Source: Fusarium oxysporum f. sp. lycopersici 4287
Taxonomy: Eukaryota > Ascomycota > Sordariomycetes > Hypocreales > Nectriaceae
Direction of reading: 5' to 3'
NCBI RefSeq assembly: GCF_000149955.1
Contig: NC_030993.1
Location: forward strand, 1 to 64,000
DNA: 64,000 bases
Below the pieces are notes generated by a model. It was not told the origin of the DNA and ran no database searches. It saw nothing but the letters and a program-made list of their open reading frames with translations. Both the position numbers and the translations under genes were made by a program. How positions within the stretch are numbered: the stretch's first letter is position 1; each line of letters begins with the position of its first letter. Below, one piece after another: positions 1 to 64,000 of this stretch.

Positions 1-103
1 GCCATAGCGGCTAGACCCTAACCCGACCCTAACTCTCACCCTGAGCCAACCCTAACTCTCACCCTGACCCAACCCTAAGTCTTACCCTAAGTCTAACTTA
101 AGG
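1..103. repeat. Degenerate telomere-like repeats at the window edge
   Basis: Several CCCTAA units are mixed with variants such as CCCGA, CTCACCCTGA and AAGTCTTACCCTAA. A unit of about 23 bp (AACCCTAACTCTCACCCTGA plus a few bases) occurs twice. The C-rich strand reads 5' to 3' from the left edge, as expected at the left end of a chromosome. The array is too short and impure to be a fresh telomere, so it is best read as telomere-associated sequence close to the end. Confidence 0.75.
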
Positions 104-205
104 CTTTATCTTTTTAATATTATATTCTTAATAGTTAAATATTAATTATATATTTATATATAAGTAAAGTTATACTTTAAATATATTATAGTTATAATAT
201 AATAT

Positions 206-630
206 AACTAATAAGTAATTTATTATATTATATAAATAAAAATAATTTATTTTATACTTTTTATTTAATATAATAATACTTCTTTTTTTTATAAACTAAT
301 TTTTTTATTTTTTATTTAAATATATAATATCTTAATTTAAATTATTTTTACCTTAACTTAGAATTTATATAACCTTTTAATAAATCTCTTTTAATATATA
401 ACTTAATTTATTTTATTTATTTATTTAATTAACTTATTTATTAATTATATTTTTAATTCTTTTTCTTTTAACTTATTTTATTTATTATCTTATTTTTATT
501 TTTTTACCTCCTTTTAATTTATATCTTTTTTATTTTTACTTATTATTCTTTTTATTTTATATCTCTTTTTATTTTTTCTTTTTCTTATTTTATTTATTTA
601 TTTTTCTTTTTTATTTTATATATTTTATTT
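206..630 (+). repeat. AT-rich leader segment, copy 1 of a direct repeat
   Basis: This stretch is nearly identical to 5840-6258. Both begin AACTAATAAGTAATTTATTA and run through the same TTTATTT-rich text, with only a few substitutions and short indels. It is the 5' leader of the retroelement, and the second occurrence marks a second copy of the element. Confidence 0.85.
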
Positions 631-1265
631 TAAATTCTTTTTATTATATTATATTTTCTTTTTTTTAATTACTTCTTTCTATAATATATATATTATATAA
701 ATATAATAAATAAGTATATTATTTTATTTTTCTTTTATTTTATAAAAAATAACTAAACCCTTTATAGCTTATATATAACCTTTAATATATTTTGTTTTAT
801 TATATTTTTTAAAGAAGTTTATATAATTAAGATATAACTAATTTAATATATAAATAAACCTTCTTATATATATTAACTTAATTTAAATTCTTTTAAAAAT
901 AATAATAAATAAACCTTATAATATTATAATAAGTAATATTTATTTTATACTTAATATAAAATAACTCTTTTTTATTTATATAATATATTTTCTTAATTAT
1001 TTATTTATTTTATTTATTATATTTATTAATATTCTTTTAATTATAATAGCTTTTAGTTTTTCTTTTAAAATTAATATATTTATATTTATATTTATTTAAT
1101 TTTCTTATTTTCTACTATATAATAATTCTTTTTTTAACTTATAATTTAATATTTAAATATAATATTAATTTATTATTTTCTTTTTTACTTATATTCTTTT
1201 AAATATTAATATATAACTTAATAAATTATACTTAAAATTAGATTTAAGCTTAAACTTTAAGTTAG

Positions 1266-1495
1266 ACTTTGGGTCGGACTTAGGGTCAGACTTTGGGTCA
1301 GACTTAGGGTCAGACTTTGGGTCAGACTTAGGGTCAGACTTTGGGTCGGACTTAGGGTCAGACTTAGGGTCAGGCTCAAGGTCAGGCTTAAGGTCAAGGC
1401 TCAAGGTCAGGCTCAAGGTCAAGGTTAAGGTCAGGCTCAAGGTCAGGCTCAAGGTCAAGCTTAAGGTTAAGGTTTAATATAAGGTTAAGGTTTAA
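1266..1495 (+). repeat. Minisatellite of 12-bp units containing TTAGGG
   Basis: Alternating 12-bp units GGGTCAGACTTA and GGGTCAGACTTT run from about 1266 to 1370, then grade into AAGGTCAGGCTC and TTAAGGTTAAGG variants. Each pair of units creates a TTAGGG hexamer. The G-rich strand is the plus strand here, opposite to the terminal repeats. A minus-strand ORF over it (SDPK repeated) is only a translation of the repeat. Confidence 0.85.
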
Positions 1496-1597
1496 GTATA
1501 TATAAATAATAAAATTAAATTAAAATTTAAATCTTTTTAATTTTAATTTTAAATTAATTCTTTTTTAATTTTCTTTTATTTTATTTTTCTTATATAT

Positions 1598-1765
1598 ATC
1601 TCTTTATATAACTTCTAGCTATCTCTTTATATAGCTTCTAGCTATCTCTTTTATATATCTTCTAGCTATCTCTTTTATATAGCTTCTAGCTATCTCTTTT
1701 ATATAGCTTCTAGCTATCTCTTTTATATAGCTTCTAGCTATCTCTTTTATCTCTTTTATCTCTTT
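1598..1765 (+). repeat. Short tandem repeat, six units of 23-24 bp
   Basis: The unit is CTATCTCTTTTATATAGCTTCTAG with small variations. CTTCTAG recurs six times at 23-24 bp spacing and the array ends in a short TCTCTTTTA run. It lies about 150 bp upstream of the reverse transcriptase start codon, within the element's leader. A promoter or untranslated-region role is possible but not shown. Confidence 0.8.
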
Positions 1766-1912
1766 TATACCTGATTTTCTACTCCTTCTTTAAAAAGTAG
1801 ATTTCCTTCTTTTATCTTACCTCTCTTATCTTGCCTAGAAAGCTCATCTTTTAAGCTATAAGATCGGTTTTTCCTGTATTTTACAGCTGATTTTCCCCTC
1901 TTTATCCTTATA

Positions 1913-4900
1913 ATGGCCTCCTATAGCTGCCCTACCTGTGACGGTAGCTATAAGGATATTCTAGAGCATATCCGCAAAAAACACCCCACCGAAGCCTATA
2001 CAGATCAGCAGCTACAACCTCTGAATCTAGCTAGGTGCCCACACTCCTCAACAGCTTGCCAAGGAGCCCAGGGCATCAAGGCTCATAGTGCTAAAATCCA
2101 TGGAATAAGAGGGACTTCAAATATCTCTACTCTTCCTAGGATAAGGACCTATCCAGCCACTAGGGCCCAATATCAGCCTCATCCATCTACAATAGCCTTA
2201 GCTAAAGAGCTAGCTGCTAGAAGGAAAAGGCCAGCTAAAACCCCTTCCCCAGAGACAGCAAGACCTTCACAGAGGCAAAGGCAGCAGCCTTCCAGCCCTA
2301 GCCCCCAACCTCTCCTAAGCTCTCAGTCTCCTAGCCCACCCCAAAGCAGCCTCTTTCCAGAAGACCAATCTAGGTTATTTTCCCCAGACCTTCCTGAAAT
2401 CCCTATCTTTCCTATAGCAGAAAGAGAAAGACCTAGGCAAGAGACTGCTTTTCAGGCTATTATTCCCCCTTCTAGTCCTATAGAAGAGGATTCTATTCAG
2501 TCTCCAGCTAGGTCTATATCACATATCTCACAGACCCAAGCCGGACCTATCCCCCAGACCCCAGCTAGACCTATTCCTCAGGCTACAGCTAGGGTTTCTT
2601 CAAGGTCATCTCAAAGGTCCTCCTCAAGGTCACCTCAAAGGTCCCCCTCAAGGTCTTCTTCAAGATCTTCTTCCAAGTCCTCTTACAGATCTATATCGCA
2701 AGGATTTGAAGATATCTTATTAGACTTAGAGACGCCCCCTTCCTCTCCCCCAGACCTTCAGCAGCAACACCAAGAGGCTATAGCACCAATCTTAGCTAAG
2801 GGATCTATACAGAAGCTTCTAGCCTATGCAAAAATCCCCATAGTAGAGAAAAAGCTACAAGCTAGACAAGCAGCTATTTTCAAGATAGCTGCTCAAAAAG
2901 CCGCTGAGGCCTTTATGAAGAGACCTACTGAGAAAAACCTCTTATACTTCCTTATCCTCCCTAGAATCTTAGGTCTTGGAATCCAGAAAGGAGATTTATC
3001 TACCTATCTCCGAGCCTATCCTTCTAATATCCCTTCCCTAGAGACCCTGGAAAGCCTCCTACAAAGCCCAGCTCAAAGTACTTCCTTTTCCCCTTCTCAA
3101 GGAAGAAAAACAGCCCCTAGCCCAGCTAAGAGGGCAGCTAAGATGCTAGAGAGAGGCTTCCTAGGACGGGCTTCTCGAGCTCTCATAGACCCTACCCCTA
3201 TAGCTGCTGATTCAGCTGAAAACAGGGCTATTTTACTCGAAAAACACCCAATAGGCTCAAAGGACCCCTTTTCAAGAAAGACTTGCCCAAGACCTGGCCA
3301 ACCTATCACAGAGGAAGCTATCCTTGCCTCTATAGCTACTATAGGAAAAGAAAAAGCCCCCGGCCTTAGTGGCTGGACTAGGCCACTTCTAAACCTAGTA
3401 TCTAAGGCAGATTCCCCAGTTATAGCCTTCCTAAGGCTACTAGCTGATATGATAAGGCAAGGAACAGCCCCAGGGGCAGACCTATTATGTGCAAGCCGCC
3501 TTATCGGCCTAGAGAAGCCAGATGGAGGTATTAGACCTATTGCTATGGGAGATCTTATCTATAAGGTAGCTATGAAAGCTATCTTAAAGACCTCCTTTAG
3601 CTCCTCTATGCTATTGCCCTTCCAGCTAGGCGTTAGCAGCCCAGGAGGAGTAGAACCAGCTATCTTCCTTCTGGAGGAAGCTATAGCTGGCCCAAATAAG
3701 GCTGATTTCCAATATATCACCTCAGTTGACCTCCACAACGCCTTTAACAGCGGGGCTAGACCCTCTATAGCATCCTCAGTGGCCTCCTTTGCCCCTACCT
3801 TCTATAGGGCCCCAACCTGGGCTTATAATAACCCCTCACTGCTAGTCCTTCCAGATGGTTCAACCATAGCCTCTTCTAAAGGGGTTAGGCAAGGAGACCC
3901 AATAGGACCACTTCTCTTTTCCCTCTCTTTTAGACCTACTCTAGAGGAATTAGCTAGAAAGCTTCCAGGGGCAACCCTAGTTGCTTATCTAGATGACCTT
4001 TATATCTTATCTAAAGACCAAGGATCTCTAGATATAGCTAGAGAGGTACTAGAGAAATCACCTTATAAGCTTAACCTAGCTAAAAGCAAGGAAATAGCTA
4101 TTAAGGACCTTAAAGACCATGGTCTCAAGACCTTGGGTACTTATATAGGTCCCCTAGAAGGCAGAAGGGCTTTTCTGGAAGAAAAGCTAGATACCTTACA
4201 GCAGGCTATAGCTGCTCTTCAAGACCTGCCTAAGCAACACTCCCTTCTTCTCCTACGAGGCAGTATCCACCTCCTTCTACGGCACCTCCTCCGGCAACTT
4301 AACCCAGAAGGTCTATCTGACCTATGGGAAAAAGCCGATATCCTTATTAAGGAAGCTATTATGACCTTAGTAGCTAGGAGCCCAGCTGAGCGTCCTAAAG
4401 AGCCTGATCCCTATCTCTTATCCCTTCCTGTAAGGGAAGGAGGTCTAGGGCTTCCTCTGCATAAGGAATTAGCCCAAGGCCTATATCAGGCTGCTAAGGA
4501 AACAGCCAAGAAGATCCTTACAGGTATCACTAGCTTTTTTACCTCTTACCCCTCTCTATCTACCTTAGAAGCCCAAAACCCTAGTCAAGACCAAGGGAAA
4601 TCAGCTAAAGAGGTTTTTAAAGAGTTAAACGAGGCTAAGCTAGAAACCTTCCTCCAAGACCTCCCCATATCCTATAAGCAAGCCAGGCTAGAGAATGCTA
4701 GCTATCTAGGCCGCAAGTGGCTTAGAGTCTTACCTACACAGAAACCCCACTCTTTTACAGACTCTGAGACCACTGAAGCCCTTAGAAGCAGACTTTTCTA
4801 TCCTATTAAGCCTCTAGACCTGCCCTGTAGTGCCTGTGGTGCTATAGCTAGCCTAGGTCATGAGGATACTTGCAAGGGAGCTAGCAGAAGGTGGATTGCA

Positions 4901-5350
4901 AGGCATAACGCTGTTAATAGGGCCTTTGTAAAAGCCCTAGGCAGCCGGCCTGACCTTGAGGTCGAGATCGAACCCCTAGTCCAGCAAGACTCCTCCCTCC
5001 GGGCTGACTTTGCAGTTACTATTGGAAATAGCCGCTACTTCTATGATATCCAAATCATAGCTATCTCCAAGGACTCTGCAAAGGAGGACCCCTATAGCAC
5101 CTTGAAGGAAGCTGCTAGTGAGAAAAGGCGGAAATATCAGTCTCTTGGAGCCTTCTTCCACCCTCTTATCTTCTCAGCAGGCGGCCTTATGGATCAGGAG
5201 ACCTCACAGACCTATAAGAAGCTCCAAGAGCTCTTAGGTCCCTTTGCAGCCTCACAGCTAGACTCAACTATCGGCCTTACCTTGACTAAGACTAGGGCTA
5301 TCTCAGCTGCCTCTATAGCTCGAGATCTACCTAGGAGAACACACTCCTAG
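1913..5350 (+). CDS. Non-LTR retrotransposon polyprotein: zinc fingers, reverse transcriptase, restriction-like endonuclease
   Basis: The 1145-residue ORF has no internal stop. Two C2H2-type fingers lie at the N-terminus (CPTC...HIRKKH, about residues 6-24, and a second near 42-64 ending HSAKIHG). A Ser/Arg/Pro-rich linker spans about 90-260. Reverse transcriptase motifs follow: LEKPDGGIRPIAMGD, the motif A Asp in SVDLHNAF, motif B KGVRQGDPIGP and the catalytic YLDD. The C-terminus carries a CCHC cluster (CSACGAIASLGHEDTC) and RADFAV...YFYDIQI, which resembles the PD-(D/E)XK endonuclease of R2 and CRE-type elements. The length and order fit a single-ORF REL-type LINE. The absence of stops, next to heavily mutated neighbours, suggests recent activity or selection. 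The first ATG was chosen because it sits just before the first finger. Confidence 0.9.
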   Translation: MASYSCPTCDGSYKDILEHIRKKHPTEAYTDQQLQPLNLARCPHSSTACQGAQGIKAHSAKIHGIRGTSNISTLPRIRTYPATRAQYQPHPSTIALAKELAARRKRPAKTPSPETARPSQRQRQQPSSPSPQPLLSSQSPSPPQSSLFPEDQSRLFSPDLPEIPIFPIAERERPRQETAFQAIIPPSSPIEEDSIQSPARSISHISQTQAGPIPQTPARPIPQATARVSSRSSQRSSSRSPQRSPSRSSSRSSSKSSYRSISQGFEDILLDLETPPSSPPDLQQQHQEAIAPILAKGSIQKLLAYAKIPIVEKKLQARQAAIFKIAAQKAAEAFMKRPTEKNLLYFLILPRILGLGIQKGDLSTYLRAYPSNIPSLETLESLLQSPAQSTSFSPSQGRKTAPSPAKRAAKMLERGFLGRASRALIDPTPIAADSAENRAILLEKHPIGSKDPFSRKTCPRPGQPITEEAILASIATIGKEKAPGLSGWTRPLLNLVSKADSPVIAFLRLLADMIRQGTAPGADLLCASRLIGLEKPDGGIRPIAMGDLIYKVAMKAILKTSFSSSMLLPFQLGVSSPGGVEPAIFLLEEAIAGPNKADFQYITSVDLHNAFNSGARPSIASSVASFAPTFYRAPTWAYNNPSLLVLPDGSTIASSKGVRQGDPIGPLLFSLSFRPTLEELARKLPGATLVAYLDDLYILSKDQGSLDIAREVLEKSPYKLNLAKSKEIAIKDLKDHGLKTLGTYIGPLEGRRAFLEEKLDTLQQAIAALQDLPKQHSLLLLRGSIHLLLRHLLRQLNPEGLSDLWEKADILIKEAIMTLVARSPAERPKEPDPYLLSLPVREGGLGLPLHKELAQGLYQAAKETAKKILTGITSFFTSYPSLSTLEAQNPSQDQGKSAKEVFKELNEAKLETFLQDLPISYKQARLENASYLGRKWLRVLPTQKPHSFTDSETTEALRSRLFYPIKPLDLPCSACGAIASLGHEDTCKGASRRWIARHNAVNRAFVKALGSRPDLEVEIEPLVQQDSSLRADFAVTIGNSRYFYDIQIIAISKDSAKEDPYSTLKEAASEKRRKYQSLGAFFHPLIFSAGGLMDQETSQTYKKLQELLGPFAASQLDSTIGLTLTKTRAISAASIARDLPRRTHS

Positions 5351-5696
5351 ATGCCGACCTATCTTTCTTCTTAACCTATCTTCCTTCTTAACTTATCTCT
5401 TTTTCCTATTTCTCCTTTACCTCTATCTCTCTTTCACCTTTATCTCTTTCTTATCCCTATCTCTTTCCTATCTCTATTTCTTCCTTATCTCTATCTCTTT
5501 CCTATTTATATCTTACTTATATTCCTATCTATCCTTCTAATATTTATAGCTCTTTTACCTCTTTTTATCTCTTTATCTTTATTTCTTATTATCTCTCTTA
5601 TCTCTTTCTTATCTCCTTTATATATCTCTCCTTTATACTCTTTATAAATCCTTATATAAATAGCACTCGAGCAAGATAGCTTTCCATAGCCTAATA
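5351..5696 (+). other. CT-rich 3' tail of the retroelement
   Basis: After the stop codon the plus strand is almost entirely pyrimidine-rich, with repeated TATCTCTTTCC and CTTATCTCT text. This continues up to the internal telomere-like motif. It is probably the 3' untranslated region of the element. No coding potential is seen. Confidence 0.6.
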
Positions 5697-5716
5697 TAAC
5701 CCTATCCTAACCCTAA
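5697..5716 (+). repeat. Internal telomere-like motif
   Basis: TAACCCTATCCTAACCCTAA lies directly after the 3' tail of the retroelement, in the same CCCTAA orientation as the window edge. It looks like the telomeric tract into which the element inserted. Confidence 0.75.
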
Positions 5717-5839
5717 GAGCTTGAAGGAATACGAGAGGGTCATTGGCCCATTCGCCAGCAGCCTTAATTCATTTGTGCCCACTATGATCGTCGAGGGCTC
5801 TTTATTGCACTGGGGTATGGGTCAGTAATTAGAGGAGAG

Positions 5840-6258
5840 AACTAATAAGTAATTTATTATATTATATAAATAAAAATAATTTATTTTATACTTTTTATTT
5901 AATATAATAATACTTCTTTTTTTTATAAACTAATTTTTTTATTTTTTATTTAAATATATAATATCTTAATTTAAATTATTTTTACCTTAACTTAGAATTT
6001 ATATGACCTTTTAATAGATCTCTTTTAATATATAGCTTAATTTATTTTATTTATTTATTTAATTAACTTATTTATTAATTATATTTTTAATTCTTTTTCT
6101 TTTAACTTATTTTATTTATTATCTTATTTTTATTTTTTTACCTCCTTTTAATTTATATCTTTTTTATTTTTACTTATTATCTTTTATTTATATCTCTTTT
6201 TATTTTTTCTTTTCTTATTTATTTATTTATTTTTCTTTTTTATTTTATATATTTTATT
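5840..6258 (+). mobile_element. Truncated second copy of the telomeric retroelement leader
   Basis: The segment matches 206-630 almost base for base. It is 5'-truncated (the first roughly 100 bp of leader are missing) and stops exactly where the gypsy LTR begins. The 123 bp between the internal telomere motif and this copy (5717-5839) is unique sequence with no ORF. Two copies in the same orientation resemble the head-to-tail arrays of other telomere-inserting retroelements. Confidence 0.8.
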
Positions 6259-6640
6259 TGTGATGGGTTGGTTTCCAACTGTGGATAAACTAAGCCGTGC
6301 TAGGTTTATTGTTGGCAGATTGCATAGGGCGTAAACTGAGCTTATCGAAGTGTCACGTCTCTTAATGGTAGATTCAATGCGTATTAGGCTTGATTAATGT
6401 AAAGAAGTTTTATTGATAGCTGATAAGCTAGAATCTATGAAAGTGCAAATGAATGTGTTCTATATACTAAAGGTGATCTTTAGATAATCACGGTTACGGT
6501 CGTGATCTTAACAGAGGGATTACGGTCGAAGTCGTGATCCTTTGTAGGCGATCACGGTCTGAGACGTGATCGTCTTGAAAGTCCTTAGTGATAGGTTAAG
6601 AAAAGTGGGGTACACGTGACGTAACCGCGGGGTCATAACA
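6259..6640 (-). repeat. Left LTR of the gypsy element
   Basis: It starts TGTGATGGGTTGG and ends GGGTCATAACA. It matches 13851-14231 along its whole length, with scattered transitions and one single-base gap near the start. It is the 3' LTR with respect to the minus-strand pol. It carries repeated GATCACGGTC / CGTGATC dyads around 6490-6570. Confidence 0.9.
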
Positions 6641-6757
6641 CGATGTCTCCCCTCCGTTGGGTCTTGTCCCCAAGACCTGCATATCACCTGTTGGGCTAAT
6701 CTCGCCTCGGTAGGTTGCAACTTAAACCTGTATTAATTTTCTTAGGATGCTGACACG

Positions 6758-7358
6758 ATGTCAGGTCGCGTAACGAAACGTTCATCCAAGAAATCCAAAA
6801 AATCGATTATCCCGCAAGAGGCGATTAAAAACTTGTTCGAGTCCGGTGATAAAGTTCCCGAGAGAAGGGACATAACCGAAGATCGCGCTTCACTTCATCG
6901 TTTTGCGGTTAAGAACAGTCTTCCTGCTGCAATGCCGTGCACGTATTATTTCAAAAATAAAAAGGAATGTCGCTTTAACGATGTTAAGAAGTCTAGTCGT
7001 TATCTTGAATGCGTTCGTCGAGGTCGTTCTTGTAACGGTGTCCGTGTCGCATCTACTTGTACGAGTACTCTTTATTCTTCCTTCTTGATATGTGCTGACT
7101 TTGGTAGTAAATCGTTTGGTGGATTAGCAAGAGAAGTTAGAAGCTTAGGAAGAAGAGGCAGGTGACAAGGTATTGGTTCTTTATAAGGAGCTTATGGAGT
7201 TGCAGTCCTCTCTGGCTGAGGCAGTGAGTCGTTTGCAACGGATTCGTAAGATTAAGAAGAGGGTGAAGGAACGAGGTGCTAAGTTGTTTGAGCGGGGAAT
7301 GCAAGAGCTTGATAAGGAGGATAACATTCTTCCTGCTTTGCAGTCTTACGAGGAATAG
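6758..7358 (+). pseudogene. Cysteine-motif ORF antisense to gypsy pol
   Basis: An ORF of 135 codons (6758-7165) continues in another frame at 7173-7358 after a stop or frameshift. The first part has a basic start (KRSSKKSKK) and a Cys pattern with CTYYFKNKKEC, LECVRRGRSC and a Ser before the second half, resembling small Cys-cluster proteins found as extra ORFs in fungal elements. The second part is helical and charged (AEAVSRLQRIRKIKKRVKERG), probably a coiled coil. It is transcribed opposite to gag-pol. I recognise the pattern but not a function. Confidence 0.5.
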
Positions 7359-8099
7359 GTGGTTAACGATCTTTAATCGTTAGGTGTTCCTAACGATATT
7401 AACTAGGCGTCTTTAGGCCTTGGTGATAAGTTTAACGATATCGGGCCTTTGAGGAGTTCCGGGGTTGGTAAAAGTTCTTTAAGAGTCGTTAGGCATTAAC
7501 GAGGTGTTTTAGAGGTTCCTATGTGTTTTCGCTTTCTAGGTAGTTTTTCTATTTTATAAGGTATTCTCTCTGGCCATTTTTTATGCGGGTTTTCTTGATA
7601 GCTTCTGCTTTGTAGACTTCTAGTCCTAAGATTTCTCGTAGTTCGTTGCTTGTTTTGACTTATATTATGTCTGCTGCTGATTCAAGTAATAAAACGTGAA
7701 AGACTGGATGGAGCCTAACTTTCGGTGGTAGGTCTAGTTTGTAGTTATTTTCTGAAATTTTCTGTAGTACTTTGTAGGGTCCGATGAATTTATAGTCCAA
7801 TTTATGAGTTAGTCAATCTGTTTTGATGTTTTTTGTGGCTAGGTAGACCATGTCTCCCTCCGAAAAGGTTAGTCCCTTTAACCGTTTTAGGTCGTAGTAG
7901 TTTTTCATGCGTTTTCTAACAAATTCGAGTTCTGTTTTCATTTCTTCGTGTAGGTTTTTGAGGTCATCACTTTTGAGTATGGCGGCTAGGTTAATTAATT
8001 TTTCTTGTTGTGTATCGTAATATGCATTCAGTGTAAATCTAAAATTGGCGTAGGCTGGTATAAGCTTCGTACTTTCGTTGTATGCGGTATTATAGGCGA

Positions 8100-11000
8100 G
8101 TTAGGCTATTAGTAGTTTCTCAACCTAATCGTTCTGTTCGTAGTTGATATAACACCGTAGGTATTGTTCAAGTACTTGATTTATTCGTTCGGTTTATCTA
8201 TCGACTTGCAGTCGAAACGCTGTCGTAAGTCGGTGGTTTAGTCCAAGTCGTGCTATAAGTGATTGCCAAAATGTTACTGCGAATGTAGGTCCTCTATCCG
8301 AAAGGATTTCTGTAGGTAACCTATATACGCTAACAATGTATCGGTAAAAAACATAAGAAAGTTCTTCTGCATCTATTACTTCTCTGTAGGGTAGGTAGTA
8401 AGAGAACTTTGTAAGTCGGTTAACAATAACTATGATACTATCATAGAAGATTCCGGTTAAGGGTTCTTCTGACAAGGGTAGTTTGGTTATAAAGTCTATT
8501 ATAATCAAATCCCAAGGTTATTATGCTACTGGCAAGGGTTATAGTTATCCATAAGGTTTATGTCTTTATGCTTTTGTTTTTACATATAAATCGCATTGTT
8601 TTATAACCTTTTTAACTTATCCCTTTTTGAAATGGCGGTAGCCTAGTTCTTGAAGTCGTTTTATTGTTTTCGTGACTCCTTGGTGTCCATATAATAGGTA
8701 TGCGTGGATTTCGTAGATAAATTCTTATTCTACTCTTTCTTGCTCATCTTGGTCTGTGAGGGATTGTATTAGGTATCTCTATCCCTGTGGTTTTTTCTTG
8801 CAGATTGGGCATTTGTCTATAATTTGTCTGATTCGTTTATCTCTTCCTGATCCGAAATACCAGGAAAGATAGCTTGCGCTAGCTTCTTCGGGTTTCTTAT
8901 GCATATCTCGATGGTATTCTTTTAATTGTTGCATAGAGATATATTTCTTGAATCCGATATAGCATTGTTTTTCTTCTTCTGTTATTCCTTTGCGGGTTAA
9001 GGCGATGGTTTTAATAGGTTGTATGAACTGATATTCTCCTTTAGAGTTGGTTTCTAAGAGTTGTTCCTTAGTCTTAATAGTTCTAGTATCAAAGTCTGGT
9101 CGTCGACTAACGGCGTCTGCGCGTCCATTGTCTGTTCCTTTACAGTGCGCTATGGTGAAGTCGAATTCATATAGGTATTCGGCGTAGCATAGTTGTCGTC
9201 GGTTTAACTCTTGCATCGTCGCAAAGTAAGCTATGTTCTTGTGGTCAGTGAAAACTTTTACTAGGTGTTTGCTTCCTCTGAGGTAGTGTCTAAATTCCTT
9301 AAAACAGTTAATAATAGCTAGGAATTCTTTGTTATAGATAGGATAGTTAAGCTCTGCTTTATGCATCTTATGAGAATAGAAAGCAATAGGGTGTAGTACA
9401 CCGTTGTCGTCTCGTTGTCCTATTTATCCTCCTAGGGCAAAGTCAGAAGCATTGGTTTCGAGTTTAACTTGTCGGTCTGGGTCGAATATAATTAGGACGG
9501 GTTTGCTTATGATTAATGCTTTAAGCTTCCCGAAAGCTTCTTATGCCTTATCGTTCTATTGGAATTGTTTATCCTTCTTGGTAATCTCGGTGAGGGGGAT
9601 AGCGATTTTGCTGAAGTCCTTAATGAATCGTCGGTAGTAGTTGGCGAATCCTAGGAAGGATTGGGTTTCTTTTACCGATATAGGTGGTTTCTATTCGGCG
9701 ACTACTGTAATCTTTTGCCTGTCTATCCTGATTTCGTTGTATGAGATTTTATGTCTTAAGTATGTTACTTGAGACTGGTGGAAGTGGCTTTTAGTGGGTT
9801 CGATAAGCATGTTGGCGTCTTGTAGTGCTTTTAAAACCTTGTGGACGTGTTCTGTGTGCTCTTCTTCTGTGTCAGAGAAGATGAGGATATCGTCTAGGTA
9901 GCAAACTATAAAGATATCAAGGTACTCTCGAAGTACGTTTGTAATTATGCGTTAGAATACTGCGGGTGCGTTAGTTAATCCAAAAGGCATAACCAAATAT
10001 TCGAATAGTCCGTATTTCGTTCGAAAGGCTGTTTTCTATTCGTCGCCTTCTTTGATTCGAATAAGATTATAAGCAGATTTGAGATCGAGGGCGGTAAACC
10101 ATTTTTTGCCGAATAGACGGTCCTTAAGTTCGGTGATGAGTGGTAACGGTGTTCTGTCCTTTTTAGTGATCTCGTTGAGTTGTCGGTAATCCACTATAAG
10201 TCGTAGTTTGTTCGAATTGGGTTTTGGTACGAACATGACCGGATATCCTGCTGAGGATTTTAACGGTCTAATATATCCTTTCTATAGCATATCATTTATC
10301 CATTCTCTAAGCATTCCTAGTTCGTCTTAAGATAGATTATAGATGGGGAAGAATTTCGGGTTCTTTCTATCCTTTAGTACGATTTTAATATCATAGTCCG
10401 TATATTAAGGTAACTTTGTGTCTAGTTCCTCTTGAAATAACTTCTTATAGATATAATACTCCGGTGGTATGTTCTTGAGTCGTTCGTCAGATTCCTTCGC
10501 GGCAATCTGTTTTATCTGTTTAATGTCTTAGTCTAGTTGTTTAAACTGTCCTTTGAGAGATGCTATCGTTCGTCTAATGTATTTAACCTTGCCTTTATGG
10601 TATTTGTGTTGCATTCCTTTTGGAATAGGCGGTACTTTGCCGCTCCTGTCTTCGCTGCTCTCTTTAGTCGAAGTTTGAGATCTCGTGTCGTAGCCTGAAT
10701 CGCTTCTATTATCTAAAGGGTGGTCTTCGCAGTCTACCTGGCTAGTTCTCTAGTTAAATTGTGGGTTGTAGCATAATAGCCATGGGTATCTAAGTACTAG
10801 ATCGTATCTCCATACTAGGATAATATCGAAGTTAATACCTTAGTTCTTTCCGTTAATGAATACCTTAAGGTAATTAATCTCTCTGGTAATATTTCCGTTT
10901 TCGTATAGATAGGTTTCTCCTTGTCCGTTATATACTGTATATGGGTCGTTCTTGTCCTTCTATGGTAGCCTTAGTTTATTAACCGTTGTAGGGGAAATGA

Positions 11001-13800
11001 AATTCATATCGGCTCTGCTATCTACAAGTGCACTTAGCTACTTGCCCTTGATTCTGACTTTCAGTTCTAGGCAGGTTCGTTGGCATCCTTTCGTTGCCAT
11101 TCTCAGAGCTTTCTTAGGTAGTTTAGCCTCTGATTTTTCGCCTATCTGTCGCTCCGTTACAGATAGCGCATGCCTTTTCCCTATGGGTAATCTATGCTGC
11201 ATTTGCTCTTAGTGCAGTTAATGTCGCTGGGATATTCGTTCTGGGTGGCTAATTTTTGTTGATAAGCAGCTTCTATTTTTCCTACCTCGTGGTCTAGGAT
11301 GATGTCTGCTTTCTCTTCTTCGGTAAGGGGTCTTCCTTTTTTTTTTTTCGTTTCTTCTAATCGTTCTTGCAGCTGTTGTTTGTCTAGCTGTCGGAAGATA
11401 TCCTGTTTATCTTAAGATGCTTCTTCTTCTGCAATCTCAACTTCTTGTTGTATATTCTGTCTCCATTGTATAATGTATCGGGAGTTCTGAATGTGCGCTA
11501 GGGCTTGCTCTCGTGTTTCTGTATAAGCTTCTAGTTTCGCTACTTGAGATCCTCTATATCTCTTTGTAACTTGGTATCCGAGTGTGTCGATAATTAAGTA
11601 GGGTTTCTGTTCTTAATGTTCTGGGACTTGTACTGGGAAGCAGTTGTTTACTACTTTATCTTGCCAGTGTCGTGGACAATAGTTTCGTGTGCATGATATC
11701 TAAGATATCTGCCTGTGATTCGGGTGATCTGGGTACCTCCTTAGGTCCCTTTCGGCTTACATACGTTCTTCTGGAATTGTGGGGTCTTCCAATGCTTCCT
11801 TTGTGTAAGCTCGGATGTAAATGTTGTTGTCTTGCTCCGTGATTACTCGTTCTCTGGCGAGTTCTGTATATTTCTGATGTTTACTGGTCTAGAAACGTTG
11901 ATTGAATTCGTCGTATTGTGGTACGATGGGGGTGTTCTAGATCGTCTTTTTATCCTTGTTCTAGAGTTTCCTAGTGTCGGATTTTCTTTGGACTCTGCAA
12001 GATTCCAAATAGTTGGGGTCATTGATGTGTCGATTTGGTCGTCGCGAGGTGACCTTGACAGGAATGTTGTCGATTTCCTGGTTGATTGTCTTGGTACTCG
12101 GTTTATTGTCTGTGTTAGGGGCAATTTCCTTTCCCTTTTTGACCATGAACACAGATTTTCCCTTGGTGAGGTGTTATGCTTCTGGTTCGGGTACCAGTAC
12201 CTATTCGAGTTCGACTTCTGCGTTTTATTTTGCCTTCATCCTTTGTTGTTTTTGTTGTTTGCTTTCTTTTCTTCTGAACTCAGGGTCTTCTTGTCTCTTT
12301 GCATTATATGCTCTTTTCTTTGCCTGTTTTTCACTTTTGCTTTATGTGTAAACTGTTGCTACAAGGGCTGTATGTCCTAGTACGGGTCGTTGTTCTGGGT
12401 CTAGGTTTTGGTAGTATTTTTCGAGAGTTTCTTCCTTGCTAAGGAATGGGTTGCATACATCGAGAGATAGGTCGAAGTTATCGATTCGTATCATTTATGT
12501 TATATCGTATCCATCTTTTCTTATCATGTTAATGGTTTTAATTACCATCTGAGGTTCGTCGTTTTTCTTGACCATGTTGATTTTCTTACCTTCGGGTACT
12601 GGCCTGTATTTTTAGTTAGTTTTAACAGGGTTCTTATATTCTCGTTCGTAATGTCCTTTCTTGCCACAGTTATAGTAAGTAATTTGGGTTTTATCTCGTT
12701 TGGCCATCGCAATAACCATAGGTCCTGCATCGGTACTATATGAGGTATCGTTCTATCGTTTCTTCCCTTAGTTGGCGTATTGCTGTTTGGTGTTCTATCG
12801 GGGGTTATATAACCCTCCGTGTTTCTCAGCTTGCTTTTCCCTGCGTTATTCATACTGTTAATTGTCGATTTCTACAGCAATACTAGCAAGTTCATTTAGA
12901 TCCTTAGGTTTAGGTCTGATATTTACTATGGCATCCTTAACTTCGGACTTGAGTCCTAAGTATACTTGTGCTATATAGGCTTCTTCGCCCTAGTTTAATT
13001 TCGCTGCTTAGTAACGGTATTCTGCAAGGTAGTCTGCGGCAGATCCTTTCTGTTTAAGTTATCGGATCTTTATTTCTGCCATTCGTTTCTCGTCCATGAT
13101 TCCGAAAGCATTTCTAAGTTCGGATTCGAAGTACTCGTATTTTTCGTAGACATACTTAGTCACTGGTTGTCGTTTATCGGGTGGATTATTGACATAGTCG
13201 CGGATGATAGGTTCCATTATTTGCAGTGCTTTATCTTTAAGGAATCCCATACTATGTTATACTCTTAATTCTTCGGTTGTGAACTAAATTAGATAGTACA
13301 TCTAGTAGCTCCGGAGGCTAGTGAGGAATCCTTGCAATTTATCGGCATCGCTATTGAAAGAATCAGGCTGACGAGGTCGAAGGATCTCTCCAGGGTCTTT
13401 TCCGGTAGCAACGAGGGCTTAGGTATGTTCGATATGTTCCTTGTACAGCCTCTGACTGTTTTCGGCTGTTTTTCCGAGTAACTCTGCAATTTCGGCGAGG
13501 TCGGCCACCTTTTTCTCCAAGGCCTCGATTCGGTTCTACGCGATTTTGGCGTTATTCTTGGCGTTATCCAGGAGGGTATTGTGTTGCTCCCCCAGGTTAC
13601 GAAGTTTCTTCTTGAGTTTCTTGACTTCGTCTTCGTGAGAGTTTAGGTAGATAGGAGGACTCTCAATATCTCCTTCCTCGTCCGTTTCCATCGGGACTTC
13701 CTGGAGTTCCTCTGCAAGAGGTCGAGGTTCCTCAGGAGGTGTAACGTGCTAGGAACATCCGGCAGTCGAAGGGCGGCTTAGAGTAACGGGTGCCATTGCG
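8100..13800 (-). pseudogene. Degenerate gypsy gag-pol
   Basis: Recognisable remnants on the minus strand, in order of translation, are as follows. A gag CCHC knuckle (CGKKGHYER) lies near 12640-12680. A protease-like ALVDSRAD is near 11030, where the usual Gly of D-S/T-G is Arg. Reverse transcriptase spans 10236-9880 ([12 protein letters not shown], then YLDDIL near 9890). RNase H lies at 9366-9100 (HKAELNYPIYNKEFLAI, TDHKN). The integrase zinc-binding part is near 8780-8850 and the integrase core is at 8508-8194 (IDFITKLP, LSDRGPTF). Many TAA/TAG codons and frame changes separate them, so no functional product is expected. Confidence 0.85.
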
Positions 13801-13850
13801 TAGATATTGCTCAGCATTATGCGGTACGGTCTAAATAAGAGCTATCAACG

Positions 13851-14231
13851 TGTAACGGTTAGTTTCTAACTGTAGATAAACTAAGCCGTGCTAGGTTTAT
13901 TGTTGGCAGATTGCGTAGGGCGTAAACTAAGCTTATCGAAGTGTTACGTCTCTTAATAGTAGATTTAATGCGTGTTAGGCTTAATTAATATAAAGAAGTT
14001 TTATTGATAGCTGGTGAGCTAGAATCTATGAAAGTGCAAATGAATGTGTTCTATATACTAAAGGTGATCTTTAGATGATTACGGTTACGGTCGTGATCTT
14101 AACAGAGGGATCACGGTCGAAGTCGTGATCCTTTGTAGGCGATCACGGTCTGAGACGTGATCGTCTTGAAAGTCCTTAGTGATAGGTTGAGAAAAGTGGG
14201 GTATATGTGACGTAACCGCGGGGTCGTAACA
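13851..14231 (-). repeat. Right LTR of the gypsy element
   Basis: It starts TGTAACGGTTAG and ends GGGTCGTAACA. It is the 5' LTR relative to gag-pol. It differs from the left LTR almost only by transitions. Confidence 0.9.
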
Positions 14232-15345
14232 ATCCTAGATAAGTACTCTAGCTTAACTTATATCTTAAGAGCCAGTTTTTAAAAGCTTATATAAAATTTA
14301 AACAAAACCTGAAATAGCTAAAGTTTAAAAGTTATATATTTAATTATATTTAAAAGCCATAACTATACTAAAGAAGAAAAAGTCTTATTAATTTATTATA
14401 TAGTAGTATAAAAGAAATTTATTTATATTATATATATAAGCTTTTATATATAAAATAAAAGTATGTAAAATCTAGAGAAAATATATATGTTTTAAGAGAA
14501 AACAATTTTAATAGATTTTTAACAATTTTATCTAGAGTGATTAGATACTATAGGGTAGGCTATTTTTAGCTACACAGTGCAGTGGAGTATTTGCTTATCT
14601 GGAGCACCTGCTTATTAACTATGTTAATTAGTTTATTACTTTAAGGTTAAAATAAAAATACAATTAGCCGTGTAATTGGTGATGCTCTTGTTATAGTAAT
14701 CCTGGGTTATATGTTTCTGCCCTTTCCGTGGATTAACGGAGCACTTAAGGTTATATCCGCCATTCCAGTGTTTGTACATCATTTTCAGATGTAACCATTA
14801 ATATTTTAGTCGCATTTACAAAAACTGCAGAGGTGGCCAGTGTCTAAAACTGCTGTCAAGAGAGCACCACTGTAGCCACAAAACGCCAGTGAGCTCACCT
14901 ATTAAATGCTGGACCAATAGAAGCTGTCACAAAGTGATACAGTATTGAGCACTTGGAGCTTCTTTTCCATGATACCGTGCACTCTTTCAGGGCCAAGAGG
15001 GGAACATTGAGGTACATAAGTGTACTTTGTAAGTAATGAATTCGTCTATTAAGCCTTATAATCGACCCCTAAGCAATTTAGGCCCACAGATACAGGTCCC
15101 TTTGAGTATCCGAAGTACCTAGTCTAAGGAGAGGAGGCTGCCAGTGCTCAGTACTGTAGTATAGGCTCACAGGGTGCAGGGAGATTGAATACCTTCAATT
15201 AAGAGCAGGCGGAAATGCCACGATCGCTGACGTGGCAAACTATTTAACTCGAGCACTCCTCCCTCTCGCCCAGCCTATATGCTGCTCGTCGACAGAAGTG
15301 GCTAAGGGAATCATACAGAAAGTAGCGATATATCATCCTGTGAAC
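14232..15345. other. Intergenic: AT-rich flank, then unique sequence
   Basis: From 14232 to about 14560 the sequence is AT-rich, like mutated repeat DNA. It does not continue the retroelement leader that was interrupted at 6258. From about 14560 to 15345 base composition returns to normal and no ORF or RNA is evident. The final part must contain the promoter of the NmrA-like gene. Confidence 0.5.
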
Positions 15346-16304
15346 ATGGCCCCCCATATCACTGTTGTCCCCGCCTCGACCAGAGTCGGCACAGAGACAA
15401 TTCGGTGGCTTCTAGCCTCCTCAGAGAAGCCTTTAGTTCGCGGCATCTACCGTGACACCTCGAAATCTCCTGCTGAGTACACCAACACCTATAATTTCGA
15501 GGCCGTCAAAGGAGATGTTGAGATTGGAGATGTTCTTGACTTCACCGGCTCTGACGCAGTCTTGTATGTGCCACCGCCGACATATGAAAAAAAGATGGAC
15601 CTGGCCGATTGGGCGAGACAGACAGCTACTAATGTCAAAGATGCATTGCACCGCGCAAGCGTCAAGAGACTTGTCATCTTGTCCGGTCTAGGATCTCAAC
15701 ATGATCGTGGTGTTGTAAGTAGCAGAAGTTAAGACTCTGGCAAGTCGCTGACGTTTAAACACAGGGCCTCGCATGCCTCAACCATGAGACGGATCAAATA
15801 CTCAAAGACGCTGTACCTGATGTCACCATTCTTCAGTGTACCCATTTCCTGGAAGAGTTTAAGTATATCTTCCAAGCGCCATTAGGGGACCCTCCAAGCA
15901 TCGCCTCTTGGATTGCCCCAGCAGATTATAAAATTCCAATGGTCAGTATCACGGATGTTGGCGAAGCATGCGCCAAGTATCTACTTACAGACTCTGGAAA
16001 TCCCAGCTTTCAGCGTCTCAAGATATTTGGCCCTCGTCCGTACAGCTCAAACGATCTGAGGGATGCCTTTGAGGAGGTGACTGGGAAAAAGGCTGAGCTT
16101 GTACTTGCCCAAGGCGAAGACTTAAAAGCTTTACTTAGGCAACTTTTTCCAGAGCACTGTATTCCAGACTTTATGGAGATTATAGAAGCATCTTTACCTG
16201 GTGGACTAATTGCGGAGGAATATGGCTATGATGAGAAGACTATAGTAGGGAAGGTTGAGTTGATTGATACTCTTTGGGAGCTGAGTAGGAAGTACAACGG
16301 CTAA
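15346..16304 (+). CDS. NmrA-like NAD(P)-binding protein
   Basis: Two exons (15346-15714 and 15765-16304) flank a 50-bp intron with GTAAGT, a CTGAC branch site and CACAG. The join gives 302 residues. The protein has a Rossmann start (ITVVPASTRVGTETIRWLL), the family's SGLGSQ strand end near residue 117, CTHFLEEF, and a C-terminal half (VSITDVGEACAKYLL, FGPRPYSSNDLRDAF) typical of NmrA and NmrA-like oxidoreductases. Such proteins act as redox sensors or isoflavone-reductase-like enzymes. The usual GxxGxxG loop is replaced by PASTRVG, so nucleotide binding may be altered. An in-frame upstream ATG at 15232 adds 38 residues without family resemblance, so I start at 15346. An old LTR relic begins right after the stop. 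Confidence 0.85.
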
Positions 16305-16307
16305 GTA

Positions 16308-16500
16308 ATTAGTCCATACTAGGTTTATATTTGCAGATTGCATAGGGCATTATACTAGGTAAATATTAGTTACTAAATCTCTTAATAAATAAGTAGTATA
16401 TATTAGGCTTATTAATATAAAGAAGTTTTATTCATAGCTACTAAGCTAAGTTTTATAACAGTGCTAATAAATATATTCTATATACTAAGGTTAGCTATAT
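16308..16500. mobile_element. Solo LTR relic related to the gypsy LTR
   Basis: TAGGTTTATATTTGCAGATT, the ATTAGGCTTATTAATATAAA text with AGAAGTTTTATTCATAGCT, and CTATATACTAAGGT align in order with the LTR at 6259-6640. The differences are mainly transitions towards A/T plus small gaps. No internal element sequence adjoins it. The downstream end is unclear because the sequence becomes AT-rich. Confidence 0.75.
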
Positions 16501-17152
16501 AGCTTAGTATAGTATAAATATAATCTAAGAGATAGATCTATAGGGATTAGATATAATTTATAGTAATTTATAATCTAAGTAATCTAATAGGAGAGGATTG
16601 CCACCAAGAAGAGTAATCCTTATATAATTAGTAGAAAATATAAGGTATATATAATATAACTACTAGGATAATAATAAAAATAATAACTTTTAATACTTTT
16701 AATTATAAATTAGATATAATTACTAATTAAGTTTAATTAAATTAAGATTATTACTATAAGATAAAGAATTAAATAATTAGTCTAATAATATTATATATAA
16801 AAAAACAAATTTTATTAAATAATAAAAAGTATTAAAAAAATAAGTTCTTAAAGGGATTTTATCTCTTTATATTTAATATTATAAACATCTATTTAACCCT
16901 ATTAGTAAGGCTAGACTTCTTACCTTAAAATACTTATTATAACTATTATAAGATAAGAAAAGGTTAACTTAAGGTTTTATAACAATATAGGTATTAGTAT
17001 TATAAGAAAGAAATATTAATTAAAAGAAGATTTAAAAATATTTAGAAGTTATAATATTATTAAGTTTATAAGTTAATCATAAGGTTAATAAATATACTTC
17101 TAATTTAATATAATAGTTAAATTACTAAGTAATAAACTAATATAAACTATTA
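16501..17152. other. AT-rich intergenic stretch
   Basis: Strongly AT-rich sequence between the LTR relic and the oxidoreductase gene. It is probably mutated repeat DNA. It shows no ORF, RNA or recognisable motif. Confidence 0.5.
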
Positions 17153-18363
17153 CTACTCAATCTTAATTACAACTTTGCCAAAATGCTTCTGGTCTACCAG
17201 GTACTGGTAAGCACTTAAATTAGTTAGCCTGGCTCCTAAGTCGTGATGGTACATGTTTGACTTACTCCTTGAGCTCCTCGAGCTTAAAGACCTGTTGGTC
17301 GAGAACGGGTTGAATGTCGGAAGCCTCAATTGCACGAATCTTGTCAAGTCAGTAACCACGAAATGAAAAGCCAGCGAAAGGGGCAGGGAGGAAAACTATT
17401 GTTCAAGAACGTACCATTGCTTCGAATTGATCTCGGCTCCCGACGACGATTCCCCTGACGACAGCCATGCTGGACAGGATCTGAGGGAAGCTTGGTCCGG
17501 TCTCTCCCGGTCCAGCAATCCAACCAATGATGGTGACATAGCCGCCAATATTAACAGCTTTGAGGCTTTCCGTGATAGTGTGCGCGCCCCCAACCTCGAG
17601 GACATGGTCAACACCGCCTTCGGTGAGCCTCTTGGCCTCCTCCCCCCAGTTCGGAATCTCCTTGTAATTGATGACATGATCAGCTCCGAGCTCCCTCAGC
17701 TTCTGAGCCTTGGCTGTAGAGGAAGTCGTGGCAACAACTCGAGCACCCGCAGCCTTTGCAAACTGCAGAGCAGAGATACTGACACCACCAGTACCCTGTG
17801 TCAAGACCCAGTCGCCAGGAAGGACTGCCCTCAGCCCGTAGAGAGCATTCCACGCCGTGAGGGCGCTGCAAGGCAGCGTTGCAGCCTCCAGATAACTGAG
17901 GTTCTTTGGCATATCCACAAGTCCATTCTCGTTAAAGACACCGTACTCCCGCATAGTGCCATCAACAGAGCCACCTACGGCCGATCCCAAGACCTTTGGG
18001 GTCAGTGGTCCACCAAAATACGCTTGCATGAACAACGTCATAACCTTGGAACCTTCCTGAAAGCGGGTGACCTTGTTTCCAATAGCCACGACCTCTCCAG
18101 CACCATCGGAGCCTGGAATGATGTTTGCCTTGACATCGAAAGGATAAGTGCCCTGAGCGAGTTAGTCAGGCTGATGATAGTAGAGAATGCTTCTTTACCT
18201 GGGCAATCATGATATCGCGGAAGTTGAGAGAAGCTGCATGGAACTTGACCAGCACTTCGTTGTCAGAGAGCTCAGGGAGAGGCTGTTGGGTGTCAAACTT
18301 GAGGTTGTCAAAGCTGCCCTGGCCCACGACCGCCCAACCCTTTGTAGTTTTCGGCAAAGACAT
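17153..18363 (-). CDS. MDR-family zinc-independent alcohol dehydrogenase / quinone oxidoreductase-like
   Basis: Four exons on the minus strand (18199-18363, 17415-18152, 17266-17339, 17153-17213) join in frame to 345 residues. The N-terminal GroES-like domain contains SLNFRDIMIAQGTYPF and IIPGSDGAGEVVAIG. The nucleotide-binding domain has TQGTGGVSISALQFAKAAGA and VINYKE. The C-terminus is YLVDQKHFGKVVIKIE. This is the standard layout of medium-chain dehydrogenases acting on alcohols, enones or quinones with NADPH. I see no catalytic or structural zinc cysteines. A perfect CCGTAT-TA-ATACGG palindrome lies about 320 bp upstream, matching one in front of the adjacent regulator gene, which suggests co-regulation. 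Confidence 0.88.
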
Positions 18364-18681
18364 GATAAATATAATAAGGTGGTGTTGGATTTTAGTAGGT
18401 ATGTGAAGAAACTTGATTTATTTGTTGCTTGATGGGTCAGTTAATACGTGGGTTGATTGCATGATCTTATACTCAAAGAATTAGACTTCTGCCAACCTTG
18501 CTTTCATAATGGATATGTTAATTACTCCACCTGGATTGTGCTGCTGACCAATTCACATAGGAGTGTCAGAATTCACATAACTCAAGTCGTATACTGCGCG
18601 TGATATTATGACTGGTGCTGAGAGACTTAGAATACCTGTATTTGTTGAGCACGTGGTTGGGTACAGATAGTGGATCGCTGT

Positions 18682-18695
18682 CCGTATTAATACGG
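18682..18695. promoter_or_regulatory. Palindromic CCG/CGG site, candidate regulator-binding site
   Basis: CCGTATTAATACGG is a perfect 14-bp palindrome with terminal CCG and CGG triplets spaced by 8 bp, the type of site bound by Zn2Cys6 dimers. It is 319 bp upstream of the oxidoreductase start codon and 162 bp beyond the regulator's stop codon. Confidence 0.6.
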
Positions 18696-18856
18696 TAGCG
18701 CGGTCAAGCCATATGGGGGCAACTTAAGGGGCAACGGCGCTAACAAACACTCTGGTCTCTGCATAACATTAGGTGTTGGACTAAACCCACTGCGGTATTA
18801 AAGTAGCTGGACCAGGTCAATCTAACTACCACTTTCTATTAGAGAATACAAAGTTC

Positions 18857-20012
18857 TTATGTAGCAAGCTTATCAATGGCAAGATTTCCCCCAAAGACAA
18901 GACTTCCCGGCCATTTCATAGCATGTTCCCACTCATCTCCAAGAACCCCATTGATGTAGCTCAGCAAACCGCTTGGCCAGGGACTCAGACACCAATGCTC
19001 CTGATTATAATTCATCAAAACAGCAAAGTGACCTAAAATAACAAGTGCTACGGGGTGACGAGCTGAGCACAGATCCAGAAAGATCTGGCTTACCTCAAGT
19101 CCCCAACCCCAAACTATCTTTGCAGGCTCAGGGTCGCCGACGTTGTCCGAAAGCGTTGCAATACGGCGGAAGAGTGCTTTCACGGCATGGAGGCATGCTT
19201 TCTTCTGAAACCCTTGAACCTGGCTAATTATGCATCTCTGTAGAAATGCAAGCTGTGGATATCTTGTTTCAAGGTCATTCCCAGTGTCTTGGTGATTGGT
19301 AGCAAACTTGGTGAGAAGCCATGATCCTGAGACGATAACTGGGGGAAAGCTCTGTTGTACAAACATAATGGTAGACCTACTGAAGCGAAGTGCTTTTAGC
19401 AGCTCCTCAACCGGGTCGAATGGCGATTCGGAGCGGATGCCACTTGGGCGATGGATTGGTTCCGCTACGGCATACATCGATGTGAAAGCGGAAAACCCCA
19501 GCAGAGCTTGTTCATGCGCCTGAGTCAAGGATTCAAAATGCGGCCTAGCTCGAGAAATTGCAGCTTGTTGGTGCGCAACAGCTCTGACGTACCATTTGGA
19601 CTGAGAGCGATCTTCACTGTAGAGTTGAAGGGCGGTGAGGCCCAGGATACTATTCAGTAAGTAGTGGTGAGAGAAGCCCAAGCGAACAAGGTTGTATTGC
19701 AGCTGCCTTGTAGTCTCCGTCATGTCGCCTGTCACAGGATATCGGTGCCAGTGCTCCAGCAACTCCAGATCAGCTAAGCTGTCTTCGTTCAGTGGTGGCT
19801 TGGTCAGCGTGGGGGACGAGAAGCTGCACACGACGTTGGCCCGCTCGCATTGAAGGCATCGTGGATGCACCTCGTTGCACTAGGAAGGTTAGCTACGGGT
19901 TCTCTTCCCTTGGCACAGGAAGGATATTCACCTTGGCGTGTTTCTCCTTGCATTGAACACAGCCCTCTCGGGACTTTCTGTGACCTTTCCGCTTTCTAAT
20001 CATATTTACCAT
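18857..20012 (-). CDS. Zn2Cys6 fungal transcription factor
   Basis: Exon 1 is 19932-20012 and exon 2 is 18857-19879, with a 52-bp intron; together they give 367 residues. The intron splits the zinc cluster. After joining, the six Cys follow C-x2-C-x6-C-x5-C-x2-C-x6-C (GCVQCKEKHAKC then CLQC and VVC). A basic stretch (RKRKGHRKSR) precedes it. The rest is a helical fungal regulator domain (DLELLEHWHRYP, LTALQLYSEDR), of a size and layout like Upc2-type regulators. It is divergent from the PL11 gene and next to the MDR gene. Palindromes CCGTAT-N2-ATACGG lie 54 bp upstream of its ATG and in front of the MDR gene, pointing to autoregulation. Function beyond DNA binding is unknown. Confidence 0.88.
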
Positions 20013-20065
20013 GCCTCCGTGTTGCATTTCAAGAAGATACGCCGGCGTCACATGGGGCCCGGGCG

Positions 20066-20079
20066 CCGTATAAATACGG
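20066..20079. promoter_or_regulatory. Second CCGTAT-N2-ATACGG site, upstream of the regulator
   Basis: CCGTATAAATACGG has the same 6-bp arms and 2-bp spacer as the site at 18682-18695. Its inner edge is 54 bp upstream of the regulator's ATG. The centre also resembles a TATA element, so binding could compete with transcription initiation. Confidence 0.6.
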
Positions 20080-21345
20080 CGATTAGAGTTTTAGTTAATC
20101 TCAGAACGCTGACAAATGAACTTCTGTAGCGCCCGCCACTAGTTAGCCACGATGCTAACGGCAGTAGAGAGACGCGTGTCAACAGGGGCATTTCATTGGT
20201 TGCTTAGCGCAATGATCTACCCTGCACCAACAACTGCGATCTTCGCCATTGTATTAATATAGATAAGAAGAGCTTTGTCTTTGGTGTCAGTCCTGTTGAA
20301 AAACTGTGAGAGGAAAGAGGATTCAATGTTGGTCTATAAATAGTTAGTCTTTGACTTCAATGACTGTATAGCACCAAAAGACAGTTACGTACGACAGGCA
20401 GAGAAATAAAGGAAACTTAACAATGAAATACAGCCTCTTAAAAATCCTTCCATAGCCCTAAAAGATCCACCGGAAAAATAGGAGACAAGCAGCCTCAGCA
20501 TATAGAGTGCTTCAGTAGGCTCGTTTAGGCTCAAGTCACAATTAGGCATATGGTAAATTTGTCCGAATGGCTGGTTGGAGCATCCTGATATCCGTTCTGA
20601 TCGGGTTATTCCCCTCACTCCATCTTATCAGGTCTATCTTATCGATACCGATGTGGATGCCGCACCTTGCTTATCGGGATAAATCACGCCAGGTAGACGT
20701 CACCGAGACTTGGGGCAACTTCCAAGTTTCCCGAGACCAACACCTTGTTCATTGCGGTAATTCTCTTGGTTTGGCCAGAGCGTGAAACGAGATATCTGGG
20801 GTAAATCGATATGCCTCAGTCGGATTCAATTATTCCTGGACTTGAGGACTTGACGACTCATGTCTATTGGCTAGTTAAACCTGCCAGCACCGGAAGTATC
20901 CCTCCCATGCGTCCTGGGTGGGGTCGAGACTATTGTAGATCCTCCGGAGCCCGGGATACTTTATCCGCTGCAATTCGTCCGTTGTGCTTTTGAGTTAATA
21001 TCCAACTACATGTACGGAAACTGAGTATAATATGTGGTGCAAGGGTTGATTGTCGGAAAGGTACGTCTTTCGACGGAGTGCTATGTTCCGTTAACCTAAG
21101 TGAGCTGATAATCAGTGTTTGATCGTTGCATAATTGAGAAAACAGGAAAAAGCTCGATGATCAGTTCGCGACACAATAGTCCGACATATAGAGGAGTTAC
21201 GTTTTGAGCTATATAGATTTCGTCTTTAGTATAGTTATAAAAGGCAGAGACGCATTTTGATTCGTTTTCTTCTCCAAGGATAGTTTTGACGAAAACTCGA
21301 GCTCTGCCTCTTCAACATCCTCTTCTTTTAACAATCGACTTCGAT
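20080..21345. other. Divergent intergenic region before the PL11 gene, with TATA box
   Basis: The 1.27-kb gap between the regulator and the PL11 gene contains only short, unsupported ORFs. TATAAAAG at 21236-21243 lies about 100 bp before the PL11 ATG. CTGGGG (near 20791) and GTGGGG (near 20920) fit the SYGGRG consensus for the carbon catabolite repressor CreA. Confidence 0.45.
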
Positions 21346-23145
21346 ATGAAATTGTCCTATTTCTTTTCACTAGGGGCTACTGCCTTCTTCAGTCTTGCGC
21401 TGTCCCAGCGGCCTATTGAAGACCTTGGTCGCGGACTCGTAGCTGTTCGGGCAAGCGAGAATAACATTCTCGTAACTTGGAGACTTCTTGGTCTAGACCC
21501 CGATGGCATTGGATTCAATATCTACCGGAGCGCCGATGGCGACAGGACAATGCGTCTAAATGACAAGGTCCTCACTGGGGGAACCAACTTTCTCGACAAA
21601 ACAGCAGACGAGGCTGTCCCAAACGCTTATACTGTCAGGCCTGTCGTGGACGGCAAAGAACAAACAGATTCAGGCTCTTTCGTTCTGCCCGCAGACAATG
21701 CAGTCGAACCTGTGGTACGAATACCACTTCGTCCAGGTAAAACCATCAAGTATGTCTGGGTCGGTGACCTCGATGGCGATGGAGAGTGGGACTATGTCAT
21801 TGACAGACATGATACGCGCCAATCAATTGAAGCATACACCAGCAACGGAACCTTCCTCTGGGAGGTTGACCTAGGGCCTGGCAGTGAGAATCAGGACAAC
21901 ATTTCCCCTGGACCCTCTACCATTGATGTAGGCCACTGGGATGGTGTTACAGTGTTTGACTTCGACAGCGACGGTTATGCTGAGGTTGCTATTCGCATTG
22001 CCAACGGTGTCACCTTTGGCGATGGGAAGAAGTTTGAAAAGGGCAAGACTGAGACTCATCAGTACATAGCCATTCTTGATGGGCGCACAGGAGCCCTTCG
22101 TGCCTCTGCCCCATTGCCGACAGACTACATAGCCGATGGCCCCCTGGCTTGTAGAGTAGGCGCTGGCTTTCTTGACGGCAAAACCCCTCACCTGGTGGGT
22201 TTCCTCAAGAACCGCCGTAAGGACAAGAATTTCAACCTTCTCGTTATGGCATGGACCTTCGATGGTAAAGCGCTAAAGCAAGCTTGGAAGTGGGCACGCG
22301 GAGATCGGTACGAAGATTTTCCCGATGGACACAATAGTCGTATCGTGGATGTCGATGGTGATGGGAAGGATGAGTACTTTGAGATTGGATTTGGTATCAA
22401 TGGTGATGGAACAGTCAAGTATTCTCTTGGAGAGAAGGGCATCATCCATGGAGATCGATATCATATTGCCAAAATGGATCCTAAACGCAAGGGCCTACAG
22501 GGTTATGGTGTTCAGCAAAGATCTGAGGATCTCTTGTATGAATATTATTACGATGCCACTGATGGTACCATAATCTGGGAGCACCATGGAAAGGAAGTTC
22601 TTGACATCGGACGCGGTATGGCCGGCGACATCGACCCCACTCACGAAGGAATGGAGGTCTGGTCTTTTTCTGGAGGTTTATACAACGCTCGAGAGAATAA
22701 GCAGTTAGTAGACGACGCCGAACTTGCTCCCTGGCCTCATCTGGGAGTCTGGTGGGACGGGGATGCTCTGCTAGAGCTTTTCAACGATGGCAAGTTTGAG
22801 AAATGGGATTGGGAAAACCCATCAACATCTGACAAATTGCCTCGCCTCCTCACTGCTAGCAAGTACGGTGGTGTCTTGAATGGAAGGTATCCGCTGCTTA
22901 TCGGCGACATATTGGGAGACTGGAGAGAAGAAGTTGTCTTGACCAACGCCAATCAAGACGAGCTACTCATCTTCACCACCGATCAGCCATCGGATATCCG
23001 TCTATATACTTTGGCACATAATCCCAACTATCGTAACGACCTAACAGTAAAGGGCTATCTTCAATCTCATCATGTTGACTACTTTTTAGGCCACGACATG
23101 GAAACGCCCCCAAAGCCGAAGATTCGTTATACTAAGAAGGCTTAG
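21346..23145 (+). CDS. Secreted rhamnogalacturonan lyase, polysaccharide lyase family 11
   Basis: A single exon encodes 599 residues. The start at 21346 gives a signal peptide (MKLSYFFSLGATAFFSLALS) directly before the mature RPIEDLGRGLVAVRASEN, a family-typical start; the upstream in-frame extension lacks an ATG. PL11 enzymes cleave the rhamnogalacturonan I backbone of plant pectin by beta-elimination. Visible features are the N-terminal beta domain (VTWRLLGLDPDGIGFNIYR) and several Asp-rich calcium-binding loops on propeller blades (DLDGDGEWD, DFDSDGYAE, DVDGDGKDE). The C-terminus keeps YTLAHNPNYRNDLTVKGY and SHHVDYFLG, a family hallmark. It is divergent from the Zn2Cys6 gene and followed by a second secreted glycosidase gene, suggesting a plant cell wall locus. 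Confidence 0.92.
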   Translation: MKLSYFFSLGATAFFSLALSQRPIEDLGRGLVAVRASENNILVTWRLLGLDPDGIGFNIYRSADGDRTMRLNDKVLTGGTNFLDKTADEAVPNAYTVRPVVDGKEQTDSGSFVLPADNAVEPVVRIPLRPGKTIKYVWVGDLDGDGEWDYVIDRHDTRQSIEAYTSNGTFLWEVDLGPGSENQDNISPGPSTIDVGHWDGVTVFDFDSDGYAEVAIRIANGVTFGDGKKFEKGKTETHQYIAILDGRTGALRASAPLPTDYIADGPLACRVGAGFLDGKTPHLVGFLKNRRKDKNFNLLVMAWTFDGKALKQAWKWARGDRYEDFPDGHNSRIVDVDGDGKDEYFEIGFGINGDGTVKYSLGEKGIIHGDRYHIAKMDPKRKGLQGYGVQQRSEDLLYEYYYDATDGTIIWEHHGKEVLDIGRGMAGDIDPTHEGMEVWSFSGGLYNARENKQLVDDAELAPWPHLGVWWDGDALLELFNDGKFEKWDWENPSTSDKLPRLLTASKYGGVLNGRYPLLIGDILGDWREEVVLTNANQDELLIFTTDQPSDIRLYTLAHNPNYRNDLTVKGYLQSHHVDYFLGHDMETPPKPKIRYTKKA

Positions 23146-23590
23146 ATATTAGTTACAGCCAGGGGAGACCTAGGGTCATTATATAGGAACACTTTGCAAA
23201 TATTATTTCTTCGCTGCTTCGAATATGTAATACGCGATCTCGTGCGTGGTGAGCCTCAAGCATGCCGACATCCCTTCAAACAGCGAAAACCCGATTTTGG
23301 GTTAGCCCTACATCTCTTCTCAAGCCCGACAATATTATTCTTGGCAATCTCTGTCAACAAGATAAGCCTTGCTAAATTGGGCGCGAAGAACGCCGAGGCT
23401 GCTGATCTTACTATGGAGACATGAAAGTAATCACTTTTCGGTTTCTGTTCAGCCGGTAGCTGAGCGACCAGCTTGAGCGACTATGAGATGGCGGAATTAC
23501 AAATTCCGTGCCTGACAGAATATCCGGTTCAAGTCAGCTGAAGACCGAGGTGAGGGATAAACGAGTCAAGTTAAACGAAACGGAACGAAC
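23146..23590. other. Intergenic region downstream of PL11
   Basis: No gene-like ORF, RNA or repeat is recognised here. It holds the 3' end of PL11 and the distal promoter of the GH79 gene. Confidence 0.4.
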
Positions 23591-23624
23591 TCCCCGCATT
23601 ACCATACTACGGGGATTGCGGGGA
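23591..23624. promoter_or_regulatory. Inverted pair of CreA-type sites
   Basis: TCCCCGCA (23591-23598) and TGCGGGGA (23617-23624) are exact inverted repeats 18 bp apart. Each contains GCGGGG, which fits the SYGGRG consensus of CreA. They lie about 210-240 bp upstream of the GH79 start codon, a normal place for carbon catabolite control. A hairpin is an alternative reading. Confidence 0.5.
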
Positions 23625-24074
23625 AGGAAGAGAATTGAAGCTAGTTAAACCTCTAGCAAGGTTCAAGACACCGTTATCCTTGTCACTTAGGCAGTCAGTT
23701 TCCAGATCGGAGTAACATAACCCGCACTCGAAAGACTGGGAGAAAGACATATAATAGGTCAAGTAATGGCCATCATGATAGTAATAGAATCAACAGACAA
23801 TTCATTCAGCCTCGCCGATCGCTGCGACACAATGGTTCACTTTATTTTTCTCGCAAGCCTTGGCTTAGGCAGTTCTGTTCTGGCTGCTCCTAATTATGTT
23901 GTTCCCGATGCTCAGCCGAAAAATGCCGTTGCAATTGATCCAGCACCCGTGGGAGCCTCGTAAGTCTCTGGATGTGAATTGCTTCACTGGAATGATCTAA
24001 CTCTGTTGACAAGATTCGAATTCTTCATGTGGCCTTCTTACATGACCAATATATCGTTGACCCTTCCTTGCATC

Positions 24075-24230
24075 CAGGGTTCAAATCCACGACACTCCAC
24101 GACACATTTGTGAATATGGCGTGGATATGGATGCTGACTAATAACTTCGATGTGGAATGGGTGGAAATGGATCCATTATGGAAATGAATCCATATTGTGG
24201 AATTTGTGGAATGGAAACCTACTTTGTCTA
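24075..24230. repeat. Left subterminal GTGGA repeats of the hAT element
   Basis: Seven GTGGA or TCCAC pentamers occur in the first 155 bp inside the left terminal repeat, often as TGTGGAA or ATCCATA contexts. Clustered subterminal motifs are typical transposase-binding sites of hAT elements. Confidence 0.65.
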
Positions 24231-24282
24231 ACAATGGTAATTAGTGGATCGCATCCATGCCTTGGTGACGTCGATGTTTTTG

Positions 24283-26734
24283 TCACTCGTCCATTAGAAT
24301 CCTATCTAGCGACCCGATCAAACCGGCGCGCAACCAACTCCGTAGTGTCTGGCAAAGCCCAATTGTACTGGCATCTAGCCTATTGCGGCTCTTGGTAACC
24401 ATGCGGCCAGTGGTCGAGAATAGCCTCTCACACTCGGCTGACATTGGTGGCACAGTAAGCAGATCCAAGGCCATCCTAGACAACCGGGGGTATTTGAGTC
24501 GCCTTATGTGCCAGTATTCGTAGGGATCTGTGACAGAAGCATCAGCATCCTCGATATCACGCTGCCACTGCTCGTATTCATCAAGATCCAGACCGCCAAC
24601 TGAGGACCTAGGGGATTGAGCTGGGGATCGAATTGGCGACTCGGTAACAGAAATCCCTCCAGTCGTCAGTCCTCGCTTCTTTGTGCGCCACGCTGTGAAC
24701 TTGTTTCTTGAGGTCTTCAGCCGCTTATTGGCAGGCAACTCAATCTCTGGGTCATCAACCTCCAGGTCCCTATACTCTCTCTCCCAGAGATCCTGGACCA
24801 TCTCCTTCGCCTTGGTAATCCACAATTGTCTTTCGTCGTCGTCTCCCCACAAATCGTCAAACAGTGCCCACCGGTAGGCAGGATGAAGAACTGCAGCGCC
24901 ATAGATCAGGGGGCTATCATTCAGGTGCTCGTAGTATTCGTTCAATTTGAGCCAACCCAGGTTGATGTTGACGCAGTCGTGAATCATCCCCAGATGTGCG
25001 AGAACGACCAAAAACTCTTTTCGCGGATTCGAGGGTTTCGAGAAGAAATTCGTACGCGTGAATAAGATCCCAGCTTGTTCCTGTACAAGCCATCTGTTAA
25101 AATAAGAATCGGGCCGCTTTTGAGAAGTCTAAGGCTTACCAGACAGTGGAGGGTCGATCTCGTTTTCCTCGACCTTTCTCCGGTGTTTTCCCTGTCCATC
25201 GCCCTCAAGGCCTCTCACAACCAGCTGGAAGTCAAGCAAAATGTCGTAAAGAGTCCCGAGCACATGCCAATCATCAGGTGTCATGCGATTCTCTTCCTTC
25301 AGGAAGAAGGGCAGCTTGGAGCCCTTTTTGATGTGGCCAGCTCTCGTCAAGTTGACCTTCTCCCACTCGTTTGACGCTCTCTGGACAAAAGAATTATAAA
25401 ATGGCCTCAAGAGGAGAGCGCGTTCAATCATCGAGAATTGAGAAAGCCACCGGGTAGCATTGTCGACCACAACTCCAACTGGACGGTGTTTCTTGAGCTG
25501 AGCGTCATCAGAGAGTTGGCTCTCGACAGCCTGTACCTTCTTGAGCATATCGGTCCACGTGTCCGATCTGCTCACCTCCTAGGTCTTCGTGAGTATAACA
25601 AATAAAGCCGGGGACTCAGCCACCTACAACAGCAAAGTTATGCCATTTTCCAACAGAGCCTCGCCTCCTCCAGACTTCATGCTCCTTCGCTGCCGTGTGA
25701 AGTCCTTCGAAGACCTCTTTCTCGAAAGCATCCGGGTTCTTGCCATACAGCATCTGTTTCACTACTATGTTGACAACGTGGCCAACGCAGCGAACCCATC
25801 GCTTCTCCCAGTCGAAGCCAAACTCTAATCCAAGCTCCCCCATCGAGGTTTTATTGTTACCGGCATTATCCAATGTGAAATACCCGAGTTTATCGCTGAT
25901 CTCGTACTCCCGAATGATCTCGATAATCTGCCCGGCGATATTCTCGCCTGTGTGCCGCTCTGTAAGCTCAGGCAGTCCGAGGACACACTTCTGTGGCCGA
26001 TTATTTGAATCCCGAAACACACATGTGATGCCGTATAAGGCGTGTCGGTTACCAGACTTCCAGCCATCGTACTGGATATGGATCTGTCCCGGACTCTTTC
26101 GCAAAGCATCTTTCACTCTTTCCATGTTGTTGGTAAATTCTCGTTCTGCGATGGCACGCACGGTCACGTCAGTAATGTTAGCTTTTGTGATCTCGACAGA
26201 TGGATTGAGGTAGTTGAAGATGTCTCGAAGATCTTGATCGTTGACGATCGAGAAGGATTGGTTAGAGTTGACAATCCAGTTGACAAGTTTCTGCTGGAAT
26301 ACAGTTTTGTCGAAACGTTTGATCAAGGTATTGATCAAATCTTGTTCCTTCGGCTCCTTCGGGTTCAACTGTAGGATTGTTGCAATGGACTGATGTGCTT
26401 TCTCGGATGCCTTTGTAGGCTTTTGCCTCTTGCCTGTCGGATCCATGATGCCATTGTGGTCCGTGTACAGGTGACCCTCAGCGTTCTGCAACCCTTTGAT
26501 GGCGTAACTCTTTGGCCTCGGCCGCTTTTGCTTGATGCAAAGGCAACACACCCATCGGCGTTCCCCCTTATCGGCATGCTGGATATCGTAGCCGAACTGA
26601 TATACCCATTGACGCACTTGGCCGTCTCTCTCCGTCAAGGTCCAGCCTTTGTAGAGCTGAAAGAGTCGTTGATTGTCTTCTTCTGTACGTTCTGGAACGG
26701 GTGTGGTTGACTTGGTAGGATGAAGGGTGGCCAT
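24283..26734 (-). pseudogene. hAT transposase, probably frameshifted
   Basis: Exon 1 (26734 to about 25631) has a BED-type finger (WVCCLCIKQKRPRP...HLYTDHNG) and the catalytic-core start (IQYDGWKSGNRHALYGIT, FTLDNAGNNKTSM). Exon 2 (about 25578-25140) has VVVDNATRWLSQFSMIERAL. Exon 3 (25080-24283) holds TSWDLIHAYEFLLETLE and ends with the dimerisation domain (PPMSAECERLFSTTGRM, KSRNRLDASTIGL). The joins keep frame up to the AAAA run near 25020. There the reading must shift by one frame to reach the downstream part (VVLAHLGMIHDCV), so this copy probably cannot make full-length transposase. An alternative acceptor could bypass the problem only by losing the conserved segment. Confidence 0.8.
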
Positions 26735-26919
26735 TTCGGTTTGGAGTAGTCAGGGCGTGAGTAATAGTAAACCCTCCTAGAATAGACTTGTTTGAACTTT
26801 GTGTACGGGTAAAACGGAGTGGAAAATTGTTGCTATTGCGTTGTTATTGGCTATGGAAAGTACTTAGGGTATGCGCTATTTCACAAGGAAATCCAGGTAT
26901 TTTCAAACCCCACCTAAAT

Positions 26920-27076
26920 TTCCATTCCTTTCCACAATTTCCACATGTGGAACATGTGGAAGGGGTTCCGTGGCGTGGATGTGGAAAAGCTGAAGCCTAC
27001 GTGGAATGGAATGGAATGGATATGGATCCACATTATGGATCCATATGTGGATTTCGTGGTATGGATTTGGACCCTG
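26920..27076. repeat. Right subterminal GTGGA repeats of the hAT element
   Basis: Nine GTGGA or TCCAC pentamers lie in about 150 bp just inside the right terminal repeat, including ACATGTGGAACATGTGGAA and ATGGATCCATATGTGGA. They mirror the left end. Confidence 0.65.
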
Positions 27077-28940
27077 CTTGCATCGATCACTTTAACAAGC
27101 TGTACAATCGCAAAATGCCTATTCGGATTGGAGGAACGACACAAGACAGAGCGACCTACGATCCCGCTCTCAAAGGCTACGTTTCGTATAGTGTCAATGA
27201 CCCTCTGGAGGCTCCTATGAGTCTGACCTATGGGCCGAAGTTCTTTGACCTGATTAGTACGTCCTATTTCTGTACTTTGGCTGAAACCTGTGCTGATTAG
27301 CAAACTTGAACAGAGAAGTTCGGAAGCGAGACCATTCTTGGTAATTAAATTGGCTTGTTAGAAACGAACAACACTAACAAGGCGGAGGCTTTAATCGAGG
27401 CCTCAACAATAGGACAAATACCTTTGCTGCCGTCTTGAAAGCCAAGGAAAAGGTAGCCAAATACCTCTGGGCAATCGAACTCGGAAACGAGCCTGACTGT
27501 AGGACATCTCATAAACATACTCTCAATATTGGGCAGCGTTGACTCTTTCTCACAGTGTACTGGAAGTATTGGCAGTACCCAGTAGCCGAGGCTCCCTGGA
27601 ACGAGACACAGGAGGGTGATAGTGCAGCTGACTGGGCACAAGACTTCATCTACCATTGGAAGAGCCCTCTTCCCATCCTGGCTGGAGGCGGATATGCCAT
27701 CCCGTTTGAGATCGAACCCAATTGGCCTAACCTGCCCTACCTCATCGAAAACAGCTACAACAAAACAGTCAGGGATGCCACTAAAGTGTACAATGGCCAC
27801 TTGTACGCATTTTCTAATGCTACCGCCGATGACTTGGGCCCGGAGATGAAGCATCAGAGAGTTGTCCAGGACTTGAACCTGCTGCCCATTTCGAGCGCCA
27901 AGGCTGCCGGAAGACCATATATCCTAGGTGAGAGCAAGTCTGCTACTTCTGCAATCCGAAACTGCTAACGAAAGTACTCAGGCGAGACGGGATTCCATGG
28001 GCTCGACTATGAGATGGATTCGACTTTCGGATCGGCCATTCAGACAACTGACAAGACCCTTCGGGCATTGACCCTCGGTATTCAGCGACTATTCTATCAC
28101 CAAGGCACAATCAACCAAGGTATGTTAAATAAAGGCTATGAATTCTAATGCATAACTGACTGACCCTGAAGCCTTCTTCAACTGGTGGTGGAGTGATCAC
28201 GTTAATGCTCCGTTCTACGGTGCCTACTTCGGTGCTCTTGCTGTAGCTGGAGGCGACTCCATTGTTGCCAGCGACGATGGCACAGATCCTTATGCTCAAT
28301 ACATCGTTTACAAAAACGGAAAAGCATTCAAGGCCGTCTTGATCAACACAGATTACTACTCTGGTAGTGGCACGCGCTCTGAAACCAAGTTCACTCTCAC
28401 TGGGCTGAAAGGCAATTCTGTCAAGGCTCTCCGCATGACCGGCCCAAGCAGCGAAACAACTGTGCCTGTGACACAGACCAAGTCGTCGCCACAGCCTAGC
28501 ATCGGAGGTATGGACACATCTCCCATCGATAGTCTTTGCTAACGAATCCTCGTAGGTCAATCGTTCTCAAACAAGAATTGCGAACTCGGCGGCAAGCAGA
28601 ACACTGAAAAGCTTTCGGTTAAGAAGGGAAAGTTGGAAGTAACTCTCAAGGCTTCTGAGGCCATGATAGTATATCTCTGATGAACAATTGCAATTTGTGG
28701 ATTGAGTCAACACAGGAGTCGATACCATTTATTCTTCGAAACTATAGGAAGCTTGTATATTCGTCTATGCAGCGTCACGGTCCAATGCAATCAAGGACTT
28801 CACAGTATTGTCTTGTACTAGTATAAGACAAATTTAAATGTATTATTATCTGAAACGACTATATGGGGGAAGGACGTCTTCCGCCTGTTCGTATTCACTA
28901 TCCTGGGTCATCTTCTTGTGTTAGCGTTTCGATTTCCGAG

Positions 28941-30275
28941 TTAAATAATAGGTATCACACTTACGTAACGGAGTTGGCTATTGTCTTGAGCATCATCAAG
29001 TCCATTCGCTGCTATTTGAAGTGGTACAACAAGAGAGATCGTAGTGCCATAAGTGCCTATGGCTAGGGTGAGTTTAATCCGGTAGGTTCGGCTGATAAGA
29101 CAGGAGTAAAAGGTAGGAAGAAATAGTGAGTTCTCAGTGGGAAGTTTGAACGATTGTTGAATTGTAGCTTTGTATCCCGGAGTTTTGGACGAGTCAAGGC
29201 AATAGGACGCACACGAAGCTGAACGTGGTATGACCTGGGGTTCTGCGCAGTCTCGGATAATATGCGCAGGCTCTGAGCACCTCCTGTCTGACCCTTTCTC
29301 GGAGATGGGTTGATGACCTTTCTTCCAGTATACCCTTTCTCTATCTTTGAGAACGAGGGTATGTGAGGTCAGCCATGGTGCTGTTGGGGCAACCGAATTT
29401 GACGGTTTTTCATGATGGTCAGGTAGGTAGCCATCTATACCGAGCCAGAAATTTGTAAATGTTTCGATGGTGGCTGATTTGACGCGTATGTCAGGTGGCA
29501 TTGCACTGGCCGAGGCCGGAATGTATTCCAGATCGATGGGTATTTGTGACTCGGTGGCGTTAAGTCCATCTAAGCAGAGCACGATGGGCTGTGGCTGAGT
29601 TGCGGAAGCCCGTACAAGCCCCATCTTTGTGCCTATGACACCTTTTCTGATGGTCTTAGTCTGCGACAAGCAGTAATCTGAGCTTTCAGGACGGACGTGA
29701 AGTGGAGGTTGCTCAGGAAGGGCTGGAATAACCTTGACGGAACGACTCTGATCGAGATACTGTTCTTCTCCTCGTTTGTTCTTGCTCAACACCAGACGCC
29801 CTCTTATCACATAATCGACATGTGCAGAGCCACCTGCGAGATCATCATGGTCCCAAACACCCATACTTGGTGGCGGGCGTAAGTGTCGCTCCCTGACTGC
29901 TGTATTCTGGTGGTTGCACGCAGTGGTGGAGAGTTGCTCGGGAATCACGAAGCGAAAAGGAACGTGATACAACTGTCCAGGTTCAAGTGACTGACTGATA
30001 GGTAGAGCCGATGCAGATATTGGCATTTGTAACTGCATAAAAGTATGAGTCTTGAAAGGTGTGCCATACTGGAATGCGTGGCCACAGGTTGAAGTGATGC
30101 CTCTTAGATCAATCTGGAGAGACTGGAAAGGGAGTTGGTTATGGGCTGTTATTGTGACGAAGCCCGAGATTGCGGAACCGAACGTATAGATTTTGGACTC
30201 ATAATGCCCACCAATGTTGATTTCAAGGGTAGGATCCTGCTTTGCGCGTGATGGAAACATGCATCTAGAAGGCAT
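28941..30275 (-). CDS. Arrestin-like N-terminal domain protein
   Basis: A single exon encodes 444 residues. The N-terminal half has the beta-sandwich pattern of fungal alpha-arrestins: LEINIGGHYESKIYTFGSAISGFVTI, LPFQSLQIDLRGI, then LEPGQLYHVPFRFVIPEQL and HVDYVIRGRLVL. Fungal arrestin-like proteins usually link ubiquitin ligases to membrane transporters. I see no PPxY ligase-binding motif, so the adaptor role is uncertain. It is convergent with the disrupted GH79 gene and divergent from the next Zn2Cys6 gene. A TATATATA lies about 90 bp upstream and three CCAAT boxes are in the shared promoter. Confidence 0.8.
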   Translation of the reverse strand: MPSRCMFPSRAKQDPTLEINIGGHYESKIYTFGSAISGFVTITAHNQLPFQSLQIDLRGITSTCGHAFQYGTPFKTHTFMQLQMPISASALPISQSLEPGQLYHVPFRFVIPEQLSTTACNHQNTAVRERHLRPPPSMGVWDHDDLAGGSAHVDYVIRGRLVLSKNKRGEEQYLDQSRSVKVIPALPEQPPLHVRPESSDYCLSQTKTIRKGVIGTKMGLVRASATQPQPIVLCLDGLNATESQIPIDLEYIPASASAMPPDIRVKSATIETFTNFWLGIDGYLPDHHEKPSNSVAPTAPWLTSHTLVLKDRERVYWKKGHQPISEKGSDRRCSEPAHIIRDCAEPQVIPRSASCASYCLDSSKTPGYKATIQQSFKLPTENSLFLPTFYSCLISRTYRIKLTLAIGTYGTTISLVVPLQIAANGLDDAQDNSQLRYVSVIPII

Positions 30276-30363
30276 GATGGCAGTACTATGTGGGTTTTGG
30301 TTTCTCGCCTCTTTGCTTTAGATACTCGTTCCTTGGCTGTCAAAGCCTGGCTCCTCTCAATCC

Positions 30364-30371
30364 TATATATA
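30364..30371 (-). promoter_or_regulatory. TATA-like box of the arrestin-like gene
   Basis: TATATATA lies about 90 bp upstream of the start codon at 30275. It is palindromic, so the strand follows the gene. Confidence 0.4.
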
Positions 30372-30474
30372 ACAAGCTGAAGACTGCCCTTGTATTGCAT
30401 GTTCATCAGCAAACGACGAAATGACGCCCTTCATGATTGTATTCAAGTGCTTCTGGGTTGAAGCAGACTCTCTG

Positions 30475-30593
30475 ATTGGCTCTTATCCCGCAGTCCGAGA
30501 AGCGCTAGTTGATCAGCTCTGCTGTTCTGGGCCCAAACTCGCCGTGATTGGTTCATTTCCCCGAAGTCCGGACTCGCTGTCGAGATTGATTGG
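30475..30593. promoter_or_regulatory. Cluster of three CCAAT boxes
   Basis: ATTGG (CCAAT on the minus strand) occurs at 30475-30479, 30547-30551 and 30589-30593, each preceded by TG (TGATTGG). All three have the same orientation, towards the arrestin-like gene. CCAAT is the site of the fungal HAP/CBC complex. The region lies between two divergent genes. Confidence 0.5.
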
Positions 30594-30985
30594 CTGATCA
30601 TGCCGAGACTCAAGATAAACAATCAGAAATCGATTTCAAGATGACAAATACCGCCAAATCGCAGTATCGCGAACCTGCACCTGTCGTTTTACTGCTGGAG
30701 ACCCAATTGCCAACCTCTTTTCTGACCCCGAATAGCTGTAACCAGTATCAAGCTGGGAGTGCTGAGCTGTCACAGCTGAAACTAGCCACAGCACGGCATT
30801 GCGCCACTAAAACGCCACACGTCTTTGGATTGTTGATGACAGCTACTAAGACAGACGGATGACTATTGATCTCAATTTTGTCATCATTACACAATACTAC
30901 GTCAATCAGTGACCGAAAGCTAGACAACCCCAAGCTCTAATTGGAATACGGGATTTCTCTACAATACGTCAAAGCTGTAGTACAG

Positions 30986-33125
30986 ATGCCCTGTCATCGC
31001 CCACGGTCGCAGAATATCGCTGCCAAGAGGTCACAATTGCCTCGCGTGGATGGACCTACTAGTGCGTTCACCTCCTCTCGCTCTCCTCATTTATCTCAAC
31101 TGCTGACCATTGATTCAAGGGCGTGCTTGCATCAACTGTCGCCAACGCAAGATCCGCTGCGATATCGTCGATAAAGGCGTTCCCTGTACGAACTGCAGCA
31201 CTCATGGTCGATCAGGATGTCGTATGTGTCCCAACAAGAAAGACGCGAGACAGTCCTCGCAGCGACCAGCTATTCTTGCTCCTCTGCGTCCCCGTCAATC
31301 CACAGACTCGCCAGCGGCCCCATCACCTGTAGTTACTGAGCCAGCCTCCACAGCAAGAGAAGACGGCGAGCAAGATCTCGGGTCTCACCTCTTGAACCGC
31401 AATGACGAAACAGAGGTCGAGCTTAGTCAGGTCGAGCTCGGCCATCGGACTCGCTGTCATTTCATTGGGTCCGAGCTCTCAAACTGTCATTACCTTGTTC
31501 GACAGAGCACCTCTGAGACAGGACTCGATAAGGTGTTTCACTTCAGCAATGGCCAGTTAGACTCGTCGGAGAATTGGTATGAGGCACACAACATACCAGA
31601 AGAGATCCTTATACGACCAAACAAAGCGCTTGAAACCAGACTGATCAGAGCGTATTTCGATCTCGTCAACCGCGGATGGCCAATTGTGGACGAGGAGCTA
31701 TTCATGACACAATATCAGGAGCAGGATCGCATGAACCCACTGTGCTTGACGCTTCTCAACGCCATCCTACTCGTGGGAGCTCACACACTGGCATCTCAAG
31801 ATGAGAGTATGCTTCCTCTGCTTCCTGCTTTCTTCCGAAGAGCCAAGTATCTGGTGTTGAGTGATTCATGGCATGATAGACTTGTTTACGTTCAAGTGCC
31901 GCTGCTGCTGACGTGGTATTCTGATGCTAATGCTTGGCATTGGATTGGAATTGCTATCAGAACGGCAATGGCCGTGGGACTCCACCGCGACGCTAGCCAC
32001 TCTACGAATCTACCAGTCTACAAACGAAAGTATGTCCGGCTCTGGTGGGTTCTCTTCCAGTTTGACACAATATCAGCGACCTCGGCTGGTCGGCCTCAAG
32101 CCATGTGAGTCTATCACAGAGTTCCAATTCTTCAAGACATGCCTACTAACCTTGTCAGAAACCTGTGGGATTCAGATGTTGCAGACCTACAGCCTGCTGA
32201 CCTTGAAGGCATTCCGGGAGCAGAATTCGACTTTATTACCTATCACACCAAGCTTTGCAAGATCATATCACAAACTATAAGAGATGGTTGGTCACCACGA
32301 GCTTCCATGGAGGCACGAGCTGGGGCTATCAAGAGAGCAGATGAATCTCTTGGGAATCTGATGCTTGAGCTTCCACCTAGGCTGCAGCTGAAACTCTCCA
32401 ATCTTGATATTTGGCAGTCTCTGTTTCACCTGACCCATCACAATTTCATTTTGCTGATCCACCGCCCAGCACCAAAGCCTAGCATAAGGGATCAATCTCC
32501 CGAGGCACAAGATAATGCTATCCTTTGCAGGGAATCAACAGTAGCGATTGCATCTGTCTTTGAAGTCTTACTCAGCAAAAGGATGATCTCTTCATTATGG
32601 CTATACAGTAACCATGTTCTGTTTACAGCAACTATCTACATTCTGAACCAAATCAGCACCAGCAAACCACTGTTAGCTGCCAAGTCTCGGCACATTCTAG
32701 ACACATTTCTTGCAACCCTTCGCGAGCTAGTAAAGTATTGGACTTACGCGAAAGGGCTAATGCAGGTTCTTGAGCAGAGGGCTTCCAAGGTCAGGGATGA
32801 GAGAGTTGAAAAGGCGTCTACGAGACTGCAATACGCTGCACCATCTGGGCAACATCGTCGCCCGCCCATTGATCCTCATCTAAACGTGCCGGGCGGCCCA
32901 TCCTCGTATGAACAGCTAAGCGAGGATTCACCAGCGTGGAGTAATCAAGAAGGCCAAACACCGAATGCTGCCTTGGCTGATCTCGTTTCAAACTCTCAGC
33001 CCACAGCTACTGACTTCTATCCAAGCACGGGTTTTCTAGGATCCACTCAAGACCCCTTGTTAGATGATCTATTCATGATAGACACTTCTGCGCTTGACCT
33101 TTTCTTCTACGATAACACGCAATAG
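30986..33125 (+). CDS. Zn2Cys6 transcription factor with fungal-specific regulatory domain
   Basis: Three exons (30986-31061, 31120-32104, 32159-33125) give 675 residues. Intron 1 (58 bp, GCTGAC branch site) separates a short basic leader from the zinc cluster RACINCRQRKIRCD...CTNC. The central fungal transcription factor domain includes AYFDLVNRGWPIVDEELF, AVGLHRDAS, RLWWVLFQFDTISATSAGRPQAI and, just after intron 2, NLWDSDVADL. The C-terminus is acidic and probably activating (DPLLDDLFMIDTSALDLF). It lies immediately before the genes that may form the phosphonate cluster, so it is a candidate pathway regulator, by position only. The start is the first ATG that keeps frame with the cluster after splicing. 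Confidence 0.88.
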
Positions 33126-33365
33126 GTAGTCAGAAAGTGAGATAAATAATGTGTCTGTATCGCTGCACTTTGAGATTAATACGATTAAAAACTTGGGTCC
33201 TCGATTGTTGCATTGCGGCCATGCGTAATGGACATGGGTTTACCTCGCCTTAATAGGTTACGTCGCTGTCTAGAGCTGAAAGGAAAATATTAAGACAAAT
33301 AAGGTTTTGATAACACGTGTAGAAGTATTCATTGTAAATAGATCAGCAGCACCATAGCAGTGCCA

Positions 33366-34265
33366 TCAAAGAGTCATCATCTCAGACATCTCTGCAACAG
33401 GGCCCATTGAAGGATGATACGTAGTTGGCTTTCCATGCATGACCTTCTGCCATGATGGGCTCTTCTCTTTCACCTTGGCCCAACGTTGCAACTCCAGAGG
33501 CACAAGATCGTCATTACCAACCTCCATACAGCGCAAGGCAAACGGGAGCAGATGGCTATCGAGGATAGTCGGTCCAATATCAGAGCCAAAAGTCCATTCA
33601 TCATAGTCCTCATAAGAGCCACTCTGTCTGCGGTGCTCAACGACTTCTTCAAAAATAGCCTTGAGATCCGCACGATGCTTAGCTACAACACCAGGCTGAA
33701 AGGCGATTGCGTTATGCTGGTTGTGACTAAATTTTATGTAAGTACAATGCTGTTTTAGCTGACGAGGCATAACTGACAAGGCAAGTTTGACTTCCAGAGC
33801 GGCACGATACTGCGGACTGATATCAGTCCTCTGGAGTATCTTTTCAACTGGCGAAGGATTCCGCTGGGTCATTTCTGCAGTCGGATTCGGATTGCTGATT
33901 GATAACCCGTATACAGCATGCAGTCTTTTAAAGAGATCCCTAACAACATTCTCATACTTGCCCCCCAGCATGGCAGGGTAGTGCTTCTCTGCGAGATGAA
34001 GAGAGATGGCACGACTCTCGGTAAGTGTTTCATTGAGGAGGTTACCCTTCATAGCTGGAACTTGTCCTCTTGGGTTGACGTTGATTAGATAATCCTCACT
34101 GAGATTCTCATGGGCCTTGTGATTAATGAAGTGCAGAGTGATGCTTTTTGGTGGCGTTGCATCATGAGTCGTTGGGCCAAGTTGGATTGTGTGACGTGCC
34201 ATCATCGAATAGAGAGAAAAGGGGGACGAGTAGAGAGTGTACTCAGCATTTTTCCAGTCCGTCAT
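33366..34265 (-). CDS. Glutathione S-transferase-like protein
   Basis: The thioredoxin-like N-terminus is clear: YTLYSSPFSLYSMMARHTIQLG, NPRGQVPAM and the glutathione-contacting TESRAISLHLAEKHYP. A helical C-terminal domain follows (WTFGSDIGPTILDSHLLPFALR). Read straight through it is 299 residues. A 78-bp stretch (33696-33773) with GT and CAG ends and a whole number of codons may be an intron, which would leave 273 residues. The upstream in-frame extension to 34382 has no family resemblance. It could conjugate or isomerise a reactive intermediate. It neighbours the aldehyde reductase and the phosphonopyruvate decarboxylase on the same strand. Confidence 0.75.
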   Translation of the reverse strand: MTDWKNAEYTLYSSPFSLYSMMARHTIQLGPTTHDATPPKSITLHFINHKAHENLSEDYLINVNPRGQVPAMKGNLLNETLTESRAISLHLAEKHYPAMLGGKYENVVRDLFKRLHAVYGLSISNPNPTAEMTQRNPSPVEKILQRTDISPQYRAALEVKLALSVMPRQLKQHCTYIKFSHNQHNAIAFQPGVVAKHRADLKAIFEEVVEHRRQSGSYEDYDEWTFGSDIGPTILDSHLLPFALRCMEVGNDDLVPLELQRWAKVKEKSPSWQKVMHGKPTTYHPSMGPVAEMSEMMTL

Positions 34266-34914
34266 GATTGAAGCTGCTTTGACAATGGGCAAGTGTATTG
34301 CAACTGACCTGTTGATCCTCTCAAACGCCGAACAGATGACTGGTGAGGTATGTGAGTTCTGTGAGAGGGGAAGGTTAAGCAATCAGGTGACCCAAGTCAA
34401 AGCAGTACCAAAGGCGGTGCAAAGAATGCAATGGCACAAACACTCGTGACCCTTTTCCAAAAGCAGTCGGATAGGCATGCAGATCGCATGATATGATTCT
34501 TCTTAATCCCGCAGACAACTAAAACTTGTTTGCCATGGTTTGTCACTACAAGGTACCTTGCTCAATGATGCCGATATATCCGAGATGGAATGCAACCAAC
34601 AGTGATAAGCATGCGCCGTAATCTCTTTGCGCACATTCGCAAGCAAACATAGACCAACCACCAATCAGATCTCCAAATCCTTCACACTTGAAATGGGAAC
34701 CGAAAATCGGAGGTCATTGCCTCCTAACTCCAAGATCACACAGTTTCCAGGAAGGCAAACAACCTGATGCAGCGAGGCGTATCAATTACCTCATGCTTGA
34801 GGTTAATGCTGATGAGAGGCTGACCAGGTAACTTTTACGATATCAGTGGAGTTGAGCGGGAATAATAGATGATAAGACTACCGGTAGCAAAATACTCTTC
34901 AACTCGATAGCCAA
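34266..34914. other. Intergenic region between GST-like and AKR genes
   Basis: Contains the GST-like promoter and the AKR 3' end. I see no other gene or clear motif. Confidence 0.35.
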
Positions 34915-35972
34915 CTAATGCCAATAATTGTTCACGCTGCCCTTGGTGATCAACCACGCTTTGTCCAGAACATCCACAATTTCCTTGGGCAAAGGTCCTT
35001 TCTCCAGAAGATTGAGGTTCTGATCCAGCTGACTCTTACTGCTTGCTCCAATAATCACTGCATCGCCTCGCTCAGGATCTAGCTGCGAGTGATGTTCAAT
35101 CCAGCGGAAAGCACAATCCATCTCCGTAAGCCCATGCTTTCCAGCTTCATCCCTAATAAGCTCAACTGCATCAAAGATAACGTCGTTCCAGAATCGCCTC
35201 CTGTACTTGCGACCTTGAAAAGTGTTTGGATCGAAGCGGGACATGGATTCAATGTCTGTATCCTGAGTGTCCCGCTTGTACCGCCCAGTTAGCTGACTTC
35301 CGGCTAGAGGACTGAAGGCATAGAATGTGATCCCGTAGTGTCTGAGACAAGGAAACAACTCCATTTCGACTGTTCGATGGATGGCGTTGTATACTCCTTG
35401 ATAAACGGTAGGTCGAATCCATCCTTCACGAATACACAGCTCGCTCATATAGGCAACCTCCCAAGCCATGTAGTTACTCAGCCCGAGCCTGTTGAACTTC
35501 CCTTCTTTGTGCAACTCATTACAAGCTCTCAAAGTCTCTTCGAATGGGGTGTCGCGGTCTGGTCCATGGAGATACCAGAGATCTATATTGCCTGTCTTGA
35601 GTGCCTTGAGAGACTCATCAAGATGCTTCCGAAGATCATCAGGAGAATGAGTGATCTTACCAGTCCCATCGTGGATGTTGGGATAGAGTTTGGTGTCAAC
35701 CCGAAGACCTCGAGCTTGCCAATCAAGCTGTCCGAGGTATTCCTCGGAGGAACCTTGAGCATACACACGCGCTGTGTCAACGACTGTACCGCCATGTTCT
35801 TGGAAAAGGTCCAGCATGGCACCGGCTTCCTTGAGGTCATGAATACGCGCTTGCTCAACCCCTACTGATATCAGTAAGATTTCTCGCTTAGTAGAAACGC
35901 TACCCTACCTTCTCTCCCGAACGTCATGGCACCGAAAATGACTGGTATACGGGCCTTTTGCGTTTGAGGCAT
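34915..35972 (-). CDS. Aldo/keto reductase, AKR7 (aflatoxin/succinic semialdehyde reductase) type
   Basis: Two exons (35909-35972 and 34915-35864) with a 44-bp intron give 337 residues. The start MPQTQKARIPVIFGAMTFGRE is typical of the family. Catalytic residues are visible: Asp and Tyr in VVDTARVYAQGSSE, Lys in DTKLYP, and His in LWYLHGPDRDTP. The NADPH site is at the C-terminus (AVIIGASSKSQLDQNL). AKR7 enzymes reduce small aldehydes, including succinic semialdehyde, in the cytosol. It lies 0.57 kb from the phosphonopyruvate decarboxylase gene on the same strand. Phosphonoacetaldehyde is similar in shape to succinic semialdehyde, so reduction to 2-hydroxyethylphosphonate is a reasonable guess. 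Confidence 0.9.
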
Positions 35973-36539
35973 GATGAAAATAGATGGTAGTCAATTGTAA
36001 GAACGTCGATGAAGCAAAGTGGAAATGTCACAAACAATTGTATAATTGAAGGTTACAAGGTGAATAATTTCATCGAGGTCGAGAGACTCTCTGGCCTTTT
36101 AAGAGAGGGGGTCGGCCAGCAGATGGGTCCCGTCTCAACCCTATTCCGCTGAGCTTGTACTGTGCCAACAGACAAAGGGCGCGGGGCAGAACCCCCCACT
36201 ACGGAAGCCTGTATACAAACAAAATTACTGCATACTAGTGCTGTTTGCTTGTCGATCAGTGCTTACAATGCTGTACCGGTGCGGGGTATAAGGGGTTAGT
36301 TATAGAGTCATCTGTATCATGTATTTCGTAGATAAGGGAACAAGTCACAAAGGTTATCCAGCGTTGAACAGATTGCACTCGGACACAAGTATCTAAAGAA
36401 TCTTAAAACAATGAACTAAGCTCTAGAGAGCTATCAGTTCCAAAACCTTTACGGAGGCATCAACGGAGTTCACAAAGAGTTGTTGATTACATCAAGTCAA
36501 TTTCAGACTAAATACTCAATATTCCAACGAAATGCCATT
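35973..36539. other. Intergenic region between AKR and phosphonopyruvate decarboxylase
   Basis: About 570 bp with the AKR promoter and the decarboxylase 3' end. No ORF with family resemblance and no repeat was found. Confidence 0.35.
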
Positions 36540-37742
36540 CTATTTGGCAAAATGGGAGATGAACGCATCTCGCAATTCAAACGGGTGCTCCGAGGGACGA
36601 GGCAAATCCTTCGAGACGTCCTGATTGACGACAACAACAATCAGAGCCGTCTTTTCAGCCCACTCAAAAGCCTGGATAAGACCCTCGGCACTATCTACAA
36701 AGAATTTCTGCTTGTAAGGCAAGCTTCCACATAGCGAAAGAAGGTTGTTGGTGCTGATCGGGACAGGCTGATTCCCAGTTGAACAGTGTATGCCGTTGTG
36801 AATCACAACATGGATCAACTTGTCCGAGGCTGAAGCAGCCAGGACGGCCACATTGCCTACGTGCATCAAGAATGAACCGTCACCTTCAACGCAGACGACG
36901 CGACCTTTGTGATGACCGATCTGAACGCCATAGGCGAGAGGGTATGTATGGCCCATGGCTCCAATGGATAAGAATGCACGAGACAGGTCCTCGTTGCTCT
37001 CCTTTCGAACCATGTAAATCTCACGAGAATTGCCCCCAACAGAAGATACAGTGACATCTTCTGGATCGAGCCTCTTGAGAATGATTCTGATGGAGTGTTC
37101 CCGCGACAGAGGGAGGTGTCCTTCCGAGGAACGCCAATCTTCAGGTCTAACTGTATGTTTGGCCAAGTTTGTAACAGCTGGGTGCCAAACACCATTGCTC
37201 GCTTCCTGCTCAGGTCGATATGCAGCGAATCTGTGGTTGGGAATGACAAGAGCAACAGGGGTTTGTCCCTCTCTGGCGGCTTTAATGAGCCTTGCAACTG
37301 CACTCTTGGTGTCTTCAAGAGTGTCTGGCAGGATCTCATAAGGAAACCCTTGAGACTCCAGAGTCTCCAGCGTACGAGGGCCTGCCAAGAGGTGTTCAGG
37401 CTCGTCATGCTCCCCTGGTCGTCCTCGCCAGCCGACCATAAGAAGCATTGGGATACCAAACACTTCTTTGGCAGCCAAAGATTGCAGAGGGTTTAACGCA
37501 TTTGCAAGACCTGAGTTCTGCATGTATGCAACGGCGAGACTCTGGGTTGACAGATAGTAACCTGCAGCCAGCGCAGCTGCAGCGCCTTCACTAGCTGTGA
37601 CAATCTGTTCTGGAGACTTTTTGGTAGCATATAAATGTGCTAGGAATCCCTTCAAACAGGAGTCAGGGACACCAAAGGCATGAGTGATCCCATTGTCGAC
37701 GAGTGCCTCCTCGTAGAACAAATGAGGATCAAGGGTAGCCAT
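36540..37742 (-). CDS. Phosphonopyruvate decarboxylase (thiamine diphosphate-dependent)
   Basis: A single exon encodes 400 residues, the normal length for this family and much shorter than acetolactate synthase or pyruvate decarboxylase. The N-terminus has GITHAFGVPDSCLKGFLAHL and the cofactor-activating Glu in TASEGAAAALAAGY, followed by YMQNSGLANALNPLQSLA, a signature of phosphonopyruvate decarboxylases. The diphosphate-binding segment GDGSFLMHVGNVAVLAA runs to HNGIHCSTGNQP. The enzyme removes CO2 from phosphonopyruvate to give phosphonoacetaldehyde, which pulls the unfavourable PEP mutase reaction forward. The PEP mutase gene lies 9.6 kb away on the same strand. An upstream in-frame extension lacks resemblance, so the start is 37742. 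Confidence 0.9.
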   Translation of the reverse strand: MATLDPHLFYEEALVDNGITHAFGVPDSCLKGFLAHLYATKKSPEQIVTASEGAAAALAAGYYLSTQSLAVAYMQNSGLANALNPLQSLAAKEVFGIPMLLMVGWRGRPGEHDEPEHLLAGPRTLETLESQGFPYEILPDTLEDTKSAVARLIKAAREGQTPVALVIPNHRFAAYRPEQEASNGVWHPAVTNLAKHTVRPEDWRSSEGHLPLSREHSIRIILKRLDPEDVTVSSVGGNSREIYMVRKESNEDLSRAFLSIGAMGHTYPLAYGVQIGHHKGRVVCVEGDGSFLMHVGNVAVLAASASDKLIHVVIHNGIHCSTGNQPVPISTNNLLSLCGSLPYKQKFFVDSAEGLIQAFEWAEKTALIVVVVNQDVSKDLPRPSEHPFELRDAFISHFAK

Positions 37743-39234
37743 AGTGATTGCAAAGTGTAAGCAGGTGTAGTGCGTTAGAGAATGTTGTAACAGATATTTG
37801 TTACCATATAGTGTTTGAGGGTGATGAGGTGATGATGGAAGTGATCGAGATATTGACTGCTGTGATGGTATACCCAGTGGTCTCTTTCCCCCACGAAGCG
37901 CAGGCAACATTCGGGCATACGGAGTCAACATGAACTCGCAATCTTGGATATTCCGCATCTCCAACACAATGCAACCATGGTCATACGACGACTTGCCTTT
38001 TCGAGATACTATTCTCACACATAGAACCCCACGCCTTCATACATTAAAGGTTATCAGTTCCTCTGCGATGCTACGGTGATACATGCCGAGATGACGTGGC
38101 CTGACTGATTGAAGCATTTGATGAGTGTTACTGGCTGAGACAGTACCCAAGTGCAGCTCGTTACTGTAACTGGGAACTGTAGCCTTTTCGTGATACTTTG
38201 AACACGAGTTTCAAAGCGTTTGTACTAGCGTACAAGGATCATCACATCATCCGGGAATGGGGGTGCCACTGTCAGAGATTACGAAAATACAACATAAGCT
38301 TCCTTACAAGCATGATAAGCATTGGAAAGGATGTGTTGCACCGAGAAATAACAAAGAGAAGATCAATGGTTTCATGGTGTTGTGCATCAGTAACAGAGAC
38401 AATGGCATCATTCGAAGGATTTAGGATACATCCATCTTGATTGGAGCATGCACGCGACCAAGTGCCTGTCCTACTTGTCTTACCATGCATGTATGTACCC
38501 CTATCCGGGGTTGTAAACCACTAAAACGGCTCCCCGCTTATCATTGTGAGGCGAATTCAACCGTGAGAGGGGCCGGAGTGGAATTGGTTAGTGGATTCGG
38601 TGTATTTCAACCCCAAACCGCGAAATAACAGGGGTCTAATTGCATAAGTTAGCCTTTCAATCCTTTCACACTGTCGATGTTCACACGGCTTATGCACTCT
38701 CCTGCAAGACTACGGGTACGGCTCGCAAACCCTGGCCTCAGCTGCTACCCGGCGCTATCTTATGCTTCTTTCAGTTGCCGCCCCTAAACATGTCCGTGCC
38801 GAGATATCCGTGAGACGCGGGTGGTTCTCCATGTTGCATTTTCCTAACCCTACACCTCCTACACGAATGACGGGGAGACCATCATGATTCATGTCAATGA
38901 TAGCATCGGCATCTGGGATCTATACGCGCCAGCCTACGAAAGGATCCGCTGTCTGGATGGTGCTGGAAGACCGGCTGGCGATTGAGGAGGGCACGTATCC
39001 TCAGAAGTTCACGTCTCGGGTAGCTCACCTATTCCAGCAACGCCTCTGCGCTTCATCCCGCCGGCACATTTCATACTGGGATTGACCGAGAGATAAGCAT
39101 TTCATCTATCTCATCAGATCACGTACAGTGGCATATCCAACGGTGGCTCACTCAGTACTGAGAATTCCTACGGTCATACTGCCTTCCTGTCTCATTCTCT
39201 GTTTCGACAGTTGTTTGATACATCGAATATCATA
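37743..39234. other. 1.5-kb divergent intergenic region
   Basis: The region lies between the decarboxylase and the GH31 gene. Only short unsupported ORFs occur. Scattered CCG and CGG triplets are present (for example GGCCGGAG near 38570) without a repeated site I can defend. It probably holds both promoters. Confidence 0.4.
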
Positions 39235-42200
39235 ATGTTACTCTATTTGCTTGCTTTAATACTATTCATAGTTCTAGCTCAAGGTACGCGTCCATTGGTG
39301 AGCTTGTAGATGAAACATGCAGACTAACTTATGCACCTGTAGCTGAGTCGTCGATATCGACCGTTGTTCAGTCCAAGACGGCCTCTCCTGAGATTGCCGT
39401 CGCTCCCAGCCTGACGCCAACATTCCGGGACCCTCATGCACCTAATCCACAGAAGTGCCCCGGCTACAAGGCCACAAATATCAAGAGGGATCTCAAAGGT
39501 GTAAAGGCAGATCTAACTATTGCTGGACCTAACTGTCAAGCTTTGTACGTATTCACTTCACTCGGTGTAACACTCTTCTGATTAGACCTAGTGGTAATGA
39601 TATTCGTGACCTGGTATTAGAGGTTAAATATCAGACTAAAGAGCGTTTGAATGTCAAGATATTCCCCAAGTATTTGTCTGAACAGAACAAAACTCAGTAT
39701 ATCCTACCAGAGTCACTTGTATTCGAGCCAGGGAGAGATGAGAAAACGACAATCTCGAATAGTGACCTCAGGTTCGACTTTACGTGAGCTGCTCATTTGT
39801 TCTGATAGAAATCACTGGGGCTGATCTATTTCATATAGCAACTCTCCAAGCTTCCAGTTCAAGATCACCCGAAGCTGCAATAGGGAGGTCCTGTTTTCGA
39901 CTTATGGCCATGTTATCGTTTTTGAGGACCAGTTCATTGAACTGGTTACCAACATGGAGCCTGACTACAATGTCTATGGACTAGGTACGGCAAACGTCAA
40001 GATGTATGTAACTAAGCTGACATTTGCAATAGCTGAGAACATCCATGACTTCCATCTGGGGCAGAACTTCACACAAACCTTCTGGACCAATGACGCTGGC
40101 ATTGAGCACGGCAACCCTATTGATGGAAACATATATGGCGTGCATCCCTTCTACCAGCAGAGCCGATACCATAAGGGCAGCAATACCACTTCTCACGGTG
40201 TATATGCACGCAATGCTCATGGCCAAGAATGGCTTCTGAGATCAAAGACTTTGACATACCGTACCATCGGTGGAAGTGTTGATATCTACTTCCTCAGCGG
40301 CCAGAACAAGCAAGGCGGGTCTACAGCTATTGAGACCATGCGCCAGTATCATGCTGGCTGCGTTGGCTTGCCTGCAATGCAAATGTTCTGGACACTGGGC
40401 TTTCATCAATGTCGATTGGGATATGACACCCTCGACAAAATTGAGGCTGTGGTAGAGAATTATAGAGCCGCTGATATCCCACTTGAGGCTATTTGGTCAG
40501 ACTTTGACATGTTTGATGGTTTCCGCAGCTTCGCAAATAACCTTGTTACCTTTCCACCTGATCGCATGTCAAAGTGGGTAGACTGGCTTCACGAGAACGA
40601 GCAGTACTACGTTCCGCTTGTCTGGGCCAACATATACCGGCCGAATCCTGATGATCCAAAGGATACTTATGGTCCTTATGAACGCGGCGCCAAGCTCAAA
40701 GCCTTCATCAGAGATCCAGAGTCAGGCGACTTCTACACGGGTAACAACTGGCCAGGGTTCGTTGTCTGGGGAGATTTCATGCTGCCCGAGACACACAAAT
40801 GGTGGGCTGAAGAGCTCAAGATATGGTACGACAGTGTGCCTTACGATGGGATGCTGTCTGATCTGACAGAACCTGCTTCATACTGTGTTGGGCCATGCGG
40901 CAATAGTCGTCTGGATATGAACCCTGTTCACGTTCCCTTCTTGATTCCTGGAGAAAAGCTCAGGATGTTTTATGAGTACCCAGATGGTTTCAGTGTGACC
41001 AACCGCTCCGAGGCCGAAATGGCAAAAGAGCTTGCGGCCAATCAGTCAGCCGAAGTCCAGGCCGCGCATGTGTTCCAAGTCCCTGCTACAAGCACGCTAG
41101 GACGCACTGAGCCAACACCAGGTGTCAGAAACCTCACTTATCCACCTTATGTTCTTAATAAGTAGGTTAACCCGTTTACAATCATGAAGCAAAATACTAA
41201 CAGCTACCTTATTTTACAACCTGGCCACTCTATCAGAAGAATGACCATTTCTCCAGATGCAACTCACAATGATGAGTTGAACACCACTGAGTACCAAATG
41301 CATAATCTGTTTGGCAACCAGATCTCTAATGCGACCTACCACGGACTGCTTGAGTTGTTCCCTGGTCATCGCCCATTCAACATCGCCCGTGGCAACTTTG
41401 CTGGCATTGGCAGATATGCTACGAGATGGGGCGGTGATAACTCATCAAAATGGGGAAGCATGTTCTTGTCCATCTCACATGCTCTGACGCACATGATGGC
41501 TGGAATACCTATGTTTGGAGTTGACATCTGTGGTTACTCTCACAATGCTAGCTTTGATCTTTGCGCCCGATGGATGTCTCTGGGTGCCTTCATGCCTTTT
41601 TATCGCAATCATAATATGGGTGGTACCATATCTCAAGAGGCGTTCGTTTGGTCATCTGTTGCTGAAGCTTCACGTCGAGCTATAGCGATAAGATACAGCC
41701 TCCTCAACTACATTTACACACTGTTCTACTACGCCAATACCAAAGGCGACCTTGTCATGCGAGCTTTGGCATGGGAGTTTCCAAATGACGAGAGCCTCAA
41801 GGCCACCTACTCCCAGTTTTTACTGGGTCCATCCCTTTTAGTAACACCTGTGCTCACTCCAAACTCCAAAACAGTTCGCGGTGTTTTTCCTGGGATTGGA
41901 GAAGGAACAAGGTGGTATGACTGGTACACATTGAATGAAGTCCATGCCAAACCTCAAGAGAACATCACTCTTGATGCACCTTTGGAACATATTAATCTTC
42001 ACATCAGAGGCGGCACGGTATTCACATTGCAAAAACCAGGAAATACAACTGCAGCGACAAGAAGGAACCCGTTCTCACTTCTCTTGGCTCTAGACGATAA
42101 TGAGTATGCTGAAGGAAGTGTGTATTTTGATGACGGTGTCAGTCTCGAACCAGAAGCCACCAAGACTGTCGCAGTAAGCGAAATGGCCCTTGATCTCAGC

Positions 42201-42484
42201 CTGAAACCTTGGCTAATCGTACCCTATAGTATACCTTCAGGAAGGGAATTCTAAGGGCGGAAACCACTGGTGACTACAAAGTCAGTCCTCCACTTGTAAA
42301 CATAACTGTTGCTGGACTTCGCAAGGCGCCCAAGAGAGTTGAGTTCCATTCTGATGAAGGAAAGCAAAAAGGTTTGTCACCCAAGCTTGAATACAGTAAC
42401 GGCACGGCATATGTAACAGAGCTGGAACACTTTACACGGAATGGGGCCTTTAGATATGACTTTCAGGTCACATTCAAGTATTAA
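39235..42484 (+). CDS. Secreted GH31 alpha-glucosidase with altered catalytic motif
   Basis: Seven exons (39235-39283, 39343-39544, 39586-39783, 39839-39984, 40033-41161, 41237-42173, 42230-42484) join to 971 residues. A signal peptide (MLLYLLALILFIVLAQ) precedes the family start CPGYKATNIK. Other marks are YGLAENIHDFHLG, IWSDFDMFDGFRSF, RWGGDNSSKWGSMFLSISHA (acid/base Asp) and HNMGGTISQEAF. GH31 enzymes release glucose from the non-reducing end of alpha-glucans, outside the cell. The nucleophile motif usually read as W-x-D-M-N-E is here LSDLTE: the Asp is kept but three flanking positions differ, so specificity may be unusual. The exon 5/6 junction is the least certain. It sits between the two phosphonate genes on the opposite strand. 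Confidence 0.87.
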
Positions 42485-42759
42485 AGCTGTAATGAAGAAA
42501 GCTAATTTCGGTATAAGACTTTCTCGACACCTGTTTAAGAGCGTTTCTTCTCGTCCTCCGTAATTGTCATTTTGTATGCCGCTAAGACTTATGGCCCAAA
42601 GCCTTTTCTCACCTTTAGCTTGCAAGTATAAAGAGGCGCATTTGTACGTAACAGAGCAAAGAAAAGACCATTTTAATGCGAACAGACTTCAACCTATCCA
42701 TTCTTGCTTGTCTAAAATTCTTCCATGTGCGACGCCTATTCAGAGCACACCGCCAAGTC
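42485..42759. other. Short convergent intergenic region
   Basis: The 3' ends of GH31 (plus) and the MFS gene (minus) face each other. Nothing else was recognised. Confidence 0.4.
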
Positions 42760-44306
42760 CTAACTACGTCGTCCACAGGTCCACGAGTCAGGCCACCAAC
42801 TCCAGATGACAACCCAGCCTCCAGCGAGAGATACGAGCCCCGTAAAGAGAATTAGAGGCCCATAGGTGCTCCCATACCCAAAGTGTTGGCAGTCAGAAAT
42901 TGTGCCGGCGTTGATCAGCCAAACACTCGCTGCACCTCCAACAAGATACCCGATGCCTCTTACACCGTTGATTAGACCGTATATCAGCCCAGCATCAATG
43001 GAATCTCCCCTCTCCGCGGAGTCATTCTCCATCTGCTTGAGGATTCCTCCCCAAGTAGCACTGTAGCCACTTGAGAAGAAGCCAAACGTGATTGAGAAGA
43101 GAACAAGGAGAAAGACCCCTCCCTGCGTAGTATTTCCCCAGAAGAGGAACACAGCCAATCCACTTGTGATGCACGGAATTGCTGATACTGTTTGCGCCGA
43201 CAGGACAATTTGCTTGTTATCACTAAGCCACCCGAAAAAGGCAGATGCAAGGATACCAACGGCGTTCTGCAGAGCCAAGACAACGGTTGCCATTGTCTCC
43301 GATAAAAGACTAAAGTCTTGGGCATATGTGCCCAGGTAGGTCTGGGGCAGGCCATAACCGGTGCCCTGGAAGAAGACAGCAATGCTATAGAAGTATATGG
43401 CGGGGTGCTTGAGAAAGTCCCAGGGGATGTTTCTTTCCGGCGTCTTGTGCATGGCAATTCTCGACGGTGGAATGGGAACAAGGCTAATGCTGAGGATGCT
43501 CGCTGCGCCAACAAACACCGCCCAGGCAGTCATAGTTGTCCGGAAGCCCCACGTATCCAGTGAAGCTTTGAACAAGAACGGGCCAAGGGTGCCAACGATA
43601 TTCTTGCATGACAAGACCAGTCCGTATGCTACGGATCGGTTGCTGGTGGTGTACCATTCACCCAAGGAGAGGGTGATGGGGCTGTAGATAAGGGCGCAAC
43701 CAAACGCCGAGGTGATTCCCTGCGTAACAAGCAGATGCCAAACATTTGTGCTGAATGTTGACAGGAAGAAGCTGATGGAAGCTATGAGGGCACCGCAGAA
43801 AGCAGCCTCTTGACGCCGGTACGCCCATCGTCTTGTGAACAGCGCGAAAAGGAAGGGCATGGAGAGGTACATGATGCCATTGGCGGTCGTTCCAATGGCA
43901 CCTGTAATATCTTTGTTTCCCTGGAGTGTCCAGTTATTGAAATAATATTCTTCCAATACGCCGTAACTAATTGCAAAGCCTGGGAATTTGGTGAGTAGAT
44001 GTTTGGCACAAGGCTAGAGGGGGACATACCCCAGATTGGTATTTGGATAACCCCATTAGCTGCCAGGACACGAATGAGGGTTCGTCTGGGAATATGGTCG
44101 TGCTTCAATTCGCTTTCGCTGATTGCAATGTCGTTTTCAAGGTCGGAGTCGGACGCATCGTCACCGGCTGAAGCGCCCGGCTCGACGAGAAGAATTTGGT
44201 CGACATGGTTTCGAGAAACGGGCTGGTACTCGGGTCTGCCAAAAAGGAATCATGTCAGACAATGAGTAAAGTGGATGCAGGGAAAAGGATTGTCCTACCT
44301 CGCCAT
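42760..44306 (-). CDS. MFS transporter, monocarboxylate-transporter-like, paralogue A
   Basis: Three exons (44299-44306, 44030-44235, 42760-43979) give 477 residues. An acidic cytosolic N-terminus (ASDSDLENDIAISESE) leads into membrane segments starting IPIWGFAISYGVLEEYYF. Repeated signature pieces are MYLSMPFLFALFTRRWAYRR, FGCALIYSPITLSLGEWYTTSNRSVAYG, FGWLSDNK and FSSGYSATWGGILKQ. About 12 helices are expected, as in fungal MCT-like carriers of organic acids. It lies between the two phosphonate enzymes' genes on the same strand and has a close paralogue at 52929-54395. Export of the end product, or import of a precursor, is plausible. Confidence 0.85.
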
Positions 44307-45232
44307 GATGCCTGGAAGTTGGTAAAGTGTTCCTAATCGATGGTAATACTAATTGAGATGTGATTTGAAGGCAAAGTGAGGCCTGAACAATGGCATAGAG
44401 TGTCTGCTTGGGAAGACAAGAGAGAGTCGCAATGACGGTTCTGAATAGCGGGTGCTGTTTGGCGGGGCATACAGAAGACCCCTCATCTGCCAGCCTCCAA
44501 TCTTGCGCCCTGCAAATAGCCCCAGAACAATAGATTAGGCAAAGATCTGACAGCGAGAGCAAAAACAGCCTCTGAATGAGACCTCAGGATTCACAGCTTG
44601 GGAGAAAACAAGCCAAATGACGTATCAGAGAAGTACAGCTTTGTTTCCTCACAGCAACGGCTATTACGGCACCTCAGACCCGCATCAGTAGCATTGCAGC
44701 ATGCAAACACGGAGCACAGCCAATCCTTCACCGCGGAGGGCGTGCCACTAAGGATCTCCATTAGTTAGACTTTCCCCATACCCACCGTCTCCTCAGAGTT
44801 CTTATCTCCGCTTTAGCACGCCTTGACCCTTGCAACTGCTGTGTCACCACACCGGGAGCTGTAAGTCCGTGTAATCTTAGGCGGTATTGGGAAATTGATC
44901 GCGTGCTTGCGAGGTTTTGAGATACCGCTTTATCCGGGCTGTGAGGCTTCATGCATATAAGCATACCTGAGAACAAGCTTTGCCAAGGTTGACCAAGATC
45001 TTCACTAGACCCTGGCTGACCCCACAGTTACACATTCGGTTTTGAGAAGGTTTTTATCAAGGTTCACAATGGCATGGCGTAAATGACTACGAATCAGAAC
45101 GATACAGGTCAATAACCCAAAGATCATATCATTCTTCATTCTACCGATGCATATCCACATCTTGCCATAGCCCTGAGCAATTATCATTCAAGGGTAACGA
45201 TCCCACGAATAAAGCCTTGGAAAGCGCTATCT
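44307..45232. other. Intergenic region between MFS A and the dioxygenase
   Basis: About 0.9 kb, with the MFS A promoter and the 3' end of the dioxygenase gene. Only short ORFs without resemblance to known families occur. Confidence 0.35.
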
Positions 45233-46615
45233 TCAGTCTGCATGGAGCAAAACCTTGTGAGGTCGATCATCAACCTGCACCCCGCCCCTCCTCTTCCAAT
45301 CAGAATCATGATAAGGCAGTTTCCAGCCACCTTCACTCTCAGGCGTAGAGACCCACAGTCGCAGGAGATGGCGCCGGGGAGCAGGCGGCTCGTGGTCAGT
45401 GTAGGCCTGGCGAGAATGGTAGAGATGGTTGTTAGTCATGAAATGAACATCTCCAACCTCAAGGACATTGCCGATGGATTCTTTGTAGCAAGTTTGATCA
45501 AAGAACTCAATCGCCTCTGCCTGTGCATCGGAGAGAGGGGGGATGATGCCTTTGTCAGAGAACCGCTTGAGAGACCTAACGTAGTTTGGATCAAATCTAC
45601 AATTGAGAATGTAAGCATCATGGCTTCAAGACTGCAGCGAGGGAGGGAGTTGGCTTACTTGGAGTACACTCTGCCATTTCCCTTCTCAATGTAGTAAATG
45701 GCACATCGAATGTAATCCTCTTGTCCATCACTGACTTCTCCCTTTCGGTCAAAGTACCAAATGGGCTGGGTGAGGAGTTCCGCGATATCAGGGCGCTCCT
45801 CTTGCATAACGTTCCAGACCCGATGGCCTGAAACGATGTTGTTCTCGCCTCCTTTCAGCGGAGTATTGAGGCATAGCAGTCCGACAATATCTGCCGGGTC
45901 CGCATGGAAAGTTTGTCTGGAATACGAGTAAGTCCAACTGCCGGGCAGGGTCTCTAGTTACATACCTTGCCGTGGTTCGATACAGTCGGACCTTGTGAAA
46001 GTCCGCAGGATTCTCACCAAGGTCCTTGATGTGCCCCAGCACATGGCCCCTACCGTTCTGACTCACGATGTGCCCGAAGTGCGCTCCTAAGCCCATGTAT
46101 GCCGTGGACGACTTACGCATGCCCCATTCTTTGACGGGCATGCCTTGAAACAAGATGAATCCGTAACCATTGATCATATCATCTCGGACCTCTTCAAGAT
46201 ACTTCTCCATGCGAGGAAGAGGGAAGAGCTCCTAAAGAGGCTTGTCAGTCCTTGTACACATGCAATTATTAACTCGTACCTTGCACATCTCGTTCAAGTC
46301 CCGACCGCTGTTGATGTAATTCTCAGCAGCGGTGCTCAGGTCTTCAAGCTCTTCCTCAGTGAAAGGATGCTTCCAGATAGCTTCCTTCTCAGGAGAGCCT
46401 GAAAGATCATCTTTAGTCCAGGCGGTTATGCCAGTGATCTTCTTGGGAAAATCTGAGTATGGGTGTATTTCCTCATAGAGAGGTGGCTGTTGCCCAGTGG
46501 TTTTGTATCCATCTGGGAAGAGTGCTGATTTGGGCTTCACCTCTAGCTTGGTGCGGTACTCAGTCTTGGGGAGATGAGAAAAGTCGCTGACTGTTTCGAT
46601 AAGACCAGGAGCCAT
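45233..46615 (-). CDS. TauD/TfdA-family Fe(II)/2-oxoglutarate dioxygenase
   Basis: Four exons (46280-46615, 45966-46231, 45659-45916, 45233-45596) join in frame to 407 residues. Exon 2 gives GYGFILFQGMPVKEWGMRKSS and AYMGLGAHFG. The iron-binding HxD is in QTFHADPADIVGLL at the start of exon 3, followed by LKGGEN. The distal His is likely in DVHFMTNNHLYHSRQAY and the 2-oxoglutarate-binding Arg in RRHLLRLWVS. This is a complete clavaminate-synthase-like fold. Relatives hydroxylate or cleave small acids, including sulfonates (TauD) and, in bacteria, phosphonates (PhnY). It lies 0.73 kb from the PEP mutase gene on the same strand, making it the best candidate tailoring enzyme of the cluster. Its substrate is unknown. 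Confidence 0.9.
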
Positions 46616-47343
46616 CTTGGAAGTGTCAAGTTCAAAGTGTGAAAGTGATTTGAATAGTTGAAGTTGTTTGTATTTCTTTAGGTTAGTCGGTCTGTACGTC
46701 GCTTCAAAGATACCAAGATGTCTTTATAATTTGGACTGCTTTCAATGTCTGTCTTGGCATCGGAGTACCTCAATTAGAAGGTTCGTTGTTACTCGGAGCC
46801 TCCTGGGGTCTCACTACATAAGGCCACGTCAACTGGACCATTTACTTTGTGTTCCAACTTTGTCGTTACATATCGATAGTCACAGACGTGACATAGCCAG
46901 CCCAGTAGGACCCTCACACCTCCCATTGCCGATGATCCGTGCGGTTAATGTTGAAATCTGAAGTAAGCTTGACCATATGCAATACAACCCAATAATGGCT
47001 TGGCTGTGGTAGTAAACACCCTCCCACTATCCAAGCGCATGAAACGCGAGATGGCGCAACGCAAGATATCAAAATTCCAGCTGCCCAATCCAGTCTAGAA
47101 CATGCCGGCCCCAAATAATGATGAGCAAGTCTTCAACAAGACAGACTGCATGCAATATGTGACTCCCTTGATAACAGTAATGATATGCGAGTAGTAGCAA
47201 TGTTTTTCTCGCATACCAAAAGCACCTGGCTGTTAGGATGATATTGCAGGACAGGGTTGTTGAATAACTTGCATTAAGACGTGACCAAGAGGTTTGCAGA
47301 AATATGAGACAGATTAGGCAGAACGAAATAAGCTTAACCTAAT
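46616..47343. other. Intergenic region between dioxygenase and PEP mutase genes
   Basis: About 0.73 kb containing the dioxygenase promoter and the PEP mutase 3' end. No other gene or motif was recognised. Confidence 0.35.
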
Positions 47344-48600
47344 CTAGTAAACATCTACCTGGGTGACAAGTTCTCCCACCGGAACCACCTGCTTCGCATT
47401 GATCTTGAGAAGTTCCTTAACGCTCACAATACGCGTGTCTGCCTCGCATCCCGCGAGCTTCCCCTCCAATAAGTCAATGACTGTTGCCTGAATGTTCTCC
47501 GAGGCGGTCGCCTCCGCAACAATCCTGTACATCCTCGCCTCATTGCTCTCCTCACCCCAAACACTGCGGTTTCGCAGCTTTCTGAGAAGGCAGCCATAGT
47601 TACGAGCCTGGATCATCGCACGGATCTCAGCGTCGTTGTAAAACAAGTCCAAGTTCTTGGCTAGGATCTTGTCAGAGATGGAACCAACAGCACTAATCTT
47701 AGCGCGCATCAAATGGTTGGCGTAGATGATAACGTTAGCTCCAGCTTCGTACAGGGCATCCTTTGGTATCTCTGAGTAAGTAGTCGGAACGACAACAAGA
47801 GGTGTCTGGGAGTCGAACTCGCGGTACTCGCGCAAGAACCGAGTAACCTCATGTGGAGATTTACTCTTGGAGTGGATCATGATAGCGTCGATACCCGCCT
47901 CATGGTAGATCTTGGCACGCTTCAAGGCATCTTGGTGTGCATCCTCGTATGACTTGCTTTCCTCTTCCGCATCTGCCTTCGAGACACGGCAGCAGAAGGA
48001 TTCAATGCGAGCAGTGATCATAGGACCTCCCTTTGCCTTTCCATTGACAGCCCTGAAAGCGCGGATTACTTCCGCGAATTCGTGGGGATCAGCCAAGGCC
48101 TGCGAAGCAGATGACGCAGCAAGCGAGTTGACCTTTTGGCCTGGGGCTGAAACGGCCTTGTCCTCAATGACTACCATGCCGACACCGACAAGGTTCATGA
48201 GTGCGACCAAGGCAGGGATATCTGCGATATCACCACCACTGTCAGCGTCGAAAGCGGCACAGAGAGAGCGGTTGCTTGTTTTGCGCTTGAGCTCCCCGTC
48301 AAGTGCGAGGAGCGATGCTCGCTGGAGCGGGGAAAGTGTCTCGCTGTCTGGAATACCTAGATAGGTAGTCTGACAGAGACCGCTGTACCAGATGCCATCG
48401 AACTTCTGGCCGTTCTTGGCAACTGTTGCTCTGATGATCTCTGTTGAGGTACCATCATGAGATTCACAGAGAATGATTCTGTTGTTGTTCTGGGCCAGTG
48501 CTGAGCGCACGGAAGAGAAGGCAGGCGAGGGTGAAGGTTCAGTATGAAGGGAACCCATCTTGCTGACTTGGTAGTCTTTGTACGACTTTGGAACTGACAA
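47344..48600 (-). CDS. Phosphoenolpyruvate mutase (PEP phosphomutase)
   Basis: A single exon of 418 codons is read on the minus strand. It belongs to the PEP mutase/isocitrate lyase superfamily: GIWYSGLCQTTYLGIPDSE, the Mg-binding DADSGGD in place of the usual DGDTGYG, and ITARIESF. The mutase loop EDK...NS is present as EDKAVSAPGQKVNS; the usual spacing of five residues is nine here. The cysteine motif of the lyases and oxaloacetate hydrolase (KKCGH type) is absent. The enzyme rearranges PEP to phosphonopyruvate, forming the C-P bond. It is about 120 residues longer than bacterial mutases, mainly at the C-terminus (RARNYG-type helix, then KELLKINAKQVVPVGELV). Another in-frame ATG at 48558 is possible. 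A phosphonopyruvate decarboxylase gene in the same window supports the call. Confidence 0.85.
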   Translation of the reverse strand: MSVPKSYKDYQVSKMGSLHTEPSPSPAFSSVRSALAQNNNRIILCESHDGTSTEIIRATVAKNGQKFDGIWYSGLCQTTYLGIPDSETLSPLQRASLLALDGELKRKTSNRSLCAAFDADSGGDIADIPALVALMNLVGVGMVVIEDKAVSAPGQKVNSLAASSASQALADPHEFAEVIRAFRAVNGKAKGGPMITARIESFCCRVSKADAEEESKSYEDAHQDALKRAKIYHEAGIDAIMIHSKSKSPHEVTRFLREYREFDSQTPLVVVPTTYSEIPKDALYEAGANVIIYANHLMRAKISAVGSISDKILAKNLDLFYNDAEIRAMIQARNYGCLLRKLRNRSVWGEESNEARMYRIVAEATASENIQATVIDLLEGKLAGCEADTRIVSVKELLKINAKQVVPVGELVTQVDVY

Positions 48601-50260
48601 TATCTTTAATTAAGTGAGTAGAGGATCGTGGACAATGAAGATGAGTATCATCAAGAATAATGATTTTCTGTTCTAAATCTAGCCAAGAGCCGGCCGTTTT
48701 CACCCATTATTATACTTGTTCACTATCTTGGCCATGGCCTCTGAAACAGCAACAACCCTTGTCCACAGTCAGTGGGACATATTCTCATCAGCTACGCTTA
48801 TTTTTAATACTGGCTTTCACTTTCTACTCGAGTCTTGTATCCTGTGAGTTATTTCCTAGTTCGTCTGTCCTCTATTGTCTGTCACCGCGTTCACCGTGCT
48901 CAGATGGGTAGGGGGACCCAATGCAGCATCTGTCAGATTCCCCCAAGATATCTTGGTCCGTGGTGATGCTACACACCCTCACTGCTCACCGTATCTGGCT
49001 ATCATGAACCAGGTAGGCTGCAAAAGGGATAGATTCTGGCAGGCTGTATGTTTCTTGGCTCTCGGTAAAGATGCCGATGAACCCCACGTAATTACAGATA
49101 AGAATAAGTAACGATTTCGTGTCAGCAATTGCATCATCCGGGTCTCGTGCCTTGTTTCCGCATTTAATGTAGAATAGGAACAAGATGCATTATCACGCAG
49201 CATGACATCGCCGATCTTTACAGGTTAAGCTTTATGGAGGTGGGGAGTAGGCCACGTCGTCAATCCCCTGAGACAACAACAGGGACACGGCGTCCCTCGC
49301 GAGTCAAGATACAGGAACTTGTGCAGCGGCAGTTATAGGATCGAATTAATGGTGTCCACACCGCGAAGCAACTCCCCGTCTCAAGACTGAGATTCGTAAC
49401 TGCAAGGATGGGAGAGGATTGTCTGCAGAGCCCCGAAATTCACCGAATCGAGGACTTTGGTGCGTAGATCCCTGCATAAGCGGATCCGAGGTTGGATGCA
49501 CAAGGACGGCACATGATATGATAAGCACATTGCGGGGAGACCAAGCTCAGATCATGAGCGTTAGTTTGCGGATTTATTCACCTAAACATGTTTACTGTGT
49601 GGAGATGCCTCGCTCGGAGACTCCGTCTTGACTAAACCCGGCCCGGGCCGAATCGCCAAGCTGTCTTGTCCATCTTGCAGGGCTCGTGCCAAGTAACTTG
49701 CGTCGCACTAATGCTCAGGAACTATTGCGGATGATCCGTCTCGCTTGATGGGACTATTCCTGGTAGGCAGTATCTCTAGTGTTGCGACCTGGCGCATGTG
49801 TAATGTTGCAATGTCAGCCGCAAGTTGGCGGGTGGCACGGGATGCACTGACTCAGGAATCTACAATGCGACATTGACACTTCCTTGTCGTATCGTCTTAT
49901 CTTACGAAAGTCTTTCAAATGAACAATTGTGATTAAAAAGATCTTCGTAATGATTGGTAGAGGGTCATGTCAGCAGGCTGATTGCAGGTGCCCAATATCC
50001 TTTCATTGCTATTGTCCTTGTACCTTGAGTACACGTAGCCCTGGTCCTTGTTTGCTTAAGGGGAAATTCTAACAGACGGAGGCATAGGAGCAGCGATATC
50101 GGGTGATTTGGGTCACTATGCCAAGATGGATGTATTGCACTTGTCTAGTTCAGTATGCATGAAGTAATCGCCAGCCTAAATCGTCTTTTCGTATATAAAT
50201 TCGCAGGAGTGTATGTGGGTTTCACATAGTAGTAACGAAGGGAGGACCAAATACGCCGAC
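48601..50260. other. 1.66-kb divergent intergenic region with a TATA box
   Basis: The region lies between PEP mutase (minus) and the GMC gene (plus) and should hold both promoters. TATATAAA at 50192-50199 lies about 62 bp before the GMC ATG. CCGGCCG occurs near 48691, upstream of the mutase. Short ORFs in both strands show no family resemblance. Confidence 0.45.
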
Positions 50261-52238
50261 ATGCATATTCTTCCTGTTTTGTGTTCCCTTCTTGTGTCAG
50301 CACTCGCTGAAGACGTGCCCCCTCAGTTTGATGATGGGCAGCTCACTGGTAACGGATTTGGTATACCGGGTATCAATGCCACCTATGACTATGTCATCGT
50401 TGGTGGTGGGACAGCAGGTGCTCTCGCAGCAGCGCGTCTAACTGAGCACAGTAACGCGACGGTTGCTTTGGTTGAGGCGGGAGGGTTCTATGAACTGAGT
50501 AACGGTAACGTCAGCCAGTTACCATTTAGTAAGTCTCAATGTTCACAACCTGGGTTTATAACAAGCTGATTTGATTTAGGGATCAATGACTGGAAAGGGT
50601 CAGGCGGCGCGTCTAGCTGGCAACCACTTATTGATTGGGGTTACTTCACTCAGCCTCAGAACGTAAGTACCTCCACGATCTCAATACGGTTCTCTTGTAC
50701 TGATGTTGAATAGAACGGGAAGAAGATTCATTATGCACAGGGTAGAACATTTGGCGGCAGTAGTGCCAGAAACCTCATGATGTTCAACCGCCCTACCAAA
50801 GGAGCATACAAGCACTGGGCCGAGAAAGTCGGCGATGATGCCTACACGTGGGAGAATATGCTCAAGTTCAACACAAGAACTATGAAGTTCTCAGATAACA
50901 GTCAGCATCGCCCTCAGAACGCCACGGCCCTTTATGACACTGCCGCTTTCTCAGAGAAAGGGGGTCCTCTACACCTCACCTTTCCAGGATACGTTTTCCC
51001 AGTCTCGTGGGACGCCATCAAAGCTTTTGAAGCACTGGGATTCAAAGAGATCCCGAGCTTCACCGCTGGTGCCTTGCAAGGTTGGGGCTGGTGGCAGTTC
51101 TCCATCAACCCTGAGACCGGTCTCCGTGATTCTTCTGAGAGTTCGTTTTTGCAGCAAAGCCTGGGTCGGCCTGGTTTGACAACATACATCAACACCATGG
51201 CTCGCAAGATTCTCTTCTCTGGCAAAAAAGCCGTTGGTGTCACCGTTGATAATTATGGCCAGCAATCCTTCAACCTTACGGCCCGGAGGGAAGTCATTGT
51301 TGCTGCAGGACTCTGGAGCAGCCCTCAGCTACTGATGGTTTCTGGTGTTGGACCTGAAGAGACGCTCAAAAGGTTTGACATCCCAGTCCTATCAAATCTA
51401 CCGGGAGTCGGCCAAGGCACACATGATTCAGCTGCTGTTCATGGGCCTATCTGGGAGATTGAAGGCATTTCAACGGGCGGTTGGAAACAGCCCTCCAAGA
51501 TGAAAGAAGCCATCACTGAGTTCAATCAACACAAGAAGGGACCTCTTACCAACGGTGGCGTTGATGTCGGGGCATTCGAGAAGATTCCTCTGGCAAATCT
51601 CAGCAAGAAGGCCCAAGAGGATCTCGCTCAGTACCCTGAGGACTGGCCTGAGGTAGAATTCATTATGCAGATGGTTGATCCTCCAGCTGGAGCAACTGGT
51701 AAGAACTATGCCGCCATGACCATCAGAATGGTTGGGACTGTGAGTCGTGGCAATATGACCATCTCATCTGCGAGCAACCTTGACCCTCCTATCATTGATC
51801 CGAACTGGCTACGAGCAGATACAGACAAAGAGGTAGCTCTTTATGCCCTCCGAAGAGCCCGTCAGCTTTGGGAGCATATTCCTTCTAAAATCGGTAAGGA
51901 GATATACCCTGGCGCCAGTATCACCAGTGACGAGCATTTGCTGGATCTCACATACGACAACCTCGACCCGACGCATCATGGCACCGCTTCTTGTAAGTTC
52001 ACGTCTTTATGCTACGAATATGAGCTCATGCTAATACATTACAGGTAGCATGGGCAAAGCTGGTGATCCATCAGCAGTGGTCGACTCTAAAGGCCGCGTT
52101 TTTGGCATCAAGAATTTGCGTGTTATTGATTCTTCTACAATGCCACTGACACCACCTGGACATACAATGGGTCCTACATATGGTAATGCTGAGAAATTGG
52201 TACAGGATATCTTGAATGCCTACCATGGTTTAGAGTAG
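50261..52238 (+). CDS. Secreted GMC oxidoreductase (FAD-dependent)
   Basis: Four exons (50261-50528, 50580-50662, 50714-51992, 52045-52238) give 607 residues. A signal peptide (MHILPVLCSLLVSALAED) is followed by the FAD-binding YDYVIVGGGTAGALAAARL with the Glu at VALVEAG. Also present are the GMC signature GRTFGGSSARNLMMFNR, VIVAAGLWSSPQLLMVSGVG (second signature) and the catalytic His in THHGTASCSMGK. The last segment is PLTPPGHTMGPTYGNAEKL. It resembles aryl-alcohol oxidase or PatE-type enzymes that oxidise alcohols in the vacuole, wall or outside. The start at 50261 follows a TATATAAA and begins the signal peptide. Its place in the cluster is inferred from position. Confidence 0.9.
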
Positions 52239-52928
52239 CTGGGATCAACCTGGTCGCGTAGCATTATAGTAGAGAGATGTTTGGCTATTAATACTGATAG
52301 ACAATGGCATCAATTCAGGTTTAGCAATTTCATTCAGGCATTACCTGAATGATCGATGCCAACGCTCCACCTCAATCTACTGACTGTCTCCTGTGCCCCA
52401 ATTCGCAAACTTGTAAAGCGTTGTATCAGCCATGAATCACGCCATCATTCCGTCCCGTAAGCTACCATATTCTGTTCAGAATTGGAACTTGTTTGGCGAT
52501 ATCGGAGGAGCCTTGGTACTGTCAATCGCTGAGGGTACGAGACCCGATCATTGGACGTGCACCGTTGACGGCCATGTAAAGTTCCTCGCATGTACACCGC
52601 CATTTACTCCACAGCATTGCAACATGTCAGTACAGGTGTGTGTGACTGCAAGAAGAGACAAAGTCTGCACCGTATTTGGAGGGTGTGCTATGATAATAAT
52701 ATGTGGACACCAAATGATTGGGCGTTTACGCTGATCAATTCGGAGCTGCTTATCACCCCGAAGCCGGCTAGAAGCGCTCAGTGTTCACTGCGGTGGCACT
52801 TAGAAGCCGAGTCTGCGTTTCTCCCCACTTACGAAAGCAAAACACTGCTGCTTTATTTTCCTTTTACTTTGCAAAGCAGGCTCTAGCTTGACCCTGTCAA
52901 AGATATCGCAACAGATCGGCCGCTCCTC
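52239..52928. other. Intergenic region between GMC and MFS B genes
   Basis: Contains the GMC 3' end and the MFS B promoter. Two overlapping plus-strand ORFs (52432-52734, 52590-52886) show no resemblance to known proteins and I do not call them genes. Confidence 0.35.
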
Positions 52929-54395
52929 ATGGCGGAAACAGAGAAACACGGACGGTCTCAAGATGGGCCTATACTGCAAAGCAGTTTTCAGCGGGATGAG
53001 AATTCAGCCGAACAGGCTTCTCACTCAACTAACCAGACCGATTCAAACCTGGCGATCGATAATGATCACAAAAAGAAGCTCGGCGTGCTTTGGGGCTCAG
53101 CACTCATGCAGCTCCCACTCTGGGGTAGGCAAACTATGGCTTAACATTATACATTAACTAACAATACCATTCTAGGCTTCAATCTGAGTTACGGTATTTT
53201 TGAAGAATACTGGACAAGCAACTGGACTCTCGATGGCGATCTCTCCATCACTGGCACAGTCGGCACTACCTCCAACGGAGTCATGTATATCTCCATGCCG
53301 TTCCTATTTGCCATATTCACCCGCTACTGGGCCCATCACCGGCTCAAAGCAGAGCTCGGAGGTCTTACCATAGCATTCCTTGGGTTCATTCTCTCCTCAT
53401 TCAGTACCCATGTATGGCATCTCATGGTCACACAAGGCGTCATGGCTGCTTTTGGTTGTACTCTCGTGTATAGTCCAGCAACATGTTCTCTTGGGGAGTG
53501 GTATGCCACTGGCAACCGGGCTATTGCCTATGGTATTATTCTCTCGTGTAGAAACATTGTCGGTTCGGTCTGTCCTTTTTTGCTGCGGTATCTTCTCGAC
53601 CAATATGGCTTTCGGTGGACAATTAGGATTTGGGGGTTCATCTTGGCTGGTTCAGGTCTCCTGTCCATCTTTCTCGTGCCGACTCATCCTTCAAAGACAG
53701 TAGCACGAGACGGAAAACCTCCTCGAATACCATGGACGTTCCTGAAACACCGTGGCATTTACACCTACTTTGTTGCAGTTATGGTTCAAAGCTCAGGATA
53801 CTGTCTACCACAAACATACCTCCCGACGTTTGCACGAGAGTTCAACGGCGCCAGTCAAGCGATTTCTACCCTCTTGCTAACATTGCACAATATTCCTGGC
53901 ATCCTCTCGTGCTTCTTCTTTGGCTGGCTTACGGACAATAAGTATCATCAATTTTCGGCCACTACAATAACTTGCCTCTCAGCTTTCGCATCATCGGCCT
54001 CTGTGCTCTTACTCTGGGGGTTATCGGTAGACGGAAGCCCTGCTCTTACTCTCGTATTCGCTATCATCTTTGGATTCTTCGCTGGTGGTTATAGTGCAAC
54101 GTGGGGAGGCATTACTAAGGAACTCGAAGGTGAAGCAGAAGTTCATAACGAGACTATTGACTCCAGTCTTACATATGGACTTCTCAATGGAGCTCGAGGC
54201 ATCGGGTTTGTGAGCGGTGGCCTTGTGAGCATCCCACTGCTGAGTTCTGGGGATACAGGCTGGGGAGGAAGATTTGGCTACGGAACCAAGTATGGCCCAC
54301 TCATGGTATTCACTGGCATTGCAGTTGCTTTTGGTGGCCTGGGGTTGATTAGGGCTACAAGGATAAGACCACACAAGTCTTCAACATCAGGTTGA
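52929..54395 (+). CDS. MFS transporter, monocarboxylate-transporter-like, paralogue B
   Basis: Two exons (52929-53124 and 53176-54395) give 471 residues. The hydrophilic N-terminus (NQTDSNLAIDNDHKKKLG) precedes QLPLWGFNLSYGIFEEYW. Throughout, it parallels the carrier at 42760-44306: MYISMPFLFAIFTRYWAHHR, FGCTLVYSPATCSLGEWYATGNRAIAYG, FGWLTDNK, FAGGYSATWGGITKE. Both last exons are exactly 1220 bp, and their introns split the same Gly codon after PxWG. The two genes therefore arose by duplication. They sit on opposite strands about 9 kb apart, with the dioxygenase, PEP mutase and GMC genes between them. Confidence 0.88.
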
Positions 54396-54642
54396 ATCTA
54401 TGACTGCAACGAATGGGCGGATTGAAATGTATGTTAGATTATCTGGTGGCCTGACTGACCCGCTGGAGGTCGCTGAACCGCGCTGCCTTAACTATAGGTA
54501 AATTCGATCGTTGGCAACCCAGCCTAGCCTGTTGCTACTGCTCCCAAGAACACTTGATCCCAACTAAGCATAATATCTTCTATGGGCCGTTACCAAACAT
54601 AATATACTTTAATTCTCTAGCTTGCCAGTGACTCTTGTGCAT

Positions 54643-56368
54643 TCACACTTTCTCACGAACAACCTCTTTTAGTTTGATAGGCAGTCCACCCTTCTCCCAT
54701 AGGAAGAAGATCTTCTGGTCGTACCAGTCTTTATCGGCTGGTACAGCCTCAAGGTCAAACTTCCAGAGCATGCGAGCCAACAAGAGTCGCATCTCGGTAT
54801 ACGCCAGACTGTTTCTCATGTCAGCCGTGTCTTGTGTTAGTCACGGCGGGGCACTTACTTTTTGCCAATACAGTCACGGGGTCCGAGGGAGAATGGCGAT
54901 AGGATAGCCCGGTTGTCGCTCGCATATCGAGGATCATCCAACCAACGTTCTGGGACAAACTTCTTGGGATCTCTGAAGTTTAGTTCTGAGTAATATGCGG
55001 GCCAGTGAGGCATCGAAACCGCAGTCTGTATGTAAAAGTCAGAGTTTGGTGAATGCAACTGGAAGCTATAAGTTCGACTTACATTCTCAGGAATCCAATA
55101 ACCGTCGATGAACTCGCCACCGGCTGGGGAAAGTCTCGACAGTCCTACAGCAACTGGTGGGTCTAAAAGGACGATCAGTACACAATGCAGTGGAAATAGC
55201 CTGATGATAGGGAACCTTACACATGCGAAACCCTTCGTTGAAGACAGCCAGCATATACTTCAGTTGGTCAACCTGGGTAACAGTGATCTCTTCCTCTGAG
55301 CTAAAGGCAGAGCGTATCTCATTTATCAACTTCTCAAGCTTGTCAGGGTTCTTGAGAAGGAAATAGGTGGTTCCACTGAGAAGAGTAGCTGTTGTCTCGC
55401 TGCCAGCGATGATCATGACCCCCGAATTTTCGATAATCTCAAGCTGCGACATACCCTTCTCATCGTTATGACGAAGGACATAGGACATAAAGTCTTGGCT
55501 GTCAGTATCCTTGGATTCAATGCGGGCGAGTGCCGCGTGCTCTGCGAACTGCATATGCTCTTCATAGCTCTTCCTCAAGCTTGGCGGACTCAACAAAGAG
55601 ATCCAATTCTGAAGACCGAGGCGCACGTAGATCTGAGTATAAGAAAGAACCTTGAGGCCCTTGAAGACTCTGCTGACCCAAGGATGATACTTTCCATTCT
55701 CAAGACATCCGAAAGGCTGACCAAGAGCGAGATGACCAATGAGATCGAACGAGGCAAAGTTATACCAAGCTACAATGTCGATTTCCTCTCCTCGCTGTGC
55801 CCGCTCTGTGAGGCCTTTCATGAACAGTTCGACGTAGTGATCCACAACATCACCTTGACCGCGAAGTGCCTTTGACGAAAAGGCATGTGCAAGTAGGCGG
55901 CGCATACGTCTGTGGTCTTCCTGGTCGGAACGAACGATGCTTGAGCAAGGACGGTTTTGGCGATACATACGAAAGTCCTTCTCAAACGATTTGTTTCCAG
56001 CCGCTTTGTGACCGTAGATCTTCTTGGAAGCTTCCGCAGTGATGAAGGAGACATCTTTGGGCGTGAATCTGACAGCTGGTCCATATTGTTCGTGCAGTTT
56101 TGCGAGGTGGAAGACCCAGTCGCCTTTGCTGAGATAGTAGAGATAGGGAATTTGAGTTATGGCATATAGTTTCGGTCCTGGGACTTTGGCGAGTGGGTGA
56201 AAGAAAGCGTAGTATACAGAACTAATGAAAAGGTAAAGAAGCTTTGCAAGATGATTAGAAGGATAACTAGAGGTCTGTGAGACTTGAACTTACTAAAGCA
56301 ATACCTGAAAGAGCCATCGCGGAGCCAAGGCTTAGCTCGGCCAGTGCTTCGGTATGAAGTACACCCAT
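54643..56368 (-). CDS. Cytochrome P450, CYP65/TRI11-like layout
   Basis: Minus-strand exons assemble to a full microsomal P450 of roughly 490 residues. The region around residues 20-45 (about 56150-56310) has alternative splice readings and is uncertain. From there it reads HPLAKVPGPKLYAITQIPYLYYL, the I-helix with GVMIIAGSETTATLLSG, ExxR-region text FNEGFRMYPPVAVGLSRLSP (spliced at 55220/55162), FVPERWL, and the haem loop FSLGPRDCIGKNLAY (the Cys is the haem ligand), spliced near 54855. The start is set at 56368 (MGVLHTEALAELS). Relatives hydroxylate terpenoids and other secondary metabolites. The end is KEVVREKV at 54643. It closes the candidate cluster on the right; its membership is uncertain. 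Confidence 0.85.
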
Positions 56369-58076
56369 GCTGGCGCGTTGGTAGAGGAGCAGTGCAAAAC
56401 AGCTGAGATGATAGACTTGATATTTGAGATCTGGTATTTTGCTTTGGTAGGTTTTGGGTTCAAGAGGCAGAACTCATTCAGCATTTATAACCCCTCTTGC
56501 AAAGAGAGTAGAGGAAACACCAGCTTGTTCAACCTCCAAACCTGTTTAAGGCACGTCGATCATACATCTTTTTCGCATGCATCTGCATCGTGATACGACG
56601 TCGGGATCAACCGCGATCGTCTCCGCAACCAATCAAAGTAAACATCATGTGAGTAGCCATTACTATCACCGTGTTAATGCCTGCCGAGTGCCGAGTCGAA
56701 ATGAAGAGGTATCCACTGATCCGCGTTCCACTGCCTTCGTGTTCAACATGATGTGTTTTAATGCCCGCGGGATTTACGATAATGCCAGGTAAAGCCAAAG
56801 TCCGGGATTTCGGGCTTAATGAGTGTAGTTCTTATTTGCAAACGCCGTACGCTCAGACATTGTTGATTATCGTTTGGTATCTGGCTGACATGAAGCAACT
56901 TTTATCTGCCGAAGCAGGATTCATATCCCAGCAAAAGAGTTGCTTGTGAATGGATAATATGGTCGATAGTCACCCTGTCAGCGTAAGCACTAGATGAAAA
57001 GTACCGATTGGCTTGATAAGCATGATTTATTGACTTGAGTCTACGGAGTACATATACAGAGTTTAGAGATGCATGGAAGCGACACTTTATTTCATGAGCC
57101 ACTTTGGCCGATGTCATATACGGCAATATTGCCATGACTTGCAAACACTACATAACCCAACAGAACCAGTACCTTCGTCATCGTCTGAACCCCATCACTG
57201 CAACGTGGCTTAAATCTGGACGTCCCATGCCGTAGTATCCGAAAGGGATGGATGGTATAGGTTTGCTCCATAAGCGGGGTATAGCGTAACACTGAATCAA
57301 AAAAAAAGCCAGCAATACCCTTACAACCTTGGCCGCAACAGCGAGTTATTAAATTTTGTGAACTTTATTATGTACAGCTGGTCAATGAGGGATCTTCAGC
57401 TCTTATGAAGACGGGGTGCAGACCTCACCAAGGACAGCTGCGGTGAGAGTTGCGCGAGTACTGTTTCTGGCCAGTATGTTGAAAACACCGTCCCTTTACA
57501 GCCAAGCAAGAAATAACAAGAGTGACATCATTTATGACTTACTCTATAAATATTTGCAACACTTGGGCAGCTGATATGCTTCGCCGCAAGCTTTGTCTGG
57601 ACAATTTCTGAGACAACCGCAGTCGAAATCCCGAGACATATTGTGGCACCGGAAATTACCTTGACGGACGGCTTCATTGATTGACTATGTATGAGGCATG
57701 AGCACGTCACCAATGGCCTGATACCCCGCTATGACCACTTATATGACGATGTTACTTGTGCCCAGCAGCCGAGGAAGCCGGACTTAGACGCGGCTCCAGT
57801 CGACGATATGGGGTTTCCCACCAAGTTTAAGAATATAGCAACTGACCTTGTAAAACGCCCTTTGGAATGGAAAGTATGATTTGATGAATATATTCACATG
57901 CTTCTTACGCATTCCCGCGGAAGTAATGATATGTACGTACTGAATGCCGTTTGTGAAAGATGGGTATTTGTGAACGGTCTTGTGCATTATAGTGAAACCT
58001 TTGGCGGCTATATAGAGACAAGATTGAGAAACGAGAGCGATTTTATGCAACAAAGTAAGACTATCTTTGTCACCCA
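56369..58076. other. 1.7-kb intergenic region without a recognised gene
   Basis: The P450 promoter must be at the left end and the 3' end of the sugar porter at the right. Short ORFs on both strands have no family resemblance. I see no repeat or RNA gene. It may mark the right border of the cluster. Confidence 0.4.
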
Positions 58077-59837
58077 TCAGACATCAGTCTCCCCTTTCTC
58101 AATGTGGCTCGCATTGAGAGCTTTGCGCTCACGAAGACTGCTCTCATCAAATGCACGATATTTCTCCTCGCGCTTTTTAGCAATGGCTTGCGTACCAGTC
58201 AAAAGCTCGTCACCGTCGAAGATCTGGCCAATCTCCTCCAGACCTTTGCCCTTTGTCTCAGGCAGATACCACCATGCAAACACGCATTCGACGCCGAGAA
58301 CAGCACATGCAAAGATGTAGTAACGCCAGCCGATGCGGTCCAAGGCAACAGGGTTGACGTAGCCTGTGAAGAAACTGGCCGAGTAGCCACAGAACTGGAA
58401 GATCATAGCTGTCTTTGAGCGCAACGAGTAGAGAGAACACTCAACAACGTAGGGCACTGTTGAGATGGCAAAGGGTTGGTAGCCAACCTGGAACAGAAAG
58501 ATCATGGCAACGACGGCGAGCGCCAGAGGCCGATCGGAAAAGTGGCGTTCCTCGTTGAGGGCAGAGCAGATAGTCCATACTATGAAGACAACCAACATGG
58601 TAGTAATTCCAAATGTGATCAGACCGCGTCGGCCGACTCGATCAATAAGCATAGCAAAGAAAACAGAGCAACACAGCTGCCAAACAGCAGCGATTGCATT
58701 GATGAGAAGTTGCGTGTTGGCATTGGTCACGCCAATGCTGTTCAAGATCTTGGTCAGGTAATAGCCGGTCAAACCCAGGCCCGACAATTGAGCAGCGAAA
58801 CCCATGAAAAGTAAGATCCAGAGGCGCTTACGGTTGCCACTGGTGCGGATAAACTCGGACCACTGGATCGCCTTATGCTTCTTTTCTTCTTCCAGGGTTG
58901 CTTCGATCTCGAGTAACTCGAAGCGCACTAGGCGAGAGTCGTGGTCGCCGCAGGAGTGATACTGAGAAAGCACACTCAAAGCTTCATCTCGGCGATCCTT
59001 GTACACAAGCCAGCGTGGAGACTCGGGGACCCAAATGCTAAGAATTAGCTGCAGAATGGCTGGGACGCCCTGCAAGAGACTGGGTAGCCTCCAGCTCCAG
59101 GAAGAGTTCATCTTGAACGTGCCAAACGTTGTCCAAGCAGCAATGAGATAGCCCTGGTAGGTATAACATGTCAGTATTGTTACTAGATACCCAGGAATTA
59201 TCAGTGCCAGAAAGAAATTTGACCACTTACGACAACCCATTGTGTCATGTATAGAGACACCATTTTCCCGCGATGAGTCGGGTACGCGACTTCTGTCATC
59301 AACTGAGGAGCGGCCACAGCGACGATGCCAGTTCCCAAGCCAATGATGATTCGGCCGGCAATAAACATGCCCAGATTCTGGGCGCCGCCCTGAAGGGCAG
59401 AGCCAATGATGATCAAGAAAGTGCCGAGCGTGATCGGTTTCTTCCGCCCGAAAATCTCGCACAGCTGAGAGGAAAAGAGGGCGGATACAAGAACACCGAT
59501 ATTAATCGCATTGACAAGAGTTCCGAGGTTAGCACCTGTCTATCAGCTCACATGTTAGTGTCTCAGACGAGACAATTTGTCACTTCCCAGAGAAACATAC
59601 TGGGTCGCCAAATGCTTCCCGCCAGAGAGGCAGTGACTGCATGCCGTTCAGCATGCTGCCGTCAAATCCGCAAGTAAACTGGGCCAGGAAGGCACTGAGC
59701 AGAAGCAAGTTCAGCTTGCGTAGGTTGGGGTACTGAAACCACCACTTGTCCAGTTTGGGGATGACATCGGCGAGGACAAGGCCTTCAAATTCTTCCACAT
59801 CAGCCATTTCTCTCTTGGCGTTGTTCGGATCGTTCAT
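58077..59837 (-). CDS. MFS sugar porter (lactose/hexose permease-like)
   Basis: Three exons (59601-59837, 59231-59539, 58077-59153) give 540 residues. Motifs of the sugar porter family are clear: AQFTCGFDGSMLNGMQSL in helix 1, FGRKKPITLG, GRIIIGLGTGI with the following helix, VPESPRWLVYKDRRDEAL, DRVGRRGLI and PETKGKGLEEIGQIF. Intron 1 uses the acceptor CTGATAG so that FGDPTGANLGTLVNAINIG is read. Such plasma-membrane carriers take up mono- or disaccharides. With the PL11, GH79 and GH31 genes nearby it fits uptake of plant-derived sugars. Confidence 0.92.
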
Positions 59838-60847
59838 GTTGATGAAGTGGAACAGGGGCTATTAGCAATATCGAATAAATGGAAGCCTGGGACTTCTAAG
59901 AAACGATAGATGTTAACTCTGTTACTCAGTCATAGTTGTTTGTATGCGGATGCAGATCGCCAATATATAGAAAGTGGAAATCGATGAAGCCAAAAGACAA
60001 TTACAGACAATTTCAGCCCTGACGCATTTCGGATTCAGCTCCGCCCTTTCACTTTGGTAGAATGCGGGGAAACATGGGGGCGTTGGGTCTTGCACTAGTG
60101 ACAGGGCATCGGAGAAAGCGTCGGAGCAGCTCCTACTAGCGATCAATTCTTGCGACTCCATGCACCTTATTTGCTACTAGTTGAAGCTTCTGTCAGGTCA
60201 TAATTGGAAAGGCTTGGACATGTCGCTTCATGGCTTCAGGTCCTGAGTTTGCCGCCACAGCTATTGGAATCTTTTCCGAAGCCAGCAACACAAAACACTT
60301 ACCCATGGAGCTTGAGACAAATACCCAGTAATATCTACCTCTTATGCCGTTGACAATGGTGGCCATACTGGCAATAACGCCTCTCCTGGAGTGCTGAGAA
60401 CTTTCAGCATAGGACGAAATACAGAAGACTGCCAATAACTTGAGAGCGTGAAAAGCCCAACTATTATGCCAGATAGGTCATACTGTCAACTGAAGTTTGT
60501 CAGAACTTCGTTTACTTCCGGCATGCGGCCCAAGTTTCGGAATTCATGGTAAATGGGGCAGTCATTGATCCCATGACCGTTCCGTAGCCTGTGATAAATA
60601 AACTTTCTGACTAAAATAGCGTGCATGCGTTGATTGAGAGGGCATACGCTGGTCCCTCTTAAAGCATTGCATCTCTTGCTCGTTCCCCAGAGTCGGATTG
60701 AGTATTCTAGGGTGCACGACATATGTTTCCAGGCGGCATATGAATACGTCGTATACCTGGTAGCCTAAGTAGCTTCGAATCACTGAGCAGGTTATGAAAG
60801 ATATCGTAGATAGACTGCGCGTTCGGAATGAAAGTCATTGTTCGTCA
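59838..60847. other. Intergenic region between sugar porter and beta-lactamase-like gene
   Basis: About 1.0 kb. It contains the sugar-porter promoter at the left and the 3' end of the next gene at the right. No supported ORF, RNA or repeat was found. Confidence 0.4.
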
Positions 60848-62455
60848 CTATCTCGAATAGACAACGGGATCTAGGGAGGGGTCGTGGCGCCAGAGCACCG
60901 TGTTTACGCTGCCATGTTCATCAAAACCGCCAAATTCTATCTTCCAGAACGACGGATCATTATCGTTTCCCAATACCCATCTACCGCGGCGCGACAAGTC
61001 GTTCCGTGGTTGCAACCACGTAAAAGTATCGCCATCGTAATGTGTCAGCTTGTACCTTTCCGAATCCAGTCCCTGGAATGCCCAAAAGAGTACTCCCTTT
61101 TTCACAGTGACCATGACGCTGAAAACACGGCTCTCATCAACATATTCTCCTACGTATGCCTCCAATGGTTTGTGAGGTTTGGTGGCATGTGATTGACCTT
61201 GCACGAGACCTTGGGCAATTCGGTCATACCATCCCAAGTTGATAGCGATCGACGTCTTCGCGTATGCAATAAAGTCGGTGCGATCTTTGATTGGTACATC
61301 AATGATTTCTTCAAGTACCATTTGTGACACCCAGTCAGGTACATCAGTAAGTGAGAGGCTGTTGCTCATGACCAACACGACGCTTTCCGTACGGGGAATC
61401 AGTATAACAACCGCAAGAGCGCCTGGGAGCGTGCCTTGATGGTATAATATCAGTTCTTCAGCTACTCCTTTTCCTATGACCGGCATTCCCTGTGGCATTA
61501 GCCGACCGTTTAGGCCAATATGTCCCAGGGTGTTGGGCAGCTGCACACGAGCCCATCCCAGTCCGTAGGACACTCCTCCCCTCTCAGTCGCGAGCATTGG
61601 CACGTGAGCAGACATGAGCCTTGATACCTGCTTCAAAGGGGAGCCGGGTGTGGAAGATTGGCCTGTCTGACACTCATGATTAAAGCTCTGGACGAAGCAG
61701 GTGTAGAGCTTGATCAAGTCAGCAGCGCAAGACCGGAGTCCGCCGGAACCGCAGCCGATACCATCCTCACCAAGCTTGGGTCCTGGTATGCACCATGGCG
61801 TTCCATCATCGAGAGTATTATAAGACTTGGCCACGTTGTCCTTGTCGGTGGGCGGCGGTTTCATGAAAGTCCTTTGTAAGTCTAGTTCGTTGAAGACCTT
61901 TTGCTGCAGGAAGTCTTCAAGAGAGGCGCCGCTAAGGCTTTTGAAAGCCTCATCACAGGCATCGTATGCAGTACTGTTGTATGCGAATGAGCCGAGCTTC
62001 TCAGGGACCAGGATCTGGTGATTAACAACTCGCATGCAGTCGTCCTTGCCGATCAAGATGTTACCCTCACAACCACCAACCAGGTTTCCGCATGATGACA
62101 TACCACTACGGTGGCTGTAGAGGTCGGCTAATGTTGTGTTGTTATGTAGATCACTGTTGTTTGGGCGAAAAGAGGGTGTTGCATCTTTAACATGCATCTC
62201 CCATGATGCAATGCCTTCATCTACCAATATGCCCATGGCCGCGGCTGACAGGCCTTTGGCGAGTGAACATACTGGGAATATTGTCTCTTCTGTAACAGGA
62301 AGTCTGTTCTGAAGGTCTCGGAAGCCGTAGTTTGCATGGTAAACTGGCTGATTCTTTGTCGCCACCGAGAGACTCAAGCCTGGCGCCCCACCGAGCTTCA
62401 TCAACTCTCGAATAGCAGGGCTAAAGTCGTCAAGCCTGCGGTGTAAGTTGTTCAT
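60848..62455 (-). CDS. Serine beta-lactamase-fold hydrolase / transesterase
   Basis: A single exon encodes 535 residues. It is a class C beta-lactamase-like protein: GLSLSVATKNQPVYHANYGFRD, the catalytic SxxK as CSLAKG, the second motif around SFAYNSTAYDACDEAF (Tyr-Asn) and an HxG-type third motif at YHQGTLPG. A C-terminal beta domain of about 130 residues follows (LEAYVGEYVDESRVFSV). There is no signal peptide, so it is probably cytosolic. Fungal members hydrolyse esters or lactams, or transfer acyl groups in secondary metabolism (LovD type). Its substrate is unknown. Confidence 0.87.
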   Translation of the reverse strand: MNNLHRRLDDFSPAIRELMKLGGAPGLSLSVATKNQPVYHANYGFRDLQNRLPVTEETIFPVCSLAKGLSAAAMGILVDEGIASWEMHVKDATPSFRPNNSDLHNNTTLADLYSHRSGMSSCGNLVGGCEGNILIGKDDCMRVVNHQILVPEKLGSFAYNSTAYDACDEAFKSLSGASLEDFLQQKVFNELDLQRTFMKPPPTDKDNVAKSYNTLDDGTPWCIPGPKLGEDGIGCGSGGLRSCAADLIKLYTCFVQSFNHECQTGQSSTPGSPLKQVSRLMSAHVPMLATERGGVSYGLGWARVQLPNTLGHIGLNGRLMPQGMPVIGKGVAEELILYHQGTLPGALAVVILIPRTESVVLVMSNSLSLTDVPDWVSQMVLEEIIDVPIKDRTDFIAYAKTSIAINLGWYDRIAQGLVQGQSHATKPHKPLEAYVGEYVDESRVFSVMVTVKKGVLFWAFQGLDSERYKLTHYDGDTFTWLQPRNDLSRRGRWVLGNDNDPSFWKIEFGGFDEHGSVNTVLWRHDPSLDPVVYSR

Positions 62456-62955
62456 GGCACTTATGTGTAAGATGAAAGCGGTTTCAATGCATTAAAGCGC
62501 GGGTAGGAACTGGAATGACCATTGCAGTCCTTATCATGAGTCTATAGTAGCCGGGCGCAAGTGGCCTTCGGGGTCAGCCCGACAGCTTGGCCGACGAGGG
62601 CTAGTCGCAAAAGCCCGCACACAGAGGGTAGACCCCGCTTTCCGTCTACAGCCTTATCGTCTTTATTGTTTTCTAGAAAGTATAGAAGCCGATGTGGCCA
62701 GTGGGTTTGTCCGACTTTGCTTTCTCGCCAACTGGTTCCAGGCTGGGAACGGGCTTCTGGCCTAAGCAGTTCAGATCGAAAAAGCCAATAAGCTTATTTA
62801 TCACTATGTATGAAATAATCTACTCGATGCGAGAGATGCTTCAGCAACATACGGCCAGGGGTTTCCATAAGAATGCTTCTCAGAACATATCAACTCATTC
62901 ACTGGTGAGACACATGTGCTATTCGTTGCAGCTGAAGCTCATATTCATGGTTACA
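62456..62955. other. Intergenic region before the edge gene
   Basis: Half a kilobase with the promoter of the beta-lactamase-like gene on the left and the 3' end of the regulator gene on the right. No other feature was recognised. Confidence 0.35.
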
Positions 62956-64000
62956 TCAGTCTCCAATATACGAGCGACTCAGCATACTAACGCGTTCTGA
63001 TGGAAGAAACGTCTGCTCTGAGAGATCATAGAAGTCGAGGCAATTCCCTGCCATATTCATATCCGTACCGACCACTTCTCCCATGTCATTACCCGCCTTT
63101 GCTGGCGCGGCGAATATTGAATCGTGAGTTGCGCTACCCATCTGGAATGACAGTGGAAGTGGCGGGAAAGCCAGAGAAATGCTCTCGGGCGACTCCGTCT
63201 GAGTACCGTTAATGCCGATTTCTCCATCTAATGCGCCTGGTACTGTTGCTTCAGTTGAAGTGCTCATCCTTTGAAGCCCTGTACTACGAAAGTTGACATC
63301 CGCACTTCTTGATGAGGCAATAGCGTCTTGCTTCTCGGAAAAGGCTTCCCTGATGTCGACCGCACCGGAACCTTCAATGCGAGCCTTCTTGAGGCGCGAG
63401 CAGAATTTAGAAGCCAGATTGGCTCGGGCTGGAGGCTGGTCCCCGTTCCACCTACGAGATATCTCCTCGAGGCTCGCTATGATCGAGTCAAAGGATGAAG
63501 TTAGAGTGGACTGGTAGTATGCGGCATGAGTCAGTAGCATCTTGCCACACACAAAGAGACAAAATGAAAACTGAGGACTAATAAGTACATGTGAGTGACC
63601 AAGGAATTGCTCTGCGATTGTGGCAACCTCGTCAGCCGCAACCTGACAAGTTTCTGCGCTAGAAGAAGAAGGTAGTCTGACAGGAAGAGACTGCCATTCT
63701 GCTGGTGGATAAGCTAAGCCCTGGTGTAGGAGGACAACGGCAGTGTTGTGCGCTATGTGCGCAAGGACTAGATTGGGATCCAAGTTGCCGTCATTGTTAA
63801 ATTGGCAAGCCTTGCGCCATTTCTCAGGAAGAAAGAATTTCCATCTGGTCTGGTCAGCTCGATCTCATCATCACTTGTATAGGAAGGGACTACATACTGT
63901 ACGAGCCGCAAGTCCAGCTGCTTAAATCTCATAAGCCACCTCTGTACTTCATGGACCTCCTTGAAATCAACGCGGTATTGAAGAAAAAACGACGTGACAA
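62956..64000 (-). CDS. Fungal transcription factor, C-terminal part, cut by the window edge
   Basis: The last exon is 62956-63849. An upstream exon (63903 to beyond 64000) joins through a 53-bp intron to read DLRL-TRWKFFLPEKWRKAC, then DPNLVLAHIAHNTAVVLLHQGLAYP, which is characteristic of the middle domain of fungal Zn2Cys6 regulators. The rest is a Ser/Pro-rich tail ending LPSERVSMLSRSYIGD. The DNA-binding end lies outside the window, so the class is inferred. Confidence 0.75.

Follow-up and report, generated by a model that had tools for sequence, protein, structure and literature searches.

A conserved phosphonate gene cluster at the start of a Fusarium oxysporum contig probably encodes fosfonochlorin biosynthesis

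Introduction

Contig C8 of Fusarium oxysporum f. sp. lycopersici 4287 (genome 61.2 Mb in 71 contigs) opens with a 64 kb stretch, hereafter the window, that carries genes for a phosphoenolpyruvate (PEP) mutase and a phosphonopyruvate decarboxylase (Ppd). This pair raises the question of whether the locus makes a phosphonate and, if so, which one. A first-pass annotation of the bare sequence proposed a phosphonate gene cluster whose pathway might differ from that of fosfonochlorin and whose product would be a small hydroxylated or oxidised phosphonate. Here, we find that the phosphonate cluster is real and conserved, and we consider it probable that it is the fosfonochlorin (ffn) cluster of F. 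oxysporum. The cluster itself has already been described; what merits follow-up is its late steps and the longer lid of the fungal mutases. The assignment links a fungal antibiotic of a rare kind to a precisely defined gene set in a well-studied genome; for the question of how chlorine is introduced, it leaves two or three testable genes.

Gene Content and Setting

The mutase and decarboxylase genes, both on the minus strand, span 12 kb, alongside genes for an AKR7-type aldehyde reductase, a TauD-type Fe/2OG dioxygenase, and a GST-like protein (Table 1). All five core frames are intact, and family scores, open frames, and the tree described below bear out the proposal of a fungal phosphonate cluster with mutase and decarboxylase this close together. 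Ppd scores 303.9 bits against TIGR03297, just below the cut-off of 312.5 and with the next family at 82.7, and its best PDB match is 9iz3. The best PDB match of the AKR7-type protein is aflatoxin aldehyde reductase (1gve, E=3e-85), and we propose it as the phosphonoacetaldehyde reductase. The other families named in the first pass were recovered with Pfam: the dioxygenase, the GST, two related MFS carriers (51% mutual identity), a GMC oxidase, a P450, and a Zn2Cys6 regulator. Consistent with the same annotation, a Pfam scan of 22 stretches, which cover part of the window and hold some genes in pieces, turned up no halogenase, aminotransferase, or nucleotidyltransferase family.

The window begins with degenerate CCCTAA-like repeats and a stretch of 20% GC and is thus probably subtelomeric; AT-rich, transposon-bearing DNA adjoins the cluster. 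Searching the mutase protein against the 61 Mb genome returned the present locus as the only match. Because the mutase is single in this search, and because other fungi also hold pairs drawn from these three genes (mutase, dioxygenase, GST), a chance grouping is very unlikely.

Table 1. Features of the window in order of position.
Feature	Position	Strand	Remarks
Zn2Cys6 transcription factor	31107..33125	+	two open frames; Pfam
GST-like protein	33366..34265	-	282 aa; 2 exons: 33778-34265, 33366-33726
AKR7-type aldo-keto reductase	34915..35972	-	2 exons: 35909-35972, 34915-35861
Phosphonopyruvate decarboxylase (Ppd)	36540..37742	-	400 aa; intron-free, single open frame
AGGCCACGTC	38093..38102	-	upstream of Ppd; weak motif lead
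GH31 glycosidase	39219..42254	+	inside cluster; probable passenger
MFS carrier 1	42760..44306	-	5' end by eye; Pfam
TauD-type Fe/2OG dioxygenase	45233..46615	-	407 aa; 4 exons: 46280-46615, 45966-46231, 45659-45916, 45233-45596
AGGCCACGTC	46821..46830	+	upstream of TauD; weak motif lead
PEP mutase	47344..48558	-	404 aa; intron-free, single open frame; lid motif EDK-x9-NS
AGGCCACGTC	49249..49258	+	upstream of PEP mutase; weak motif lead
GMC oxidoreductase	50261..52238	+	4 exons; 606-607 aa; candidate cluster member
MFS carrier 2	52929..54395	+	5' end by eye; candidate cluster member
Cytochrome P450	54600..56368	-	ends approximate; candidate cluster member

The PEP Mutase and Its Longer Lid

The mutase protein matches PF13714 (E=3.6e-37) and scores 199 bits against the PEP mutase family TIGR02320, 75.9 against phosphonopyruvate hydrolase, and 25 against methylisocitrate lyase, making TIGR02320 the best of the three NCBIfam families at a score below its curated 319.55 bits. 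In a 39-row tree, the 16 fungal-type rows form one clade (100/100) nested among mutases, with the lyases separate (100/100) and the hydrolase outside on a weak fork (90/28). The tree thereby groups the protein with mutases rather than with lyases or hydrolases, in agreement with the first identification. After the mutases, the next PDB match is phosphonopyruvate hydrolase (E=6e-18), which has TS where the window protein has the asparagine of the NS position. The gene placed at 47344-48600 is present, with its start better set at 48558, since all 11 close homologues checked start there, with MGS or MGF. The protein is 97% identical to one from F. proliferatum (cluster of 75 sequences), and many fungal genera appear among the best 120 of 800 homologues. 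The earlier remark that fungal phosphonates are rare may hold for the products, but it does not hold for the mutases.

In two bacterial surveys, a mutase is taken as genuine only if it carries the motif EDKX5NS (PMC6697681, PMC12723261). This literal motif is absent from the window protein, which keeps EDK and K-x-N-S in a lid that reads EDK-AVSAPGQKV-NS, with nine residues in place of five. Of 800 homologues, the best 120 were compared, and 118 of them have the EDK-x9-NS form, four residues longer than the survey motif; the two exceptions are P0200, with ten residues, and P0159, which reads EDR...SS. These 120 are fungal wherever an organism is given, and many give none. Of 242 prokaryote loci found with the fungal alignment, 80 were kept, and EDKx5NS occurs in every one. 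The structure model gives neither helix nor strand for residues 135-149 and a confidence below 50 for residues 146-150, as would be expected of a mobile lid. Judged by clade, modelled fold, and remaining residues, the window protein is a lid-extended fungal subtype predicted to work like a PEP mutase. The longer motif in fungal homologues may be a novel point, and EDKX5NS filters, if used on fungi, would lose nearly all of these 120 homologues.

Conservation in Other Fungi

Two of the mutase, dioxygenase, and GST genes occur together, on a shared contig or at near locus tags, in seven other fungi, where contigs of equal size were inferred to be one contig and tag distance was read as gene distance. 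The mutase and dioxygenase have consecutive tags in Penicillium longicatenatum (N7507_006384 and 006385) and Talaromyces islandicus (PISL3812_04807 and 04808), and both lie on a 175,512-base contig in Clonostachys rosea. This pairing holds in all three species in which both proteins are listed (best 120 each) with a dioxygenase of at least 81% identity. Talaromyces pinophilus, whose dioxygenase and GST are six tags apart, has no mutase among the best 120 of 800 listed. Six tags separate the mutase from the GST in F. lateritium (ACHAPU_002245 and 002251), and five do so in F. graminum (FGRMN_6229 and 6224); in Hypoxylon sp. CI-4A, each of the two lies on a contig of 177,828 bases. The listed mutase and GST lie on contigs of differing size in Biscogniauxia mediterranea, P. 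macrosclerotiorum, T. proteolyticus, and Aphanocladium album. As judged from these tags and contigs, the mutase-dioxygenase and mutase-GST neighbourhood is conserved in other fungi. Among the 91 GST homologues, all of them listed, none is from T. islandicus, P. longicatenatum, or C. rosea, and the GST may therefore lie outside the core enzyme set. Some fungi without a mutase among the best 120 of 800, such as Lipomyces, Monascus, and Apiospora, have GST homologues as well.

The Dioxygenase and the Proposed Pathway

Fosfonochlorin is chloroacetylphosphonic acid, and Talaromyces is another reported source of it. The 2022 study of Gama et al. reportedly used Fusarium and Talaromyces genes, with phosphonoacetaldehyde reduced to 2-hydroxyethylphosphonate and (S)-epoxyethylphosphonate formed. 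To our knowledge, the published ffn work leaves the late steps (chloride, oxidation) unassigned. One paper describes FfnD as a cyclase of fosfonochlorin biosynthesis that closes the epoxide and depends on both 2-oxoglutarate and oxygen; the same paper refers to Gama et al. 2022 (ChemBioChem), the title of which names a fungal organophosphonate and an oxacyclase (PMC10764440).

By eye, the window dioxygenase has HAD and the distal histidine at the expected places. At an E-value of 0.001, its only PDB matches are FrbJ from FR-900098 biosynthesis (5eqn, E=3.7e-32) and 7n7v; FrbJ, a hydroxylase, is the closest solved sequence relative, yet a distant one. Among the best 120 of 1696 relatives, retrieved from proteins of about 224-712 aa only, the closest four are 81-82% identical and come from T. 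pinophilus, T. islandicus, P. longicatenatum, and C. rosea, with 82% identity to a Talaromyces protein over the full length. The fifth, on a 1.7 kb contig, is 63% identical, and the remainder are at most 60%. No Fusarium dioxygenase above 60% identity is among these best 120 of 1696, while Fusarium GST and mutase proteins are listed. Contig C7 of the same genome encodes an ordinary dioxygenase relative, whose segments match the T. pinophilus protein at 57-66% identity. We propose that the window dioxygenase is the orthologue of FfnD.

The ffn feature set, a mutase and a decarboxylase with an aldehyde reductase and a Fe/2OG dioxygenase, is present in the window, as judged by gene content and pathway description. 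The ffn pathway of Fusarium and Talaromyces, the same genera, has in common with the scheme proposed here the mutase/decarboxylase logic, reduction of the aldehyde, and the action of a Fe/2OG dioxygenase on 2-hydroxyethylphosphonate. Going by sequence family, the mutase would convert phosphoenolpyruvate to phosphonopyruvate, and the decarboxylase would pull this reaction forward by forming phosphonoacetaldehyde. On the published pathway and sequence family, the AKR7-type enzyme would reduce phosphonoacetaldehyde to 2-hydroxyethylphosphonate, which the TauD-type enzyme (FfnD) would convert to (S)-epoxyethylphosphonate. The fosfomycin pathway (Fom1, Fom2, HppE) also begins with a mutase and a decarboxylase and closes an epoxide on a hydroxy-phosphonate, as proposed here, and in bacteria it uses another reductase family. 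HppE is 2OG-independent and inverts configuration, whereas FfnD is 2OG-dependent and keeps it (PMC10764440).

Genome papers report related regions in F. oxysporum and elsewhere in the genus. With antiSMASH, a phosphonate/fosfonochlorin region of high similarity was reported in F. oxysporum BPF55 (PMC13117560) and a fosfonochlorin-like cluster of only 53% similarity in F. oxysporum f. sp. lentis (PMC12213878). A phosphonate or fosfonochlorin-like region is reported for F. proliferatum (PMC13355032) and tabulated in a paper on an F. citricola-complex isolate (PMC12072968), and phosphonate clusters with product unknown are given for ten F. solani-complex genomes (PMC10455376). In another study, three F. 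avenaceum strains gave no detectable fosfonochlorin, and its authors doubt older single reports (PMC4237347). This null result, the 53% similarity, the lack of a listed Fusarium dioxygenase above 60%, and the patchy GST count against fosfonochlorin as the product.

Alternative Readings of the Locus

If the product were a different phosphonate, the dioxygenase would hydroxylate 2-hydroxyethylphosphonate to 1,2-dihydroxyethylphosphonate, and the P450 and GMC oxidase would continue from there. The scanned stretches without a halogenase family would suit such a route, as would TauD relatives such as FrbJ, which are hydroxylases, and a likeness to ffn that is judged by description leaves room for it. 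We nevertheless think it improbable: two of the closest four dioxygenases (best 120 of 1696) come from Talaromyces, another reported fosfonochlorin source. Phosphonate regions of F. oxysporum have, moreover, already been matched to fosfonochlorin in the papers cited above (PMC13117560, PMC12213878). The genes present agree with the published ffn pathway, in which FfnD closes the epoxide (PMC10764440); the first-pass idea of another pathway is thus not supported, and its guess of a small hydroxylated product is probably wrong.

Two further readings would deny the cluster a biosynthetic role altogether. Silent genes or decayed remains at a chromosome end would accord with the subtelomeric setting beside AT-rich, transposon-bearing DNA, but the intact core frames and a mutase so close to the F. 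proliferatum protein (97%; cluster of 75) make this very unlikely. It is harder still to credit a lyase or hydrolase locus for the breakdown of phosphonates or C3 acids. Phosphonopyruvate hydrolase does come next in the PDB after mutases, and its tree fork is weak; however, the family scores, the tree, and asparagine at the NS position against TS in the hydrolase all argue for a mutase, and an adjoining phosphonopyruvate decarboxylase makes most sense after one.

Late Steps of Fosfonochlorin Biosynthesis

Given that fosfonochlorin is chloroacetylphosphonic acid, two steps would remain after the epoxide: chloride would open it at the terminal carbon, and the alcohol would be oxidised. Neither step would need a halogenase if chloride opens the epoxide, yielding 2-chloro-1-hydroxyethylphosphonate, with the GST-like protein as candidate catalyst or with no enzyme. 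The GST matches FOXG_02660 of F. oxysporum f. sp. lycopersici 4287 at 100% identity (cluster of 37 sequences), and its structure model (pLDDT 89.8) has a plain GST fold. It is the sole candidate for epoxide opening among the proteins with tested neighbourhood, and only a candidate; glutathione-linked detoxification is an equally likely role.

Alcohol oxidation to chloroacetylphosphonate (fosfonochlorin) might then be carried out outside the cell, after MFS export, by a secreted GMC oxidase. The GMC oxidase of the window is intact and has an N-terminal signal-like segment (by eye), and its closest solved sequence relative is the patulin synthase PatE (PDB 8bxl), from which it differs in product. 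PatE performs the last alcohol oxidation of patulin and is located in vacuoles or at the cell wall (PMC7824139). That the window enzyme looks secreted and patulin-synthase-like may be a novel point, and suggests that the last oxidation may take place outside the cell.

We hypothesize, as a doubtful combination, that the PEP mutases of fungi belong to a single subtype with an extended lid (EDK-x9-NS), missed by motif surveys, that chlorination is halogenase-free, with chloride opening the epoxide on the GST-like protein or on no enzyme, and that reactive chloroacetylphosphonate arises only outside the cell, through the secreted patulin-synthase-like GMC oxidase, as a means of self-protection. 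An extracellular last oxidation, if true, would spare the producer.

Phosphonate Genes

Among the 120 best of 800 homologues of the PEP mutase at 47344-48558 (P0121-P0240), 118 carry the lid motif as EDK-x9-NS rather than as EDKX5NS, the form that serves as a filter motif in two mutase surveys of bacteria (PMC6697681, PMC12723261). Many fungi in the same 120, including Penicillium, Aspergillus, Purpureocillium, Metarhizium, lichens, and F. culmorum, encode mutases only 46-61% identical to that of the window (P0157-P0240), and this divergence points to further fungal phosphonate pathways.

No Fusarium dioxygenase more than 60% identical to the TauD-type enzyme at 45233-46615 was found among the best 120 of 1696 relatives, whereas Fusarium mutases and GST-like proteins do occur among their own listed homologues. 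Perhaps the corresponding dioxygenase gene models fall beyond the length range of the search (~224-712 aa).

Mobile Elements and Flanking Sequence

Features outside the phosphonate genes
Feature	Window position	Strand	Basis	Remarks
Reverse transcriptase (RVT_1) frame	1862-5350	+	Pfam	Intact, 1162 aa
Retroelement RNase H domain, remnant	8779-9420	-	Pfam	Surroundings AT-rich
hAT-type transposase-like pieces	24283-26749	-	By eye	
Beta-lactamase-family serine hydrolase with DUF3471	60848-62491	-	Pfam	Right of cluster

The RVT_1 frame lies directly inward of the terminal repeats, and its product ends, as judged by eye, in a cysteine-rich tail. A genome search returned 20 matches to this element; the next three by length are interrupted by stops and lie deep within contigs, and the element is therefore not restricted to chromosome ends. 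Within the hAT-like region, a Pfam scan of 25616-26746 gave no match. Positions 1-18000 are AT-rich (GC 20-42%, block 2001-4000 excepted), and the remainder of the window has a GC content of 45-50%.
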